DNA from: Maricaulis maris MCS10
GTDB lineage: Bacteria; Pseudomonadota; Alphaproteobacteria; Caulobacterales; Maricaulaceae
Length of the DNA: 64,000 bases
NCBI RefSeq assembly: GCF_000014745.1
Contig: NC_008347.1
Location: 2,868,001-2,932,000 of the forward strand
Direction: 5' to 3'
A program made the translations under genes and the position numbers. Below are positions 1 to 64,000 of the stretch, piece by piece. The stretch's first letter is position 1. Each line of letters begins with the position of its first letter. Under the pieces are notes generated by a model, which did not search any database, had not been told where the DNA came from, and worked only from the letters and a program-made list of their open reading frames with translations.

Positions 1-1823
1 TCGTCGACCTGACCCAATGTGGCCAACATGTGCTCGATCGAGGTCTGCGCCGCAGCCAAGTCACCGCGGGCGGCAAAGATCCGCCCTTCGATCAGGCTGG
101 CATGCAGGCGACTGACGGCAAAGCGCGCCCCTTCGGCCGCCCCCCAGGCCTCATGGGCCATGAAGCCGGTCGCGGCGACATAGGCATTTCGGGCAGCTTC
201 AATGCGCCCGGCCAGTAATTCAGCCTGTGCCTGCCACAGGCGTTGGCGCACACCGATCAGACGCCATTCCAGGTTTTCCGGTTCGTGAGCAATCAGGGCG
301 GACGCTTCGAGTGAAGCCGGCTCGAGAATTTCCAGAGCGAGCTGGAGGTCTTCAGCCGATGTCTGGCGACCGGGCGCAATCAGCAATCGAGCCAGGGCGT
401 ACTCTGCGGCAATGACAGACCGGCGAACACGCCAGTCATCTGTCGCATCGACACGGCCGCTTTCATACAGCGCCAATTGCTCACCCAGGGTGGCAATCGC
501 TGCATCGCGCCCATCGGTGATTTCCGAAATCGAGGCCACCCAGGCCAGCGTTTCCGATACTTCCACCCAGATGGGATCATTATCCGGGCGATCCGCAGCC
601 ATGGTACGCAATTGCTCGAGCGCCGAGGTCGCTGCCGTCCGGGCATCCAGCCAACGCCGCTGGGCCACGAACAAGGCTCCCATGTTGGAATGGGCATACG
701 CCACTTCGGCTTGCCATTCGAGATTGTCGGGATTGATCTCGATCAGCCTGTAAGCGAGATCACGATACTCGCCGAAGCGCAGCTCGGCCGTGTCCAGATC
801 GCCCCGCCGCCATGCGAAATACCCGACATAATAGGCACTTTGCGCATGTTCATAGACCCGCTCGCCCATCGTCGGTTCAACGGCGAGGATGCGGCTGGTT
901 GACTGGTAGGCAATTCGGAAATGCTCGTAAGCGTTCTCCAGATCACCCTGGGCACTGTCGATGACACCCAGCAGATGGAAGGCCCGCGCACGTCGACCGA
1001 GCTCGTCAGTCGTCATCGCCACTGCGCCCTGGCCATCATAATACTCGATCACTTTGGCTCCGACGGCGTCCAGCACGTCCAGACGTCCGACCGGCTCAAG
1101 ATTGTCTCGCAAATCATTCAACATGAATTCTATGAGGTCCTCGGCCTCGGCCTTGCGCCGCTCAGCTTCGGACCTTGCCGAGATAGCGAGCAGCGTCAGT
1201 GTGGCCATGATTACAGAAAGCAGTACAGAGGCGCCTGTGATGACCGTCACGCGGCGTTGTCGGCGCTGGTGGTCACGCTGGATGAGCTGATCGAGACTGA
1301 CGCCGACCAGCCCGGCCACCAGTTTCAGCAATGCCATCCGTCGCCCGTCAGCCTGTCGGCGCATGTCTGCGGCTACCGGCTCCGAGATGGCTCCATCCGC
1401 GCCCGGCTCAAGAAGCGCGGGTGGGAAGCAGGTCTCGCCAGGCTCGGTTTCGGGGTCTGCATCGGGGTTGCCGGACACGATCGCAGCCAGGACGATTCCG
1501 TCCGGGTTGAGGTTTCGATAAGTCCGGATCTCTTCATTCACCCAGCGCGACGCCGCCGCTTGCGGCGAACAAACGACAATCAACGCATCGGACTTCGCCA
1601 GCGCTTCGCGCACGGATGCCGTCAGATCACGGGTCGCGGCCAGGTCCTCGCGATCGCGGAAAATCGGGGTAAGTCGCCGCGGCACTGGACCATGCCCGGT
1701 ATCCTGCCCGACCAGTCGCGGGGGAATGGCATAGGTCTCGAGCTGGCGATGCAGCCAGCGCGCAAAATCCTGATCCCGATGACTGTAACTGATGAACGCC
1801 TTGTAGCGCTTGCCCACACTCAT
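1..1823 (-). CDS. TIR-domain protein with one membrane segment and a TPR-like C-terminal region (partial, runs off the left edge)
   Basis: Translated from the minus strand starting at the ATG complementary to 1821-1823; the frame stays open to base 1, so the C-terminus is missing (607 complete codons visible). The N-terminus is a TIR domain (about residues 6-120) beginning KRYKAFISYSHRDQDFARWL, followed by PIFRDREDL and SRWVNEEI. In NAD-cleaving TIR domains the catalytic glutamate sits after a W-x-x-x-E pattern; here W94 with E97/E98 fits. A hydrophobic stretch at about 191-214 is a likely membrane anchor. The rest is helical and TPR-like (repeated A-rich helices with YEHF, LRFGEYRDLAYRLIEINPDN). 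The inferred topology is a cytosolic TIR head with a TPR sensor across the membrane. The family contains both signalling and anti-phage members. The function here is unknown, because the left neighbours are not visible. Confidence 0.8.
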   Translation of the reverse strand, partial: MSVGKRYKAFISYSHRDQDFARWLHRQLETYAIPPRLVGQDTGHGPVPRRLTPIFRDREDLAATRDLTASVREALAKSDALIVVCSPQAAASRWVNEEIRTYRNLNPDGIVLAAIVSGNPDADPETEPGETCFPPALLEPGADGAISEPVAADMRRQADGRRMALLKLVAGLVGVSLDQLIQRDHQRRQRRVTVITGASVLLSVIMATLTLLAISARSEAERRKAEAEDLIEFMLNDLRDNLEPVGRLDVLDAVGAKVIEYYDGQGAVAMTTDELGRRARAFHLLGVIDSAQGDLENAYEHFRIAYQSTSRILAVEPTMGERVYEHAQSAYYVGYFAWRRGDLDTAELRFGEYRDLAYRLIEINPDNLEWQAEVAYAHSNMGALFVAQRRWLDARTAATSALEQLRTMAADRPDNDPIWVEVSETLAWVASISEITDGRDAAIATLGEQLALYESGRVDATDDWRVRRSVIAAEYALARLLIAPGRQTSAEDLQLALEILEPASLEASALIAHEPENLEWRLIGVRQRLWQAQAELLAGRIEAARNAYVAATGFMAHEAWGAAEGARFAVSRLHASLIEGRIFAARGDLAAAQTSIEHMLATLGQVD

Positions 1824-2239
1824 CACCTATCCCCGAACCGCGGATAGCCATCATTGGTGCTTCGCGCCATGCGTGCAACCGCAAGCGGTCAGCAGGATCC
1901 GGTTCAATACCGGACTTTCAACATATTTCAGGGCCAATCGCGGAGATTGGTAACCGCAACCCGCTGGCTGACAGGCAAGCGGCAGGACCGCTGCCAGCCG
2001 CTGCGAACGCAGGCGGCATCACCAAGACAATGCTGACGTATTGACCGGTATCACGGACCAATTAGCGACGGGGCGCAAGGCGAAGTTGGGGCTTCGCATG
2101 GGCAAGGTCCTGCGCCCCGCCGTTCCCGGCACAGCAAGCTGGGCACGGGGTTTGGGGCCGCTCAATGAGCGGTAGGATGAAATTATACCAATGCGGCGGG
2201 ACCCTGTGTGATGGCCGTCACGTCCGGTGAAAAACCGCG
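1824..2239. other. 416-bp gene-free interval rich in inverted repeats
   Basis: No convincing protein gene is visible between the DUF3108 gene (ends 2240) and the TIR gene (starts 1823), both on the minus strand. Several perfect hairpins can form: 1934-1950 (CCAATC, 5-nt loop, GATTGG), 1898-1914 (TCCGG, 7-nt loop, CCGGA), 2069-2119 (9-bp outer stem CGGGGCGCA/TGCGCCCCG enclosing a 6-bp inner stem GCGAAG/CTTCGC at 2080-2097), and 2158-2172 (CCGCTC, AAT, GAGCGG). No T-tract follows any of them, so they are not typical intrinsic terminators. A structured non-coding RNA or a long leader of the TIR gene is possible. No known RNA family could be recognised by eye. Confidence 0.5.
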
Positions 2240-3088
2240 TCAGGTGGGGGCAGGGCCAGCAACGTCAAGGCGCATCAATTCGATGGTCACGCCGCCGAAG
2301 CCGGCCCGTGTGTGCAGGCGAACTGGCAGGTAACCGCCCTCTCCAACGACCGGGGCCAGCCAGAGCACCAAAGGATGTCGAAGCTCCGCCTCACTGGGAT
2401 AGTCTTCCGGATCATAACCCGAGATGGGTTCATACCAGGCATGACAGACCAGGGCATCGCCCCGCCAACCCCGGGTCCGGACGCGTTGTGTGCCAACCGT
2501 TTCAAGCCTCAGATCATAGCGGGCCTTGCCATCAAAGACCGGAAGCCGCCCTTCACAGCCCTCGCCGTGTTCCATCCGTCGGGACAGTTCGAAAAATGCT
2601 GTCATCGGATCAATGACGCCGGTGCGGTCACTGTCACTGGCAGGTGGCACTCCCAAGGACCCGAATGGCGGCTCCACATCGGACTGGGCAATCTCTGCCG
2701 CAAAGTCGACACGGACCGCGCGCACCTTGGTCCCCGTTCGCTCAGTATGGGCGTAGACCACGGGTTCACGCCCGCCAGGTCCATCGCGACCGCTGACTTC
2801 GGCCCGGATATCGAAATCAGTGAACAGCGAGGCCAGGCCGGCGGCTTCAATGAAACTGTCGGCCCGATACCCTGTCTCGCTGATGCGGGCATTGAGCGTG
2901 ATCTCACCGACCTTGAAGATCAGTACTGAAGAGTCATAACGGGCGCTGATTTGGGTCTCTTGAGCCGGATCAACGACGCTGGCCAAGGCCAGGGCGCGAC
3001 TGCCGGCCGATGCCGAATCTCCGACGAAAACGCCCAAGAAAGTCGCAAGGCCCAGGGCCAGGCCCGCCATCAATCCATCCGCACGCAT
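2240..3088 (-). CDS. DUF3108 domain-containing exported protein
   Basis: The protein has 282 residues if started at the ATG at 3086-3088 (MRADGLMAGLALGLATFLG); the frame extends ten codons further upstream. It starts with a hydrophobic signal-like segment, which fits export to the periplasm or envelope. The body fits the DUF3108 family: an alternating beta-rich region with YDSSVLIFKVGEITL near the start, and the C-terminal pattern RYDLRLETVG...WYEPISGYDP...LWLAP, in which a polysaccharide- or lipid-binding-like fold ends with conversion to 'p-x-x-l-W-l'. Family members are widespread in Caulobacterales and lack a defined biochemical role. The gene lies just upstream of the TIR gene on the same strand but is separated from it by 416 bp, and lies downstream of edd with a gap of about 60 bp, so it could be the last gene of the zwf-pgl-edd transcript. 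Confidence 0.7.
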   Translation of the reverse strand: MRADGLMAGLALGLATFLGVFVGDSASAGSRALALASVVDPAQETQISARYDSSVLIFKVGEITLNARISETGYRADSFIEAAGLASLFTDFDIRAEVSGRDGPGGREPVVYAHTERTGTKVRAVRVDFAAEIAQSDVEPPFGSLGVPPASDSDRTGVIDPMTAFFELSRRMEHGEGCEGRLPVFDGKARYDLRLETVGTQRVRTRGWRGDALVCHAWYEPISGYDPEDYPSEAELRHPLVLWLAPVVGEGGYLPVRLHTRAGFGGVTIELMRLDVAGPAPT

Positions 3089-3151
3089 GACACCGCTTGT
3101 CCACTTCAACTGCCGCAAGTTGGCGACCCTTAGCGGCAGAATGATGGCGGT

Positions 3152-5008
3152 TCAGGCCGGAATCAATCCGGCGTCGGTTGGTGACGCCGCGACCAGGTCA
3201 GGAATGGCCAGAGCGCCTTCTTCAGCCGGACCGGCCAGCTGCCGGAAACCGGCAAACAGCTCACGGCCCATGCCGGCCTGAATGGTGCTGGGCGCGACTG
3301 CCGGCGCACGCCCGTCAAACCCTTCTGCGACGATGGAGAGTTCACCGGTCCGGGCATCGAGGCGGATCATGTCGCCGTCGACAACCCGGGCCAAGGGACC
3401 GCCCAGCGCAGCCTCCGGACTGACATGAATGGCTGCCGGAACCTTGCCCGACGCGCCGGACATGCGGCCATCGGTGACCAGCGCAACCTTGAAGCCGCGA
3501 TCCTGAAGCGAGCCCAGCGCGGGGGTCAGCTTGTGCAATTCCGGCATGCCGTTGGCCCGCGGCCCCTGGAAGCGGAGCACAGCGATGAAATCCCGGTCCA
3601 GATCACCGGCCTTGAAGCAATCGAGGAAGCTGTCCTGGCTTTCGAATACGATCGCCGGGGCTTCAACGACGCGATGCGCCTCCGCCACGGCCGACACCTT
3701 GATTACGGCACGCCCGAGCGGGCCGTCGAGTAATTTCAGGCCGCCATCGGCGGAGAAAGGCTCGGAAACCGGTCGGACAATGGACAGGTCGGCCGTGCCC
3801 CCTTCGACCGGCCGCCAGGTCAATCCGTCTCCGTCGGAAAAGGCCTCGCTGGCGTATCGACGCAATCCGGCACCCATCACGGTCTTGACGTCATCGTGCA
3901 GAAGTCCGGCATCGAGGAGCTCGCGAATGACCAGGCCCAGGCCGCCGGCCGCATGGAAATGGTTCACGTCGGCCGGGCCGTTTGGATAGACGCGGCACAA
4001 GAGCGGGGTCACTGATGCGAGGTCGTCGAAATCGCTCCAGTCGATCAGTATCCCCGCAGCGCGGGCGATGGCGATCAGGTGGATGGTGTGATTGGTCGAA
4101 CCGCCGGTCGCGTGCAGGCCGACAATCGCGTTGACCAAGGCCTTCTCATCGACAATCTCGCCGATCGGCGCATAGTCAGGCTTGTCCGCTGTGATGGCCG
4201 CGGCGCGCTGTGCTGCAGTACGCGTGAAGGCGGCCCGCATCGGATCGGCCGGATTGACGAAGGCTGCACCGGGAATGTGCAACCCCATGATTTCCATAAG
4301 CATCTGATTGGAGTTGGCGGTGCCGTAGAACGTACACGTGCCCGGCGAATGATAGCTCTTGCTCTCGGCATCCAGCAGCGCGTCCCGGCCGACCTTGCCC
4401 TCGGCATAGAGCTGCCGGACCTTGGCCTTTTCCGGGTTGGGAAGCCCCGATCGCATGGGCCCGGCCGGCACGAAAATGACCGGCAGGTGCCCGAAGCGAA
4501 GCGCCCCGATCATCAGGCCCGGCACGATCTTGTCGCATACACCAAGGCACAGCGCGGCGTCGAACATGTTGTGGGAGAGCGCTACCGCGGTCGACATGGC
4601 GATCACGTCGCGGCTGAACAGCGACAACTCCATGCCCGGCTGACCCTGGGTTACGCCGTCGCACATGGCCGGGACACCGCCGGCCACCTGCCCCACGGCG
4701 CCGACCTGATTGAGCGCCTTCTTGATCTGGTCCGGATAGGGGCCAAAGGGCTGATGCGCGGACAGCATGTCATTATAGGCGGTGACGATGCCGACATTGG
4801 CCCAACCGCCATCCTTGAGGGCGCGCTTGTCGTCGCCACCACAGGCCGCGAATCCATGGGCAAGATTGCCGCATGACAGGGTTGAACGGTTGCGGCCGGT
4901 TTCGCGTGCGGCGGCGACCTGGGCGAGATAGGCGGCGCGGGTCGGCGCGCTGCGCGCGCGGATGCGGTCAGTGACGGCGTCGAGCGTCGAATTGATCGTC
5001 TGGGTCAT
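3152..5008 (-). CDS. edd: Phosphogluconate dehydratase (Entner-Doudoroff)
   Basis: Edd dehydrates 6-phosphogluconate to 2-keto-3-deoxy-6-phosphogluconate (KDPG), the first dedicated step of the Entner-Doudoroff pathway. The 618-residue product has the usual Edd length and the IlvD/Edd-family Fe-S cysteines: C46 in [11 protein letters not shown]116 in MCDGVTQGQ, and C154/C158 in [11 protein letters not shown]. Further family signatures are [20 protein letters not shown] and [12 protein letters not shown]. The start was placed at 5008 ([10 protein letters not shown]), behind a GGAAG ribosome site and 25 bp after the pgl stop; a longer frame upstream would overlap pgl and adds a sequence foreign to the family. 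It is the third gene of the leftward zwf-pgl-edd operon. KDPG aldolase is not here but at 50.5 kb. Confidence 0.97.
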
Positions 5009-5033
5009 GATCGTCTTCCGTTCGTGCGGACGC

Positions 5034-5762
5034 TCAGCGCGTCCAGTGAATATCGGGCCGGTCGGATTGGGATCGCAACAGCGCCCGCACCGGCATATCG
5101 GCAACCGGTCCATCACCGAGAGCCGCTTCCAGGGCCGCCTTCTTGCCTTCGCCGGCGATCAGCAGAAGGCTCAGTCCAGCGCCCGCCAGAGCCGCTCGGG
5201 TCAGGGTGATGCGATCAGTCAGGCTGCCGGTGACTGCGGTTTGCTTGGCACGGATCGCGCAAACTGGCGGACCGGCTTCCGCCAGTGCCGCGTCCAGCCC
5301 GTCGGAACGCGGGAACCAGGACGCCGTGTGACCGTCATCGCCCATGCCAAGAATGACCACGTCGGGCGGAAAATGTATGTCCGACAGCCGTTCTGTCACG
5401 TCGACCAGCCCGTCCAAAGGTGTCTCGCCCGGCGCCTTCAGGCCGACCATCCGGGCCTTCGCGGCCCTGTCAGTCATCAGCGTCGAGCGCAGAAAGGTTT
5501 CATTGGACCCGGCTTCTCCCGGCTCGACCCAGCGTTCGTCCACCAGCACAACGCAGACACGGGACCAGTCCAGATCAGCCTTGGCCAGCCTCTTGTAGAG
5601 GGCTTCGGGCGTTGACCCTCCGGACACCGCCAACACCGCTTCGCCACGTTCCCGGATAGCGTTGGCCAGGGTAGTCGCAATCGACCCCGCAAGCGCATCC
5701 GCCATCGCGACCTTGTCGACGTGCACGGTAAGCCCGATCGTTGGCTTAGTCTTCAAGGCCAT
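5034..5762 (-). CDS. pgl: 6-phosphogluconolactonase
   Basis: Pgl hydrolyses 6-phosphogluconolactone made by Zwf to 6-phosphogluconate. The 242-residue product is of normal length for the family. Recognisable motifs are [15 protein letters not shown] (phosphate-binding loop, about residues 45-59), [11 protein letters not shown], and [16 protein letters not shown], all of the glucosamine-6-phosphate isomerase/6PGL fold. The start at 5762 (MALKTKPT) lies inside the last codons of zwf, giving a 17-bp overlap, with a purine-rich GGGAG ribosome site in the zwf reading frame. This indicates translational coupling. The frame remains open upstream but only as an alternative frame of zwf. The gene sits between zwf and edd in one operon and supplies the edd substrate. 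Confidence 0.96.
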
Positions 5763-7221
5763 CAAACCACTCCCTTTCCTCTCGGGCCAGCAGCAGTGCC
5801 GATTGGGTCGGACCGTCAGTGCCGGCCTGGTAGCCATAAAGCTTGGACTGGCTGTCTTCCCAGGACTGGATGATGCCGTCGACCCAGCGCCAGGCCGCCT
5901 CGACTTCGTCGCGGCGCATGAACAGGCTGAGATTTCCGCGAACGACTGCCATCAAAAGCCGCTCATAGGCATCCGGATAGTCGTGGTCGAAATGCTCTGC
6001 ATAGGCGAGATTGAGCGGCACATAACGCAGGCGGAGTCCGCCCGGCCCCGGATCCTTGGTCATCAGCATCAGCTTGACGCCCTCATCCGGCTGCAAGCGG
6101 ATAACAAGGCGATTGGGACGCATCGCGCCCTCGGTCGCCCCGACCACATCGTGCGGTATGGGTTTGAACTGGACGATGATCTCGGAACGACGCGCGGCCA
6201 TTCGCTTGCCGGTGCGCAGGTAGAAGGGAACGCCCGCCCAGCGCCAATTGTCGACATGCGCCCGGACACCGACAAATGTCTCGGTCTGGCTCGCATGCCC
6301 GACTTCCTCGGCATAGCCGGGAACGGTCTCGCCATCGACAGCGCCGGACTGGTATTGCCCGCGCACCACATCCTGGCTGACATTGGCCGCCGTTATCGGG
6401 CGCAGGGCCTTGAGGACCTTCAGCTTCTCGGTTCGGACGGCGTCCGGATCGAGGGAAGCTGGCGGCTCCATGGCGACCAGACAGGCCAGTTGAAGCAAGT
6501 GGTTCTGGACCATGTCACGCAAGGCGCCGGACCGGTCGTAATAGCTGGCTCGTTTTCCGGCTCCCAGCGACTCCGCGACCGTGATTTGGACGTGGTCGAT
6601 ACCATTGGCGTTCCAGATCGGCTCGAACAGATAGTTGGCAAAACGCAGGATCAGCAGGTTCTGGACAGTCTCCTTGCCCAGGTAGTGGTCGATGCGGAAA
6701 ATGTTGTTCTCGCGAAAGACCTCACCGACCTTGTCATTGATCGCGCGGGCAGTGTGGTAGTTCGACCCTATGGGTTTCTCGAGGACGATGCGGGCGTTCG
6801 GCGTGTTCAGCTTGTGTGCGGCCAGCCCGGCACAGATCGAGCCGTAGATCGAGGGCGGCAGGGCCAGATAGTACAGGCGGATCTTGCTTTCATCCGGATC
6901 GAGCGCAGCGGCAAGGTCCGTCCAGCCAGCTGACTCACTATCGGCATCCACGGAAACATAGGTCAGGCGGGCCGCAAATTCGGCCCAGGACGTCTTGCGT
7001 TCGCTCGTGGTCTTTGCGGTGATTACATGTGTGGCAGCCAGTTCCTGGAACGCGCTGGATTCCATGCTGTCACGAGAGGCGCAGACAATGCGGCTGTCGT
7101 CGGAGATCTGACCGTCACACCAACGATGGAACAGCGCCGGGATCAACTTGCGGAGCGCAAGATCCCCTGTTGCACCAAAGACAACGATATCAAACGGTTC
7201 GACGGGTACAAGTTCGGCCAT
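5746..7221 (-). CDS. zwf: Glucose-6-phosphate 1-dehydrogenase
   Basis: Zwf oxidises glucose 6-phosphate to 6-phosphogluconolactone with reduction of NAD(P)+, feeding the Entner-Doudoroff route. The 491 residues match the family. The dinucleotide-binding loop VVFGATGDLALRKL is at about residues 13-26, EKPIG at 148-152, and the active-site signature RIDHYLGKETVQN at 176-188. It is the first gene of the leftward zwf-pgl-edd operon. The leader carries a ribosome site (AGGAAG), a 7-bp hairpin at 7238-7261 and, 53 bp upstream of the start, the palindrome ATGTTACCCCTAACAT that also precedes glk-eda. The hemN gene is transcribed divergently from the same 202-bp interval. Confidence 0.98.
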   Translation of the reverse strand: MAELVPVEPFDIVVFGATGDLALRKLIPALFHRWCDGQISDDSRIVCASRDSMESSAFQELAATHVITAKTTSERKTSWAEFAARLTYVSVDADSESAGWTDLAAALDPDESKIRLYYLALPPSIYGSICAGLAAHKLNTPNARIVLEKPIGSNYHTARAINDKVGEVFRENNIFRIDHYLGKETVQNLLILRFANYLFEPIWNANGIDHVQITVAESLGAGKRASYYDRSGALRDMVQNHLLQLACLVAMEPPASLDPDAVRTEKLKVLKALRPITAANVSQDVVRGQYQSGAVDGETVPGYAEEVGHASQTETFVGVRAHVDNWRWAGVPFYLRTGKRMAARRSEIIVQFKPIPHDVVGATEGAMRPNRLVIRLQPDEGVKLMLMTKDPGPGGLRLRYVPLNLAYAEHFDHDYPDAYERLLMAVVRGNLSLFMRRDEVEAAWRWVDGIIQSWEDSQSKLYGYQAGTDGPTQSALLLAREEREWFDGLED

Positions 7222-7274
7222 ATCCGGCTTCCTGCTTGACGCTCCAGAGCCTGAGAGCGTCTGCTCTTACGATG

Positions 7275-7290
7275 ATGTTACCCCTAACAT
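7275..7290. promoter_or_regulatory. Entner-Doudoroff operator copy 1 (palindrome upstream of zwf)
   Basis: The sequence is ATGTTACCCCTAACAT: perfect 6-bp arms ATGTTA/TAACAT around a CCCC spacer. An identical 16-mer occurs at 52217-52232, in the promoter region of glk-eda. The arm and spacer layout resembles the operator known for the LacI-family gluconate repressor GntR of E. coli, which is written ATGTTA-N4-TAACAT. It lies 53 bp before the zwf start and 133 bp before the hemN start. Repression by a LacI-family sugar-acid regulator is inferred; no such regulator is encoded in the window. Confidence 0.8.
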
Positions 7291-7423
7291 GTCGAGCTCG
7301 AACGGTCGACCTTGAACTCCACAATCCCCCGCGGGAGGACCCGGCAGCCTGCGCTCTTTGGGCGCATGCCGGTGCAGGCAGGTCTCGGATAATCTCGCAA
7401 ATAAATTGAGGGGACTGGTCCGC

Positions 7424-8749
7424 ATGCCTGACGACGCGCCACGCTTCATTGCCAAATACGCGCTGGAAGCCGTTCCGCGCTACACTTCCTACCCGCCCGC
7501 CACGAAGTTTCACGGCAAGGTCGGTCTGGCGGATTGGCAGCGCTGGATGACGCAGCAAGACAAAAACCCTGCCCTGTCGATCTACGTCCACATCCCGTTC
7601 TGCAAATCCATGTGCTGGTATTGTGGCTGTCACACCACAATCCCGAACGCACATCGACGGGTCGAGCACTATCTGGCCGCGCTCGACATCGACATTCGCA
7701 GGCGAGCAGAGAGCGCCCCGCCGGACGGTCGGGTCTGTCACATTCATTTTGGTGGCGGCTCTCCCGACATGCTGAAGCCGGAAGAATTCCGGGCCGTCAT
7801 GCAGCAGATCAGGGCCAGCTTCAATGTCGCCCCGGACGCGGAAATTGCGGTCGAACTGGACCCTCGGGGGCTGGACTCCGAGCTTTGCCAGGCCATGGCG
7901 CAGACCGGGGTCAACCGTGCCAGCCTGGGCGTCCAGGACATCTCCCACGAGGTCCAGAAGCTGATCCACAGGATCCAGCCCCTCGAGATCGTACAGGCCG
8001 CCGCCGACAAATTGCGGGCGGTCGGCATTTCGGCGATCAATATGGACATGATGTACGGCTTGCCGGCCCAGTCCGTCGCGCGCGTTTGCGAGACGGCGAA
8101 CGCCATCGCTGGAATGGGAGCAGACCGCGTGTCCGTGTTTGGCTACGCCCATGTACCCTGGTTCAAGAAACACCAACGCGCCATCCCCGAAGAGCGTCTG
8201 CCCGGAGCGGCTGAACGGTTCGACCAAATGCTGGCTGCAAACCACACCCTGAGCGAAGCCGGCTATGAGCGGATCGGTTTCGACCATTTCGCTCGCCCCG
8301 CAGACCCGCTCGCCCGAGCCGCCCGTGATGGCTCGCTGCGTCGCAATTTCCAGGGTTATACGACCGACCCTTCGACCATTCTGATCGGACTGGGCGCTTC
8401 GGCGATCAGTGAGTGCCCGCAGGGATATGTGCAAACCGAACCCAACCCCGTGCGCTACGCCAACGCTGTCACGAGCAATGCCGACATGATTGTGCGCGGC
8501 GTCGGGCGATCAATGGCCCAACAGGCCGTCGCCTCGCGTATCGCAAACCTGCTGTGCCAGTTCGAGACCGAGGTTGAGCCAGGCGACCCTGTCGACCTTG
8601 CCAAGGATATGCTTGCTGAAGCCCTGGTGCGAATCGACGACGGCCGGATCACGCTGACCGAAGCCGGGCGCCCCTATGTCCGCAATCTGGCTGCACGCAT
8701 CGATCCGGCGTTCCGGAGCACAACCGAACAGCACAGCGTCGCGGTCTGA
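7424..8749 (+). CDS. hemN: Oxygen-independent coproporphyrinogen III oxidase (radical SAM)
   Basis: HemN decarboxylates coproporphyrinogen III to protoporphyrinogen IX without O2, using S-adenosylmethionine. The 441-residue product has the radical-SAM cluster motif C60-x3-C64-x2-C67 with the extra C69 typical of HemN (IPFCKSMCWYCGC), followed by HFGGGSPDML and DMMYGLP. The length and the C-terminal HemN domain with FARPADPLA agree with true HemN rather than the shorter HemW-like proteins. The start is set at 7424 (MPDDAPRF) behind GAGGGGA; an upstream in-frame start would lack family similarity. No clear FNR/FixK box (TTGAT-N4-ATCAA) was seen upstream, although many alphaproteobacterial hemN genes have one. 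The gene is divergent from zwf. Confidence 0.95.
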   Translation: MPDDAPRFIAKYALEAVPRYTSYPPATKFHGKVGLADWQRWMTQQDKNPALSIYVHIPFCKSMCWYCGCHTTIPNAHRRVEHYLAALDIDIRRRAESAPPDGRVCHIHFGGGSPDMLKPEEFRAVMQQIRASFNVAPDAEIAVELDPRGLDSELCQAMAQTGVNRASLGVQDISHEVQKLIHRIQPLEIVQAAADKLRAVGISAINMDMMYGLPAQSVARVCETANAIAGMGADRVSVFGYAHVPWFKKHQRAIPEERLPGAAERFDQMLAANHTLSEAGYERIGFDHFARPADPLARAARDGSLRRNFQGYTTDPSTILIGLGASAISECPQGYVQTEPNPVRYANAVTSNADMIVRGVGRSMAQQAVASRIANLLCQFETEVEPGDPVDLAKDMLAEALVRIDDGRITLTEAGRPYVRNLAARIDPAFRSTTEQHSVAV

Positions 8750-8821
8750 CGTCACAATAGGGGAGGACAGGTTATCACGCGGGCCTTATAAACCGGGGAT
8801 CGCGTTCCATGGTGACCCGGT

Positions 8822-10537
8822 TTGAAAACCGCCCTTCTGTCAGCTTTCATCCTTGTGTGCAGTCCGGCCGCCTTTGCGGAACCTCTGGCGCAGGTGCAGG
8901 GCGTTCGCGATACCGAACTCCTCGCCGCACTGGTGTCAGCGATCGGTGAGCGCGACACATCAACTGAGGCCCCGGCCACCAGCGCCATGCGCGATGCCCG
9001 AACCGCAGCAGACCGGGCACGGCGGCTGTTGCGGTCGCGTGGGTACTACACCGCCCGGGTCGATACCTATGTCGATGATACGCGCGGTGCCAGCCTGCGA
9101 ATCCTGCCCGGTCCACAATTCACCGTCGGCCGCGTGGACGCGAACACAAATGGCGATGTCGAAGCCCGCGATCATGCGTTGGAGGCTGTCGCCCTGCCTG
9201 TCGGGGCACCGCTATTGGCCCAAACCGTCATCGACGCGGAGGCACGCGCCCTGCGGGCGCTGCAAAGCGAGGGCTGGCCGGATGCCGAACTGCTGGAGCG
9301 GGAAGTCGTCGTTGACCATGCCGGACGCGACGGGCTGATCACCTTTCGCTTCCAGTCCGGACCATTTTCACGCTACGGCGAGGTCAGCCGCGAAACTGCG
9401 GGCTGGGATCCGCAATTCATTGCCCGCATTTCTCCACTTGCCCGGGGCGATGTTGCCAGCCGGGAAGGCATGCTGGCCTATCAGCGACGCCTTGATGATC
9501 TGGCCAGTGTCCGAACGGCACGCGTCGGCCTGGCAGACCCGGTCGCCGGCACCGCTGAACGCGAAATCGAAATTTCGCTCACCGCCGCGGACCGCCACAC
9601 CATCGAGACCGGCCTGAGCTATTCGACCAGCGAAGGCGCCGGGGCGGACATGCGCTGGACCCGCCGCAACATGTTCGGGCGCGACGAGACCCTGACCTTG
9701 TCGACCACATTGGCAACTCTGAACCAATCGGCTTCGGCCCGCCTGGAACGCCCGCATTGGCGCCGCCACGCCCAGACGCTGTTTCTCAATTCCGGCATCA
9801 CACGCGAAACCACAGACGCCTATGACCAGGATGAAATCGAGGCCGGTATCGGTATCAACCGGCGCGACGGTCGGCGGACTTACGGCGCAGGTATCTCGCT
9901 CGACACGTCCCGCGTGACCGATGTCGACGGCGAGCGTGACATCATCACCGCAGCCTTCGACCTGAGCGGTGCCTATGACAGCCGCAATGACCCGCTGGAC
10001 CCGACCGGCGGCGTTCGTCTGTCGCTTCAATTGACCCCGGCCATCACCTTTGGCGACGAAGACGGCCGGTATGTCCGCGTCGATGCACGCGCTGCCGGTT
10101 ATTTCCGGTTGGGTGACAACCTCGTGGCAGCCGGTCGGGCCCGCATCGGTTCAATCCTTGGCACCTCGGTTTCCACCCTGGCCGCCGATCAACGCTTCTT
10201 CGCTGGCGGCGGCGGGTCGGCGCGCGGTTTCGAATACCAGTCGCTCAGCCCTTTCGGCAGTGACGGCGAACCTTTTGGTGGCCTGTCAGTCGTGGAGGTC
10301 AGCACTGAATTGCGCTGGCGGGTCACACCCGAATGGGGCGCCGTCGCATTTGTGGACAATGCGATTGCCTCGGATATCAACGCCCCGGAAATTGGTGATA
10401 TGCGTAGCGCGATTGGTGTCGGCGCGCGTTACTATTTCGACTTTGCACCGGTGCGCATCGACCTGGCTGCGCCACTCGACCGGCGCAGCGGCGAACCCGC
10501 TTTCCAGATTTATTTCAGCCTTGGCCAGGCGTTCTAG
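8822..10537 (+). CDS. tamA: TamA: outer-membrane Omp85-family assembly protein
   Basis: TamA is the outer-membrane barrel of the translocation and assembly module and works with TamB, encoded immediately downstream. The 571-residue product begins with a signal peptide (about residues 1-19, ending SPAAFA). Next come POTRA-like repeats, with the pattern RRLLRSRGYYTARV and ALQSEGWPDAELLEREV, then a C-terminal 16-strand Omp85 barrel with the conserved loop GGGGSARGFEYQSL (equivalent of the VRGY lock) and a C-terminal aromatic ending, YFSLGQAF. The start is taken as TTG at 8822: an in-frame stop lies at 8813-8815 and the next ATG would remove the signal peptide. A GGTGA ribosome site precedes it. 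Confidence 0.9.
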   Translation: MKTALLSAFILVCSPAAFAEPLAQVQGVRDTELLAALVSAIGERDTSTEAPATSAMRDARTAADRARRLLRSRGYYTARVDTYVDDTRGASLRILPGPQFTVGRVDANTNGDVEARDHALEAVALPVGAPLLAQTVIDAEARALRALQSEGWPDAELLEREVVVDHAGRDGLITFRFQSGPFSRYGEVSRETAGWDPQFIARISPLARGDVASREGMLAYQRRLDDLASVRTARVGLADPVAGTAEREIEISLTAADRHTIETGLSYSTSEGAGADMRWTRRNMFGRDETLTLSTTLATLNQSASARLERPHWRRHAQTLFLNSGITRETTDAYDQDEIEAGIGINRRDGRRTYGAGISLDTSRVTDVDGERDIITAAFDLSGAYDSRNDPLDPTGGVRLSLQLTPAITFGDEDGRYVRVDARAAGYFRLGDNLVAAGRARIGSILGTSVSTLAADQRFFAGGGGSARGFEYQSLSPFGSDGEPFGGLSVVEVSTELRWRVTPEWGAVAFVDNAIASDINAPEIGDMRSAIGVGARYYFDFAPVRIDLAAPLDRRSGEPAFQIYFSLGQAF

Positions 10538-10539
10538 GC

Positions 10540-13500
10540 ATGGCTCCAATGGCCGTCATACGTCGCCTTGCGCTCTGGATCGGACTTGGTCTGCTCGTTC
10601 TTGTGGTCCTTGCCGCCGGCCTGCGGCTGGCCGCCGGACAGGCGCCCGGCCGCTGGCTGGTCACCAGCCAGCTGGAGGGACGATATATTCCAGGCGCCGG
10701 CCACCTCTCGGTATCCGGCGTACGTGGCGATCCCTTGTCCCGGCTCCATATCGACCGTTTGACGCTGAGTGATGATGACGGGGTCTGGCTGACCGCCAAT
10801 TCTGTCACACTCGACTGGCAGGCCCGAAGCCTGGCGTCGCGCCCCATCCAGATCAATGAGGCCTTGATAGAACAAGTCTCCATTGCCCGCCGCCCCATTC
10901 TCGAAGACGAACCAGCAGGGTCGGCGAATGACGGTTCAAACACCGGACTGAGACTTCCCGCAGTCAATCTCGACCGTTTCGAACTGTTGCGGCTGGACCT
11001 GAGCGAAGGCGTCGCCGGACCACAGGCCGTGCTGACCGCAACGGCGAGCGCCCGCCTTCGATCCCGGGCCAGCAATCTGACGATCCGGGCCGAACGTCTT
11101 GATGCCCCGGGCGACCGTCTCGTGACGGACCTGCTCGTTGACGCAGAGGGTGTTGCCGGCACCCTGACCGCAACCGGAGAGGCCGGAGGCACGCTGGCGA
11201 ACCTGTTGCGCCTGCCCGACATGAACATCCGCATCGATGGCCGCGTCGATGGTGATCTCGCATCCGGTCACGGCGAACTGGCATTGACCGCCGACAGCAC
11301 GTCGCGGGCCGAGGCGACCCTCGACTGGGGTGTAGATGGGTGGCAGGGCGATGCCACGATCAACGCTGCGTCGTGGGGCCTGGTTCCCGAACCCCTGGCA
11401 TCCGAAATCGAAACGATCCAGCTTGCCGTCGAAGGGCAACGACGGGACGGCTTCACCCTGGATACGGTGTCCCTGGACGCCACCAACAGCCGCCTTGTCT
11501 TGCGGGACGTGACCGAGGCAGTCATTCGGGCCGAATTCGACCTCAGCCCGGCGTTGGTCGCGCGCCTGTCCGGGCAGCAGGTCAATGTGGGTTCGGTCAG
11601 GGGAACAGCTGATCTGGAACGCGGCGACGGCATCGACGTCCACATTCGCCCGGCCATCGAAGATATCCAATTTGCCGGCGCGACCGTCCAGCGGCTCGAC
11701 GGGTCGGTCGGGGTCACATTGCCGGGCGGGCACCCGCACCTGGTGTTGGATATCAATCTGGACGGCGTCCACACCGGTCGGCCCGAAGTTGACCGCCTAG
11801 CCAACGGTCGGGTTCGTATTGTTGGTGAGATTTCCGACCTTGGCCGTGACGGCGGCTGGCAGCTTGCACCAGACTTCACTGCCATGTCGGACGCCCTGAC
11901 CGTCACAGCAAGCGGACACCTTCCACCTGGCGCGGCATGGCCGGTCGGCGACGTCTCGATCAACCTGGCTGACACCTCACGGGTCCATGCCGGCCTTGCC
12001 GGTCCGGCGAGCGGAGACATTTCCATCGCGCCTGACCGTTCGATCGAATTGCGCGTCGACGCCAGCGCTGTGACCTGGCCCGCAACCACCGAAGGCATTC
12101 TTGATGGCATGACCGCGCGGGCCAGCCTCGCGGCGTCGGAGCCCGGATGGACCGTCTCTGCCCTCAACGCCCGGAGCCGTGCGCTCGACCTGACGCTCAG
12201 CGGCAATTACCTGGGCGCGGACGACTGGGACGCTGCCGGTGATCTGGCACTGGACGGCGTCTTGCCGTTCGCCGCGATTGAAATCGATGGCGGCCTGGCG
12301 ACTGCCTTCCGCCTGGTGCGTGACCGCCAGGCCTTGCGCCTTCGCTCTGTGACCTCCTCGCGGCAATTGCAGGCCGGGCCGGTCGAGCTCCACGCACCGC
12401 GCCTGGGCATCAGGGGGCGGCTGGGCGGCATCGTCGATGATGCTGCGACATCCCTGGAATGGGTCTTCACCGCTGATCGGGATCTCGGCGATGTCACGAT
12501 CAACGGAACCGCCCGGCATCATGCCGAAACGACCGAACTTGTCGTCACACAGGGACGTTTCGACGATATCACACTGAGCGGGTCAACCGCTTTGACCGGC
12601 CGCGCACTGACCGTCGCGGTTCAAGCTGACCGCGATCAGCTGATGTCACTGACCGCCGAATTTGCCGGCTCTCTCGACGACCTGCGCGGCGGCCAAATCG
12701 AGGCGGCGCTGACAATGGACGCCCAACGGGTTGGGGAGGCCGATCTCAATGCGGCCAGCCTTACCCTGTCCGGCCCACTGTCCGGCGTCGCCCTCAATGC
12801 ACGCGCCGACGGTCGGATCCGCAGCAATGTGGACCTGTCCGCGACCGGCGAAATTGCCCTGGGTGAAAACGGTGTGTCCATTTCCGTTTCGCCCTCCGGC
12901 AAGTGGGCCGCCCACAACTGGACAACCGTCGAGCCGATCCGTTTCGCCACCAATCCTGATGGCGTGACAGCCTCGGCGGCGATTACGCTGGGCGGCGGCC
13001 GGGTGGATCTCACATTACAGACATCCGGCATCAGTCCGATCGCCAGCCTGGCCATTGAGGACCTGCCCGTCGGCGTGCTCGCCGACATCACGGCCATGCC
13101 GGCGACCCAGGGCATGATATCGGGCACGGCCGACCTGCGTGAACTTGACGGGGTCTGGCGCGGCGAAGCGGAATTCGCCGCCACCGGCCTGCTGGCGAAC
13201 GACCTGCCGGATGTGCCGGCGCTTGACCTGCAAGCCCGCATTTCCCTGCAGGATGATGCCCATTCGACCTTCAATCTGCGCGGTGGCGGCCTCGAAGCGC
13301 GCGGCGAAATCACCCGCGCCGGACCAACCACCGACATTGCCCGCCCACAAGGCGCCCCCGACGCGCCACTGAGCGGCGAGATCGAGGCAGACGGTGAGCT
13401 GATGGCGCTTGCAGCCCTGTTCCTGCCGTCTGACATTCTGCTTGAAAGCGGTCGCATTGACGCCCGTCTGGCCGTGTCCGGGACGGTGGCCGAGCCGCAC

Positions 13501-14628
13501 CTGGATGGCGGCCTCTCGCTACGCGACGGCCGCATCAATGCCACTACCGCCGGCAGTCTGGTCTCCGGCATGGACGTCGATCTCGAACTGAGCGGAACCC
13601 GTTTCAACCTGACCCGCCTGTCGGCCAATGATAATCGCGAAGGCCAGCTGAGTGGCGAAGGTCATGTGGAATTCGGCGCGGATGGCCTGCCACAAGGGGC
13701 CGCCAGCTTCACCTTCCAACGCTTCGTCGCCGTCCGCCGGACAGAGCTGACCGTTCAGGCCAGCGGCGATGTCGACTTCACACTCGATACAGACGGATTG
13801 CTGATCAGCGGGGAAAGCCGGGTCGACCAACTACGGACCCAGCCGACCCTGAACGGGGCGGCTTCGATCCCGCAATTGCAGGTCCTCGAAATCAACCAAC
13901 CCAAGGATTATCGGGCGCTCAACGAGACCCGTATCCCGGTCCGGATCGATTATCGCGTCCAGGCCGACAACGGGCTCTATGTCTCCTCCCGTGCCTTCAC
14001 GTCGGAATGGGGCGTCGACCTGCACATCACCGGCCCGGAAAGCAAACCTTCCCTGATCGGCACGGCGACGCTTGTCGGAGGGTCGGCCTTCGTTTTCAAC
14101 CGTCGCTTCACGCTCGCCGACGGAACCGTCACCTTCGATGGCGCCCCCGATGATGCCCGGGTCGACCTCAGCGCTGTTCACAGCCGGTCGGGGTTTCGGG
14201 CCACAGCTCGCGTCACGGGCTCGGCGCGCGCGCCGACCATCACCCTGACCAGTGACCCCGCCCTTCCCGAGGACGAGATCCTGGCGCGCCTGTTGTTCGA
14301 CCAGTCCGTCAGCCAGCTTGGCGCTTTCGAAGCGGCGCAACTGGCGGCGCAACTGTCCGGGCAGAGCCTGCTCAATGTGGTCGGGCAACTGCGTGACCTC
14401 GCCGGGATCGACCGCCTTGACGTCTCGACCAATGCCGACGGCAACCTGTCGGTGGTCGGTGGTCGACGCTTTGGTGACAATGTCTATGTCGAGGTCGGGA
14501 GCAATGGTGCCTCGGCCATTGACGAGGCCTTGATCGAATGGTCCCTGACGCCGGATCTCAGCATCCTGTCCCGGGTCTCGGCCGACACCAATGCCTCGGT
14601 CGCGATCCGCTGGCGCCGTGATTACTGA
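10540..14628 (+). CDS. tamB: TamB: translocation and assembly module inner-membrane protein (DUF490)
   Basis: TamB is a very long periplasm-spanning beta-taco protein anchored in the inner membrane. It pairs with TamA and, with other AsmA-like proteins, is implicated in phospholipid transport to the outer membrane. The product has 1362 residues with one N-terminal membrane helix (about 8-28, LALWIGLGLLVLVVLAAGL), long repetitive beta-rich sequence, and the conserved C-terminal DUF490/TamB domain, seen as LSVVGGRRFGDNVYVEVGS near the end. The ATG is only two bases after the tamA stop, so the pair is translationally coupled. The size and gene order tamA-tamB are the standard ones for proteobacteria. 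Confidence 0.95.
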   Translation: MAPMAVIRRLALWIGLGLLVLVVLAAGLRLAAGQAPGRWLVTSQLEGRYIPGAGHLSVSGVRGDPLSRLHIDRLTLSDDDGVWLTANSVTLDWQARSLASRPIQINEALIEQVSIARRPILEDEPAGSANDGSNTGLRLPAVNLDRFELLRLDLSEGVAGPQAVLTATASARLRSRASNLTIRAERLDAPGDRLVTDLLVDAEGVAGTLTATGEAGGTLANLLRLPDMNIRIDGRVDGDLASGHGELALTADSTSRAEATLDWGVDGWQGDATINAASWGLVPEPLASEIETIQLAVEGQRRDGFTLDTVSLDATNSRLVLRDVTEAVIRAEFDLSPALVARLSGQQVNVGSVRGTADLERGDGIDVHIRPAIEDIQFAGATVQRLDGSVGVTLPGGHPHLVLDINLDGVHTGRPEVDRLANGRVRIVGEISDLGRDGGWQLAPDFTAMSDALTVTASGHLPPGAAWPVGDVSINLADTSRVHAGLAGPASGDISIAPDRSIELRVDASAVTWPATTEGILDGMTARASLAASEPGWTVSALNARSRALDLTLSGNYLGADDWDAAGDLALDGVLPFAAIEIDGGLATAFRLVRDRQALRLRSVTSSRQLQAGPVELHAPRLGIRGRLGGIVDDAATSLEWVFTADRDLGDVTINGTARHHAETTELVVTQGRFDDITLSGSTALTGRALTVAVQADRDQLMSLTAEFAGSLDDLRGGQIEAALTMDAQRVGEADLNAASLTLSGPLSGVALNARADGRIRSNVDLSATGEIALGENGVSISVSPSGKWAAHNWTTVEPIRFATNPDGVTASAAITLGGGRVDLTLQTSGISPIASLAIEDLPVGVLADITAMPATQGMISGTADLRELDGVWRGEAEFAATGLLANDLPDVPALDLQARISLQDDAHSTFNLRGGGLEARGEITRAGPTTDIARPQGAPDAPLSGEIEADGELMALAALFLPSDILLESGRIDARLAVSGTVAEPHLDGGLSLRDGRINATTAGSLVSGMDVDLELSGTRFNLTRLSANDNREGQLSGEGHVEFGADGLPQGAASFTFQRFVAVRRTELTVQASGDVDFTLDTDGLLISGESRVDQLRTQPTLNGAASIPQLQVLEINQPKDYRALNETRIPVRIDYRVQADNGLYVSSRAFTSEWGVDLHITGPESKPSLIGTATLVGGSAFVFNRRFTLADGTVTFDGAPDDARVDLSAVHSRSGFRATARVTGSARAPTITLTSDPALPEDEILARLLFDQSVSQLGAFEAAQLAAQLSGQSLLNVVGQLRDLAGIDRLDVSTNADGNLSVVGGRRFGDNVYVEVGSNGASAIDEALIEWSLTPDLSILSRVSADTNASVAIRWRRDY

Positions 14629-14720
14629 GGCGGGGCAAGCGCTTGCCACCGGCTGGTACGCAGAGTACGGCTGATGGCAACGGCGTGATCGCGCCGCGAT
14701 CCAGCAAGGGGCCTGCGGGC

Positions 14721-15689
14721 ATGAAAACGTTCCTGTTGTCGCTGATCAAACCGAATGGTGCCTGGGCCGGCATCCTGGTCTTTGCGACTCTCGTGGCTGT
14801 ACTGGCCGCCGGCATGTCGGGCCATCTCGACGCCGTTCGAACCTATCTCGACACGCCCATGCTGACCTTTACGGTCGGGAGCCTGGCGGTCAGCGCCTAC
14901 GACGTTTTGCGCGGCATTCTGGTGCTGGCGATGGTGTTCTGGACCACGGCGATCATTGCAGCCCTCGTGGAAGGCCGGCTGGCCAAGCTCACCAAACTGC
15001 GCGCCACCACCCGCATCCTGATCACCAAGGTCTTCCAGATTGCGCTCTATGTGGTCGCTTTCCTGGTCACCATGGATCTGATGGGGCTGGACCTGACCAC
15101 GCTGACGGTGTTTTCCGGCGCGCTGGGCATAGGACTGGGCTTTGGTCTGCAAAAGATCGCGTCGAACTTCATCTCCGGCATCATCCTGTTGCTGGAAAGG
15201 TCGGTCGAGCAGGATGACTTGATCGAGCTGCCCGACGGGGTGTCCGGTTTCGTGCGCAAGTCGAGCGCTCGCTACACCCTGATCGAAACGCTGGATGGCA
15301 AGGAAATCCTGGTCCCCAACGAGGATCTGATCACCAACCGGGTCACCAACTGGACCCTGACCAACACCCGTGGCCGGATTGAGATCAGCATTGGCGTCTC
15401 CTATGGCTCCGACCTGGAAAAGGCCCAGGCCCTGATCCTGGAAGCGGCGCGCGAACACCCGTCCACGATCGAAGATCCGAAGCCACAATGCTTCCTGCGC
15501 AATTTTGGCGACAGCTCGGTCGACTTCACGCTGTTGTTCTGGATCGGCGATGTCGTGAAAGGCCGCTGGGCACCGCAAAGCGAAGTGATGTTCACGATCT
15601 GGCGGAAGTTCCGCGATGCCGGCATTGAAATCCCCTTCCCGCAGCGCGACGTGCACATCAAGTCATCGACTTCGGTCCTGGAGGGCTGA
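14721..15689 (+). CDS. Mechanosensitive ion channel, MscS family
   Basis: This is a small-conductance mechanosensitive channel that opens on membrane tension and releases solutes during hypo-osmotic shock. The 322-residue protein has three or four membrane helices at the N-terminus and the pore-lining MscS signature GALGIGLGFGLQKIASNFISG. A beta domain with VPNEDLITNRVTNWT and a C-terminal cytosolic cage domain follow. The start at 14721 (MKTFLLSLIK) was chosen because it has an AAGGGGC ribosome site; a longer frame from a TTG would add unrelated residues. It lies 92 bp after tamB and 1 bp before the next gene, so it probably shares a transcript with the metal transporter. Confidence 0.92.
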   Translation: MKTFLLSLIKPNGAWAGILVFATLVAVLAAGMSGHLDAVRTYLDTPMLTFTVGSLAVSAYDVLRGILVLAMVFWTTAIIAALVEGRLAKLTKLRATTRILITKVFQIALYVVAFLVTMDLMGLDLTTLTVFSGALGIGLGFGLQKIASNFISGIILLLERSVEQDDLIELPDGVSGFVRKSSARYTLIETLDGKEILVPNEDLITNRVTNWTLTNTRGRIEISIGVSYGSDLEKAQALILEAAREHPSTIEDPKPQCFLRNFGDSSVDFTLLFWIGDVVKGRWAPQSEVMFTIWRKFRDAGIEIPFPQRDVHIKSSTSVLEG

Positions 15690-15690
15690 C

Positions 15691-16668
15691 ATGGACGATA
15701 CAGCCGGCATTCTCTACGCCGCCTCAATTACAGGAGATGGCAGCGGGCAACTGCTCAGCGGCACCGCCGTCGCCCACGAAATCCAGGACGATGCCCTGGC
15801 CTGGGTACACCTCGACGCCCTGAATCCAGCCAGTCGCGACTGGATCGAAAACGAGCTGGACTATCTAGATCCGCTGATCATCGACGCCCTGCTGGCCGAC
15901 GAGACGCGGCCGCGTCTGCTTGAGTTCGAAAATGGTGCCATGATGATCCTGCGCGGGGTCAATCTGAATGCCGACTCACAGCCCGAGGACATGATTTCGG
16001 TGCGGGTCTGGGTCGACCCGTCGCGTATCATCTCGGTCCAGCGCCGCCAGACAAAGGCCGTTCGCGATATCCAGGACAAATTGGCGTCCGGCAATGGCCC
16101 CAAGGATACCGGCGAATTCATCGGCCAGCTGTCGGCCCGCCTGTTCGAACGCATGGAACCGGTGATGACCGAGTTGCATGAGCGGCTCGATGAAGTCGAG
16201 GAACGGGTGATGGAAGAGCCGTCGATCGCCGAGCGCCAGGAGATCACGGCCCTGCGCAAACAGGCGATCATCTTCCGTCGCTATTTCGCCCCCCAGCGAG
16301 ACGTCATTGCCTATCTGCGCACGTCCGAGCTGGACTGGCTCAGCACCGGCCACAGGCGCCGCCTGCAAGAAAACCTCGACCGCATCACCCGCTATCTCGA
16401 AGACCTGGACGCTATCCGCGAGCGGGCTCAGATCGTCAAGGACGAGCTGGCCAATGCTCTGGCCGACCGCATGAACAAGAATCTCTACGTCCTGTCACTC
16501 GTCGCCGCGATCTTCCTGCCGCTGGGCTTCCTGACCGGATTGCTGGGCATCAATGTCGGCGGCATACCGGGCGCCGACCTGCCCAGCGCCTTCTGGATTT
16601 TCCTGGTCATCCTGGGCGGGATCAGCGCCGTGCAGATCTGGATATTCAGGATGATGAAGTGGCTGTGA
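15691..16668 (+). CDS. zntB: CorA-superfamily zinc transporter, ZntB type
   Basis: This is a pentameric CorA-fold transporter of 325 residues: a large cytosolic N-terminal domain, then two C-terminal helices (LYVLSLVAAIFLPLGFLTGLLG and SAFWIFLVILGGISAVQIWIF). The signature loop between them reads GINVGGIPG in place of the GMN of magnesium-selective CorA. GxN-GGIPG is characteristic of ZntB, which moves Zn2+ in enterobacteria (import driven by protons in more recent work, efflux in early work). The start at 15691 directly follows the stop of the MscS gene. It ends 19 bp before the stop of the convergent BCCT gene. Metal specificity is inferred from the motif only. Confidence 0.85.
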   Translation: MDDTAGILYAASITGDGSGQLLSGTAVAHEIQDDALAWVHLDALNPASRDWIENELDYLDPLIIDALLADETRPRLLEFENGAMMILRGVNLNADSQPEDMISVRVWVDPSRIISVQRRQTKAVRDIQDKLASGNGPKDTGEFIGQLSARLFERMEPVMTELHERLDEVEERVMEEPSIAERQEITALRKQAIIFRRYFAPQRDVIAYLRTSELDWLSTGHRRRLQENLDRITRYLEDLDAIRERAQIVKDELANALADRMNKNLYVLSLVAAIFLPLGFLTGLLGINVGGIPGADLPSAFWIFLVILGGISAVQIWIFRMMKWL

Positions 16669-16687
16669 ACGGGCCGCAGCCGCGCGG

Positions 16688-18288
<1,601 letters not shown>

Positions 18289-18292
<4 letters not shown>

Positions 18293-20298
18293 GATGTTCC
18301 TTGTCCCGCTCGGGCCAGTATGTCTTTACCCAGCGCGCTTTTCAGCGGGTCGAGATGGGGTTCGAATTTCTTCCACTGCGCCACACCGGCGTCGAAGATC
18401 GGCTGGCGGACCTGTTCCGAACTGGCCGTCCGGACCGCCCGCTCGGTCGCGTGGAAGTCGATACAGGCCTGCTCGAATGGCAGGCCGCAATAGTCGAGAA
18501 TACGGCGAACCTGCCCGTCAAGGTCAGACACGACGTCCTCATAGTTCACGCGCAGGATCTGGCCGGGAAGAACCCGATCCCAATGATCCATCAGCGCAAC
18601 ATAATTGCGGTAATAGTGCCCGATTTCCTCGAGCCCGTAGGTGAATTCCTGGCCCTCGGCGAATAATTGCTTGAAGCCGGAGAAACAGCAGGCCATCGGA
18701 TGCCGGCGGGCATCAATGATGCGGGCATTGGGCAGGATCAGTTTGATCAGGCCGATATGCCGGAAATTGTTTGGCATCTTGTCGGTGAAGCGCGGCGCAC
18801 CGGCACGATGGATGCGGGTGTTTTCGATATAGTCCCGGCCCAGCGCTTCCAGTTGCCCGGCATCCAGCTCGTGGAGCACCCGAGGATAGCGAGTCTTGTC
18901 ACTCAACCGCTGTCGTCCGCGCAATCGATGCGACAGGGCCAGGATGTTGGGAAGTTCCAACGTGCCGTCGACCTGGCTGTGCGAGGCCAGGATCTGTTCC
19001 AGCAGGGTGGAGCCGGCCCTGGGCAGTCCAACAATGAAGATTGGATCAGGATCGGCGCATCCCTTGCCCGACTGGCGGGCAAACAGCGCCGCGTCACAGA
19101 TTTCGGCCTGGGCATCGAGCTCGGCCTTCATCTGCTCGGTGGTGTAGCGGGTCTGGACCCGCTTGAGCGTATTGCCCTTTTCGTAGAAGTCGAACGCCTG
19201 CGCGACGTCTTCGTGATCCTCGAAGGCCTTGGCGAGGGCAAAGCTGAGATGGACCCGGTCCTGGAAAGCCAGATCGCTGCCAGCTTCCAGCGCCTGCATG
19301 GACGCGACCTCTTCATCGGTGAAGCGATAGGTCTTCAGATTGGCCAGCCCGTACCAGGCGTCGCCATGGTCAGGTTTGGCTGCAAAGGCCGCCCGGTAGC
19401 TGGCAACCGCGGCGTCATGCTGGCCAAGTGTCTTCTGGGCGTGCCCGAGTGAGGTCAGCGTCGCCGGGTCGTCGGGCAGTGTGACGAGTATCTCCTCAAA
19501 CAGGGTCAGGGCTTCGTCATAGCTGCCGGTCTGCATGCGCTCGATGGCGTAGTGGGATTTGAAGACCGGATTATCGCGATCGGTCTCCCAGAGCTGTCGG
19601 GCCTGTTCGAGGGCGGCCGCGAACTTCTGGCGCTTGCGCAGGATCTGGATGTAGTCGAGCCGCAGCTGGGTGTTGTCCGGTTCAAAACCGATGGCGCTCT
19701 CGAGCAGGAAGTCAGCATCTTCAAGCACGCCGAAGCGCGAACCGATTTCCGCCAGCAATCGCATGGCTTCGACATGGTGCGGGGTCTTCTGGAGAAAGGC
19801 CCGACACAGCTGTTCGGCCTTCAGGAGCTTGCCCTCGTGCAGGAGATGGGTGACCGAGACCAGGTCCCGCGGCAGTGCGGCAATCCGTTCCGCCTGTGCC
19901 GCTGCGTTGCTGGCCTCCGCCGGACGCCCTGCCGCCTGCAAGAGGTCTGATTGAGCCCGCCAGCTGGCAACAAGGGCGGGGTTGAACCGGCAAGCGCGTT
20001 GATAGGCAGTCAGAGCGCGATCATCCTCGCCCAGCGCGCGCAGGAGATGGCCTTCTTCCTGATAGGCACGGCCAAAATCTGGCGAGACGCCCTTGATACG
20101 CTCGAGAGCGGCGCGGGCTTCGTCATGGCGTTTGAGGTAACGGGCGCAGACCGCCTGCATGTAGAGCGCATCGACATGGTCCGGTGACGCATCCAGAACC
20201 GGTTGCAGCGTCTCCCGGGCCGCATCAAAGCGGCCTTCATACATCTGCGTTTGCGCTGCCGTCAGCGCCTGGACATGGATGTCCGTCTCTTCTGCCAC
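18289..20298 (-). CDS. TPR-repeat sulfotransferase
   Basis: The 669-residue protein fuses an N-terminal array of about ten TPR-like helical repeats (residues 10-400) to a PAPS-dependent sulfotransferase domain. The 5'-phosphosulfate-binding loop is FIVGLPRAGSTLLEQIL at 421-437. Downstream the domain shows MPNNFRHIGLIKLILPNARI, and RHPMACCFSGF fits the 3'-phosphate loop. The family transfers sulfate from PAPS to an acceptor (tyrosine, lipid, glycan or small molecule); the acceptor is unknown here. The product lacks a signal peptide, so sulfation would be cytosolic. The gene lies directly downstream of a TonB-dependent receptor, with a strong terminator between them, and upstream of a BCCT transporter it overlaps by 4 bp. 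Confidence 0.88.
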
Positions 20299-20329
20299 GC
20301 AGGGGTCTCCGCCTGTCTATCAGAAAACA

Positions 20330-20357
20330 GAAAGCGTCCCTGGCCAGGGACGCTTTC
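20330..20357 (-). terminator. Intrinsic terminator after TonB receptor 1
   Basis: A 28-bp perfect palindrome (arms GAAAGCGTCCC, centre TGGCCA) sits between the receptor stop at 20391 and the sulfotransferase start at 20298. On the minus strand it is followed by a T-rich tract (TTCTGTTTTC). It should end most receptor transcripts and so weakens any single-operon reading of receptor plus sulfotransferase, though read-through is possible. Confidence 0.85.
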
Positions 20358-20390
20358 CATTGTGGCCTTGGGCCAGCGGCTTGTCAGGGC

Positions 20391-22931
20391 CTAGTACTGC
20401 ACCCCGACGCGCACGCCGATCGTCCGCGGACGGATGACCGTGACGCGTTCGCGGTCAAACACGAAATTGTTGGCAATCTCACCACGTTCATCGGTGAGAT
20501 TGTTGGCAAACAATTCGACCGACCAGCTCTCACCGGTCAGACCCGTCGTGAAGTTCAGCGAGGTATATCCCTCGACGTCCGCCTTGTTGATCTCGATGAC
20601 GTCGGAAACGCTGTCATCGGTGATGGTGATCTGCGGCATCACATGCGCCATCATGCCGTTTTCCATCGGCCACTCGTAGCGGGCGCGAAGATTGGCCTGA
20701 TAGCTCGGCGCGAAGGCCAGTTCCGAACCGGCGAGAACATCATTGGTCGGAACCAGCACTTCCGTGATCTCGGTGTCGAGCAGCGAGAAGGCGCCGACAA
20801 CGGTCAGGCCCTCGATATCAGCCGGTGCCCAGGTGACCTCGCCCTCAATGCCACGGATTTCGGCATTGGCGGCGTTGTCCGAGAAGAAGAGATTGGTGAT
20901 GGACGGGTCGAAGATCGTGGTCTGGAGGTTCTCGATCTCCACCATGAAGGCGTTGCCGTTGAACCGGACCTGGTTGTCGAAGAGATCGGTTTTCCAGCCG
21001 AACTCGTAATTGACGACTTCATCCGTATCGAGGGCGAAGGGCACGGTATAGCCACCGGGGCCGGATGCACCGCCGGGGCGGTTCAGGACGCCCGGACGGA
21101 AGCCTTCCGACACGGTCGCGTAGAACAGCGCGCCGTCAGTCGGGCGCCATTCCAGCGTACCCTTGAAGATGAAGCCGTCGGTCGCAGCGACATCCGGATT
21201 CCCGAACGCGTTATTCGGTCCATAGAGCGCCGAGATATTGGTGCCGAAGACCTGGGCATCATCAGTCTGGCCGAAATTGAAGAAGGAGCCGTTGGCGCTG
21301 CCAACGAGGTCGACTTCAATATCGTAATAGCGCGCGCCCAGCGTGATCGAGAACTGTTCGGTCAGATCAAAGGTCGTCTCACCGAAAATGCCATATTGCT
21401 GGTCTGTGCGAAGGACGTCATTGCGGAAGATGACGCCGGCCGGGAAAGGTCCCGGATCGGAGAAATAGCCCGGCGATGCATTGCCGATTTCACCCGTCAC
21501 GGCCGTGTTTGTCAGCGGATAGTTCGGCGCGAAGCCCGTCGTGACACCGTCGAAGGAGATCGCATTGACCGAACCCGGATAGGTGAAGTCATTGCGCTCG
21601 GCGACTTCCATGTCGGAGTAAAACCCGCCGAAGGTTGCGCGGACGCGGCGATCTGCCGGCGTATTGAAGCGCAATTCCTGGGTGAAGACCTTGGTGCGCG
21701 TATCCGACTGCACGAACAGGTTCGGCGCCTGACAGGTCCCGGTCGGACCGCCCGCTCCCGGATAGCTCACCGAGCCGTCACAGATATAGTAAGGCAGGTA
21801 CTGGCCGACGAAGAGATAATCGGAATAGTCAACGCGCTGATCGGTATTACGATCCGTGTAGGCGCCGGTATAGACCATTTCCAAGGCACCGAGACGGCCC
21901 TCCAGGGTCCAGCTCGTATTGTGGAAGTAATCGTCCAGCTCGTCTTCCTCGAAGCGCTGGACTTCCAGGTCGTCAAGGCTCGGATCCATGAAGAACACGC
22001 CTTCGGAGTCGAGCTGCTGCTGCATGTGCATGACGGTCAGAGACCAGTCCGCATTGAAGTCATACAGGGCGCTGAGACGGAAACCGGAATAGGTTGTGTC
22101 GTTGAAGTCCTTTTCCAGCAGGTCCGAATTGTTGGCGTCGAGGAAGGTGACATTGGTCAGATCGGCCGTGGACTGGAAACCGGCGCGCGTCGCGCTCACC
22201 GGGACACCATTGTCACGCATCGTGCCGGCAGCGCGGAAGCGGGCCGACTCGCGCGCGCTGCGCGTGCCCGGTACATTGTCGATATAGCCGCCCTGCTGGT
22301 CGACATAGACCACGCCGCGAAGTGCGAAATTGTCGGCGACCGGTACGTTGACCATAGCCTCGACCTTGTTCGACATCTCGCCGCCTTCGGTGAAGGAGAC
22401 CGCGAAGTTCGATGAGGCGTAGAAAGCCGACGGATCCGGACGATTGGTGATCAGCCGAACCGTACCGGCTTGCGAGGACGCACCATAGAGCGTGCCTTGC
22501 GGGCCCGGCAGAACCTCGACGCGCGCCAGGTCGGCGGCGTAAACGTCCAGGTTACGACCCGGCTGCGACACCGGCTGCTCGTCGAGATAGAGCGCGACGT
22601 TGGGCGCCAGGCCAGCGACACCGGCCGTCGTGAGATTCGGCGTCGTCGAGGCAAGGCCCCGAATATAGATCGTGGCCTGACCCGGACCGGAACCGCCGGC
22701 CGTGACGCCGGGCAGTTGCTGCAGGTAGTCGGTGAAGACATCAACGCCGAGCTCCTCCAGCGTCTCCTCATTCATCGCATTCACGGCAAGAGGAATATCT
22801 TGAGTGCTCTGCTCACGCTTGGTGGCGGTGACGGTTATGACATCCACCTGGGCGGCGGCAAGTCCAGCCCCGGCAAGCGACAGAGTTGCGGCGGTCAGAA
22901 AAGTCGTTGAAAGTGCACGTTGCTTCATCAT
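20391..22931 (-). CDS. TonB-dependent outer-membrane receptor 1
   Basis: This is a TonB-energised outer-membrane transporter of 846 residues. A signal peptide of about 28 residues (MMKQRALSTTFLTAATLSLA...) precedes a plug domain (ITVTATKREQSTQDIPLAV and the plug core GQATIYIRGL, with LGVDVFTDYLQQLPGV). A 22-strand barrel follows and ends RPRTIGVRVGVQY, with a C-terminal aromatic residue as required by the assembly machinery. The start is the first of two adjacent ATGs at 22931/22928; longer in-frame extension is not signal-like. The substrate is not deducible. A following terminator separates it from the TPR-sulfotransferase, and the divergent MarR gene lies 342 bp upstream. Confidence 0.95.
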   Translation of the reverse strand: MMKQRALSTTFLTAATLSLAGAGLAAAQVDVITVTATKREQSTQDIPLAVNAMNEETLEELGVDVFTDYLQQLPGVTAGGSGPGQATIYIRGLASTTPNLTTAGVAGLAPNVALYLDEQPVSQPGRNLDVYAADLARVEVLPGPQGTLYGASSQAGTVRLITNRPDPSAFYASSNFAVSFTEGGEMSNKVEAMVNVPVADNFALRGVVYVDQQGGYIDNVPGTRSARESARFRAAGTMRDNGVPVSATRAGFQSTADLTNVTFLDANNSDLLEKDFNDTTYSGFRLSALYDFNADWSLTVMHMQQQLDSEGVFFMDPSLDDLEVQRFEEDELDDYFHNTSWTLEGRLGALEMVYTGAYTDRNTDQRVDYSDYLFVGQYLPYYICDGSVSYPGAGGPTGTCQAPNLFVQSDTRTKVFTQELRFNTPADRRVRATFGGFYSDMEVAERNDFTYPGSVNAISFDGVTTGFAPNYPLTNTAVTGEIGNASPGYFSDPGPFPAGVIFRNDVLRTDQQYGIFGETTFDLTEQFSITLGARYYDIEVDLVGSANGSFFNFGQTDDAQVFGTNISALYGPNNAFGNPDVAATDGFIFKGTLEWRPTDGALFYATVSEGFRPGVLNRPGGASGPGGYTVPFALDTDEVVNYEFGWKTDLFDNQVRFNGNAFMVEIENLQTTIFDPSITNLFFSDNAANAEIRGIEGEVTWAPADIEGLTVVGAFSLLDTEITEVLVPTNDVLAGSELAFAPSYQANLRARYEWPMENGMMAHVMPQITITDDSVSDVIEINKADVEGYTSLNFTTGLTGESWSVELFANNLTDERGEIANNFVFDRERVTVIRPRTIGVRVGVQY

Positions 22932-23273
22932 GACGTAGTGACAGTCCCTTGTGGCGTTACATTTTGAAGCCTGTGTAGAGAGTCCGGTCAGGGCTGGCCA
23001 CCATCGCTTTGTGTTGAAACTTTTAGGACGAAGCAATCCACTGGCGGCCCACCCGTCACCGCCACTCACAACTAACTGTTCCAAAACGCGCATTCACGAC
23101 CCGTTACCAGAATGTGACAGCGTGAAACCGATTTTCGATAGTCTGATTTCGGGACATCCCGCGCAGGATTTCTTCGACATCAAACAAGAGTTGCCGACTC
23201 TTCGAACTCAAACCGTTTGGATTTCCGCGAACCTGCGGGTAAATCCATTCAGGACCTCAAACAGGCGAACCGA
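22932..23273. promoter_or_regulatory. Divergent promoter region of TonB receptor 1 and the MarR gene
   Basis: A 342-bp interval without a gene. It contains a perfect palindrome AAGAGT-TGCCG-ACTCTT at 23186-23202, about 70 bp before the MarR start, which is of the size expected for a MarR-family operator. Other inverted repeats in the interval are weak. No riboswitch was recognised. Confidence 0.5.
23186..23202. promoter_or_regulatory. Candidate MarR operator
   Basis: The perfect inverted repeat AAGAGTTGCCGACTCTT (6-bp arms, 5-bp spacer) lies upstream of the MarR gene. MarR dimers bind 16-20 bp palindromes, usually in their own promoters, so auto-regulation of the MarR/CoA-transferase pair is inferred. 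Binding has not been shown. Confidence 0.45.
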
Positions 23274-23744
23274 ATGAGCGACCACGACGAAATTCTTGTG
23301 TCCCTGCGGCGCATTACGCGCGCGATCGATCTGCAGTCGAAACGACTGGTCAAGGCAACCGGCCTGACCGCGCCGCAGCTCGTTGTCATCGACACGCTGC
23401 GAAAGCGGGGCGACCTGTCTCCCAGCGCGATCGCCCGCGCCGTGTCGCTGAGCCAGGCGACCATCACCTCGATCCTTGATCGCCTGACCCACGCCGGGCT
23501 GGTCGAGCGGGTCAAGAGCGACACCGACAAGCGGGTCGTCATGGCGCATCTGACCGAGACCGGCAGGGCCGCCGGCGAAACTGCGCCGGAATTGCTTCAG
23601 GCCGGATTCCTGCGTTCCTTCCGTGAGCTTCAGCCGTGGGAACAGAACATGCTGATCGCCTCGCTCCAGCGCATCGCCGAACTGATGGACGCCGAGGGTC
23701 TCGACGCGTCGCCTTTCCTCGACACGGGCGAAATCACCCAATGA
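23274..23744 (+). CDS. MarR-family transcriptional regulator
   Basis: A winged-helix regulator of 156 residues. The HTH core is SPSAIARAVSLSQATITSILDRL and the wing DTDKRVVMAHLTETGR, both typical of MarR/EctR-type proteins. It may bind a phenolic, CoA-linked or osmolyte-type ligand, but the ligand is unknown. The start at 23274 (MSDHDEIL) was preferred over a longer frame because the family begins near here. The stop overlaps the next gene (CaiB-type CoA-transferase) by 4 bp, and a perfect palindrome stands upstream, consistent with a self-regulated two-gene operon. The TonB receptor 1 gene is divergent and could be a second target. Confidence 0.9.
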   Translation: MSDHDEILVSLRRITRAIDLQSKRLVKATGLTAPQLVVIDTLRKRGDLSPSAIARAVSLSQATITSILDRLTHAGLVERVKSDTDKRVVMAHLTETGRAAGETAPELLQAGFLRSFRELQPWEQNMLIASLQRIAELMDAEGLDASPFLDTGEITQ

Positions 23745-24916
23745 GCGAGATCACCGACCGCGCCCTCACCGGCCTCAAGGTCGTCGAACTGGCGCGGGTC
23801 CTGGCGGGCCCCTGGGTCGGTCAGACCCTGGCCGATCTTGGCGCCGATGTGATCAAGGTTGAGAGCCCCGCCGGCGATGACACCCGGACCTGGGGCCCGC
23901 CCTGGATCGATCATGAAAGCGGCCGGGCAGCGGCCTATTACCATTCCTGCAATCGCGGCAAACGCTCGGTGACCGCCGATTTCCGCAAACCCGAGGATCT
24001 TGATTTCGTCCGCACCCTGATCGCCGATGCCGACGTCGTCGTCGAGAATTTCAAGGTCGGAAGCTTGGCCAAATTCGGACTCGATCATCCGAGCCTCGCT
24101 GCCGATCATCCCCGGCTGGTCTATTGTTCGATCACCGGCTTTGGCCAGAGCGGCCCCTATGCCCACCGGGCCGGCTATGACCTCGCCATCCAGGCCATGA
24201 GCGGCATCATGGATCTGACCGGGGAGGCGGACGGCCCACCGCAAAGACTGGGCGTTGCCTTCGCCGACATATTCACCGGCCTCTACGCCACCATTGCGAT
24301 CCAGGCTGCCCTGGCACAGCGCGAACGCACAGGTCAGGGCCAGTATATCGACATGGCCCTGCTCGACTCGATGATCGGCGTTCTGGGCAATCAGGCGATG
24401 AACTACTTCGCCACCGGCACATCTCCGCGCAGGATCGGCAATGCCCACCCGTCCATCGTCCCCTATCAGGAGTTCGCCTGCGCCGATGGGCATATCATCA
24501 TCGCGTGCGGCAATGACGGCCAGTTCGAGCGGCTGGCCCACGCACTGGCGCTGGGTGACGATGTCCTTTCAGCCAACCGGACCAATGCCCAACGCGTCGG
24601 CAACCGGGCCAAGCTCGCGGCCCTGATGTCCGACAGGCTGGCGGCGATGCCGCGGTCAGACGCACTGGCAATGCTGGAGGCCAATGGCGTCCCGGCGGGC
24701 CCGATCAACACGGTCGCCGAGGCCTTCGATGACCCGCAAGTCCGGCATCGTGGACTTGAGATCACCTCGGACGGCATTCCGGGACTGCGCTCACCGATCC
24801 GGATGTCGGACAGCGATACGGGTGCTACAGGCCGTGCTCCCGCACTGGGCGAACACACCGAGATAGTGAAGGCCGAGCTGCGGAAAAAAGGATGGGGCGG
24901 GCCCGCTGGGAAATAG
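23741..24916 (+). CDS. CaiB/BaiF (family III) CoA-transferase
   Basis: A 391-residue family III CoA-transferase, which moves CoA between carboxylic acids through an aspartyl-CoA intermediate. The catalytic aspartate is D147 in AGYDLAIQAMSG. Other motifs are LARVLAGPWVGQTLADLGADVIKVE at the N-terminus, ENFKVGSL, and GVPAGPINTV near the C-terminus. Relatives act on carnitine, formate/oxalate, bile acids or aromatic acids; the acid here is unknown. It overlaps the MarR stop by 4 bp (ATGA), so the regulator probably controls it. It converges with the FadB-like gene, with only 23 bp between stops. Confidence 0.92.
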   Translation: MSEITDRALTGLKVVELARVLAGPWVGQTLADLGADVIKVESPAGDDTRTWGPPWIDHESGRAAAYYHSCNRGKRSVTADFRKPEDLDFVRTLIADADVVVENFKVGSLAKFGLDHPSLAADHPRLVYCSITGFGQSGPYAHRAGYDLAIQAMSGIMDLTGEADGPPQRLGVAFADIFTGLYATIAIQAALAQRERTGQGQYIDMALLDSMIGVLGNQAMNYFATGTSPRRIGNAHPSIVPYQEFACADGHIIIACGNDGQFERLAHALALGDDVLSANRTNAQRVGNRAKLAALMSDRLAAMPRSDALAMLEANGVPAGPINTVAEAFDDPQVRHRGLEITSDGIPGLRSPIRMSDSDTGATGRAPALGEHTEIVKAELRKKGWGGPAGK

Positions 24917-24939
24917 GCCCGCTCCGATTACCTTGGCAT

Positions 24940-26979
24940 CTAGCCGTTGAAGCGCTCGCCCTTGGCGGCCCTGTCAGCCAAATAGGGCGAAACCTCGTGC
25001 CCGAAAGCTTTCAAGCCCTCGACCACAACATCCAGCCCGATCGTGTCGGCCCAGAACATTGGCCCGCCGGTATAGGCCGGCCAGCCATAGCCATTGATCC
25101 AGACGGTATCGATGTCGGAGGCCCGCTGGGCCATGCCCTCGTCGAGAATTTTCGCGCCCTCATTGATCATCGGGAAGAGCAGGCGGTTTCGGATTTCCTC
25201 CGGGGAGAAGGATTGCGGCGCCTGGCCCGACTTGGCGACAAATGCCGCGATGACCTCTTCCACTTCGGCTGACGGGGTGCGGCGGCGGTTCTCGTCGTAA
25301 TCGTAGAACCCCTTGCCATTCTTCTGGCCACGACGGTCCCGCTCGCAGAGCACATCGCGGATGGTTTCGCCCTTGGATGCGTCCCTGTTCCAACCCAGAT
25401 CGAGACCGGCGAGGTCAGCCATCTGGAACGGGCCCATTGGCATGCCAAAATCCGTCAGCGCGTCATCAACTGCCCAAGGCGTAATGCCCTGCATCAGCAT
25501 GGCATTGGCGGCCTGCTGACGCGGCGACAGCATGCGATTGCCGATGAAGCCGTGGCAGACGCCCGACACCACTGCGACCTTGCCGACTTTCTTGGCCAGG
25601 GCCATCGCCGTCTTGAGCACGGCTGGAGACGCTTTCTCGGCGCGGACCACCTCAAGCAGACGCATCACATTGGCCGGTGAGAAGAAGTGCAAACCGAGCA
25701 CGAATTCCGGTCGCTTGGTCATCGCCGCCATCTCATCGACATTGAGATAGGAGGTATTGGACGCCAGGATCGCGCCCGGTTTGACGATGGAATCGAGCTT
25801 GGTGAAGACGTCCTTCTTGACGTCCATGTTCTCGAAAACGGCCTCGATCACCAGATCGCAATCGGCCAGGTCATTCATGTCGAGCGTCGGGGTGAGCCGG
25901 CCCATGCACTGTTCGACCTGCTCCGCCGTGAATTTGCCGCGAGAGGCCGAGCGCTCGTAATTCTTGCGGATGATCGAAACGCCACGGTCCAGCGGGTCCT
26001 GTTCGCGTTCCAGAATGGTGACCGCGATGCCGGCGGTCAGGAAGTTCATGGCGATACCGCCACCCATCGTACCGGCGCCCAGAATCCCGACCTTCGCGAT
26101 GGGCAGAACGGGCGTGTCAGCCGGAATGTCATCAATCTTGCCAGCGGCACGTTCGGCGAAGAAAACATGGCGCAGCGCGCGGGACTGGGTGCCGGAGACC
26201 AGCTTTCCGAACAGCTCGCGCTCTTTTTTGACCCCTTCGGCGAAGGGCAGTTCTATGGCGGCGCGGACAGCCTCAATGCAGGCCTCCGGCGCTTCAAACC
26301 CCTTCAGGCGGCGTAGTTCCGTCTTGCGGAAATTGTCGAAGAAGTCATCGGCCAAGACCGTGTCGAGCTTGTCGGTGCGGGCGCTTGAAATCGGGTGGGT
26401 TGTGGCTGAACTCACGCTGCGCGCGAAAGCGATACCGCTCTCGGCCAGCTGGTCATCAGCGACCAGCTTGTCGACCAGTCCGATCCGCTCGGCCGCAGCC
26501 GCCGGGATCGGATCACCCTTGGCAATCATCGGCAGGGCGGCTTCGACACCGACCACACGTGGCAGGCGCTGGGTACCACCGGCGCCCGGGAGGAGCCCCA
26601 GCTTGACTTCCGGCAGGCCCAACTTGGCGGATGCGGCGGCAACACGGTAATGGCACCCCAGAGCGACCTCCAGACCGCCCCCCAGCGCCGTTCCGTGGAT
26701 CGCGGCAACCACCGGTTTCGGGCTCGCCTCGATGGCGTCGATCACCTCGGGGAGGGAGGGACCGACCGGCGGCTTGCCGAATTCGGTGATATCGGCGCCC
26801 GCAAAGAATGTGCGCCCCTCGCAGGTGATGACAACGGCCTTGATGGCATCGTCCGAGGCCGCCTCAGCCATCGCGGCAGCCAACCCAGCGCGAACTGCCT
26901 GGCCAAGCGCGTTGACCGGCGGATTGTTCGACGTGACGACGAGTACGTCCCCGTCCTTGCGCGTGCTGATGACCGTCAT
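24940..26979 (-). CDS. Bifunctional enoyl-CoA hydratase / 3-hydroxyacyl-CoA dehydrogenase (FadB/FadJ type)
   Basis: A 679-residue fatty-acid beta-oxidation multifunctional enzyme. The crotonase half (about 1-190) has the oxyanion pattern HGTALGGGLEVALGC and the two catalytic glutamates E104 and E124, spaced as in FadB. The NAD-dependent 3-hydroxyacyl-CoA dehydrogenase half starts at about 293 with KVGILGAGTMGGGIAMNFL and has VLGLHFFSPANVMRLLEVV. The start at 26979 (MTVISTRK) is chosen over a nearby upstream ATG because AGGAG stands six bases before it. It is divergent from an acyl-CoA synthetase across a 226-bp region holding a GCATACC-N4-ATTCGAT site. The classical thiolase partner is probably the gene at 42875. 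Confidence 0.93.
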   Translation of the reverse strand: MTVISTRKDGDVLVVTSNNPPVNALGQAVRAGLAAAMAEAASDDAIKAVVITCEGRTFFAGADITEFGKPPVGPSLPEVIDAIEASPKPVVAAIHGTALGGGLEVALGCHYRVAAASAKLGLPEVKLGLLPGAGGTQRLPRVVGVEAALPMIAKGDPIPAAAAERIGLVDKLVADDQLAESGIAFARSVSSATTHPISSARTDKLDTVLADDFFDNFRKTELRRLKGFEAPEACIEAVRAAIELPFAEGVKKERELFGKLVSGTQSRALRHVFFAERAAGKIDDIPADTPVLPIAKVGILGAGTMGGGIAMNFLTAGIAVTILEREQDPLDRGVSIIRKNYERSASRGKFTAEQVEQCMGRLTPTLDMNDLADCDLVIEAVFENMDVKKDVFTKLDSIVKPGAILASNTSYLNVDEMAAMTKRPEFVLGLHFFSPANVMRLLEVVRAEKASPAVLKTAMALAKKVGKVAVVSGVCHGFIGNRMLSPRQQAANAMLMQGITPWAVDDALTDFGMPMGPFQMADLAGLDLGWNRDASKGETIRDVLCERDRRGQKNGKGFYDYDENRRRTPSAEVEEVIAAFVAKSGQAPQSFSPEEIRNRLLFPMINEGAKILDEGMAQRASDIDTVWINGYGWPAYTGGPMFWADTIGLDVVVEGLKAFGHEVSPYLADRAAKGERFNG

Positions 26980-27067
26980 CCCCATCTCCTGTTTCCGGGC
27001 CCGCTGCGGGACCATTGATCGTATCGCCTGACAACCGCTAGCGGCCGATTGACGCCTTTGCAAGGCT

Positions 27068-27085
27068 GCATACCCTGCATTCGAT
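27068..27085. promoter_or_regulatory. Shared motif GCATACC-N4-ATTCGAT, copy 1
   Basis: An 18-bp element in the divergent interval, 88 bp before the FadB-like start and 120 bp before the acyl-CoA synthetase start. The same pattern (14 fixed bases, same spacing) recurs at 37952-37969 upstream of TonB receptor 2. It also shows GCATA...TATGC (27068-27089) as an imperfect inverted repeat. It is probably a regulator site, with the double-domain TetR protein at 33214 as candidate; no direct evidence exists. Confidence 0.5.
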
Positions 27086-27205
27086 ATGCTAGGCAACCGA
27101 TGTGATCGCCCGGGCGTTATAGTCAGGCCTTGTGATAAATATGGTTCGACACTATCGTCGACTCAACAAATAAAGCAGCAAACCCGAAACAGGATTTCGT
27201 TGGGG

Positions 27206-28969
<1,764 letters not shown>

Positions 28970-29022
28970 ACCACGCCGACACCAAGCCGGACTGACACCG
29001 GATATTGAAGGGGAGAGACGCG

Positions 29023-30159
29023 ATGCTGATCGCAACACTGATGATGGCAGGCACCACGCTGCTCGCCCAGCCGCCGGGCTATACGGCACCGGACTATGAC
29101 GCCGCCGACAGCTGGCTGTGCCGGCCCGGCCGGGAGGACGCCTGCGCGATCGATCTCGACACCACAATCATCGAGGCCGATGGCCGCATGAGCGTCGAAG
29201 CCTTTCAGGCTGCCGCGGACCCTGGTGTTGATTGCTTCTATGTCTATCCGACCGTGTCGAATGACCTGACACCGAATTCCGACATGGTCGCCAATGACGA
29301 GGAAGACCGCGTGATCGCGGCCCAGTTCGCGCGTTTCGGCGAGGTCTGCCGGACCTATGCGCCGATGTACCGGCAGGTCACGCTGACTGCGCTGCGCTCG
29401 ATGATGACCGGCGAGCCGGTCGCCGCCGATGGCGTCACTGCCTATCTCGACGTCCAGACCGCCTTCGCCCATTACATGGAGCACGATAATGACGGTCGGC
29501 CCTATGTACTGATCGGACATTCCCAGGGCGCCCGCATGCTGGAACAACTGGTCGCCCGCGTCGTCGACGGCCAGGCCATCCAGACCAACATGCTCTCGGC
29601 CATGCTGATCGGCTACAACATCGCCGTTCCGCCGGGCGAGCCGGTCGGTGGCGCCTTCCAGGCCGTGCCGAGCTGCCGCTCATCGGACGAGACCGGCTGC
29701 TTCATCAGCTATGTTTCCTTCCGTTCCGACGTCCCACCGCCGGAAGCCTCGCGCTTTGGCAAACTGCCGGACCCATCCGTTGAGGTTGCCTGCACCAATC
29801 CGGCCGACCTTGCGGGCAATGCGGATACACCGCTTCAAGCCTATCTCGCGACGGGCGGCGCCTTCACCTCTTCGGTCGAGGCAGGGCCCTGGGTCGAGGG
29901 TGGCGCAGAGGTCACGACTGACTTCGTGCGGGTTCCTGGCCTGATCACAGGTCAATGCCTGAACGATGAGCATGGAAGCTATTTTGCCATCTCGGTCCAT
30001 GGCGACCCGGCCGATCCGCGCACCGACGACATTGTCGGCGACGTGGTGGCCAATGGCGCCATTCTGGCGGATTGGGGCCTGCACCTGCTCGACATCGGCA
30101 TTGCCCAGCGCGATCTGATTGATCTGGTCATGAGCCAAGCAGCTGCCTACGACCAGTAA
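29023..30159 (+). CDS. DUF3089 alpha/beta-hydrolase-like exported protein
   Basis: A 378-residue protein with a signal peptide-like start (MLIATLMMAGTTLLA) and then a DUF3089 domain, a hydrolase fold related to lipases and esterases. The nucleophile elbow is VLIGHSQGARML with S167; DCFYVYPTVSNDL and TGQCLNDEHGSYFAISVHGDP are further conserved-looking parts. It is likely a periplasmic or secreted esterase, but the substrate is unknown. The start at 29023 is preceded by GAAGGGGAGAG. It follows the acyl-CoA synthetase by 53 bp, so ester hydrolysis and fatty-acid activation may be linked. A terminator lies at 30214-30243. Confidence 0.82.
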   Translation: MLIATLMMAGTTLLAQPPGYTAPDYDAADSWLCRPGREDACAIDLDTTIIEADGRMSVEAFQAAADPGVDCFYVYPTVSNDLTPNSDMVANDEEDRVIAAQFARFGEVCRTYAPMYRQVTLTALRSMMTGEPVAADGVTAYLDVQTAFAHYMEHDNDGRPYVLIGHSQGARMLEQLVARVVDGQAIQTNMLSAMLIGYNIAVPPGEPVGGAFQAVPSCRSSDETGCFISYVSFRSDVPPPEASRFGKLPDPSVEVACTNPADLAGNADTPLQAYLATGGAFTSSVEAGPWVEGGAEVTTDFVRVPGLITGQCLNDEHGSYFAISVHGDPADPRTDDIVGDVVANGAILADWGLHLLDIGIAQRDLIDLVMSQAAAYDQ

Positions 30160-30213
30160 GACACGCCATACCGGCCCTGGGATGGGGAGGCGGGCTGGGG
30201 CGGCGGACGGGAG

Positions 30214-30243
30214 CAGGGCGGACCAGACGGGTCGCCCTGTTTT
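30214..30243 (+). terminator. Intrinsic terminator after the DUF3089 gene
   Basis: The hairpin pairs CAGGGCG(G)ACC at 30214-30224 with GGTCGCCCTG at 30230-30239 (one bulged G, 5-nt loop) and is followed by TTTT on the plus strand. It lies 55 bp beyond the stop of the DUF3089 gene and 10 bp before the stop of the convergent thioesterase gene, and should serve the plus-strand operon. Confidence 0.7.
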
Positions 30244-30252
30244 CATGTCGGG

Positions 30253-31029
30253 TCAGACGAAGATCGCCACACTCTGTATGCCGGACATGACCGGCTCGCG
30301 ATCGGCATTCCAATGCTGCATCAGCTGGCTGGACGAGCCGTGCCGCGCGAGGTCGGCGGTCGAACGGGAAAGCCACCAGCCATCCGTCGTCGCCGGCGCG
30401 GCGGCAAGGAGATTGATCTGCCAGGTCATCGAGCTGATCGGACCAGGGCGCTCGAACAGCGCCATGGCAGCGGGCGGCAAGGCGTCACCAATGGCCATCA
30501 GTTCGACCATCGGATCCAGGCCATCGCGCTCATTCAACCGCACCCAGCGCATGAAGTCCGGCGTGTGGCGCTCCTCCAGCGGCAGCGCGTGACGGTATTC
30601 CAGATTACCGGTGAAGAATTTCGGATCCGGATTTGCCATGGCTGGTGCCGCATCAGCGTAATTCGGGACTTCCGGCCGTGCGCTCGCGGCATAGTCGATG
30701 CTGGACTCAAGCCCGACCATGAACACAAACAGGGCCTTGAGACCCAGTTTGCCATCCGTAAAAACCTGGGCCTCGATGAAGGCTGCCGTCCGGCCACGAC
30801 GCAGGAGTTCGGTCTTGACAGTAACCTCGCCAGCCAGGGGTCCGACAAAGGCAATCTGGGCCGAACGCAGGGGTGGCAGGTCTGGCTGTGAGCGCATCGC
30901 GGCTTCAAGCGCGAGAGCCGCGGTCAGCCCGCCATAGGCCGTGCGACCCTGCATCCAGGTATCGGGAATGCTCGCGGTCAGGGAGTCACCCCCTGCCTCG
31001 GCTGCGGCCAGTATCTTGGGTAGCGACAT
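30253..31029 (-). CDS. Hot-dog fold acyl-CoA thioesterase family protein
   Basis: A 258-residue protein with double hot-dog folds. N-terminal PDTWMQGRTAYGGLTAALALEAA is the TesB/4HBT_3-like part, followed by RSAQIAFVGPLAGEVTVKTELLRRGRTAAF, and a second half SSSQLMQHWN...QSVAIF. It should hydrolyse acyl-CoA esters, although no chemistry has been shown and a YbgC-like or FcoT-like activity is possible. It is shorter than canonical TesB (about 285-305 residues, compare 44150-45067). The start at 31029 overlaps the stop of the upstream SDR gene by one base (TGATG), so the two are translated together. Confidence 0.78.
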   Translation of the reverse strand: MSLPKILAAAEAGGDSLTASIPDTWMQGRTAYGGLTAALALEAAMRSQPDLPPLRSAQIAFVGPLAGEVTVKTELLRRGRTAAFIEAQVFTDGKLGLKALFVFMVGLESSIDYAASARPEVPNYADAAPAMANPDPKFFTGNLEYRHALPLEERHTPDFMRWVRLNERDGLDPMVELMAIGDALPPAAMALFERPGPISSMTWQINLLAAAPATTDGWWLSRSTADLARHGSSSQLMQHWNADREPVMSGIQSVAIFV

Positions 31030-31859
31030 CAGTCGTCCTTCAAGGCATCGAGCGCCATCTTCGTGGCTTTCTGTGTCGCGGTAGACACCGGGTGGGAGGT
31101 CGACAATCCGCCATCAACCGGTATCGCCTGTCCATTGACATAGCTGGATGCCGGCGATGCGAGAAACAGCGCCATGGCCGCGATCTCTTCCGGTTCACCG
31201 CCGCGCTGCAGCGGGTTGAGCTGGCCGATCCGGTCTTCCTTGCCGACAGCCCGAACCTGGTCATAGAGCGGTTTCGTCATACCCGTTTCGGTCAGGCCGG
31301 GGCAGATCGCATTGACCCGGACATTGGTCCCGACAAGGCTCTGACAGGCGTTCTGGACCAAATTGATTACGCCGGCCTTCGATGCCGAATAGGCGACCGG
31401 TCCGGCGCCATAGCGCAAGCCGGCGACCGATGCTGTGCAGATGATCGACCCACCGCTTGATTTCATGATTTCGGGAGCGGCATGCTTGATGGCGAGGAAG
31501 GGACCGATGAGGTTGACGCGGAGCACATCAGCCCATGTCTCAGCCGTGGTCTCGAAGAATTCGGGCAGCCCACCGGTGATACCGGCATTGGCGAAGGCTA
31601 TATCCAGCCGCCCGAATGCGGCGACCGCCTCGGCCACGGCGGCCTTCACGTCGGCTTCCGAACCGGCATCCATTGTGAAGGCGTGGGCCTTGCCACCACC
31701 GGCGGCAATGGTCTCTGCCGTCTTCTCGACCGCCGCATCGCGGTCACAGGCCAGGACGCTGGCACCCGCTTGTGCGAACAGGATGGCTGACGCGCGACCG
31801 ATGCCGGACGCGGCACCGGTGATGATGGCGGTCTTGCCGGCCAGACTGAACATGGACAT
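31029..31859 (-). CDS. SDR-family NAD(P)-dependent oxidoreductase
   Basis: A 276-residue classical short-chain dehydrogenase. It has the [10 protein letters not shown] cofactor loop, NAG at about residue 90, and the catalytic Ser-Tyr-Lys triad in [25 protein letters not shown]. The substrate is likely an alcohol or ketone such as a 3-hydroxyacyl compound, but it is not deducible. The start at 31859 ([10 protein letters not shown]) follows GGGAGGGA. It stands between the phosphotransferase and the thioesterase, with a 44-bp gap upstream and a 1-bp overlap downstream, so the three form a leftward operon for CoA or lipid metabolism. Confidence 0.9.
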
Positions 31860-31903
31860 TGCGTCCCTCCCGATTGATCTCGTCATGACCGGCCGGCCAC
31901 GGC

Positions 31904-32950
31904 TCAGGCACCGGCCTGTCGTGCGAATTGCCAGGCAGTCTTTGCCAATGGCACCAGACGTGCCACCGTTGCCTCTGCCTTGTCGCTGGACGCGTTGCCG
32001 TCAATGATCCGCTTCTTGATGCCTTGTACAATCCCGACCAGGCGGAACAGATTGTAAGCGAAATACCAGTCCATGGCCGGCACACTGTCGCGCCCGGTCA
32101 GGGAACAATAGAGCTCGACGGTCTCGGTGAGCGTCGGAATGCCGGTCGCAGCAAAGTCCACGCCCGCAAGACCGGCCCCGCCGCTCTCGGAAGGCATCGC
32201 CCATTGCATCGCGTAATAGGTGAAGTCGGCGAGCGGGTCTCCAAGCGTCGAGAGTTCCCAATCCAGCACCGCCTTGATGCGGGCGCCGTCGGGCTCGAAC
32301 AGCGCATTGTCGATCCGGTAGTCGCCGTGAATGATCGAAGTTCGTGATTGCGCCGGCACTGTGCGTGGCAGGAACTCCAACAAGCCTTCGACCTCGGGTA
32401 TGTCGTCTGTCTGAGACGCCCTGTATTGCTTGGTCCAGCGGCCAACTTGGCGCTCGAAATAATTGCCCGGCCGTCCATAGTCGCCGAGGCCGACGGCGAC
32501 GTGATCAACATTGTGGAGCCCGGCCAGTGTCGTGGTCAGGGAGCGATACATGGCGGCCCGGGTTTCCGGCGTCTCGTCCGGCAGGCTGCCATCGGCGAGC
32601 GAGCGCCCGTCAACCAGCTCCATGACGTAGAACATGGAGCCTATGACGCTATCATCGGTGCACAGGGCGTAGGGCCGGGCGACCGGAAATCCGGTCGGAT
32701 GAAGCGCCGCGATCAGACGGTGCTCGCGATCCACGGCATGCGCCGACGGCAATAAGGGTCCAAACGGTTTGCGCCGCAGTACATAGGAGGCTCCGGCACT
32801 GTCCAGCCGATAGGTCGGGTTGGACTGGCCACCGGGAAATTTGGTCAGCCGGACCGGCCCCTGAAAACCGCCTATCTGCCCCGAAAGCCAGCTCTCCAGC
32901 CGGCGCAAATCAATATCTTCAGGCGGCGGCGCACCAATCACAGCTGTCAT
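31904..32950 (-). CDS. Phosphotransferase family protein (APH fold; ACAD10/11-type)
   Basis: A 348-residue aminoglycoside-phosphotransferase-like kinase. N-terminal [15 protein letters not shown] is a nucleotide-binding loop; the Brenner-type catalytic motif is [15 protein letters not shown] (H208, D210, N215) and the metal-binding motif [19 protein letters not shown] (D230). The closest family type is the phosphotransferase domain of ACAD10/11, which is associated with breakdown of 4-hydroxy fatty acids, in which the hydroxyl is phosphorylated. Clustering with SDR and thioesterase fits that role, though the substrate is inferred. It is the first gene of a leftward operon and faces the double-TetR gene across a 263-bp interval. 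Confidence 0.85.
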
Positions 32951-33213
32951 TGTCCATCCCGGTCAAACATTCCTGCGCGCAACCATCCCGCGCTGCAGCA
33001 AACTAAACCATACCGTTTCCTCGGTAAATGGTTACACTGCGACCTCACACATCGCGATACGACGCATGAACGTGTTTGAAAATTGAGACTTTCCGAAAAT
33101 GGGCCCATCCGGGTCGGAACATACCGAAATTGGCATCGCAGTGAAGAAACAGTCCAGACAGACCGCGCGCCGGACTGCGTGACCAGATAAACAAACTCTG
33201 CTAAGCGAATGAT
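32951..33213. promoter_or_regulatory. Divergent promoter region of the phosphotransferase operon and the double-TetR gene
   Basis: A 263-bp gene-free interval. Two CATACC half-sites occur, at 33010-33015 and 33120-33125. The first is part of an imperfect inverted repeat with spacer (CCATACCG, TTTCCT, CGGTAAATGG) at 33009-33032. TetR-type regulators usually bind such sites in their own promoters, so auto-control by the neighbouring TetR gene is a reasonable inference. Confidence 0.45.
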
Positions 33214-34470
33214 ATGAATGCGACTCCGAAAACTGCGGATACGGCAAAGACCCGCCGCTTCCACCAAAAGCGCGAGCTTATCCTCGACGCAGCCGCGACG
33301 CTGATCAACCGGCACGGTGTGCGGGGCATGACATTTGTCGACGTCGCCCAATTGGTCGAACTCAACACGACCAGCATCACCTATTACTTCAAGCGCAAGG
33401 AATTGCTGGCCGCGGCCGTGCTGGAGCGCGCACTTGAGCGCATCGAACACCTTGTCGCCGAGGCCGCTGCCGAGCCAACGCCGCGTGCCCGGGTCGAGCG
33501 CTATATCCGGTTGAACTTTGACCTGCAGGCGCGGATCAATGCCGAGGTGGAACGGCCAATCGCTGTCATCTCCGACATCCGAGCGCTCAATGAACCCTTC
33601 GGGTCCGAACTGACGGCGCGCTATATCCAGGTTTTCCGCCAGCTCCGGATGTTCTTTGACGCCCCAAAGACCGCGGACGACAAAATCCTTACCACCATCC
33701 GCGCCCACGTCCTCGTCCAGAACATGTTCTGGCTTCCGGCCTGGCTGTCCCAGTATTCCACCGGCGATTATGACCGCGTCATCCATCGCATGGTCGAGAT
33801 CTTCGAGCATGGCATCGCCCGCGATGGCGCCGCTTGGGCCCCCGACCTCCTGCCGATCGACGAGTCCGAGCTGAAGGTTGGAATCGAAGGCATGCCGGGC
33901 AATTTCGCGCGCGCCGCCACATTCCTTATCAACGAGCGCGGCTATCGCGGCGCTTCGGTTGAACAGATTGCCTCGGAACTCAACGTCACTAAGGGTAGTT
34001 TCTACCACCATCTGGAAGCCAAGGACGAGCTGGTGCTGGAGTGCTTCCGCCGCTCCTATGGCCGTGTCTCGCTGGTCCAGCGGGCAGCCACCAAAGCAGG
34101 CGGCAATCAGTGGCAGCAATTGTCGTCCTCGATGGCAACGCTCCTGAATGTCCAGCTCTACAGCGAGTTTCCGCTGCTACGCACGACCGCCCTGCAAGCC
34201 CTGCCAACCGACCTGCGCAATGATGTGCTCGACCGCTCCAACCGGATGGCGCGGCGCTTCGCCGGCATGATGATTGACGGCATCACGGAAGGTTCCGTAC
34301 GCCCGGTCGATCCGCTGGTCGCCAGTCAGGCGATCATGGGCGCTCTGAACTCGGCCTATGACCTGCGCGACTGGATCAAGGATGTCGAACCCGCAAACGC
34401 GTTCGCCTTCTATGCGTCGACGCTTAGCTATGGCCTGTTCTCTCCCCCTCAAAAACCGGTCCAGGCCTGA
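33214..34470 (+). CDS. TetR-type regulator with two complete DNA-binding domains in one chain
   Basis: A 418-residue protein, about twice the usual TetR length. Two TetR_N helix-turn-helix domains are visible: residues 22-66 (LILDAAATLINRHGVRGMT...SITYYFKRKELL) and 230-275 (NFARAATFLINERGYRGAS...KGSFYHHLEAKDELV). Each is followed by a helical ligand-binding-like region, although the second contains a canonical C-terminal core and the first is shorter. It looks like two fused TetR monomers and would give a regulator with four HTH domains per dimer or a tetramer-like layout. The ligand is unknown; the surrounding genes suggest an acyl-CoA or hydrophobic compound. The start at 33214 uses ATG after a weak site. 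Confidence 0.85.
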   Translation: MNATPKTADTAKTRRFHQKRELILDAAATLINRHGVRGMTFVDVAQLVELNTTSITYYFKRKELLAAAVLERALERIEHLVAEAAAEPTPRARVERYIRLNFDLQARINAEVERPIAVISDIRALNEPFGSELTARYIQVFRQLRMFFDAPKTADDKILTTIRAHVLVQNMFWLPAWLSQYSTGDYDRVIHRMVEIFEHGIARDGAAWAPDLLPIDESELKVGIEGMPGNFARAATFLINERGYRGASVEQIASELNVTKGSFYHHLEAKDELVLECFRRSYGRVSLVQRAATKAGGNQWQQLSSSMATLLNVQLYSEFPLLRTTALQALPTDLRNDVLDRSNRMARRFAGMMIDGITEGSVRPVDPLVASQAIMGALNSAYDLRDWIKDVEPANAFAFYASTLSYGLFSPPQKPVQA

Positions 34471-34924
34471 GCCCAAGGACCGGGATCGCCACGGCGTCAC
34501 CGCCTGGCGTTTTGGGCAAAGACGTTGTGCGGGGCGCCGGCCGGACCTGACCGGATCAGGGCGGTCAATCGCAATTCCGAGGCCTTTTCGCGGATTTTGG
34601 TCCCATCGGCGGCACCGGGCCTGGTGATCGTCAGCCCCACCGAACCGAACGCTCTCCGTCATACCGACCCCCCGGACAACCGGTCCCGGCCTCAAGAAGG
34701 CCCGGGAGCGGGAAGAGTTGTGCGATGGGCGGGAAATCAGTTCTTTGGATTTTCAGGTAGCGTGCACTTTCCCTCTCCCTCGGGACAGGGTGCAGGGCGG
34801 AGAGAAGCTGAGTCGGCACCGACAATGGCCCTTTCCTGGACATCGGAAAATCAGGCCTCGGTTCGAAGCATTCCTGTACCAGAACCGCGCTGCCCGCTCG
34901 GTCCGCCCGCAGATCCCAAAAGAA
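34471..34924. other. Gene-poor interval after the double-TetR gene
   Basis: Roughly 450 bp with no convincing gene. Short frames are open on both strands but have no recognisable motif and no ribosome site. The stretch around 34770-34830 is a purine/pyrimidine-biased mosaic (CCCTCTCCCTCGGGACAGGG and GGCGGAGAG nearby), similar in style to the small dispersed intergenic repeats found in many alphaproteobacteria, but a second copy was not seen in this window. Beyond it lies the terminator of TonB receptor 2. Confidence 0.4.
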
Positions 34925-34952
34925 AGGGCCCCGACCTGGCGGTCGGGGCCCT
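34925..34952 (-). terminator. Intrinsic terminator after TonB receptor 2
   Basis: A perfect 12-bp stem (AGGGCCCCGACC/GGTCGGGGCCCT) with a 4-nt loop lies 22 bp past the receptor stop at 34975; on the minus strand it is followed by TTCTTTT. A strong terminator for the leftward receptor transcript. Confidence 0.9.
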
Positions 34953-34974
34953 CCTCATTGCCGGGTTTCGCGGA

Positions 34975-37914
34975 TCAGAATTCGGTGTTGAAGCCGACCC
35001 GGATCACACGACCGACCGGGTTCCCGGTGAAGGGGTCGTAATTGTAGTCCTGCCTGGAGAAGCTCGGATCCTCATCGGTCAGGTTGATCGCCGTGAACGA
35101 GAAGGTCGTTGCATCACCAAAGTGATAGAGCAGGTTGAAGTCGGTCGTCAGCTGGCTGTCGATCGTCGCACCCTGCATCAGGGTCGGATTGCCGACGATG
35201 TAGGGGTTCGGGGCAAATGGCCCGGTCCCCAGATCGGCTCGCTGATCCCGATAGCTGTCGGTATAGGTGAAGGTCAGCCGGGTATCGATATTCCCGACGG
35301 TGTACTCGAAGAAGCCACGTGCCTTCCATTCAGGCACCGGATAGGCGGTGGTCTGGAAGTTCATGAAGCCGACACCGTCGAAGCCCTGCTGGACCACGAC
35401 GCCCTCAACCGTCTCGTCACCCAACTCATTGCCAAGCATGTAGGTGGCGGTCAGTCCGGTATTGAGCGTGCCGCCCATCACATCGCCGAAATCATAGTTG
35501 AGGATGAAGTCGACGCCCGAGCTGGTGAGATCACCACCATTGACCACTTCGGTCCGCACCCGCGCGATGTTTGCCGCCGCGCAAGTACCGGCACCAGCCA
35601 CGCCTCCGCCATCATTGAACTGGAAGCGTTCACGCAGGCCATCGAAGGTCGGATCGGTACAATTCGCCGGATCGGCGAACAGTGTGGCGACCATGCCCGA
35701 GAGTGGTTCGGTATTGATGGTGTCCTGAATCTCGTAGCGGAAATAGTCCACACTGGCAGTGAAATTATCCGTCGAGAACAAGGCGCCGATGGAGTAGTTG
35801 GTTGCCGATTCCGGCGCCAACCCCGGATTGCCAAAGACGTCGACAGGCCGGAAGCTTGAGGCAATCACCTGCAGCGAGGTGACGTTCGAGTTGACCGTCT
35901 GTTGGGCAGGTGGCCCACGGAAAGTCGTTCCGGCGGAGCCACGCAGGGCGAAGCCCTCCGAGATCTGCCAGCGAGCTGTGACCTTCGGGTCAAAGGTCGA
36001 CCCGGTCTGCCCGCCATAGTCCTCGTAGCGCGCCGCCAGCTGGACATTGAAGTCGTCCGTCACCGGTAATTGAAGCTCGCCGAAGATGGCATAGACATCT
36101 CCATCCGCGTCACTGTCGGCATTGGACCCGAGGAAGGCCCAGGCACCGGTTTGCGGATCACAGGTCGTATTGCCCGAGACAGGCGTGTCACGACAGGGAT
36201 TGACGGCAATATTGTTGTTGTCGCCATAGGCCGCCGAGTAGGTTTCCCGGCGGTACTGACCACCGAAACCGTAGAGGACGGAACCACCCGCCAGCTCCCA
36301 ACCGGTTTCACCGCTCAACGTAGCTTCAGCGACGAACAATTCGGTTTCCAGCCGCGTGGAACCGCGCACAAAGAACCAGTTGATCAGTTCGGCACTGTTC
36401 TGGTTAGGCTCGGCACCCGGCCGCTCGACCCCGGTGACGGCATTGGCCGGCGCCTGGTTGCCGAACGGGTTGTACCACATGCAATCGCCGACGCCCGGCG
36501 TGCCGGTGGCCGGGTTACAATTCGGTCCGCCCAGGCCACCCAGCGCCAGCTGGACCCGGTCACCGAAGCTGTCATAGCCATCATAGAACCGCTCATAGCG
36601 ATGATAGGTGAGATTGACGTCGAACGAGGTCGTATCGTTCAGCTCGCCATTCAGCCCGGTCGAAATCCGGAAACTCTCATTCTCGCGCAATCCGACTGCC
36701 GATCCCAGATCATCCGGGCGTCCGGCGAAGGCCGGATTGCCGCCTGCGAGAAGCGGGCGGAACAGCAAGGTCGGGAACAGCGCCGCAATCGTTCCGGCCG
36801 GCACGACGCCGGGGTTTTCCGTGACCATCTGGATGAAGCCCGGATTATTGCCAGGAACGATGAAACCACTCGGCGATCCGCCAACGCTGGCAGAGGGTGC
36901 CTGGGTCAGCAGATACATCGGCGAGGTCCGGTAGTGCGGAACCTCGTCTGACCCATAGAGGAGGCTGATTTCCCACTCTACATTGTCGGTGAGATCGATG
37001 CCCATCTCGCCCCAGATCTGGTAGCGGTCCTCTTCCTCAACCAGTGCATCGAAACCCGTGTATTGGGTCCGGCACCAGTTGGCAGCCGTCACGAAGCCAC
37101 CGAGAGCAGCACAATCCGGGTCAGCCCGAAGGCCACCAATCGGAGCCACGCCCACACCGGGAATGATGCCCAATGGCAGGAAGGTTGCGGGATTGCCGCC
37201 GCCGGTCCAGCCGCCTTCCGGGTTGGCTTCGAAGTCCTGCACCGCAAAGTCGCGATCCATCGCCAACAACTCTGAACGGTGCTGATATCCGGCCGCCACC
37301 ATCAAGCGGAAATTATCGCCCTGGTGACCGAAGCTGCCCTGGAGCGTGTAATCGCCATCCGTGTCGGAAATGAAGGAATAATCACCGCCGAAACGGAAAC
37401 CTTCCTGGTCAGAGCGGGTAATGAAATTGACCACCCCGCCAATGGCGTCGGATCCGTAAATCGCGGCCGCGCCGTCCTTGAGTATTTCGATCCGCCCGAT
37501 CGCCGCTGCTGGCAACAGGTTCAGATCGACAAACGGGACCCCCGTCCCCGCCGGCACCAGTCGACGATTGTTCAACAAGACAAGCGTGCGCTGCGGGCTG
37601 AGGCCACGCAGGTTGACCGACGCCATGCCTTCGGTGGCTTGCGACCGGCTGTCGAACTGGTTTGTGTCCCCGATGACACCGCTCGAGACCGGCAGGGCCT
37701 TGATCAGCTCGACCGGCGACGGGTTGCCCAGACGGGCCAGTTCTTCCGCAGACAGGACGTCGACCGGCAGGGCCGCGTCCTCGGGGGTTCCGCGAATGAC
37801 GGAACCCGTGACGATGATCACATCGTCTTGCGCGTATGACGTCGCCGACAGGCCTGCCACCATGGCAAGGGCTGTCAGCGCGCTGCTCGCACGCATGAGA
37901 CCTTTAACAGTCAT
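34975..37914 (-). CDS. TonB-dependent outer-membrane receptor 2
   Basis: A 979-residue receptor with a signal peptide (about 1-28, MTVKGLMRASSALTALAMVA...) and a plug with IIVTGSVIRG, TEGMASVNLRGLSPQRTLVLLNNRRL and LKDGAAAIYGSDAIGGVVNFITR. A long barrel follows and ends RVIRVGFNTEF. The type is the Caulobacter-like 'large-plug' TBDT class. Several cysteine pairs in extracellular-type loops (DCAALGG...NWC, NCNPATG...DCMW, NPCRDT...TTCD, NCTDP...GTC) suggest disulfide-stabilised loops. The start is 37914 behind GGGAGGAGAAT. A GCATACC-N4-ATTCGAT element lies 38 bp upstream. The receptor follows an MFS gene and lies next to the thiolase/DUF35 operon. Confidence 0.94.
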   Translation of the reverse strand: MTVKGLMRASSALTALAMVAGLSATSYAQDDVIIVTGSVIRGTPEDAALPVDVLSAEELARLGNPSPVELIKALPVSSGVIGDTNQFDSRSQATEGMASVNLRGLSPQRTLVLLNNRRLVPAGTGVPFVDLNLLPAAAIGRIEILKDGAAAIYGSDAIGGVVNFITRSDQEGFRFGGDYSFISDTDGDYTLQGSFGHQGDNFRLMVAAGYQHRSELLAMDRDFAVQDFEANPEGGWTGGGNPATFLPLGIIPGVGVAPIGGLRADPDCAALGGFVTAANWCRTQYTGFDALVEEEDRYQIWGEMGIDLTDNVEWEISLLYGSDEVPHYRTSPMYLLTQAPSASVGGSPSGFIVPGNNPGFIQMVTENPGVVPAGTIAALFPTLLFRPLLAGGNPAFAGRPDDLGSAVGLRENESFRISTGLNGELNDTTSFDVNLTYHRYERFYDGYDSFGDRVQLALGGLGGPNCNPATGTPGVGDCMWYNPFGNQAPANAVTGVERPGAEPNQNSAELINWFFVRGSTRLETELFVAEATLSGETGWELAGGSVLYGFGGQYRRETYSAAYGDNNNIAVNPCRDTPVSGNTTCDPQTGAWAFLGSNADSDADGDVYAIFGELQLPVTDDFNVQLAARYEDYGGQTGSTFDPKVTARWQISEGFALRGSAGTTFRGPPAQQTVNSNVTSLQVIASSFRPVDVFGNPGLAPESATNYSIGALFSTDNFTASVDYFRYEIQDTINTEPLSGMVATLFADPANCTDPTFDGLRERFQFNDGGGVAGAGTCAAANIARVRTEVVNGGDLTSSGVDFILNYDFGDVMGGTLNTGLTATYMLGNELGDETVEGVVVQQGFDGVGFMNFQTTAYPVPEWKARGFFEYTVGNIDTRLTFTYTDSYRDQRADLGTGPFAPNPYIVGNPTLMQGATIDSQLTTDFNLLYHFGDATTFSFTAINLTDEDPSFSRQDYNYDPFTGNPVGRVIRVGFNTEF

Positions 37915-37951
37915 ATTCTCCTCCCAGACTGGTGCGGCTGCTTTATTTTTT

Positions 37952-37969
37952 GCATACCGCAAATTCGAT
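37952..37969. promoter_or_regulatory. Shared motif GCATACC-N4-ATTCGAT, copy 2
   Basis: The second copy of the 14-base, fixed-spacing motif also present at 27068-27085. It lies 38 bp upstream of the TonB receptor 2 start. The ATTCGAT part also belongs to an imperfect palindrome at 37960-37987 (CAAATTCGATT, AGATC, AATCGGAATTTG, one extra G). It is a candidate operator for a regulator shared with the FadB-like/acyl-CoA-synthetase promoter region. Confidence 0.5.
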
Positions 37970-38022
37970 TAGATCAATCGGAATTTGGCAAGTCAAGGAG
38001 ATAGGGGCCGTATTGCGAGTTA

Positions 38023-39336
38023 TTATTGGCTAATTCGACGCTGCACTGCGGCATCGCTTTCCGCTTTAAGATGACGCGGTTCGCGTACTGCGGAAACTAG
38101 AACAACCAAAGCTGCCACCAGGCTGACGAGCGAGATGATGAAAACCGGCACCAAGCCGAAAAAGCTGGCGATCAGCCCGCCGAGCACGGGCCCGAGCGAC
38201 GCCATTGTGGTTTCCACCGTGGTCGAGAGGGCGAGACGCATGGGGATATCGTCCCGCTCGCCGAACTCGAGAACCAGCGTCGTCGAGCTCATCATATAGC
38301 CAGACGCGGCCGCCCCCAATCCGAAAAAAGCGACCAGGAAATGCCACGGTTGCTCCGCAAAGATCATGACCACAAGCGAGACGATCCAGGTCGCCACGGT
38401 AAGGATGAAGGTCAGCCGGAAGCCATACCGGTCCCCCAGCGTTCCCCAGACCAGGTTGGTCAGGGTGTCGGCGCCAAGAAAGGCCAGCGAGAACAGCCCG
38501 ATCGCTGCCCCGTCAACCTCCATCTTTCGACCCGCATAAATGATGCAGAACGGAATGACGATCCGGCCGGCCGTCGCCATCATCTGGGCGATCAGGAAGT
38601 TGCGGTAATCGCGATTGACGAGGAGCTGCGGGAATTCCCGCACCCGCGCCATCACCCCCATCTGCACCTTCACCGTCGGGCTTTCCGGCTCGCGCATGAA
38701 CATCCACAGTGCCGCCAGCCCGAGACTGGTCAGCACAAAGGCGACCATGAAGGTCGTCGCATAACCATTGCCGAACGCATTGTTTTCGATCAGATGCGCT
38801 CCGGCCCACCAGGACAGGCCGGCCGCGATCGCACCGCCAGCGATATTGCGCCAGGCCTGCAATCGCCCCCGCATGCGGATCGGGATCACCTTCGACAGCA
38901 CGACCTGGAAGGCGACACGCTGTGACCCCAGAAAGAAGCCGAACAACAACAGGAAGAAGAAGGTCGCCGCGATCAGGACCGAGCCGGTCAGGAACCAGCC
39001 GGCCAGCGCCAGGCCGAGTAACTGCACCCGCATCAATATGCCGATCGTCATCGCGGCCGGCATGACGTGGCGCCGATGTTCGATATGGGCGGCGCCCATG
39101 ACCGGCGAGGCAATCGCGCCAAGCTGGATCAGCGCCTGGCCGATACCGACAAAGATCGGCGAGCCGGTCAGCATGTGCAGATAGGCGGGCACAAAGGTTG
39201 GCGCGAAAATCAGCCGGAAGCCGGTCATGCCGAGCATGCCGTGGGTGAAGTGAGCGATGTAATTACGCTTCAGATTGCCCTCGACGAAATCGCTATAGGC
39301 CTGTTCGCGCGCCTCCGCGGTCTCGTCACCCGCCAC
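38023..39336 (-). CDS. MFS transporter
   Basis: A 437-residue major facilitator with about twelve membrane helices. The characteristic loop between helices 2 and 3 is weak; RMRGRLQAWRNIAGG and GDRYGFRLTFILTVATW fit an MFS core. No substrate-specific motif was recognised. The gene is the fourth of a leftward run: GPH-type carrier, thiolase, DUF35, MFS. It is separated from DUF35 by 63 bp and followed after 108 bp by TonB receptor 2. It may carry the same compound across the inner membrane that the receptor takes through the outer membrane. Confidence 0.85.
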   Translation of the reverse strand: MAGDETAEAREQAYSDFVEGNLKRNYIAHFTHGMLGMTGFRLIFAPTFVPAYLHMLTGSPIFVGIGQALIQLGAIASPVMGAAHIEHRRHVMPAAMTIGILMRVQLLGLALAGWFLTGSVLIAATFFFLLLFGFFLGSQRVAFQVVLSKVIPIRMRGRLQAWRNIAGGAIAAGLSWWAGAHLIENNAFGNGYATTFMVAFVLTSLGLAALWMFMREPESPTVKVQMGVMARVREFPQLLVNRDYRNFLIAQMMATAGRIVIPFCIIYAGRKMEVDGAAIGLFSLAFLGADTLTNLVWGTLGDRYGFRLTFILTVATWIVSLVVMIFAEQPWHFLVAFFGLGAAASGYMMSSTTLVLEFGERDDIPMRLALSTTVETTMASLGPVLGGLIASFFGLVPVFIISLVSLVAALVVLVSAVREPRHLKAESDAAVQRRISQ

Positions 39337-39399
39337 AATACAGCTCGCGGGCGGGCCGGCAGGCGAAGGCGGGCGGGCTGAGACCTCTTGCCGCCATGA

Positions 39400-39810
39400 T
39401 CAATCGCCGATCGCGGTAAAGAAAGGCAAGGCAGGACCATCCCCGGCATGGTCTGCATCGCTGGATTGCGGCATGAGGCGCACGCGTTGGCCAATGGCGA
39501 GACTGTCTAAGTTTTCCGCGACCAGATTGGTCAGCACGGACGGGCCTTCATCCAGAGTCACATAGGCGACCGCGAAGGGCGCACCCTCGCCGCGCCGCAT
39601 GACCGACAGGCTGTAGATCTCGCCCGTCCCGGCACTATCGAGCCAGCGTGTGTCGGCCGAGCCGCAATGAGGGCAGATATGACGCGGATAATAGTGCGTC
39701 TGCTGGCAATCAACGCAGGTCTTGATCCGCAGGACGCCCGCGTCCAGCCCGTCCCAGAAGGCTTGCGTCTCCGGATTGGGCTGCGGGGCGGGAAGCTTGC
39801 GTACGCTCAT
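39400..39810 (-). CDS. DUF35 OB-fold/zinc-ribbon protein (thiolase partner)
   Basis: A 136-residue DUF35 protein. A zinc ribbon with C32, C35, C46 and C49 (KTCVDCQ...HICPHCGS) precedes an OB-fold domain (about 60-125). DUF35 proteins are small acyl-CoA-binding partners of thiolase-like enzymes; in steroid side-chain degradation the Ltp2 aldolase works only with its DUF35 domain. The stop is followed by the MFS gene after 63 bp; the start overlaps the thiolase stop by 4 bp (ATGA), the usual paired arrangement. Confidence 0.92.
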   Translation of the reverse strand: MSVRKLPAPQPNPETQAFWDGLDAGVLRIKTCVDCQQTHYYPRHICPHCGSADTRWLDSAGTGEIYSLSVMRRGEGAPFAVAYVTLDEGPSVLTNLVAENLDSLAIGQRVRLMPQSSDADHAGDGPALPFFTAIGD

Positions 39811-40964
39811 GACTGGCGCTCCAGAATGATGGTGGCCGCGCCGTGCCGGGCGCCGAGGGAGCCGCCAATGCCGGTGGCGACGGCAAGGTCACAATTGGGC
39901 ACCTGGACGGCAGGGGCCGCCTCGCCGCGCAATTGCCGCACCGCTTCGATCACCTTGGTAATGCCGCCTCGGAACATGGGATGGTTGTTGCACAGCCCGC
40001 CACCATCGGTGTTGAAGGGCAGTTTGCCGGTGCCGGAGATGAGATTGCCGTCGGCCACGAACTTGCCGCCCTCGCCCTTGGCGCAAAAGCCCAGATCTTC
40101 CAGCTGCATCAGCACGGTGATGGTGAAGCTGTCATAGATTGAGGCGTATTTTATGTCGGACGGCGTGACGCCGGCCTCCGCAAAGGCACGCGGCCCCGAC
40201 TTTGCGGCGGCCGACACCGTGAGGTCGAGACCCAAACCGCCGGACGGGCCCTTGGTCGCCTCGCCGGCTCCCAGCAGGGAGATCACCGGACGGTTGAGCG
40301 TCCTGGCAATCTCCGGCGAAACCACGACGAGGGCGCCACCACCATCCGTCGTCACGCAGCAATCGAGCCGGTGCAACGGATCAGCGATCATCGGGCTGGT
40401 CACAACATCCTCGACCGTCACCACTTTGGGCAGCATGGCGTGCGGATTGTGCTGGGCATGGTGCGAGGCAGCGACCTTGATCCAGGCCAGCTGTTCCGAC
40501 GTGGTGCCAAATTCATGCATGTGGCGGGCAGCACACATGCCGTAGCTGGTGTGATTGGTCAGCCCGACCCATTGCTCGAAAGCGCTTTCCGGCGCCCCGG
40601 GCCGGAAGCGTTGCACTGCCTCCGAGCGCGGCCGCCCGGCCAGGGTGATCAGCGCCACCGAGCACTTGCCCATGGCGATCGCCTGCGCGGCATGGGCGAC
40701 ATGCTGGATATAGGTACAGCCACCCATCTCGGTTGAATCAGTGTGGCGGATGTCCAGGCCAAGATAGTCGATCATCGAGATCGGCCCGAAGCCGGGCGCA
40801 TCGGTGGCACAGAAATAGCCATCAACGTCCGTCAGCGAGAGGCCGGCATCAGCCAGCGCCCCGGCCGCGCATTCAGCATGCAGCTGCGGCGTGGTCATGT
40901 CCGGCGCCAGCCGGGTGGGATGTTCGAATGCACCGACGATGCAGGCGGCGTTACGCAGGCTCAT
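39807..40964 (-). CDS. Thiolase-like protein (SCP-x/Ltp type)
   Basis: A 385-residue thiolase-fold protein beginning MSLRNAACIVGAFEHPTRLA. It keeps TEMGGCTYIQHVAHAAQAI near the nucleophile position and GGLCNNHPMFRGG (histidine of the active site), but the third canonical element, a CxGGG-type motif, is replaced by GIGGSLGARHG. This fits non-decarboxylating SCP-x or Ltp-type thiolase-like enzymes, some of which act as retro-aldolases on branched or steroid side-chain CoA esters rather than as true thiolases. The start at 40964 has GGAGGT four bases upstream. It overlaps DUF35 by 4 bp and follows the GPH-type carrier by 26 bp. Confidence 0.88.
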   Translation of the reverse strand: MSLRNAACIVGAFEHPTRLAPDMTTPQLHAECAAGALADAGLSLTDVDGYFCATDAPGFGPISMIDYLGLDIRHTDSTEMGGCTYIQHVAHAAQAIAMGKCSVALITLAGRPRSEAVQRFRPGAPESAFEQWVGLTNHTSYGMCAARHMHEFGTTSEQLAWIKVAASHHAQHNPHAMLPKVVTVEDVVTSPMIADPLHRLDCCVTTDGGGALVVVSPEIARTLNRPVISLLGAGEATKGPSGGLGLDLTVSAAAKSGPRAFAEAGVTPSDIKYASIYDSFTITVLMQLEDLGFCAKGEGGKFVADGNLISGTGKLPFNTDGGGLCNNHPMFRGGITKVIEAVRQLRGEAAPAVQVPNCDLAVATGIGGSLGARHGAATIILERQS

Positions 40965-40989
40965 ACTACCTCCAGCCGGTTTCGGCAGC

Positions 40990-42450
40990 TCATGGAGCCG
41001 GCCTCTTGGCATCATCACGCGCCTTGAGCGCTGCGAGATTGGCCTCATGACTGGCGCGATCAATCCGGTAGAAATGGAGGAAGAGCGCGCCGGCGATATA
41101 AAGGACGGCGATGCTGGGAATATAGAGCGTCGCCAGCAGGTCGACCGAAGCCGGATCGACCTCACCCGGTTGGGCGCGCTCGGGAAGATCAACGATCGTC
41201 AACAGGATGCCCGCTGCCATCAGGCCAAAGCCGGTGACGCATTTCTGCATGAAGCTGTTGGCCGCATAGAACAGTCCCTCGGCCCGGCGCCCGGTCTTGA
41301 GCGCGCTCGCATCGATCACGTCGCCGATCATGGCATGGACCAGGATGGCCGAGGAAATTGCGCACGCCGAGTACAAGGCGAGAATGCCGAACAAGGTAGG
41401 CAGAACACGCGGATCATCGTCGGCATAGAACAGGCCATTCAGCCTCAGGATGAACGGCAACGTCCCCAGAAAGATGGCGGCAATCGCCAGCCAGAACGCC
41501 GCATTCCGCTTGCCAAGTCGCTTGGCGATGACCGGTGCGAAGATCAGCGCCAGGACAGCCCCCACCAATGGCTCGGCGGACATGATCGCCATCTCGAAAT
41601 TGTCGAAACCCCAGAACAGGGTCCCGAAATAGAGACTTAGAGCGGCCGCCATACCGATCGCAGTGTATTTGAGCAGGCCAAATCCGAGAATTGCGAGAAA
41701 CGCCTTATTGCTGAAAGTCCGTCGCATCAGCATGAATGTTTCCAGCGGATTCCGGCGCTGGGGTGGCGGAAGCTTCCGGAGATATTTGATGCGGTGATGG
41801 GTCCCCGCGGTCGAGATCATGACCGTGCCAAACATCAACACCGATCCGACAAGTCCGAACGTCCAGTATCCCACCGGATTGAGCTGACCGATCGGGTATT
41901 CAGCCGTTGGCGCCAGGAAGACTGCGAGGGCCAGGATCGACATCCCGTAGCCACCGAGATAGCCGAAAAAATAGCGATAGCTGGCGATCGAGGTACGGTC
42001 GTCATAGTCACTCGACAGTTCAGGCGCGAGCGCCGAGCTGGGGATTTCGTAGAATGTGATGCAGGTCCGGACTGCCGAAGACAGGACAGCGAGATAGGCA
42101 AACAGGCCCCAACCGTCCAACGCCTCGGGCGGATGCCAGAGAAAGAAAAACGACGCCGCCGCGGGAATGGCCGACATGTACATGAGCGGGTGCCGGCGGC
42201 CCCACTTCGTTCTCAAACTGTCGGAAAACTGCCCGACGATCGGATCGGAGATAGCGTCGAAGACGAGCGCGACCAGGATGGCGAGCGACACCATCGCCGC
42301 GTCAGCGCCAATCACGTAGTTATAATACCACAGCAGATAGGCGCGAAAGGCGACGTCCTTGACGCCGTATGCCATCGACCCCACGCCATACAGCAACTTG
42401 GTGGCGTACTTTATCGGTGGCGCCGAAATGGGCGTCGCAGTTTCGGTCAT
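40990..42450 (-). CDS. GPH-family (glycoside-pentoside-hexuronide) cation symporter
   Basis: A 486-residue transporter of the MFS superfamily with twelve predicted helices. Motifs include DAISDPIVGQFSDSLRTKWGRRHPLMYMSA (the GPH loop 2-3 signature with D, R and G residues) and YEIPSSALAPELSSDYDDRTS. Such proteins normally use Na+ or H+ to import sugars or glycosides; in alphaproteobacteria the family also includes members beside CoA-ester genes. It is the first gene of the leftward run with thiolase, DUF35 and MFS. An inverted repeat GTATG-AG-CATAC at 42556-42567 lies about 105 bp upstream. Confidence 0.88.
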   Translation of the reverse strand: MTETATPISAPPIKYATKLLYGVGSMAYGVKDVAFRAYLLWYYNYVIGADAAMVSLAILVALVFDAISDPIVGQFSDSLRTKWGRRHPLMYMSAIPAAASFFFLWHPPEALDGWGLFAYLAVLSSAVRTCITFYEIPSSALAPELSSDYDDRTSIASYRYFFGYLGGYGMSILALAVFLAPTAEYPIGQLNPVGYWTFGLVGSVLMFGTVMISTAGTHHRIKYLRKLPPPQRRNPLETFMLMRRTFSNKAFLAILGFGLLKYTAIGMAAALSLYFGTLFWGFDNFEMAIMSAEPLVGAVLALIFAPVIAKRLGKRNAAFWLAIAAIFLGTLPFILRLNGLFYADDDPRVLPTLFGILALYSACAISSAILVHAMIGDVIDASALKTGRRAEGLFYAANSFMQKCVTGFGLMAAGILLTIVDLPERAQPGEVDPASVDLLATLYIPSIAVLYIAGALFLHFYRIDRASHEANLAALKARDDAKRPAP

Positions 42451-42874
42451 TCATCCTCCCTCCGGGCGCGTCGTTTCGACGTCTGCCCCATGCCGCACTT
42501 GATGTCAGGACCGCCTCATTCTGCAGAGGAGACACTTCACTTTTTCATGCGTACGGTATGAGCATACTTGTTTTTTGAAAAGCGACAAGAGTCAGAGAAT
42601 ACAGGCGCTTTATGGGGCCTGACATTATGAAAGTCGGTGCGACTGACCAAATTTGAGAAGCCGGTCCGGTTTTCTCTTGCCCTGCACCAGTGCAGGCGAC
42701 TAGAACTTCATCACAATCCGTTGGCGCAGAGGAGAGAGTGGGCGCAAGGAAACAGTAGTCTGCAAGCAAGGGATCCAACAAGCCGGGTCTTCGAAGCTGA
42801 CAAGGTCGCGCGCCCAGATCCCGTCGTCACACCCTCCCCGAACGCTCCGTTTCCGCAATGAAAGAGATCCCACA
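42451..42874. promoter_or_regulatory. Divergent promoter region of the GPH carrier operon and the thiolase gene
   Basis: A 424-bp gene-free interval. It holds GTATG-AG-CATAC at 42556-42567, a perfect short inverted repeat whose left half extends to GGTATG, the complement of the half-site CATACC found elsewhere in this region. No protein gene with a ribosome site or recognisable motif was seen. Confidence 0.45.
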
Positions 42875-44047
42875 ATGCGTGATGCTGTCATCGTCTCCAC
42901 CGCTCGCACCCCGATTGGCAAGGCCTATCGCGGCGCCTTCAACGCCACGCCTTCGCCGACCTTGTGCGGCCACGCCATCGCCGCGGCGGTTGAGCGCTCC
43001 AAGGTCGACCCGGCTGAAATCCAGGACGTGATCATCGGCGCCGCCCTGCAACAGGGCGTGCAGCACACGATCGGCCGCACCGCCGCTCTGCGCGCCGGCC
43101 TCCCCGTCACGGTCGCCGGCCAGTCGATGGACCGTCAGTGCTCGTCCGGCCTTATGACGATCGCCACCGCGGCGAAACAGGTCATTGTTGACCGTATGGA
43201 CGTGGTCGTCGCCGGCGGCGTCGAGTCGATCTCCATGGTCCAGACCAAGGAAATGCGCGTCCAGCCAGATCCCGAACTCCTGGCCATGCACAAGGACATC
43301 TACATGCCGATGCTGCAGACGGCCGAGATCGTCGCCGACCGCTATGGCATCTCGCGCGAGCGCATGGACGAGTACGGTCTGCAATCACAGCAGCGCACAG
43401 CCGCCGCACAGGACGCGGGCAAGTTCGACGATGAAATCGTGCCGATGAAGTCGACCAAGATCGTGGTCGACAAGGCAACCGGCGAAACCTCCCAACAGGA
43501 CGTCTTCCTCGAAAAGGACGAGGGCAACCGCCCGGGCACCGACCTGGCTGGCCTGCAGGGTCTGAAGACCGTCATCGAGGGCGGCACCATCACAGCCGGC
43601 AATGCCTCACAACTCTCCGATGGCGCCTCGGCCTGCGTGGTCATGGAAGCCGAACTCGCCGCCAAGCGCGGTCTGGCACCTCTGGGTCGTTATATGGGCA
43701 TGGCCGTCGCCGGCACCGAGCCGGACGAGATGGGTATCGGCCCGGTCGTCGCCGTCCCGAAACTGCTTGAGCGCTTCGGCCTCAAGGCGGATGATATCGG
43801 CCTGTGGGAACTCAATGAGGCCTTCGCCGTCCAGGTGCTCTACTGCGCCGACAAGCTGGGCATTCCGGCCGACAAGCTGAACGTCAATGGCGGCGCCATC
43901 TCGATTGGCCACCCCTACGGCATGTCCGGCGCGCGCATGGTCGGCCACGCCCTGATCGAGGGCAAACGCCAGGGCGCCAAATACGTCGTCGTGACCATGT
44001 GTGTCGGCGGCGGCATGGGCGCGGCCGGACTGTTCGAAGTGCTGTAG
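42875..44047 (+). CDS. Acetyl-CoA C-acyltransferase (classical thiolase, FadA type)
   Basis: A 390-residue degradative/biosynthetic-type thiolase. The nucleophile is C89 in [12 protein letters not shown], with the glycine-rich end [15 protein letters not shown] and the His motif [12 protein letters not shown]. It should cleave 3-ketoacyl-CoA or form acetoacetyl-CoA. All three catalytic elements are present, in contrast to the thiolase-like gene at 39807. The start at 42875 ([16 protein letters not shown]) follows AAAGAGATC. It faces a TesB thioesterase with a bidirectional terminator at 44074-44104. It is a probable partner of the FadB-like gene at 24940, although 16 kb apart. Confidence 0.96.
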
Positions 44048-44073
44048 TCACACGCCCGCACCACACGTGGAAA

Positions 44074-44104
44074 AGCCGCGCCGGATTGTCCGGCGCGGCT
44101 TTTT
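44074..44104. terminator. Bidirectional intrinsic terminator between thiolase and tesB
   Basis: A perfect 12-bp stem (AGCCGCGCCGGA/TCCGGCGCGGCT) with a 3-nt loop sits 27 bp after the thiolase stop. TTTT follows on the plus strand and AAA precedes it, giving a T-tract on the minus strand too. It serves the plus-strand thiolase and the minus-strand tesB. Confidence 0.9.
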
Positions 44105-44149
44105 GATGGGGCCAACTTCATGGGGCCAATCGTTCGGACTTGCGGCGCC

Positions 44150-45067
44150 CTACTCGTCCCTGAGCCGGATCAGGCCTTCCTGCGCCGTGGAGGCCACCAG
44201 CTTGCCGTCGCGGGTGAAGAGCTGGCCGCGATTGAAGCCGCGGGCGGCACCGGACCAGGGGCTGTCGGTATCGTAGAGCAGCCAGTCACCCATATCGACA
44301 TCGTCATGGAACCAGACCGCGTGATCGAGACTGGCTGACTGCATCTTGCGGGTCATCCAGCTGACACCATGCGGCTGCATGCAGGTGCTCAACAGCGCCA
44401 TGTCAGAGGCAAAGGCAAGAATGGCGCGGTGCATGATCTGGCTGTCGGTCGCCAGATCGGTCGCCCGGATCCAGATCTGCCGCCGCGGCTCCCGCTTGCG
44501 CGGATCGATCGGCGACCAGGGATCGACCGGACGCATCTCGATCGGCCGTGGCCGGGTCATGAAACGGTAGAAGGGCTCGGGGATCTGACCCTTCATCTTG
44601 CGCAGCAGCTCGACCTCGGTCGGCAGTTCGTCGGGCATAGGGACGTCACCCAGGTCAAACTGGTGCGTCAGCCCGGCCTCCGGCTTCTGGAAGGAGGCCG
44701 TCATGTTGAGGATGGGTTTGCCCCGCTGCATGGCGATGACGCGGCGGTTCGAGAAACTGCCGCCATCATAGTCGCGCTCAACGCGGTAGATGATCGGGAA
44801 GTCCTCGTCGCCCGGTCGCATGAAATAGGCGTGCAGCGAGTGGACATGCCGCTCGGGATCAACCGATGCCACGGCAGATTTCAGCGCCTGGGCGATGACC
44901 TGGCCACCAAATACCCGACCGCGACCGCCAGGATTGCGGCGCCCGCGATACAGGTCGACATCAAGCTCTTCGACATCGAGAAGATGGACCAGCCCGGCCG
45001 CCAGCTCGGCCGGGCTGAACACCCGGCGTTCCTTCTTGTTGTCTCCTGACGTATCAGCCTCAGCCAT
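44150..45067 (-). CDS. tesB: Acyl-CoA thioesterase II
   Basis: TesB hydrolyses acyl-CoA to free fatty acid and CoA. The 305-residue product has the two hot-dog domains of TesB: RNPGGRGRVFGGQVIAQALKSAV and HSLHAYFMRPG in the first, ASLDHAVWFHDDVDMGDWLLYD and GFNRGQLFTRDGKLVASTAQEGLIR in the second. Length and end motif match E. coli TesB. It stands alone on the minus strand: a terminator follows, and the proB gene ends 94 bp upstream. It may lower the acyl-CoA pool in the surrounding region. Confidence 0.93.
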   Translation of the reverse strand: MAEADTSGDNKKERRVFSPAELAAGLVHLLDVEELDVDLYRGRRNPGGRGRVFGGQVIAQALKSAVASVDPERHVHSLHAYFMRPGDEDFPIIYRVERDYDGGSFSNRRVIAMQRGKPILNMTASFQKPEAGLTHQFDLGDVPMPDELPTEVELLRKMKGQIPEPFYRFMTRPRPIEMRPVDPWSPIDPRKREPRRQIWIRATDLATDSQIMHRAILAFASDMALLSTCMQPHGVSWMTRKMQSASLDHAVWFHDDVDMGDWLLYDTDSPWSGAARGFNRGQLFTRDGKLVASTAQEGLIRLRDE

Positions 45068-45161
45068 GGCGGCGCCCTCAACTCGATCTTTCGCTCAGCC
45101 CCAATTCTGGACTGCGCACACACAAATTTCCAGCTTCGGGTACGGTCGCCAGCAGATCGGA

Positions 45162-46319
45162 TCAGGAAGCAACAATGCGCAACGACTTGGTCGGCGCATC
45201 CCAGGGCAGATGTTGGGAATCCAGAATGACCATATTGTCGCGATTGACGATTTCCGGTCGCGCATTATAGCCCAGCAACTCCTTGACCGAATGGTCGGTG
45301 TGGCGAGCGAGCATCATGGTCTCGTCGGACGAGAAATTCGTCAGCCCGCGAGCCACTTCGTCGCCGCTCTCCGAATAGATATGCAGCACGTCGCCCTTGG
45401 TGAACCCGCCATGGATTTTCACCACATCCTCGTGACTGACCCCGGTTGCGCTGGTCTTCAGTGCCGCCGCGGCGGCATCCGTAAGCACGAGGCCACCGGC
45501 GCGGTGCAGGCGGTTGGTCAGCCAGACAGCCCAGGACGAGGCCGGGGTCCCCTTGGCAACGCATTTGGTATGCCGACGCTCGCCACTGAGCACAGCAGAA
45601 ACGGGACGGTCGATCGTGCCTTCGGCGATCAGGGTGGTACACCCGGCGTTCTGGGCGAAATTGGCCGCCTGGATCTTGGTCAGCATGCCGCCCGATCCGA
45701 GCGAACTCGTCCCGGATGTGACCTCCAGATACTCGGTCACATCCTCGATCGTGTCGACGAATTGCGCCTCGGGATCTGACGGGTCGCGATCATAGAGCCC
45801 GTCAATACTGGTCAGGATGATGAGATGATCGGCCTGGATCATTTGCGCGACACTCGCAGCAAGGCGGTCATTGTCACCGACCCGGATCTCCTCGGTGGTT
45901 ACCGTATCGTTCTCGTTGACGATCGGCATGATATCGCGTTCGAACAGGCGCTGGATCGTGTTCTTGGTATTGAGGAAGCGTCGGCGCTCTTCCAGATCGT
46001 CCAGCGTCACCAGTATCTGGGCGATATCAAAGCCGTGTTCCTGCGCAACCTGCCTGTAGGCATGGAGCAGGAGCGGCTGACCGCAGGCGGCCGCAGCCTG
46101 CTTGTCCAGCACGCCCGCATCCTCGGGTGAGGTCTTGATCGCATTGAGCCCCAGAGCGACCGCTCCGGATGATGCCAGCACAACATCATGTCCCTGATCC
46201 CGAAGCCGGGCGATATCCGCCAGCAACTCGTTCATGAAGGCATAGCGAAGTGTCAGTCGGCGATCATTGGCCAACAGGCTTGATCCGATCTTGACGACAA
46301 TGCGTTGACGCTGGCTCAC
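45162..46319 (-). CDS. proB: Glutamate 5-kinase
   Basis: ProB phosphorylates glutamate as the first step of proline synthesis and is usually feedback-inhibited by proline. The 385-residue protein has an amino-acid-kinase domain (VVKIGSSLLAND, LASSGAVALGL, VNENDTV, GSGGMLTKIQAA) and a C-terminal PUA domain (about 290-375). The start is GTG at 46319 (MSQRQRIVVK) with AGGAG seven bases upstream. It is divergent from proC across a 321-bp AT-rich interval. The neighbouring proC-proA-putP genes complete a proline block. Confidence 0.95.
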   Translation of the reverse strand: MSQRQRIVVKIGSSLLANDRRLTLRYAFMNELLADIARLRDQGHDVVLASSGAVALGLNAIKTSPEDAGVLDKQAAAACGQPLLLHAYRQVAQEHGFDIAQILVTLDDLEERRRFLNTKNTIQRLFERDIMPIVNENDTVTTEEIRVGDNDRLAASVAQMIQADHLIILTSIDGLYDRDPSDPEAQFVDTIEDVTEYLEVTSGTSSLGSGGMLTKIQAANFAQNAGCTTLIAEGTIDRPVSAVLSGERRHTKCVAKGTPASSWAVWLTNRLHRAGGLVLTDAAAAALKTSATGVSHEDVVKIHGGFTKGDVLHIYSESGDEVARGLTNFSSDETMMLARHTDHSVKELLGYNARPEIVNRDNMVILDSQHLPWDAPTKSLRIVAS

Positions 46320-46640
46320 ACGATTCTCCTGGATAACACGCCAGAACTCATCCCGGCGCCAATATTTCGCGCAAACTATTTAGCATTCGAAATTTTTCAA
46401 CCCCAAAATCTGCCCAAACCCGTGCAAGCGCGCAGGCAGACGACGGGCCATGGCGTAATTTCTTATACGCTACAAGGCGGGGACAGCGGATGCTGCAACC
46501 GCAAATATAATTTGAATTCGAAATTGTTTTTGTTATACACCGCCCAACATCATGCTCGACCTGCCCCGGCGGATCGGGCATTTTCATGTGAGCAGGGCAT
46601 TTCCGGCCGGGAGTGTCACCACGAACGGAGCGGACACGGT
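46320..46640. promoter_or_regulatory. Divergent promoter region of proB and proC
   Basis: A 321-bp interval markedly AT-rich compared with its surroundings. The decamer ATTCGAAATT occurs twice in the same orientation, at 46385-46394 and 46516-46525, 131 bp apart. The two copies flank the middle of the interval, where promoters for the two divergent genes are expected. No regulator of proline genes is encoded in the window. Nothing else gene-like was seen. Confidence 0.45.
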
Positions 46641-47420
46641 ATGGACATTTTGGTGGTGGGATGCGGAAAAATGGGCGGTGCGATGTTGCGCCGCTGGCTC
46701 GATGCCATGCCCGCGCGCTTCACCACAGTGAATCGAAGCGGTCGCGCCCTGCCGCCCGGCACCGAACACGCTACCGGCCCGGACGCCCTCACCGGACGCC
46801 GCTTCGATGCCATCATCATCGCCGTCAAACCGCAACAAATTCCCGACGTCATGCCGGCCTATACCGACCTGCTGGCAGATGGCGGCTGCTATGTCTCGAT
46901 CGCCGCCGGCTTTTCGACGGCCTCGCTGGGAAAGCTGGTCGGGGACCAGCCGGTGATCCGGATCATGCCCAACCTTCCGGCCCTGATCGGTCGCAGCGTC
47001 AACGGCCTGTTCGCCAATCCGACCTGTCAGGACAAGCATCGCGACCTGGCCAATGAGCTGGCCCGGACCACGGGAACTGCGGTTTGGCTGGACGATGAGG
47101 ACGAGCTGGATCGATTGACTGCCATTGCCGGCAGTGGGCCCGGCTATGTCTTCGAGATCGCGCGCAGCTATGTCGCCGCGGCACAGGCTCTCGGCTTCTC
47201 GAAGGAGACGGCGCGGGCGCTGGTGCTGGAAACCATGGGCGGCGCCATAGAAATGGCGACCCGCTCCGACCAGGACGTTGCCGATTTGCGCAACTCCGTG
47301 ATGAGCAAGAACGGCACGACCGAAGCCGGCATCAATGTACTGCGCCGGGACGGTCAGCTCGACGCGTTGCTGCGCGATACGACCCGCGCGGCCTACGACC
47401 GGGCGGTCGAACTTCGCTAA
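46641..47420 (+). CDS. proC: Pyrroline-5-carboxylate reductase
   Basis: ProC reduces 1-pyrroline-5-carboxylate to proline with NAD(P)H. The 259-residue product has the Rossmann motif [14 protein letters not shown] at its start, [31 protein letters not shown] and the family signature [20 protein letters not shown]. The start at 46641 (MDILVVGC) is chosen because the frame upstream has no family similarity and a GGAG lies 12 bases upstream. It is followed 46 bp later by proA, and then putP, on the same strand. Confidence 0.95.
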
Positions 47421-47466
47421 TTGCCCGACCCGCCCTTCTCAACAACACTCCCACCCCAAGGAAACC

Positions 47467-48723
47467 ATGTCAGATCGTATGCAAGCCTATATCGAACAAC
47501 TCGGCCGTCAGGCCCGTGCCGCCTCCCGCGTTCTCGCGACGGCGTCCACGGAGCGCAAGAATGCGGCCCTAATTGCCGCCGCAGCCGCCCTGCGCTTGCG
47601 GGCCAACGACCTGCTCGAGGCCAACCGCATCGATGTTGACGGCGTACGCAAGGCTGGCAAACCCGACGCCTTCATCGATCGCCTGATGCTCGATGGCGCG
47701 CGGATTGAGGGGGTCGCCAGTGCGGTCGAGGCGATCGCCACGCTTCCCGACCCGGTCGGGCGCGTCCTGGCCGAGATCGACCGGCCCAACGGCTTGCGGA
47801 TCGAACGCGTCGCCGTGCCGCTGGGTGTGATCGGCATGATCTATGAGTCGCGCCCGAATGTCGGCGCCGATGCCGGCGCCCTGTGTCTGAAGTCCGGCAA
47901 TGCCGTGATCCTGCGCGGCGGCTCGGAAAGCCTCAACTCGACCCGCATCATTGTCGAATGCATGAAGGAAGGCCTGCGCGAAGCGGATTTGCCGGAAGAC
48001 GCGATCCAGATGATCGACACCGCCAATCGCGACGCCGTCAAACACCTGCTCCAGTGCACGCAATTCGTCGACCTCGTCATACCGCGTGGCGGCAAGGGGC
48101 TGGTGACGCTCGTCCGCGACCAGGCCCGCGTACCGACGCTGCTTCACCTCGATGGCAATTGCCACACCTATGTCCATGCCGGCGCCGATCTCGACAAGGC
48201 CGTCGCCATCATCGAGAACGCCAAGCTGCGCCGGACCGGAATTTGCGGGGCCACGGAAAGCCTGGTGATCGATGAAAGCGTCGCCGCTGACCTGCTGCCG
48301 CGACTGATCGACCGCATGACTGTCTGTGAATTCCGGGGTGACCCGGCTGCCGTGACCATCGACCCCCGCGTCAAACCGGCAGACGATTCGGACTGGGACA
48401 CCGAGTATCTGGATGCCTGCCTGTCGGTGAAGATCGTCGACGGGCTCGAGGCGGGGATCAATCACGTTGCCGCCCATTCGTCCGGCCATACCGATGCCAT
48501 CGTCACCGAAGATGCGGACGCGGCGACCTGCTTCCTGGCCATGATCGACAGTGCGGTCGTGATGCATAATGCCTCGACCCAGTTCTCCGACGGCGGCGAA
48601 TTCGGCATGGGCGCCGAAATCGGCATCGCGACCGGCAAGATGCACGCGCGCGGACCGGTCGGGCTGGAGCAACTGACCTCGTTCAAATACCTGGTTCACG
48701 GTGAGGGTCAGACACGCCCCTGA
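47467..48723 (+). CDS. proA: Gamma-glutamyl phosphate reductase
   Basis: ProA reduces gamma-glutamyl phosphate to glutamate semialdehyde, which cyclises to pyrroline-5-carboxylate. The 418-residue product fits the family: [47 protein letters not shown], and [19 protein letters not shown] with the catalytic cysteine (about residue 260). The start at 47467 (MSDRMQAYI) has AAGGAAACC just upstream. ProB and ProA act as a complex; here proB is encoded on the opposite strand and proA with proC. A putP gene follows after 84 bp. Confidence 0.97.
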
Positions 48724-48807
48724 TCGACGGCCCTGCCACTGGCCTTGAGCCAAACGGCAAATTCCCCAATCTTCCACCTTCCGTTTCGCTGAACCCAAGG
48801 CAAGTCC

Positions 48808-50433
48808 ATGGATATTGAAGCTCTTATCTCGCTGGCACTCTACTTCATCCTGATGATGGCGATCGGGCTCTATGCCTATCGCAAGTCCACGGATGACGTG
48901 TCCGGCTACATGCTGGGCGGACGCCAGCTGCACCCAGCGGTGGCGGCCCTGTCGGCCGGCGCGTCCGACATGTCGGGCTGGATGCTGATGGGCCTGCCGG
49001 GTGCGATCCTGCTGACCGGCATGTCGGAAAGCTGGATTGCCATCGGCCTGATGATCGGCGCCTATTTCAACTACAAGCTCGTGGCCCCGCGGCTGCGCGT
49101 CTATACCGAGGTGGCCGACGACGCGATCACGATCCCGGACTATTTCGAGAAGCGTTTCGCCGACAATTCGCGGCTTCTTCGCGTGATCTCGGCCATCGTC
49201 ATCGTGTTGTTTTTCACCATTTATACGTCAGCCGGCGTGGTTGCGGGCGGCAAGCTGTTCGAGGCCTCCTTCGGTCTCAACTACCAGATCGGCCTGTTCG
49301 TCACCGCCGGAGTGGTCGTGGCCTATACATTGTTCGGTGGTTTCCTCGCGGTCAGCCTGACCGACTTCGTGCAGGGCGTCATCATGTTCCTGGCGCTGGT
49401 ACTGGTGCCGGTGGTGACCATCATGCAGCTGGGCGGTTTCGGCCCCACGATCGACGCGCTGAGCACGTTGAGCGTCGATGTTGGTGGCTGGGACAAACCC
49501 TATCTGTCGATGATCCCGCAAGAGAGCCTCGGCCTCGCGGTCATCGGCATCATTTCGACCATGGCCTGGGGCCTGGGCTATTTCGGCCAGCCGCACATCA
49601 TCGTGCGCTTCATGGCCGTGAAGTCGCTCAAGGACGTCAAGGTCATGCGCCGGATCGGCATGAGCTGGATGCTGATCACCGTGGTCGGCGCCCTGCTGAC
49701 CGGGGCCGCCGGCCTCGCCTATGTGAAGAGCCAGGGCATCCAGACCGCGGACGGGCTCAATGTTGCCCGGGTCGTGGAAGCGCCTGGCGATGCGACCACC
49801 ACGATGGGGGATCTGGAAAACATCGACACAACCGGCGCCTTTGCTGACGGCGATGTGGTGCTCGGCGACCAGGAAACCATCTTCATCCTGCTCTCCCAGG
49901 TCATTTTCCACCCCTATATCGCCGGCTTCCTCCTGGCCGCCATCCTGGCCGCGATCATGAGTACGATCTCGTCCCAGCTCCTGGTCTCATCAAGTTCGCT
50001 GACCGAGGACTTTTACAAGGTCTTCCTGCGACGCGGTGCCAGCCAGAAAGAGCTGGTTCTGGTCGGACGCCTGTCGGTGCTGGCGGTATCGCTGGTGGCG
50101 ATAGGACTGGCCTTCAATCCGGACAGCAACATACTTGGCCTCGTATCCAACGCCTGGGCCGGCTTTGGTGCCGCCTTCGGACCGGTCATCCTGGTCAGCC
50201 TGTTCTGGCGCGGCATGACCCGCCTGGGTGCCATCGCCGGCATGATTGCCGGTGCGGTCACTGTGCTGGTGTGGATTTACGGCCTGCAGCTGTCGGGCGT
50301 TATGTATGAAATCGTGCCAGGCTTCATTGCCTGCCTGGTGACGCTCTACATCGTCTCCAAGGCAACCGCCAAACCGGGACCGGAGGTCACCGACTATTTC
50401 GACGAGATGCACACGCGCGTCAAAGCCGGATAG
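48808..50433 (+). CDS. putP: Sodium/proline symporter
   Basis: PutP imports proline with Na+ (SSS family). The 541-residue product has the usual thirteen-helix profile. Motifs are GASDMSGWMLMGLPGAI (helix 2, sodium and proline contacts), TDFVQGVIMFLALVLVP, and SQLLVSSSSLTEDFYKVFLRRGASQKELVLVGR, which match E. coli PutP closely. A loop at about residues 305-345 (GIQTADGLNV...FADGDVVLGDQET) is longer than in E. coli PutP by about three dozen residues. It follows proA by 84 bp, so uptake and synthesis of proline may share regulation, for example in osmotic stress. Confidence 0.93.
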   Translation: MDIEALISLALYFILMMAIGLYAYRKSTDDVSGYMLGGRQLHPAVAALSAGASDMSGWMLMGLPGAILLTGMSESWIAIGLMIGAYFNYKLVAPRLRVYTEVADDAITIPDYFEKRFADNSRLLRVISAIVIVLFFTIYTSAGVVAGGKLFEASFGLNYQIGLFVTAGVVVAYTLFGGFLAVSLTDFVQGVIMFLALVLVPVVTIMQLGGFGPTIDALSTLSVDVGGWDKPYLSMIPQESLGLAVIGIISTMAWGLGYFGQPHIIVRFMAVKSLKDVKVMRRIGMSWMLITVVGALLTGAAGLAYVKSQGIQTADGLNVARVVEAPGDATTTMGDLENIDTTGAFADGDVVLGDQETIFILLSQVIFHPYIAGFLLAAILAAIMSTISSQLLVSSSSLTEDFYKVFLRRGASQKELVLVGRLSVLAVSLVAIGLAFNPDSNILGLVSNAWAGFGAAFGPVILVSLFWRGMTRLGAIAGMIAGAVTVLVWIYGLQLSGVMYEIVPGFIACLVTLYIVSKATAKPGPEVTDYFDEMHTRVKAG

Positions 50434-50456
50434 TCGCGGTTCCTGCCGGACAAAAG

Positions 50457-50488
50457 AAAGCGGCGGCCCATCGGGTCGCCGCTTTTTT
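50457..50488 (+). terminator. Intrinsic terminator after putP
   Basis: The stem AAAGCGGCGGCCC/GGGTCGCCGCTTT (one G-T mismatch) with a 3-nt loop is followed by a run of T's; it lies 24 bp after the putP stop. It should terminate the proC-proA-putP transcript and stands before the convergent eda gene. Confidence 0.85.
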
Positions 50489-50513
50489 CTTGCCTTGAGA
50501 CAGGGCTGGAGGA

Positions 50514-51143
50514 TCAGGTCTTCATTGCCGCGGCCGCAGCAGCATTCGCCGTGATCGTATCCCAGTCGCCCGCATCGATCATCGCGCCGGTGGCAATCCA
50601 CGACCCGCCGACACAGACAACATTCGGCAGCGCCAGATAGTCCGGCGCCATCTCGCGGGTAATCGATCCGGTCGGGCAGAAGCGGATGTCCGGCAAGGGA
50701 CCGGCGATGGATTTGAGATAAGGGCGACCACCAGCCTGTTCGGCCGGGAAGAATTTCAGGACCTCGAACCCGGCCTCGACCGCGCTCATCGCTTCACCGG
50801 CCGTGGCGACGCCCGGCAGGACCGGAATGCCCGACGCCAGCAGTGCCGGGACAAGCTGTGGCGACAGGCCCGGAGACACCAGGAAATCGGCGCCAGCGGC
50901 CATGCTGTCGGCGACCTGCTCGGGCGTTCGGATGGTGCCCATGCCGATGATCATGTCCGGCTCGGCTGCCTTCATGGCCGACAATACGTCGAGCGCTGCC
51001 GGCGTCCGCATGGTCATTTCCACCACGCTCAGCCCGCCCGCCTTGAGGGCACGGGCCAGCGGGGCGGCCTTGGCGACATCGCTGACGGTCAGCACCGGAA
51101 TGACGCTGGCGGCACGGACGAGAGTTTCAAGCGTGATGGTCAT
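50514..51143 (-). CDS. eda: KDPG aldolase (2-keto-3-deoxy-6-phosphogluconate aldolase)
   Basis: Eda cleaves KDPG to pyruvate and glyceraldehyde 3-phosphate, the last dedicated step of the Entner-Doudoroff pathway. The 209-residue product matches the family: E42 in VVEMTMRTP, the Schiff-base lysine K130 in EVLKFFPAEQAGG, GATDFLVSPG-like GADFLVSPGLSP and GSITREMAPDYLAL. The start at 51143 overlaps the glk stop by 4 bp (ATGA), so it is coupled to glk. Its partner enzyme Edd is 43 kb away at 3152, but both loci share the ATGTTACCCCTAACAT operator. Confidence 0.97.
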   Translation of the reverse strand: MTITLETLVRAASVIPVLTVSDVAKAAPLARALKAGGLSVVEMTMRTPAALDVLSAMKAAEPDMIIGMGTIRTPEQVADSMAAGADFLVSPGLSPQLVPALLASGIPVLPGVATAGEAMSAVEAGFEVLKFFPAEQAGGRPYLKSIAGPLPDIRFCPTGSITREMAPDYLALPNVVCVGGSWIATGAMIDAGDWDTITANAAAAAAMKT

Positions 51144-52120
51144 GAGTGGAGATTGCCCTGTTCTGCCAGTGCCGCCGCGCCGCGCAAGGCCGCGCCGTCA
51201 GACTGGATTAGCCGGATCGGAATATCGGAAACATAGCGCGTCATCGGGCCTCGGCCCAGAAAGCGCGACTTGAAGGCGCTCGCCTCAAGCAGGGTCCGGA
51301 TACGCGGAAGAATGCCGCCGCCCAGATAAATCCCTGCCCGCGCGCCGGTCAGCACGGCCACATCGCCGGCATATCCGCCCAGCGCGGCACAGAAGAATTC
51401 GACCACCCTGGCACCGGTTGACGCCGGATCAGCCAGGGCTTCGCGGGTGATGTCCTCGGGACGGTGGCCAGGCCAGGTATCGCCCTCGATCTGGCACAGG
51501 GCACGATGGATATTGACCAGGCCGCGCCCCGACAGGATGCGCTCCCAGGAGACAAAACCATATTCGCGGGCCAGGACACGGCCGACCTCGATCTCGATAT
51601 CGGTACGCGGCGCAAATCCGGCATGGCCGCCCTCGGTTGCGACGACCTTCACCGAATCTCCGTCCGGCACCAGCAAGCCAAGGCCGAGCCCTGTTCCCGG
51701 TCCCAAAACTGCCACCGGCGTGCCCGCGACCGGTCGCCCGTCCGATATCTCGACTATGTCGACACTTGGTGTGAGCGGTGCGCCGCGCGCCTGGGCCTCG
51801 AAGTCATTGACTGCCATCAAGGTGTCCATGCCCAGCTCACCGCCCAGCTCGTCCGGACGGAAGCTCCAGGTCGCATTGGTCAGCTGCACCCTGCCGGCGC
51901 GGATTGGCGAGGCGACAGCGAAACAGGCCCTGCCCGGCCGATCCCCCTCGCAACTCTCCAGATAGGCCATGGCCGCATCGCGGAGATGTTCGAAATCTTC
52001 ATTCTTCAGTCGGCGCACCTGATCGAGATCAAAGCCGCGCGAGACACTGCCCCGCGCGATGGCGAAACGGGCATTCGTGCCGCCAATATCGGCGACCAGA
52101 TAGCTCGGTTCATTGCTCAT
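51140..52120 (-). CDS. glk: Glucokinase
   Basis: Glk phosphorylates glucose with ATP and so provides glucose 6-phosphate to Zwf. The 326-residue product belongs to the Glk family of ROK/hexokinase-fold kinases, with the phosphate-binding loop VADIGGTNARFAI at about residues 8-20, VLGPGTGLGLGLLVPDG and GGILPRIRTLLEASAFKSRF. The start at 52120 (MSNEPSYLV) is the first ATG; the gene overlaps eda by 4 bp. The palindrome at 52217-52232 lies 96 bp upstream. Glucose is presumably taken up without a PTS, because a free-sugar kinase is present. Confidence 0.96.
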   Translation of the reverse strand: MSNEPSYLVADIGGTNARFAIARGSVSRGFDLDQVRRLKNEDFEHLRDAAMAYLESCEGDRPGRACFAVASPIRAGRVQLTNATWSFRPDELGGELGMDTLMAVNDFEAQARGAPLTPSVDIVEISDGRPVAGTPVAVLGPGTGLGLGLLVPDGDSVKVVATEGGHAGFAPRTDIEIEVGRVLAREYGFVSWERILSGRGLVNIHRALCQIEGDTWPGHRPEDITREALADPASTGARVVEFFCAALGGYAGDVAVLTGARAGIYLGGGILPRIRTLLEASAFKSRFLGRGPMTRYVSDIPIRLIQSDGAALRGAAALAEQGNLHS

Positions 52121-52216
52121 GGCCGGTTAAACCCGCTCCCGGATAGATCAGTCCGTCGGCCATCCGCGTCGAAGGTGCTCGGGAAGGCTCGTCTACAGCC
52201 TGACTCTATACGCCAA

Positions 52217-52232
52217 ATGTTACCCCTAACAT
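52217..52232. promoter_or_regulatory. Entner-Doudoroff operator copy 2 (upstream of glk-eda)
   Basis: An identical copy of ATGTTACCCCTAACAT, as found upstream of zwf at 7275-7290. It lies 96 bp before the glk start and 92 bp before the divergent SDR gene, so it can act on both. A GntR/LacI-type repressor is inferred from its layout. Confidence 0.8.
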
Positions 52233-52324
52233 AGTCTTTGATTTCAGCCATGTCCGGACCACGCCTTTTCACCGGCGACGGAACAGTCCAGACAGTCGGG
52301 GAACACGCGCTACGGAGACCCGCC

Positions 52325-53086
52325 ATGACCGACCTGACCGGTAAAACCATCGCCATCACCGGCGCATCCAGCGGACTGGGCCAGCACTTCGCCCGACTCC
52401 TTGCCGCACGCGGCGCCAGACTGGCCCTGATGGCCCGGCGTACCGACCGGCTGGACGCCGAAGTCGAGGCCATACGCGGCGCCGGCGGTGAGGCCGTGGC
52501 CATTGCCCTGGACGTCACGGATGCCGCGGCCATCGGCCCAGCCCTCGACCAGGCCGAAGCAGCGCTTGGCCCCCTTCAAGTGATGATCAACAATGCCGGT
52601 GTCGGTGGCGAAGGCATGGCCCTGGACATCACGCCGGAACATTTCGACCAGACCTTCGCCGTCAATACCCGTGCGGTCTATTTTGGTGCCCGTGAAGCGG
52701 CAAAGCGGATGCTGGCCTCTGGTGTTGCCGAAGCCCGCGAGGCGCGGATCATCAATATCGCCTCGATTGCCGGCCTGACTGTCCTGCCCGGCCTAACGGC
52801 CTATTGCGCGTCCAAGGCGGCGGTCATCTCGATGACCAAGGGACTGGCTCGCGAATGGGCCCGCCAGCACATCGCCGTCAATGCCATTTGCCCCGGATAC
52901 ATCGAAACCGAGATCAACGCCCACTGGTTCGCCAGCGAGGGCGGGCAGAAAGCCATTTCGCGCCTGCCCCGCAAACGCCTGATGGACATCACCGCACTGG
53001 ATGACGCCCTGCTCATGCTCGCCGGTCCGGCCGCCGGGTCGATCACCGGCACCGCCATCACCATCGATGACGGCCAGGTGCTCTAA
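52325..53086 (+). CDS. SDR-family oxidoreductase next to glk-eda
   Basis: A 253-residue classical SDR: TGASSGLGQHF cofactor loop, NNAGVGGEGMAL, and IINIASIAGLTVLPGLTAYCASKAA with the Ser-Tyr-Lys catalytic residues. It is likely NAD(P)-dependent and of FabG-like or sugar-alcohol type. Its position next to glk-eda and the shared ED operator suggest a sugar or gluconate dehydrogenase, but that is only positional. The start at 52325 (MTDLTGKT) has ACGGAGAC just upstream. Confidence 0.85.
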   Translation: MTDLTGKTIAITGASSGLGQHFARLLAARGARLALMARRTDRLDAEVEAIRGAGGEAVAIALDVTDAAAIGPALDQAEAALGPLQVMINNAGVGGEGMALDITPEHFDQTFAVNTRAVYFGAREAAKRMLASGVAEAREARIINIASIAGLTVLPGLTAYCASKAAVISMTKGLAREWARQHIAVNAICPGYIETEINAHWFASEGGQKAISRLPRKRLMDITALDDALLMLAGPAAGSITGTAITIDDGQVL

Positions 53087-53116
53087 GGCCGGCTCCAGTC
53101 CATTCCCGAAAGAAAA

Positions 53117-53147
53117 CGGAGCGGCGGGATACTGTCCCGCCGCTCCG
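53117..53147 (-). terminator. Intrinsic terminator of the MoxR operon
   Basis: A perfect 13-bp stem (CGGAGCGGCGGGA/TCCCGCCGCTCCG) with a 5-nt loop lies 33 bp after the last gene (stop at 53180). On the minus strand TTTTCTTT follows. It may also slow plus-strand transcription from the SDR gene. Confidence 0.85.
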
Positions 53148-53179
53148 CTGGTTCCTGTGTCAGATGATGCGACGCGCCG

Positions 53180-53995
53180 CTATTCGAACACGCGCAACAG
53201 ATCACCGGTCGAGCCACCTTCCTTGATCTCGCGCAGACGCGCATAGACAAGGCCCGACGCGATCAGACCGATCGGCAGGATGAAGGCCTGAACAGCAGCG
53301 CTTAACACATTGAGCCACCAGGGAATGCTTGTCGCGATGGCCGCGCTGTCGGGATTCCCGGACGCGATGGCACCAATATCCATGACACTGGCGACGACGA
53401 CACCGGTATAAATGAGCGAGATGATCCAGTTGATGACGATCAGGATCAGGACGATGCCAACAATTGCCCAGCGATAGCCCTTGGTCAGGGTTTCACTGCG
53501 TCCCAATGCAGAAAATCCGGCATTCTCGAAAACGATGGCCGGGACATAGACATACAACAGGGCCATGACATAGAGGCCGGGCACGATAAGCAGCAGGAAG
53601 CCGAATGCGATCGCGATACTGGCAACAATGCCGAGAAGAATGATCGGAATCAGACCTGTGACCGCTCCGCGGATCGCTGCGCCGGCCTGGGCACCTTGCC
53701 CGCCACTCAGTGAGATCGACATGCGCACGATCACGGCCTGCAAAATGATGATCAACAACATCGAGAGAACCATCAAAAGAAGCGTCGTGCCGACATCGCC
53801 GAACGGATTGGCTGGATCGACGACCATCTCGGACCGCATCGGGGCCTCGACGAGCAGGCTGTAGAGGACGAATGGCAGGAACACGACCCCGAAAAAAAGC
53901 GGGAAGTTCTTGAAGTAAAGGCTGAACGTGCCGCCCAATATGGTGCCAATACCGAGATTGGCCTTCATCGGTGGTGTTGGATTGGTATCAGTCAT
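53180..53995 (-). CDS. YciC-like/DUF975-like multi-pass membrane protein
   Basis: A 271-residue protein with five or six strong hydrophobic segments: FPLFFGVVFLPFVLYSLLV, TLLLMVLSMLLIIILQAVIV, LIPIILLGIVASIAIAFGFL, IVGIVLILIVINWIISLIYT and others. A mid-protein arrangement ALGRSETLTKGYRWAI resembles that of the glycerophosphoryl diester phosphodiesterase membrane domain/YciC-like families, which lack a described function. The start at 53995 (MTDTNPTPP) lies behind AAGGGGGGC. It is the last gene of the seven-gene MoxR operon, 44 bp after the RDD gene, and is followed by a strong terminator. Confidence 0.65.
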   Translation of the reverse strand: MTDTNPTPPMKANLGIGTILGGTFSLYFKNFPLFFGVVFLPFVLYSLLVEAPMRSEMVVDPANPFGDVGTTLLLMVLSMLLIIILQAVIVRMSISLSGGQGAQAGAAIRGAVTGLIPIILLGIVASIAIAFGFLLLIVPGLYVMALLYVYVPAIVFENAGFSALGRSETLTKGYRWAIVGIVLILIVINWIISLIYTGVVVASVMDIGAIASGNPDSAAIATSIPWWLNVLSAAVQAFILPIGLIASGLVYARLREIKEGGSTGDLLRVFE

Positions 53996-54039
53996 GTGCC
54001 CCCCTTGTGGCGCTGCAACTGGTGTAAACTTAACTGGCT

Positions 54040-54960
54040 TCAAGACGTCTGGTCGGCATCCTCCGTGCGGTGGTGCTTGTCATCACGCACCTCGCCAAAC
54101 ACCCTCTTCTGCTCGAGAAAGGCCCGCTGAGCCGTATAAAATGCGCGAAGGAATTCCTCGGCTCGAGCCGGTGGTACCGCCTCCTCATAGCCGATCTTGC
54201 GTCGGATCTGGGCGGCGACCTGGACCAGGCTCTCGCGACGCCGCTCCTCTGAACTGGCGCTTGCCGTGTCGGCCCGCAACAGGCGCTCCAGGGTCTGCAA
54301 TTCGAAACGACCATAATGCTCCATTTGCGCGGCGGTAAAGTCGAAAGCCGCGGCCTTGGAACCACCTGACAGGTCCGGCAGCAGGACTGATCTGGGCCGT
54401 GAAGTGACATAGGTATTGGCGATCAGATCACCCAGACGCTGGCGTTTGCGATTGGTCAGTGGCACGGCGAGCACGATGATGATCCAGACCAACAGGACCA
54501 CATTCCAGAACGTGCCGAGTCCGCCCGAGGCCAGCAGAAGCGAGCCCGGCATGAAAATTTCGACCTCCTTCAAGAGGTTTCGTGCCACCACGGCGTGGGT
54601 TGTAAGGCCGCGACCATCAGCGCCCAGCACGCGCAGACCGGCGGCTCGTTTTCCAACCGTCCGCCCATTCCAGAACAGCTCGGTGAGGATGTAGTAGGGC
54701 GCCCGGATCACCAGCATCAGGATGGCTGCCAGCGAGGCAATCAAGGGCTCGAGGTTGAAAGGCAGCAAGGCCAGAAGGATCAGGACCGCGATGACCACCA
54801 CGGTGGTGATCAGGATGTCCAGCAACTGGGCCCCGAAACGGGCCGCCAGACCGGCCACCTCGAAACGGATCGGCACGCCCTCGGGCGGGACGAGATCAAA
54901 CCAGCGCCGATTGCTGTCCAGCCGCCGAGCGACCTGGGCCGGGGTTTCCTGCATCGCCAT
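54040..54960 (-). CDS. RDD-family membrane protein with cytosolic tail
   Basis: A 306-residue protein with an RDD domain in the first half (VAGLAARFGAQLLDILI, NGRTVGKRAAGLRVLGADG, RQRLGDLIANTYV) containing two or three membrane helices. A charged, helical, mostly cytosolic C-terminal region of about 120 residues follows. The family's role is not known; some RDD proteins are Na+/H+ antiporters or linked to stress. The start at 54960 (MAMQETPAQV) overlaps the SpoIIM stop by one base (TGATG). It is part of the MoxR operon. Confidence 0.85.
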   Translation of the reverse strand: MAMQETPAQVARRLDSNRRWFDLVPPEGVPIRFEVAGLAARFGAQLLDILITTVVVIAVLILLALLPFNLEPLIASLAAILMLVIRAPYYILTELFWNGRTVGKRAAGLRVLGADGRGLTTHAVVARNLLKEVEIFMPGSLLLASGGLGTFWNVVLLVWIIIVLAVPLTNRKRQRLGDLIANTYVTSRPRSVLLPDLSGGSKAAAFDFTAAQMEHYGRFELQTLERLLRADTASASSEERRRESLVQVAAQIRRKIGYEEAVPPARAEEFLRAFYTAQRAFLEQKRVFGEVRDDKHHRTEDADQTS

Positions 54961-55961
54961 CAGTGCGCTCTCCGCCCGGCCAGCATGAACCAGGCAAGCC
55001 ATAGCGCACCTATGCCCCAACCGATCATGATCCGCATGCCGGTGTCGGTGACCATCTGGCGCGCAAAACCTTCCAGCAAGCCGGCGACCAGCAACATGAG
55101 CGACGCGACCAGAGCCAGTTTGACAGCATCCTTGGACGCCGCCCGCAGCGAGTCCTTGCGGGTCAGCCCGCCCGGAAAGAGCAGGGCCAGTCCCAGGCGG
55201 AAGCCGCCGGCGGCAGCCAGTGCCAGTGCGGACATTTCGGTGACGCCATGGATCGACAGCCAGCCGAATAATTCCAGACCCAGACCGCGGTCCGCGTACA
55301 GCCCCCAGAAGGCTCCCAGGATCAGCCCGTTATAGATTGTCAGCAGCAGGCTGGGCACGCAGGCAAAGACGCCGAGTGCGAAGGAGAACAGGGCGACCCG
55401 TGTATTGTGAGAGAAGAGAAAGGCGGCGAAGGCACCTAGCTGGGCGACAAGGTTTCCATCGGTATTGAACAGGACATCGCGCAGTGCCTCGGTGCTGGCG
55501 CCCGGACCCCGATCGCCCGCCAACTCTCCTGGAACAAATGCGTAGAACCAGGCCGGGTCCTGTGCGAAAAGCATAGCCGCCACCCAGCCGCCCAAGGCTA
55601 GGGCGAGGAAAGCCATCAGGATCGACGCCCAGGAACGGCGAACGGCCGCCGAGGCGGATCCGCCAAAAAAGCGCCCGATCACACCGGACAGGCTTTCCTG
55701 CGGCGCGTAAACGGCCAGGAAGGCCCGCGCTACCAAGGCTTCCAGATAGTCCAACAGGCCGCGATCGAGGGAGATGTCCCGGGCAACGGACAGGGAGGTC
55801 GCCGCCTTGCGATAGAGGGCCGCCAACGAGCGGGACTCGTCGAAACTCAACCTGTTGCCGCCGCTGCTCTCAACGCGGGCGACCAGCCCTTCCAGGGCCA
55901 CCCAGTCGGCTTCGCGTTCACGGCGAAAACGGGTCGAGCGGATGGGTTGTGTCTCACTCAT
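54960..55961 (-). CDS. SpoIIM-family membrane protein
   Basis: A 333-residue multi-pass protein with the stage II sporulation M domain. Motifs are FSHNTRVALFSFALGVFACVPSLLLTIYNGLILGAFWG and GWLSIHGVTEMSALALAAAGGFRLGLALLFPG. The organism does not sporulate; the family in Gram-negatives commonly occurs with MoxR and DUF58 genes and has no proven role. The gene overlaps DUF58 by 4 bp and RDD by 1 bp, so translation is coupled on both sides. Confidence 0.88.
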   Translation of the reverse strand: MSETQPIRSTRFRREREADWVALEGLVARVESSGGNRLSFDESRSLAALYRKAATSLSVARDISLDRGLLDYLEALVARAFLAVYAPQESLSGVIGRFFGGSASAAVRRSWASILMAFLALALGGWVAAMLFAQDPAWFYAFVPGELAGDRGPGASTEALRDVLFNTDGNLVAQLGAFAAFLFSHNTRVALFSFALGVFACVPSLLLTIYNGLILGAFWGLYADRGLGLELFGWLSIHGVTEMSALALAAAGGFRLGLALLFPGGLTRKDSLRAASKDAVKLALVASLMLLVAGLLEGFARQMVTDTGMRIMIGWGIGALWLAWFMLAGRRAH

Positions 55962-57247
55962 GCCACTTCCCGCGCCTTGAGATCGAGATAGGTGGACACC
56001 AGCCGCGGCGTGAGCTGGTCGGGGCGCACATCAAGCACCATCACGCCCAGCTGCCCCAGTCGTTCGATGACAATGCGGCGGTCACGCAGAAGGTCCGAAG
56101 CGGACACGGCCTCGGCTGCGGCCTGCAAGGTCGACACCGGCTGGCGGGCCTGGTCTTCGGTCACCGGGTCACGCAGTGCGATGAAGATGACCAGATGCTC
56201 GCGCGACAACCGGCCCAGATGCTCGACCATCAGCTCCGATGTGGTGGTGTCGACGAAGTCGGAAAAGACAATGACAAGGCTGCGGCGTCGCATCCGCGCC
56301 TGCAGCGTGGCAAGAGCCAGGGTCGGATTGCTCTCGGCGCTCTCATAACTCAGCTCGGCCAGGGCACGGCGCAGCTTGGGGAAGATCTGGCGACCGGCCT
56401 CTGGTGGCATCCAGCTGTGCGGCCGGGCATGGAAGGTATAGAGACCGACCTGGTCGCCGCCGACCGCCGCCGCCCAGGCGGTGGCCAGCGCGGCGTTGAT
56501 GGCATGATCGATCTTGGGCAGGCCGGCGATTTCCTCACGCATCAGATAGCCATGATCGAGCGCAATGATGATGTTGTGATTGCGTTCCGCCCGGGTCTCC
56601 TTGGACAGCATGCGGCGTTGCCGCGCCGAGCGTTTCCAGTCGACACGGCGCAGGCTGTCGCCCGGCACGTATTCGCGCAACTGGTGGAATTCCGACCCCT
56701 CGCCCTCCGCGAAGGACTCCTTTTGTCCGTGCAGGCTGGTGCGCACGGCGAGGTCGATCTGACCCTGCGTCACCGGACGGATATCCGGCAGGATGGTGAC
56801 CGAGCGCCCGATTTCGGTGCTCGGGGTGAAGTCAAAAAAACCGAAGCGGGATGGCCAGTTCAGCCAGACCCGTCCCAATGCCCAGGCGCCGCGGGCGCGG
56901 CCGGTCAGGGGCAGCTCGATCACATCGTCACCTTGCACGGGTCGAGCTTCGGCCGGGCCATCGACCCCTTCCGGCCAATCGAACAGGGCGATCAGGCCGG
57001 GCGGTGCGGCTGGGTCGATGTGCAGTCGGAACCGGGCGGTTTCGCCAGCGAAAACCGTTTCCGGCCCTTCCAGTTCCAGATGTCGGCGACGGTGAACACT
57101 GCCGACCAGATCCAGAATGATGAGAGCGGCGAGCCCCATCCACGGCACGGCGAGCAGACTGCCATCGCCGGCCGCGAACGGCAGGAGCAAGGCGGTCAGG
57201 CCCAGGGCGATCAGCGCCGCCCACAGCAATCGCCGTGTCGGTCGCAT
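55958..57247 (-). CDS. DUF58 domain-containing protein (vWA-like)
   Basis: A 429-residue protein. Two membrane helices at the N-terminus (about 5-45) are followed by a DUF58 signature at about 195-230: YVPGDSLRRVDWKRSARQRR, MLSKETRAERN. A von Willebrand-like domain follows (IIIALDHGYLMREE, LVIVFSDFVDTTTSELMVEHL). DUF58 proteins are the partner of MoxR AAA+ ATPases in many bacteria. The gene overlaps MoxR by 1 bp and SpoIIM by 4 bp. Confidence 0.9.
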   Translation of the reverse strand: MRPTRRLLWAALIALGLTALLLPFAAGDGSLLAVPWMGLAALIILDLVGSVHRRRHLELEGPETVFAGETARFRLHIDPAAPPGLIALFDWPEGVDGPAEARPVQGDDVIELPLTGRARGAWALGRVWLNWPSRFGFFDFTPSTEIGRSVTILPDIRPVTQGQIDLAVRTSLHGQKESFAEGEGSEFHQLREYVPGDSLRRVDWKRSARQRRMLSKETRAERNHNIIIALDHGYLMREEIAGLPKIDHAINAALATAWAAAVGGDQVGLYTFHARPHSWMPPEAGRQIFPKLRRALAELSYESAESNPTLALATLQARMRRRSLVIVFSDFVDTTTSELMVEHLGRLSREHLVIFIALRDPVTEDQARQPVSTLQAAAEAVSASDLLRDRRIVIERLGQLGVMVLDVRPDQLTPRLVSTYLDLKAREVA

Positions 57248-58209
57248 CAGCGTGGCACCTCGATCCGCGACAGGATGGCCGACAGGACATCATCCGGCGT
57301 CCGCCCCTCAATCTCTGCGGTCGGCCCCAGCAGGATGCGGTGCCGCAGGGTTGGCAGGAACAACGCCTGCACGTCGTCGGGAATGGCGTAGTCGCGACCG
57401 GCCAGCGCGGCGCTGGCCCGCACGGCGGCAGCGAGCGTGTCGGCGGCCCGTGTCGACGCTCCTTCCCGCACATCGCCATCAGTCCGCGTCGCCCGGATCA
57501 GATCGACAATATAGGCGAGGATTTTCTCATCCAGACGGATACCGTCCACCAGCGCGTGTGCGGCTTCGACATCGGCGGCGGAGATGACCTTCTCGACATC
57601 GGCGGTCCGGGCATTGAAGTCGAGGGGCTGCAGGGCATGACGCCTCAGGATTTCGAGCTCGTCATCGCGTCCGGGGAAGTCCAGCAACAGCTTGAACATG
57701 AAGCGGTCATTTTGCGCTTCCGGCAATGGATAGGTGCCTTGCTGCTCGATCGGGTTCTGGGTCGCGATGACGTGGAAATGCCCGCCCAACACGTGGTCGG
57801 TGCCGTCGATCGTGACGGTCCGCTCATTCATTGCCTGCAACAACGCAGCCTGGGTCTTCGGCGGGGCCCGGTTGATCTCGTCAGCCAGCAGAATGTCGGT
57901 GAAAACCGGCCCTTTCACCAGGCGAAAGCTGTTGGAGCTGAAGTCGAACAGGTTGGCGCCCAGAACATCGCCCGGCATCAGGTCCGGTGTGAACTGGACG
58001 CGTCCGAAATCAAGCGACAGTGCCGAGGCAAAGCTGCGGGCGAGCAAGGTCTTGGCTGTTCCCGGTGGCCCTTCCAGCAGCACATGGCCGCGTGCAAAAA
58101 CAGCGACGAGGAGTTGGTCGATCACCCCGTCCTGTCCATGGATTGTCTTGCGGATTTCCGTGCGCAGCGCCTCGGCACGTTCAGCGAATTGGTCAAGGGT
58201 CAGGGTCAT
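57247..58209 (-). CDS. MoxR-family AAA+ ATPase
   Basis: A 320-residue AAA+ chaperone-like ATPase: Walker A GPPGTAKT at 47-54, Walker B ILLADEINRAPPKTQ (about 106-120), and the sensor-region pattern VIATQNPIEQQGTYPLPEAQNDRFMF. MoxR ATPases work with vWA proteins to mature or insert protein complexes, and in some species respond to stress. Here the vWA-like partner is the DUF58 protein just downstream. It overlaps the DUF4350 gene by 4 bp and DUF58 by 1 bp. Confidence 0.95.
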   Translation of the reverse strand: MTLTLDQFAERAEALRTEIRKTIHGQDGVIDQLLVAVFARGHVLLEGPPGTAKTLLARSFASALSLDFGRVQFTPDLMPGDVLGANLFDFSSNSFRLVKGPVFTDILLADEINRAPPKTQAALLQAMNERTVTIDGTDHVLGGHFHVIATQNPIEQQGTYPLPEAQNDRFMFKLLLDFPGRDDELEILRRHALQPLDFNARTADVEKVISAADVEAAHALVDGIRLDEKILAYIVDLIRATRTDGDVREGASTRAADTLAAAVRASAALAGRDYAIPDDVQALFLPTLRHRILLGPTAEIEGRTPDDVLSAILSRIEVPR

Positions 58210-59600
58210 GCGAGCTCCAGGGCCTTTTGATAGGCGCGTTCCACATCTGCAAGTGCGTCCGCCGCGACTTCCGGTCGGATGCGATCGGGAAGCGCGTCGG
58301 CACGGTTGAATATATCTGTCAGGTGCGCGGCCAGCGCCTCGTCCTTGAGGCGAAGCCGCGCCACGACACGCCGGAAGGCATGGCCGGCGCGACGCTCGCG
58401 GCCGAGCCAGGCATCAGCCAGCGCCTGGCGGCGCCCGGCGACCAGGGTGCGCAGCAGCGCGCCATCGGCATGGGCGTTGCGCATCAGGCGTGCCTGGGCC
58501 TGCAAGGCGACGGCCCTCGCCGCGCCATGCCCCTGCCCATAGATCGACAGGAGCGGCCGGCCGCGAATACCGGCCCGCCACAGCAGCAGCGCCAGCAATC
58601 CGGCACCGGCCAGCCACAGCCAGGTGAAGGGCGGCTCGAACATTCGCGCCATGTCGGCCCAGCTGCGCTGGTGTTCATCTGGCCGGGCGGTCAGATAGAC
58701 CGCCGTGGAGTAATCGATCAGCACGTCACCATCGCCGGCCAACCGCGTTATCAGTGCGCGCGCGATCGCGGCGTTATCTCCTTGGGCAAGTCCATGATTG
58801 TTGATGAGATCCGGATCGGACAGGACATGATAGGTGGCCTCTCCGAGCGAGCATTCCGCCAACAGGGCGCGATCCGGGTCGCCAACCAGGGGCACACAAT
58901 TGTCCGGCAGGGCCATGAATTGCGGTGCGTATAGCCGCGCGCTTTGCGGCAGGAAATCACCGAGCGGGACATCCACCCAGTCGAGGATTTCCCCCCGGAT
59001 GATGGCCGGATCGACATAGGTCGGCCGAGGGTCATGCTCGTCCACCCTGCCTCCTTCATCGTCGTCTGCCCGGTCGACCTCACGGTCGACTTCACGGTCG
59101 ATCGCCAGATCGGCATTGGCGCCGGTTGTGATCCGCTCGGCCGGGCCTGCTGACCCGGTTACCGGGATCAGGAATTCGGGATGGACCGCACCCAGCATAC
59201 GGACACCGTCCCGCCATTTGGGAAGGATGATGAATGTCGGGAGGGTTTCAATCTTCGTGGTGACGACATGACGCGAGATGCCACGCGGCGTCGCGTTGAG
59301 ATAGGTGTTCTCACCGCCGCCGAATGTGACCGAACCCCGGTCGAGATCGTGGTCATAGAGCGGCAACACGCGCAATCCGACTCCCTCGCCAGACAGCGGC
59401 CCACGCCCATGAAAACGTCGGGCATCCATCCCGTCGGCGTTGAGCCAGATACCGAGCCCGTCGAGCCCCAGCGCGCTTTGCTCGATCGGGGGCACGCGGT
59501 CCCTCTGGGCCAGGAACCACAAGGCGAAGACCGCCGCCGCGCAGAGCACGGTGACAAGGAACCAGGCCCGGCCCTGCCCGTCATTTGCGGCCTGGCTCAT
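58206..59600 (-). CDS. DUF4350 domain-containing membrane protein
   Basis: A 464-residue protein with an N-terminal membrane helix (FLVTVLCAAAVFALWFLA), a large extracytoplasmic-type domain of DUF4350, and a second helix near 330 (FTWLWLAGAGLLALLLWRAG), then a cytosolic tail with basic helices. Residues encoded by 59071-59106 include a triple DREV-type repeat made by three 12-bp units. It overlaps the DUF4129-like gene by 4 bp and MoxR by 4 bp. It fits the MoxR operon's recurring membrane components, but no function is known. Confidence 0.8.
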   Translation of the reverse strand: MSQAANDGQGRAWFLVTVLCAAAVFALWFLAQRDRVPPIEQSALGLDGLGIWLNADGMDARRFHGRGPLSGEGVGLRVLPLYDHDLDRGSVTFGGGENTYLNATPRGISRHVVTTKIETLPTFIILPKWRDGVRMLGAVHPEFLIPVTGSAGPAERITTGANADLAIDREVDREVDRADDDEGGRVDEHDPRPTYVDPAIIRGEILDWVDVPLGDFLPQSARLYAPQFMALPDNCVPLVGDPDRALLAECSLGEATYHVLSDPDLINNHGLAQGDNAAIARALITRLAGDGDVLIDYSTAVYLTARPDEHQRSWADMARMFEPPFTWLWLAGAGLLALLLWRAGIRGRPLLSIYGQGHGAARAVALQAQARLMRNAHADGALLRTLVAGRRQALADAWLGRERRAGHAFRRVVARLRLKDEALAAHLTDIFNRADALPDRIRPEVAADALADVERAYQKALELA

Positions 59601-60373
59601 GACGTCACCGTCCGATGGACGAGTACCGGGCGAGCATCCGCGATCAGACCCTCCACGCCGCTGGCGTCAATGGACTGACCCGCATAGCGCACGCGCTCCG
59701 CAGTCTGCACCAACGTCGCCACCACCCGGTAATGCGTCCAGTCGCGCGGCAGACGACGCAGCACTTCACGAGCGGTCTCGCTGCGCCGCAGTGCAGAGCC
59801 CGTTGCCTCCGCTGCGGCCGCAAGCACAAGCCGCTGCAAGGCGCCCAGCGCCTTGGCGGCGTCGGTCAGGCGGGCAATCTCCTCAAGCGTCAGCAAGGGC
59901 TGGTCGACAATGCCCGGCCCTGACATGGCTGTCTTGGGAGCGCTTTCGACATCCTGGATCTTGCGGGAATCAACCCGCAGCCCGACACCATGCCGCACGG
60001 CGAGATAGATGATGAAGTTCAGGACACCCGCGGCCAGGGCGTAAAACATCCAAAGAAGGACTTTCGCCAGCGTCAAAGCTGCCAGCCACGGGAAGCGGAC
60101 AGACGCTGAGTCATTTGTGTCCGGCAGATTGGCCCGGGCCCGCCAGTCCGCGTCGGCATCGAGATAATCGATGGGAAGCTGCAGGCCTCGACGCTCAATG
60201 GCGTCAGCATAATTGGTCGCAATACCAGGCGCATCAGAGCCAGCATCACCCGCCAGGCGCGTGCCGATCATCACGATGACCAGCGTCAGCGCGACGATCG
60301 CGGCCAGCCAAAGCCAGGGACGCAATGCCGAGTGCTTCCGCGGCGCCATGTCCGGGCGGGGCGAAGACGCCAT
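59597..60373 (-). CDS. DUF4129-like membrane protein, first gene of the MoxR operon
   Basis: A 258-residue protein with two membrane helices: LWLAAIVALTLVIVMIGTRLA at about residues 20-40, and a second near 95-120 (LLWMFYALAAGVLNFIIYL). The C-terminal helical region (SETAREVLRRLP...LVQTAERVRYAGQSI) resembles the DUF4129 tail, which is often found next to MoxR and DUF4350; I assign it as DUF4129-like only. The alternative start at 60349 (MAPRKHSAL) is possible. The next gene overlaps it by 4 bp. A pair of palindromes lies upstream at 60415-60479. Confidence 0.6.
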   Translation of the reverse strand: MASSPRPDMAPRKHSALRPWLWLAAIVALTLVIVMIGTRLAGDAGSDAPGIATNYADAIERRGLQLPIDYLDADADWRARANLPDTNDSASVRFPWLAALTLAKVLLWMFYALAAGVLNFIIYLAVRHGVGLRVDSRKIQDVESAPKTAMSGPGIVDQPLLTLEEIARLTDAAKALGALQRLVLAAAAEATGSALRRSETAREVLRRLPRDWTHYRVVATLVQTAERVRYAGQSIDASGVEGLIADARPVLVHRTVTS

Positions 60374-60414
60374 CAGACTCGAACTCCGAGAGGTTGTACA
60401 CGACCACTGACGCA

Positions 60415-60479
60415 GCCGGAGAGAAATCTAGCCAGCGCCATTCTCTCCGGCAAGCCCTTGCGACTCCGCGGAGTCGCAA
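60415..60479. repeat. Two adjacent inverted repeats between the amidohydrolase and the MoxR operon
   Basis: The first has an 11-bp stem GCCGGAGAGAA/TTCTCTCCGGC at 60415-60425 and 60441-60451. The second is a 22-bp perfect palindrome at 60458-60479 (half-site TTGCGACTCCG), ending one base before the amidohydrolase stop. Neither has a T-tract. They may terminate the amidohydrolase transcript or act as operators of the MoxR operon, whose first start is only 42 bp away. Confidence 0.65.
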
Positions 60480-62558
60480 TCAGCGCGGTTGGCTGACCGC
60501 CGGCACATCGGTGAAGGGCAGGATGCCGAACTCCGGATAGATTTCCGTCGGGTAGTAGAAAGTCCCGTTCGCCGACACGAGGGCGATGGTCTTCAGATCC
60601 TTGAAATCAGTCGTCGGATCGCCCGGCACCAGGAAGAAGTCGGCCAGCATGCCGGGAGCAATTGAACCCAGCTCGTCGTCCACGCCCAGATATTCGGCCA
60701 TACCATGACTGCCCCAGGCAATGATCTCGGCCGGGGTCATGCCGATATTCTGGTACAGCTCGAGCTCGCGATGATGGGCAAAGGATCCGCCAAGATCAGT
60801 ACCCGGCACGATGAACACGCCGGCATCGCGCATCATGCGCAGGGTCTGCGTGATCTGGTCAAAGGCGCCGCGATAATTGGCGTCATCCTCGTCCGTAGCA
60901 ATGTCGGCCCAGGCGCTGCGGGCCCCACGCTGGGTCTCGACCGGCATGTGGTCGATATAGTCGACAACACCCGGTGACACCTCGCCATTGCGCGACAGGA
61001 GCAGCGCCTCGTGAATCGCGTAGGTCGGATCGATAGCGACACCATTGGCGACCATCGCATCGATCGTGTCACGCACCGCATCGCTGTCCAGATCAAAGGC
61101 GGGCAGACGGCGCAGCGCCGTCAGGCGCAGCAGGGAGCGTGTGTCCTCACCCTCTTCCAGCACCCAACCCAGCATCACCTGGTTGATATGGGTCATCTCG
61201 TCATAACCGGCGGCAATCATGGCGTCGGCATTGGTGAAGGCCGGCACATGACCGGCGACGCGCAAACCATTGGCGTGCGCCGCTTCGATGACGGCCGGGA
61301 TCCAGTCCGGGTTCATCGAGTTGTAGACCTTGACCTGGATGTAATCGCCGCTGGCCGCATAGGTCTCGACGGCAGCGACCGCTTCGGCCTCGGTTTCCAC
61401 CAGGATGCCATTATTGGAGCTGAACGGGCTGCGGCCTTCGATGAAGCCGCTGCGATGCACACGCGGGCCGGCGACTTCGCCGGCTTCGATGCGGGTGATC
61501 AACTCACCCAGAACGGCGTTGTTATTGCCCATATCGCGAACGCTGGTCACACCGGCAGCGATATTGAGGAAAGCGCTGGTTTCACCCATATGGGCGTGCA
61601 TTTCGAACAGGCCGGGGATCAGTGACCCGCCCGCGCCGTCAATCTCGGTCTCACCCGGCTGTGTCGCGACATCGAGCGCGTCGATCGCCGAAACCCGTTC
61701 GCCATCAACAACAACCGATACCGGCTCGCCCAGGGCAAGCGTCTCCGGATCGAAGACCCGGACATTCCGGATCCGGACCGGTCCATCATAATGATGCGCC
61801 ACGCGCGACTGGATTTCGGCGAAGCGGCTGGCGCCATAGCCGGCTGCGAGCGCGCGCAAGCGCTCATCCTCGGCCTCATAACCCGCTTCCAGAATGGCGA
61901 AACCGGGTGTGATCAAGCCAAAGAAAGCCGACCCGTCCATGAGGAAATATGTCGGGTTTTCACTGGTTCCAGACAGGCCGTAGGCGGTCACATCGCGGCT
62001 TGCTTCGCCATTGCTGACGCTCAGCTGTTCGACCTCGGACAGGCGCAGCTCGCCACCGGGGATGGCGGCCATCGACATGTCGTCACGCGCCAGCAGGGCG
62101 CGGGCAGCAATCGCCAGCCAATAGGGGCTGGCATCCTGGGGGACGTAGAAGGCGTCACCATCGGGAATGGCCTGGTCGCTGCCGGTCGCATCGCGCCAAC
62201 GCGCTTCGCTGTCGACATACTCAAAACTCTCATCGATCGGATTGCCAAAAGTCGAGGCGCCGGAAATCGTCCAGTCGACAGGCAGGCCGTTTTCATCGAG
62301 CGTGACACTTTCGGTGATGGTCGGGCCGCGGCCATTATTGCGGTATTCGAACTCGATACCATACCCATCCTCGGTCGGCTGGATGTCCATGCCGCCAATC
62401 TCGGTTCCTCCGACAAGGACTGTGAAGCGCGTGGCTTCCGGTGCCCCGTGAGCGGCCGACGAAACCTCGTCGGTCGAGCCGTTTTCTACAGGTGGGCTGC
62501 ACGCGGCTAGCGCGGCGATGGCCATTCCGGCCCAGATCGATTTCATGGTCATGGACAT
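60480..62558 (-). CDS. Amidohydrolase-superfamily lipoprotein
   Basis: A 692-residue metal-dependent hydrolase. The N-terminus is a lipoprotein signal with lipobox LAAC and C20, so the protein is probably anchored at the outer membrane or periplasmic face. Metal-binding motifs are H321-x-H323 (EMHAHMGET), K410 (QVKVYNSM, possible carboxylated lysine), H437 (VAGHVPAF), H457 (MTHINQ) and VPGTDLGGSFAHH. Such enzymes hydrolyse peptides, imidazolones or other amides; the substrate is unknown. It starts at 62558 behind GGGGGAGAC. The long N-terminal extension before the barrel (about residues 40-250) is beta-rich and unassigned. Confidence 0.9.
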   Translation of the reverse strand: MSMTMKSIWAGMAIAALAACSPPVENGSTDEVSSAAHGAPEATRFTVLVGGTEIGGMDIQPTEDGYGIEFEYRNNGRGPTITESVTLDENGLPVDWTISGASTFGNPIDESFEYVDSEARWRDATGSDQAIPDGDAFYVPQDASPYWLAIAARALLARDDMSMAAIPGGELRLSEVEQLSVSNGEASRDVTAYGLSGTSENPTYFLMDGSAFFGLITPGFAILEAGYEAEDERLRALAAGYGASRFAEIQSRVAHHYDGPVRIRNVRVFDPETLALGEPVSVVVDGERVSAIDALDVATQPGETEIDGAGGSLIPGLFEMHAHMGETSAFLNIAAGVTSVRDMGNNNAVLGELITRIEAGEVAGPRVHRSGFIEGRSPFSSNNGILVETEAEAVAAVETYAASGDYIQVKVYNSMNPDWIPAVIEAAHANGLRVAGHVPAFTNADAMIAAGYDEMTHINQVMLGWVLEEGEDTRSLLRLTALRRLPAFDLDSDAVRDTIDAMVANGVAIDPTYAIHEALLLSRNGEVSPGVVDYIDHMPVETQRGARSAWADIATDEDDANYRGAFDQITQTLRMMRDAGVFIVPGTDLGGSFAHHRELELYQNIGMTPAEIIAWGSHGMAEYLGVDDELGSIAPGMLADFFLVPGDPTTDFKDLKTIALVSANGTFYYPTEIYPEFGILPFTDVPAVSQPR

Positions 62559-62766
62559 TGCTGTCTCCCCCGAGGCAAATCCTGTTGTCGAGGGTTAGCA
62601 CCCTTTCCCGGGCCTGTCTTCACGACACGCCCCTATCCCCGTCATGCGATCGACCGCCCCCGGACAGGTGTCCCGCGTCGATGCAGCGGCGATTTGGGAA
62701 CCGGACACAGACGCGTCATAGTGGAGCCTGAATGAAGGCGGCTATCGGGGAGGTTGGCGCCACACC

Positions 62767-63258
62767 ATGCCCATGTTGATCGATACGGTCGATGATCCGG
62801 ACGCGCGTGCGGCGTGCGCGCACCACTCAAACCATCCCGACGCCTTGATCGAGGTGCTCCACTGGCTTCAGGCATCTGCCGGGCACATCTCGGACGCCGC
62901 CATCGCGACCATCGCCGATGCCCTCAATCTGAGCCGAGCCGAAGTGCTGGGCGTGGTCAGCTTCTACCATGATTTCCGGCGTCAGCCGGGCGCCCGCCAT
63001 ACGTTCAAACTCTGTCGCGCCGAGGCCTGCCAGGCCGCCGGCGCCGAGGCCGTGGCGGCCGCCATTGAAGACCAGCTGGAGGCCCTCTCCACGACCGACC
63101 ACCCGCCGGAATTCGAGTTGAAGTCAGTCTACTGCCTCGGCAATTGCGCCCTTGGCCCGGCCGCCATGCTGGACGAACGCCCACTCGGCCGCCTCACCGC
63201 AGAACGGGCGCTTGCGGCGCTGACCCGACTGGACAGCCGGACCGGAGGCAAGGAATGA
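62767..63258 (+). CDS. fdsG: NAD-dependent formate dehydrogenase gamma subunit (NuoE-like)
   Basis: A 163-residue thioredoxin-fold [2Fe-2S] subunit. The cluster ligands are C83, C88, C123 and C127 (KLCRAEACQAAGA...YCLGNCALGPA), spaced as in NuoE/FdsG. It passes electrons from the NADH-binding beta subunit toward the other centres. The next gene overlaps by 4 bp and is the NuoF-like beta subunit. The order fdsG-fdsB is the typical start of fdsGBACD operons encoding soluble molybdenum- or tungsten-containing formate dehydrogenase; the alpha subunit lies beyond the right edge. A complex I-like hydrogenase module is the alternative. Confidence 0.85.
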   Translation: MPMLIDTVDDPDARAACAHHSNHPDALIEVLHWLQASAGHISDAAIATIADALNLSRAEVLGVVSFYHDFRRQPGARHTFKLCRAEACQAAGAEAVAAAIEDQLEALSTTDHPPEFELKSVYCLGNCALGPAAMLDERPLGRLTAERALAALTRLDSRTGGKE

Positions 63259-64000
63259 GCAGCTCACTCCAGCGCGTCCTTGTCCCCGGCGATTCAGCCG
63301 CGCGGTCTGTGGGGGCCGACGATGTCGCTGCACGCCTGGCCGACGCCCTGCCTACCGACACCCCTGTCATTCGCAACGGATCCCGGGGCCTGTTCTGGCT
63401 GGAGCCGCTGATCGAGGTCGAGCGGAATGGTGAGCGCCTCGGCTTCGGACCGGTGACTGTCGAGGATGTGGACGACATCATCGAAGCGGGCTTCCCCGCG
63501 AGCGGACACCCGCTCGCCCTGGGTCCGGTCGAAAAAATCCCGCAACTGGCCGACCAGCAACGCCTGATCTTTGCCCGTTGCGGCCTCGACGATCCGCTGG
63601 ACCTGGCAGCCTATCAAGCCGGCGGCGGCCTGGCTGGCCTGTCCCGCGCCAGAGCGCTGGCACCTGGCGTGATTGTCGAAGCGGTCAAAACGTCCGGCCT
63701 GAGAGGGCGTGGCGGCGCCGGCTTCCCGGCCGGGATCAAATGGGAGACCGCGGCCAAGGCTACCGTTGACGCGACCTATCTGTGCTGCAACGCCGACGAG
63801 GGAGACAGCGGCACCTATGCCGACCGCCTGTTGATGGAAGGCGACCCCTTCACCCTGATCGAAGGCATGTGCATCGCCGCCCGGGCCATCGGCGCGACCC
63901 GGGGGCTGGTTTATCTGCGCTCGGAGTATCCCGACGCCATCCGGACACTCAAAGCCGCCATCCGGATCTGGCGCGAAGCCGGGCTTTTCCAGGGCCTGTC
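63255..64000 (+). CDS. fdsB: NAD-dependent formate dehydrogenase beta subunit (NuoF-like), partial
   Basis: The first 248 codons of the FMN/NADH-binding subunit; the gene runs off the right edge. The N-terminal extension (about 1-120) is a NuoE/thioredoxin-like part as in FdsB, and then SGLRGRGGAGFPAGIKW (FMN- and NADH-binding loop), LCCNADEGDSGTYADRLLMEGDPF and LVYLRSEYP follow. It transfers electrons from the FdsG/FdsA chain to NAD+. The ATG overlaps the fdsG stop by 4 bp (ATGA). Formate oxidation probably serves energy supply or detoxification. Confidence 0.88.
   Translation, partial: MSSSLQRVLVPGDSAARSVGADDVAARLADALPTDTPVIRNGSRGLFWLEPLIEVERNGERLGFGPVTVEDVDDIIEAGFPASGHPLALGPVEKIPQLADQQRLIFARCGLDDPLDLAAYQAGGGLAGLSRARALAPGVIVEAVKTSGLRGRGGAGFPAGIKWETAAKATVDATYLCCNADEGDSGTYADRLLMEGDPFTLIEGMCIAARAIGATRGLVYLRSEYPDAIRTLKAAIRIWREAGLFQGL

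What the first reader, a model, noticed from the sequence alone, without database searches (positions are those of the whole stretch)
7275..52232. One 16-bp operator links the two separated halves of the Entner-Doudoroff pathway
Seen directly: ATGTTACCCCTAACAT occurs at 7275-7290 (53 bp before zwf-pgl-edd) and, base for base, at 52217-52232 (96 bp before glk-eda), about 45 kb apart. An exact 16-mer with symmetric arms twice in 64 kb, both in promoter positions of the same pathway, is very unlikely by chance. Known: the E. coli gluconate repressor GntR (LacI family) binds ATGTTA-N4-TAACAT. Inference: one LacI-type regulator outside the window co-regulates glk, eda, zwf, pgl and edd, and possibly hemN and the SDR gene, which lie divergent from the same sites. 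Finding pathway genes split in two but tied by an operator is useful for annotation.
Basis: partly seen in the sequence, partly recalled or inferred. Interest (0 to 1): 0.75.

Follow-up and report, generated by a model that had tools for sequence, protein, structure and literature searches.

The report
Operator of a sugar-metabolism master switch
The repeated 16-letter DNA sign marks the two halves of a split sugar-breakdown pathway in a Maricaulis bacterium, and comparison with its relatives indicates that it is the landing site of one LacI-family protein that also marks sugar-building genes, so it is probably a switch between burning and making sugar.

Summary
In detail: ATGTTACCCCTAACAT lies 53 bp before zwf(-pgl-edd) and 96 bp before glk(-eda), the only exact ATGTTA-N4-TAACAT sites in the 3.37 Mb genome. 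In Maricaulis the site precedes zwf in 17 of 17 regulator-bearing genomes (16 with at most one mismatch). It precedes glk where glk is split off (9 of 9) and is absent at the edd-glk junction where the genes run together (6 of 6). Of 59 sites with at most one mismatch in 19 genomes, 54 precede zwf, pckA, glk, fba, glpX, eda or eno. The likely regulator, a LacI-family protein coded outside the window, has orthologs in 17 of 19 genomes; the two without it lack the sites at all targets tested. It alone of five LacI proteins has the recognition residue that goes with TGTTA. Positions suggest repression of Entner-Doudoroff genes and activation of gluconeogenesis, like PckR and CceR; nothing was tested at the bench. 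It is not Caulobacter GluR or E. coli GntR. hemN and the SDR gene look like bystanders. Odd: pathway sites have GG/CC centres (27 of 28), gluconeogenic sites CG (44 of 44).

The parts
7275..7290 (-). operator of zwf-pgl-edd (reads ATGTTAGGGGTAACAT towards zwf)
   Evidence: a site with <=2 mismatches before zwf in 17 of 17 Maricaulis genomes that have the regulator, 16 of them <=1 mismatch
5746..7221 (-). zwf, glucose-6-phosphate dehydrogenase
   Evidence: TIGR00871 568 bits
5034..5837 (-). pgl, 6-phosphogluconolactonase (longest ORF; true start may be later)
   Evidence: TIGR01198 153 bits
3152..5116 (-). edd, phosphogluconate dehydratase (longest ORF; true start may be later)
   Evidence: TIGR01196 982 bits
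52217..52232 (-). operator of glk-eda (reads ATGTTAGGGGTAACAT towards glk)
   Evidence: exact site before glk in 9 of 9 split genomes with readable upstream DNA
52205..52210 (-). TATAGA, likely -10 box of glk-eda, 6 bp after the operator
   Evidence: TATA at 5-7 bp after the site in 6 of 9 glk, 7 of 17 zwf, 0 of 2 eda and 0 of 44 fba/pckA/glpX regions of the genus; the zwf promoter of this window is not among the 7
51140..52120 (-). glk, glucokinase
   Evidence: TIGR00749 252 bits
50514..51143 (-). eda, KDPG aldolase
   Evidence: TIGR01182 235 bits
7424..8749 (+). hemN, divergent neighbour, judged a bystander (start chosen by eye)
   Evidence: TIGR00538 379 bits; beside zwf in 10 of 17 regulator-bearing genomes
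52325..53086 (+). SDR oxidoreductase, divergent neighbour, judged a bystander (start chosen by eye)
   Evidence: beside glk in 4 of 9 split genomes

Best explanation
The two 16-mers are operators of one LacI-family central-carbon regulator, coded at C1:328986-330029 (locus L005), outside the window. Most likely it is a two-way switch. Without sugar it sits in the zwf and glk promoters, just upstream of the -10 box, and blocks the Entner-Doudoroff genes. From sites further upstream it helps transcription of pckA, fba and probably glpX. When sugar enters, a pathway metabolite (6-phosphogluconate by analogy with CceR) releases it. Shown here: the sites, their conservation, their target genes and the co-occurrence with the regulator. 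Inferred: the binding, the sign of regulation and the effector.
For: Targets: 54 of 59 sites with <=1 mismatch in 19 Maricaulis genomes precede zwf 16, pckA 15, glk 9, fba 8, glpX 3, eda 2, eno 1; the reversed control pattern gives 28 sites in the same genomes. Of 90 upstream regions, 68 have a site with <=2 mismatches against a mean of 0.18 (max 2) in 50 base shuffles. Site columns are 89-100% conserved, 30-bp flanks 46-65% (sites were picked by match, which favours them). Natural experiment: glk has its own exact site when split off (9 of 9), none at the edd-glk junction in a joint run (0 of 6). Regulator: an L005 ortholog (56-100% identity) in 17 of 19 genomes; G005 and G012 lack it and lack sites at all targets tested. 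In G005 zwf and glk are not found either. In G001, G004, G008 and G015 the ortholog lies 13-19 kb from the glk or eda site. Recognition helix: among 80 LacI homologs, methionine at the second specificity position goes with TGNTA palindromes upstream of the gene (13 of 62; TGNCA 0 of 62), lysine with TGNCA (7 of 18; TGNTA 0 of 18). L005 is the only one of five LacI proteins of this genome with methionine there. In Emcibacter a LacI with IM lies divergent to zwf with GTGTTAACGTTAACAT between. Position: 41-56 bp before zwf (16 of 17) and 34-97 before glk, but 84-143 before fba and 213-270 before pckA.
Against: No binding or expression data. L005 has no conserved site before its own gene. The centres differ between the two target groups, so two proteins are possible. 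At up to 2 mismatches the genome shows no excess of sites (15 against 20 in the control). The genomes share ancestry, so counts are not independent, and absence of L005 rests on two genomes. With a looser rule (<=1 mismatch) 2 of 62 methionine-type proteins also show TGACA. In G015 a lysine-type LacI gene lies directly before the glk operator. The pckA site overlaps the apparent start of a divergent DUF2891 gene in 10 genomes and the glpX site lies in a small ORF in most. In G011 zwf has only a 2-mismatch site, and a TGACA-type palindrome closer in. The zwf promoter of this window has no TATA at the usual spacing, and the consensus promoter scan found nothing at either site. Ravcheev et al. 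list fba among genes that PckR represses, against activation of fba. Outside the genus exact sites are hardly more frequent than the control (16 against 13 of 118 genomes).
Confidence: 0.77

Rival explanations
1. Two proteins: L005 binds only the CG-centred pckA/fba/glpX sites, and another regulator with the same half-site binds the GG/CC-centred zwf, glk and eda sites.
For: The centre dinucleotide splits the targets cleanly: GG/CC in 27 of 28 zwf/glk/eda sites, CG in 44 of 44 fba/pckA/glpX sites with <=3 mismatches. LacI operators that are even palindromes usually have a central CG: 1173 TFs against 49 with another and 29 with a degenerate centre (PMC4052901, passage).
Against: Half-sites are alike in both groups, including the variant ATGGTA in zwf of G001/G004/G006 and in fba; zwf and pckA sites are both missing in G012; zwf in G029, of another genus of the family, has ATGTTAGCGCTAACAT with a CG centre.
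Confidence: 0.12
2. Another LacI protein of the genome, of the lysine type (L006 VK, L007 IK, L008 KK), is the regulator, as GluR is proposed to be in Caulobacter.
For: A lysine-type LacI gene abuts the glk operator in G015, and one lies about 8 kb from zwf in G012 and 12 kb in G011.
Against: Lysine-type proteins go with TGNCA sites (7 of 18, none TGNTA); G012 has such a protein and no ATGTTA site at the targets tested; six genomes with the sites show only one or two LacI-like matches to L005, their L005 ortholog included.
Confidence: 0.04
3. A regulator of another family (RpiR, DeoR, GntR-type) uses the palindrome.
For: The GG/CC centre is unusual for LacI. Other families were not profiled across the genus.
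Against: Site-regulator co-occurrence and the recognition-helix correlation point to LacI.
Confidence: 0.05
4. The repeat is chance or a mobile repeat.
For: 21 repeated 16-mer pairs occur in the window.
Against: Conservation in the genus with diverged flanks; flanks of the zwf and glk sites in the same genome share only 2-10 of 20 bases.
Confidence: 0.01

Closest known systems
PckR of Rhizobiales (LacI family)
   Same: LacI protein, mostly not clustered with its targets, represses zwf-pgl-edd and induces pckA and fbaB in Sinorhizobium (PMC11406972 and PMC4052901, passages); same core target set.
   Different: PMC4052901 predicts fba as repressed.
CceR (GapR; that both names mean RSP_1663 is recalled) of Rhodobacteraceae (LacI family)
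   Same: Switch between glycolysis and gluconeogenesis; its loss in Paracoccus raises Zwf, Pgl, Edd, Eda and Glk and lowers PckA and Fba (PMC11323563, passages); senses 6-phosphogluconate (PMC4419725, PMC5507952, passages).
   Different: Broader regulon; a 20-bp palindrome said to differ from PckR's, not compared with ours; the protein sequence was not compared. The primary paper (PMC4323418) is not held.
GluR of Caulobacter (CC2053)
   Same: LacI protein predicted to control zwf-pgl-edd-glk (PMC4052901); proteins at that position are 51-53% identical to L005.
   Different: Gene directly downstream of its operon, ATGACAACGTTGTCAT before zwf, recognition residues IK, and a separate branch of the tree.
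GntR of E. coli (LacI family)
   Different: L005 fails the GntR equivalog model; the targets found here are central-carbon genes.

Membership tests
LacI-family transcription factors | LacI-type helix-turn-helix domain | tested here: met
   PF00356 73.7 bits, cut-off 27; in the genome 77.8 bits
LacI-family transcription factors | sugar-binding effector domain | tested here: met
   PF13377 133.8 bits, PF00532 87.2 bits
LacI-family transcription factors | even palindromic operator with central CG | tested here: inconclusive
   CG centre in 44 of 44 fba/pckA/glpX sites but in 1 of 28 zwf/glk/eda sites
GluR (Caulobacter) | gene next to zwf-pgl-edd-glk | tested here: not met
   L005 at C1:328986-330029, zwf at C1:2873749-2875221
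GluR (Caulobacter) | operator with TGACA half-sites | tested here: not met
   ATGACAACGTTGTCAT before zwf in L197, L200, L203 against ATGTTA here
GluR (Caulobacter) | same branch of the LacI tree | tested here: not met
   Maricaulis clade (SH-aLRT 99) inside the methionine-type group (97); GluR outside (quick tree, 65 rows, three long-branch rows, one of them junk)
PckR / CceR type switch | same operator class before Entner-Doudoroff and gluconeogenic genes | tested here: met
   zwf, glk, eda, pckA, fba, glpX
PckR / CceR type switch | orthology to PckR or CceR proteins | not tested
   their sequences were not fetched; by eye none of the 80 kept hits is titled as a Rhizobiales or Rhodobacterales genus, a weak hint against
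PckR / CceR type switch | release by 6-phosphogluconate (CceR) | not testable with these tools
   needs binding assays
PckR / CceR type switch | repression of glycolytic and activation of gluconeogenic genes | not testable with these tools
   positions agree with it; no expression data
GntR (gluconate repressor) | passes the GntR equivalog model | tested here: not met
   NF011563 90.4 bits, cut-off 433; NF052440 161.8, cut-off 400

The most novel reading that the evidence does not exclude
One LacI protein reads two operator grades that differ in the central base step, and the step goes with the sign of control: GG/CC where the site lies inside the promoter of an Entner-Doudoroff gene, CG where it lies further upstream of a gluconeogenic gene. 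Because the LacI hinge helix wedges into a central CG step, the altered centre may make the promoter-embedded sites bend or release differently, so that one signal frees the sugar-burning genes first. This regulator would also be a fourth, non-orthologous LacI solution for the same switch in Alphaproteobacteria, after PckR, CceR/GapR and GluR.
Probability: 0.25. Interest if true: 0.7.

Novelty: new member of a known kind. Interest (0 to 1): 0.5.

Why it matters
It proposes a regulator and a regulon for central carbon metabolism in Maricaulis, for which two full-text searches of the open-licence library showed no paper (six listed papers seen as listing only, none). It gives a natural experiment on how control survives when an operon is split: each half carries the same site. 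Next to GluR in Caulobacter it suggests that different LacI branches with different recognition helices have taken over the same pathway in related bacteria. The GG/CC-versus-CG rule is directly testable with one protein and a few oligonucleotides.

Tried and rejected
hemN and SDR as co-targets: rejected because the operator stays when they are not neighbours. Autoregulation of L005: no conserved site before the gene in 17 orthologs; a 2-mismatch match in G000 lies inside an upstream ORF, and G009 and G010 share a 3-mismatch match. Further sites at 2 mismatches in the own genome: no excess over control (15 against 20); of the eleven 2-mismatch sites only the one before glpX was followed into relatives, the contexts of the others were read by eye. 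The motif as a family-wide mark: rejected at exact-match level, 16 of 118 genomes outside the genus against 13 with control hits. Of those 16 genomes one locus each was compared with the pathway proteins and one hit zwf (G029); ORFs were looked at in 7 of the 16 loci, and one site precedes a LacI gene (G045). Coding constraint at pckA: rejected as the sole cause, since G009, G010, G011, G013 and G014 keep the site with no DUF2891 match in the stretch read, and G005 and G012 have the gene without the site. Coding constraint at glpX: not excluded. Promoter copy as origin of the glk site: no flank similarity left. Orthology of L005 with PckR/CceR: not tested. Structure prediction: not used.
Full report
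What was checked. The window is C1:2868001-2932000 of a single-contig genome of 3,368,780 bases. The genus is Maricaulis: the contig of genome G007 that carries an ortholog of the candidate regulator has the same length (63,038) as a named Maricaulis contig whose match to the regulator alignment is 91% identical. The genome has two exact ATGTTA-N4-TAACAT sites, four with up to one mismatch and fifteen with up to two; the reversed control pattern has 0, 2 and 20. So the strict motif is rare and informative, while the loose motif is noise in a single genome.

What the sites precede. The two one-mismatch sites lie before pckA (a fragment scoring 781 bits against a cut-off of 806) and between a pgk-like gene and fba, upstream of fba (class I aldolase, 510 bits, cut-off 250). 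In 19 genomes of the genus there are 59 sites with at most one mismatch (control 28). By my reading of all contexts, 54 precede central-carbon genes: zwf 16, pckA 15, glk 9, fba 8, glpX 3, eda 2, eno 1. The other five lie by or in unrelated or unidentified ORFs, judged by eye. Upstream regions of zwf, glk, eda, fba, pckA and glpX were then compared gene by gene. 68 of 90 regions hold a site with at most two mismatches, against a mean of 0.18 and a maximum of 2 in 50 base shuffles. By gene: zwf 17 of 18, glk 9 of 15, eda 2 of 2, fba 13 of 17, pckA 15 of 19, glpX 12 of 19. Two pckA and two glpX regions hold weaker, three-mismatch sites and are not in the 68. Sites are conserved at 89-100% per column and their 30-bp flanks at 46-65%; the sites were picked by their match, which raises their figure.

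The split pathway. In G009, G010, G011, G012, G013 and G014 zwf, pgl, edd, glk and eda lie in one run, and glk has no site of its own (0 of 6). In the nine genomes where glk-eda lies apart and its upstream DNA is readable, it has the exact site (9 of 9). In G008 and G018 no glk was found, and eda carries a one-mismatch site 33 bp before its start (2 of 2). G016's glk upstream is cut by a contig end. A genome of another genus (G029) also has the whole set in one run with ATGTTAGCGCTAACAT before zwf, and Caulobacter loci have zwf-pgl-edd-glk in one run. The single run is therefore probably the older state, and the operator was kept or re-created at both halves after the split.

The neighbours. 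hemN lies within 1.5 kb of zwf in 10 of the 17 regulator-bearing genomes, and the SDR gene beside glk in 4 of the 9 split genomes. The operator is present in the others as well, so it goes with zwf and glk. I find no support for hemN or SDR as targets.

The regulator. The genome has five LacI-family proteins. One, L005 (C1:328986-330029), has an ortholog at 56-100% identity in 17 of 19 Maricaulis genomes. G005 has no match and G012 only a 42% paralog. These two genomes have no site at any target tested (G005: fba, pckA, glpX; G012: zwf, glk, pckA, glpX). G005 is telling: fba and pckA are 87% identical to ours, but zwf and glk are not found, the regulator is missing, and so are the sites at pckA, fba and glpX. 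Only zwf and glk were searched for; edd and eda in G005 were not. In G001, G004, G008 and G015 the L005 ortholog lies 13-19 kb from the glk or eda site on the same contig, a loose linkage that the own genome does not show.

Recognition helix. Camas et al. 2010 (PMC2978694; outline and two of three parts of section 5 read) report that two residues of the LacI recognition helix set two bases of the operator, the second residue most strongly. I tested this on the 80 LacI homologs kept. Proteins with methionine at the second position have TGNTA-N4-TANCA within 450 bp upstream in 13 of 62 cases and TGNCA-N4-TGNCA in 0 of 62; those with lysine have 0 of 18 and 7 of 18. With exact half-sites and one mismatch allowed the counts are TGTTA 7 and TGACA 2 of 62, and 0 and 8 of 18. 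The 80 are not independent. L005 reads AM; the other four proteins of the genome read VK, IK, KK and VS. Single cases agree: Caulobacter GluR (IK) with ATGACAACGTTGTCAT before zwf, a Robiginitomaculum LacI (MK) with TTGACAGCGCTGTCAA, an Emcibacter LacI (IM) divergent to zwf with GTGTTAACGTTAACAT between the two, and the G045 LacI (PM) with ATGTTAGCCGTAACAT before its own gene.

Not GluR. L005 is 51-53% identical to the three Caulobacter proteins that lie directly downstream of zwf-pgl-edd-glk. In a 65-protein tree the Maricaulis proteins form one clade (SH-aLRT 99) within the methionine-type group (97), and GluR falls outside (quick tree, short search, three long-branch rows, one of them junk). 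Ravcheev et al. 2014 (PMC4052901; passages) describe PckR, GapR and GluR as non-orthologous regulators of the same genes in three lineages; the word Maricaulis does not occur in its main text. Searches for Maricaulis with LacI (six papers listed) and with Entner-Doudoroff (none) showed no paper on this (listings only). L005 looks like another such regulator; whether it is orthologous to PckR or CceR was not tested.

How it probably works. In the zwf and glk promoters the site lies close to the gene (41-56 bp for 16 of 17 zwf, 34-97 for glk), and TATA follows at 6 bp in 7 of 17 and 6 of 9, against 0 of 2 eda and 0 of 44 fba, pckA and glpX regions. The glk promoter of this window is one of the 6; its zwf promoter is not one of the 7. 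This is a blocking position. In the fba and pckA regions the site is 84-143 and 213-270 bp from the start, and conserved promoter-like blocks lie about 60-68 bp further downstream (read by eye). This fits activation from upstream. PckR and CceR are reported to do this: repression of zwf-pgl-edd and activation of pckA and fba (PMC11406972 and PMC11323563, passages); Ravcheev et al., however, predict fba as repressed by PckR. The sign of regulation here is inferred from position and analogy.

The odd centre. LacI operators normally have CG in the middle, into which the hinge helix inserts (PMC2978694). Here 44 of 44 fba, pckA and glpX sites have CG, but zwf, glk and eda sites have GG or CC in 27 of 28; the exception is the weak zwf site of G011 (sites with up to three mismatches). 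In the nine split genomes the GGGG centre is the same at zwf and glk in nine, and the whole 16-mer in six, while the flanks share only 2-10 of 20 bases. So the centre seems to be under selection. It may tune affinity or bending, or it may betray a second protein. This is the most interesting open point.

Weak spots. The genomes share ancestry. The glpX site lies inside a small ORF in most genomes, so its conservation may be partly coding; it is absent in G005, G008, G011, G012 and G018. The pckA site overlaps the apparent start of a DUF2891 gene in 10 genomes, but five genomes keep the site with no DUF2891 match nearby and two have the gene without the site. fba lacks the site in G005, G011, G013 and G014. 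No binding or expression data exist here.

Noticed in passing
L149 / G018 C33:6526 and L131 / G008 C1:77503: In two Maricaulis genomes without a detectable glk (one of them 69% complete), eda carries its own operator 33 bp before the start.
   Followed up: yes
G005 (unnamed Maricaulis): A 99% complete genome without zwf and glk matches also has no match to L005 at E<=0.001 and no operator at fba, pckA or glpX; edd and eda were not searched.
   Followed up: partly
L050 / G011 C5, 50 bp before zwf: A TGACAACGTTATCA palindrome of the lysine type lies before zwf, with a VK-type LacI gene about 12 kb away; possibly a change of regulator inside the genus.
   Followed up: partly
L152 / G015 C6:44123-45189: An IK-type LacI gene ends 46 bp before the glk operator.
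   Followed up: partly
L134 / G011 C6:24427: ATGTTAACGGAAACAT lies upstream of enolase (PF00113, PF03952) in one genome; possibly a further target.
   Followed up: no
L016 / G000 C1:1660227: The glpX site lies between glpX and a divergent phaC (PHB synthase), inside a small lipoprotein-like ORF; a link to polymer storage is conceivable.
   Followed up: no
window 7275-7290 and 52217-52232: The GGGG centre is kept at both loci although an arms-only palindrome would not need it.
   Followed up: partly
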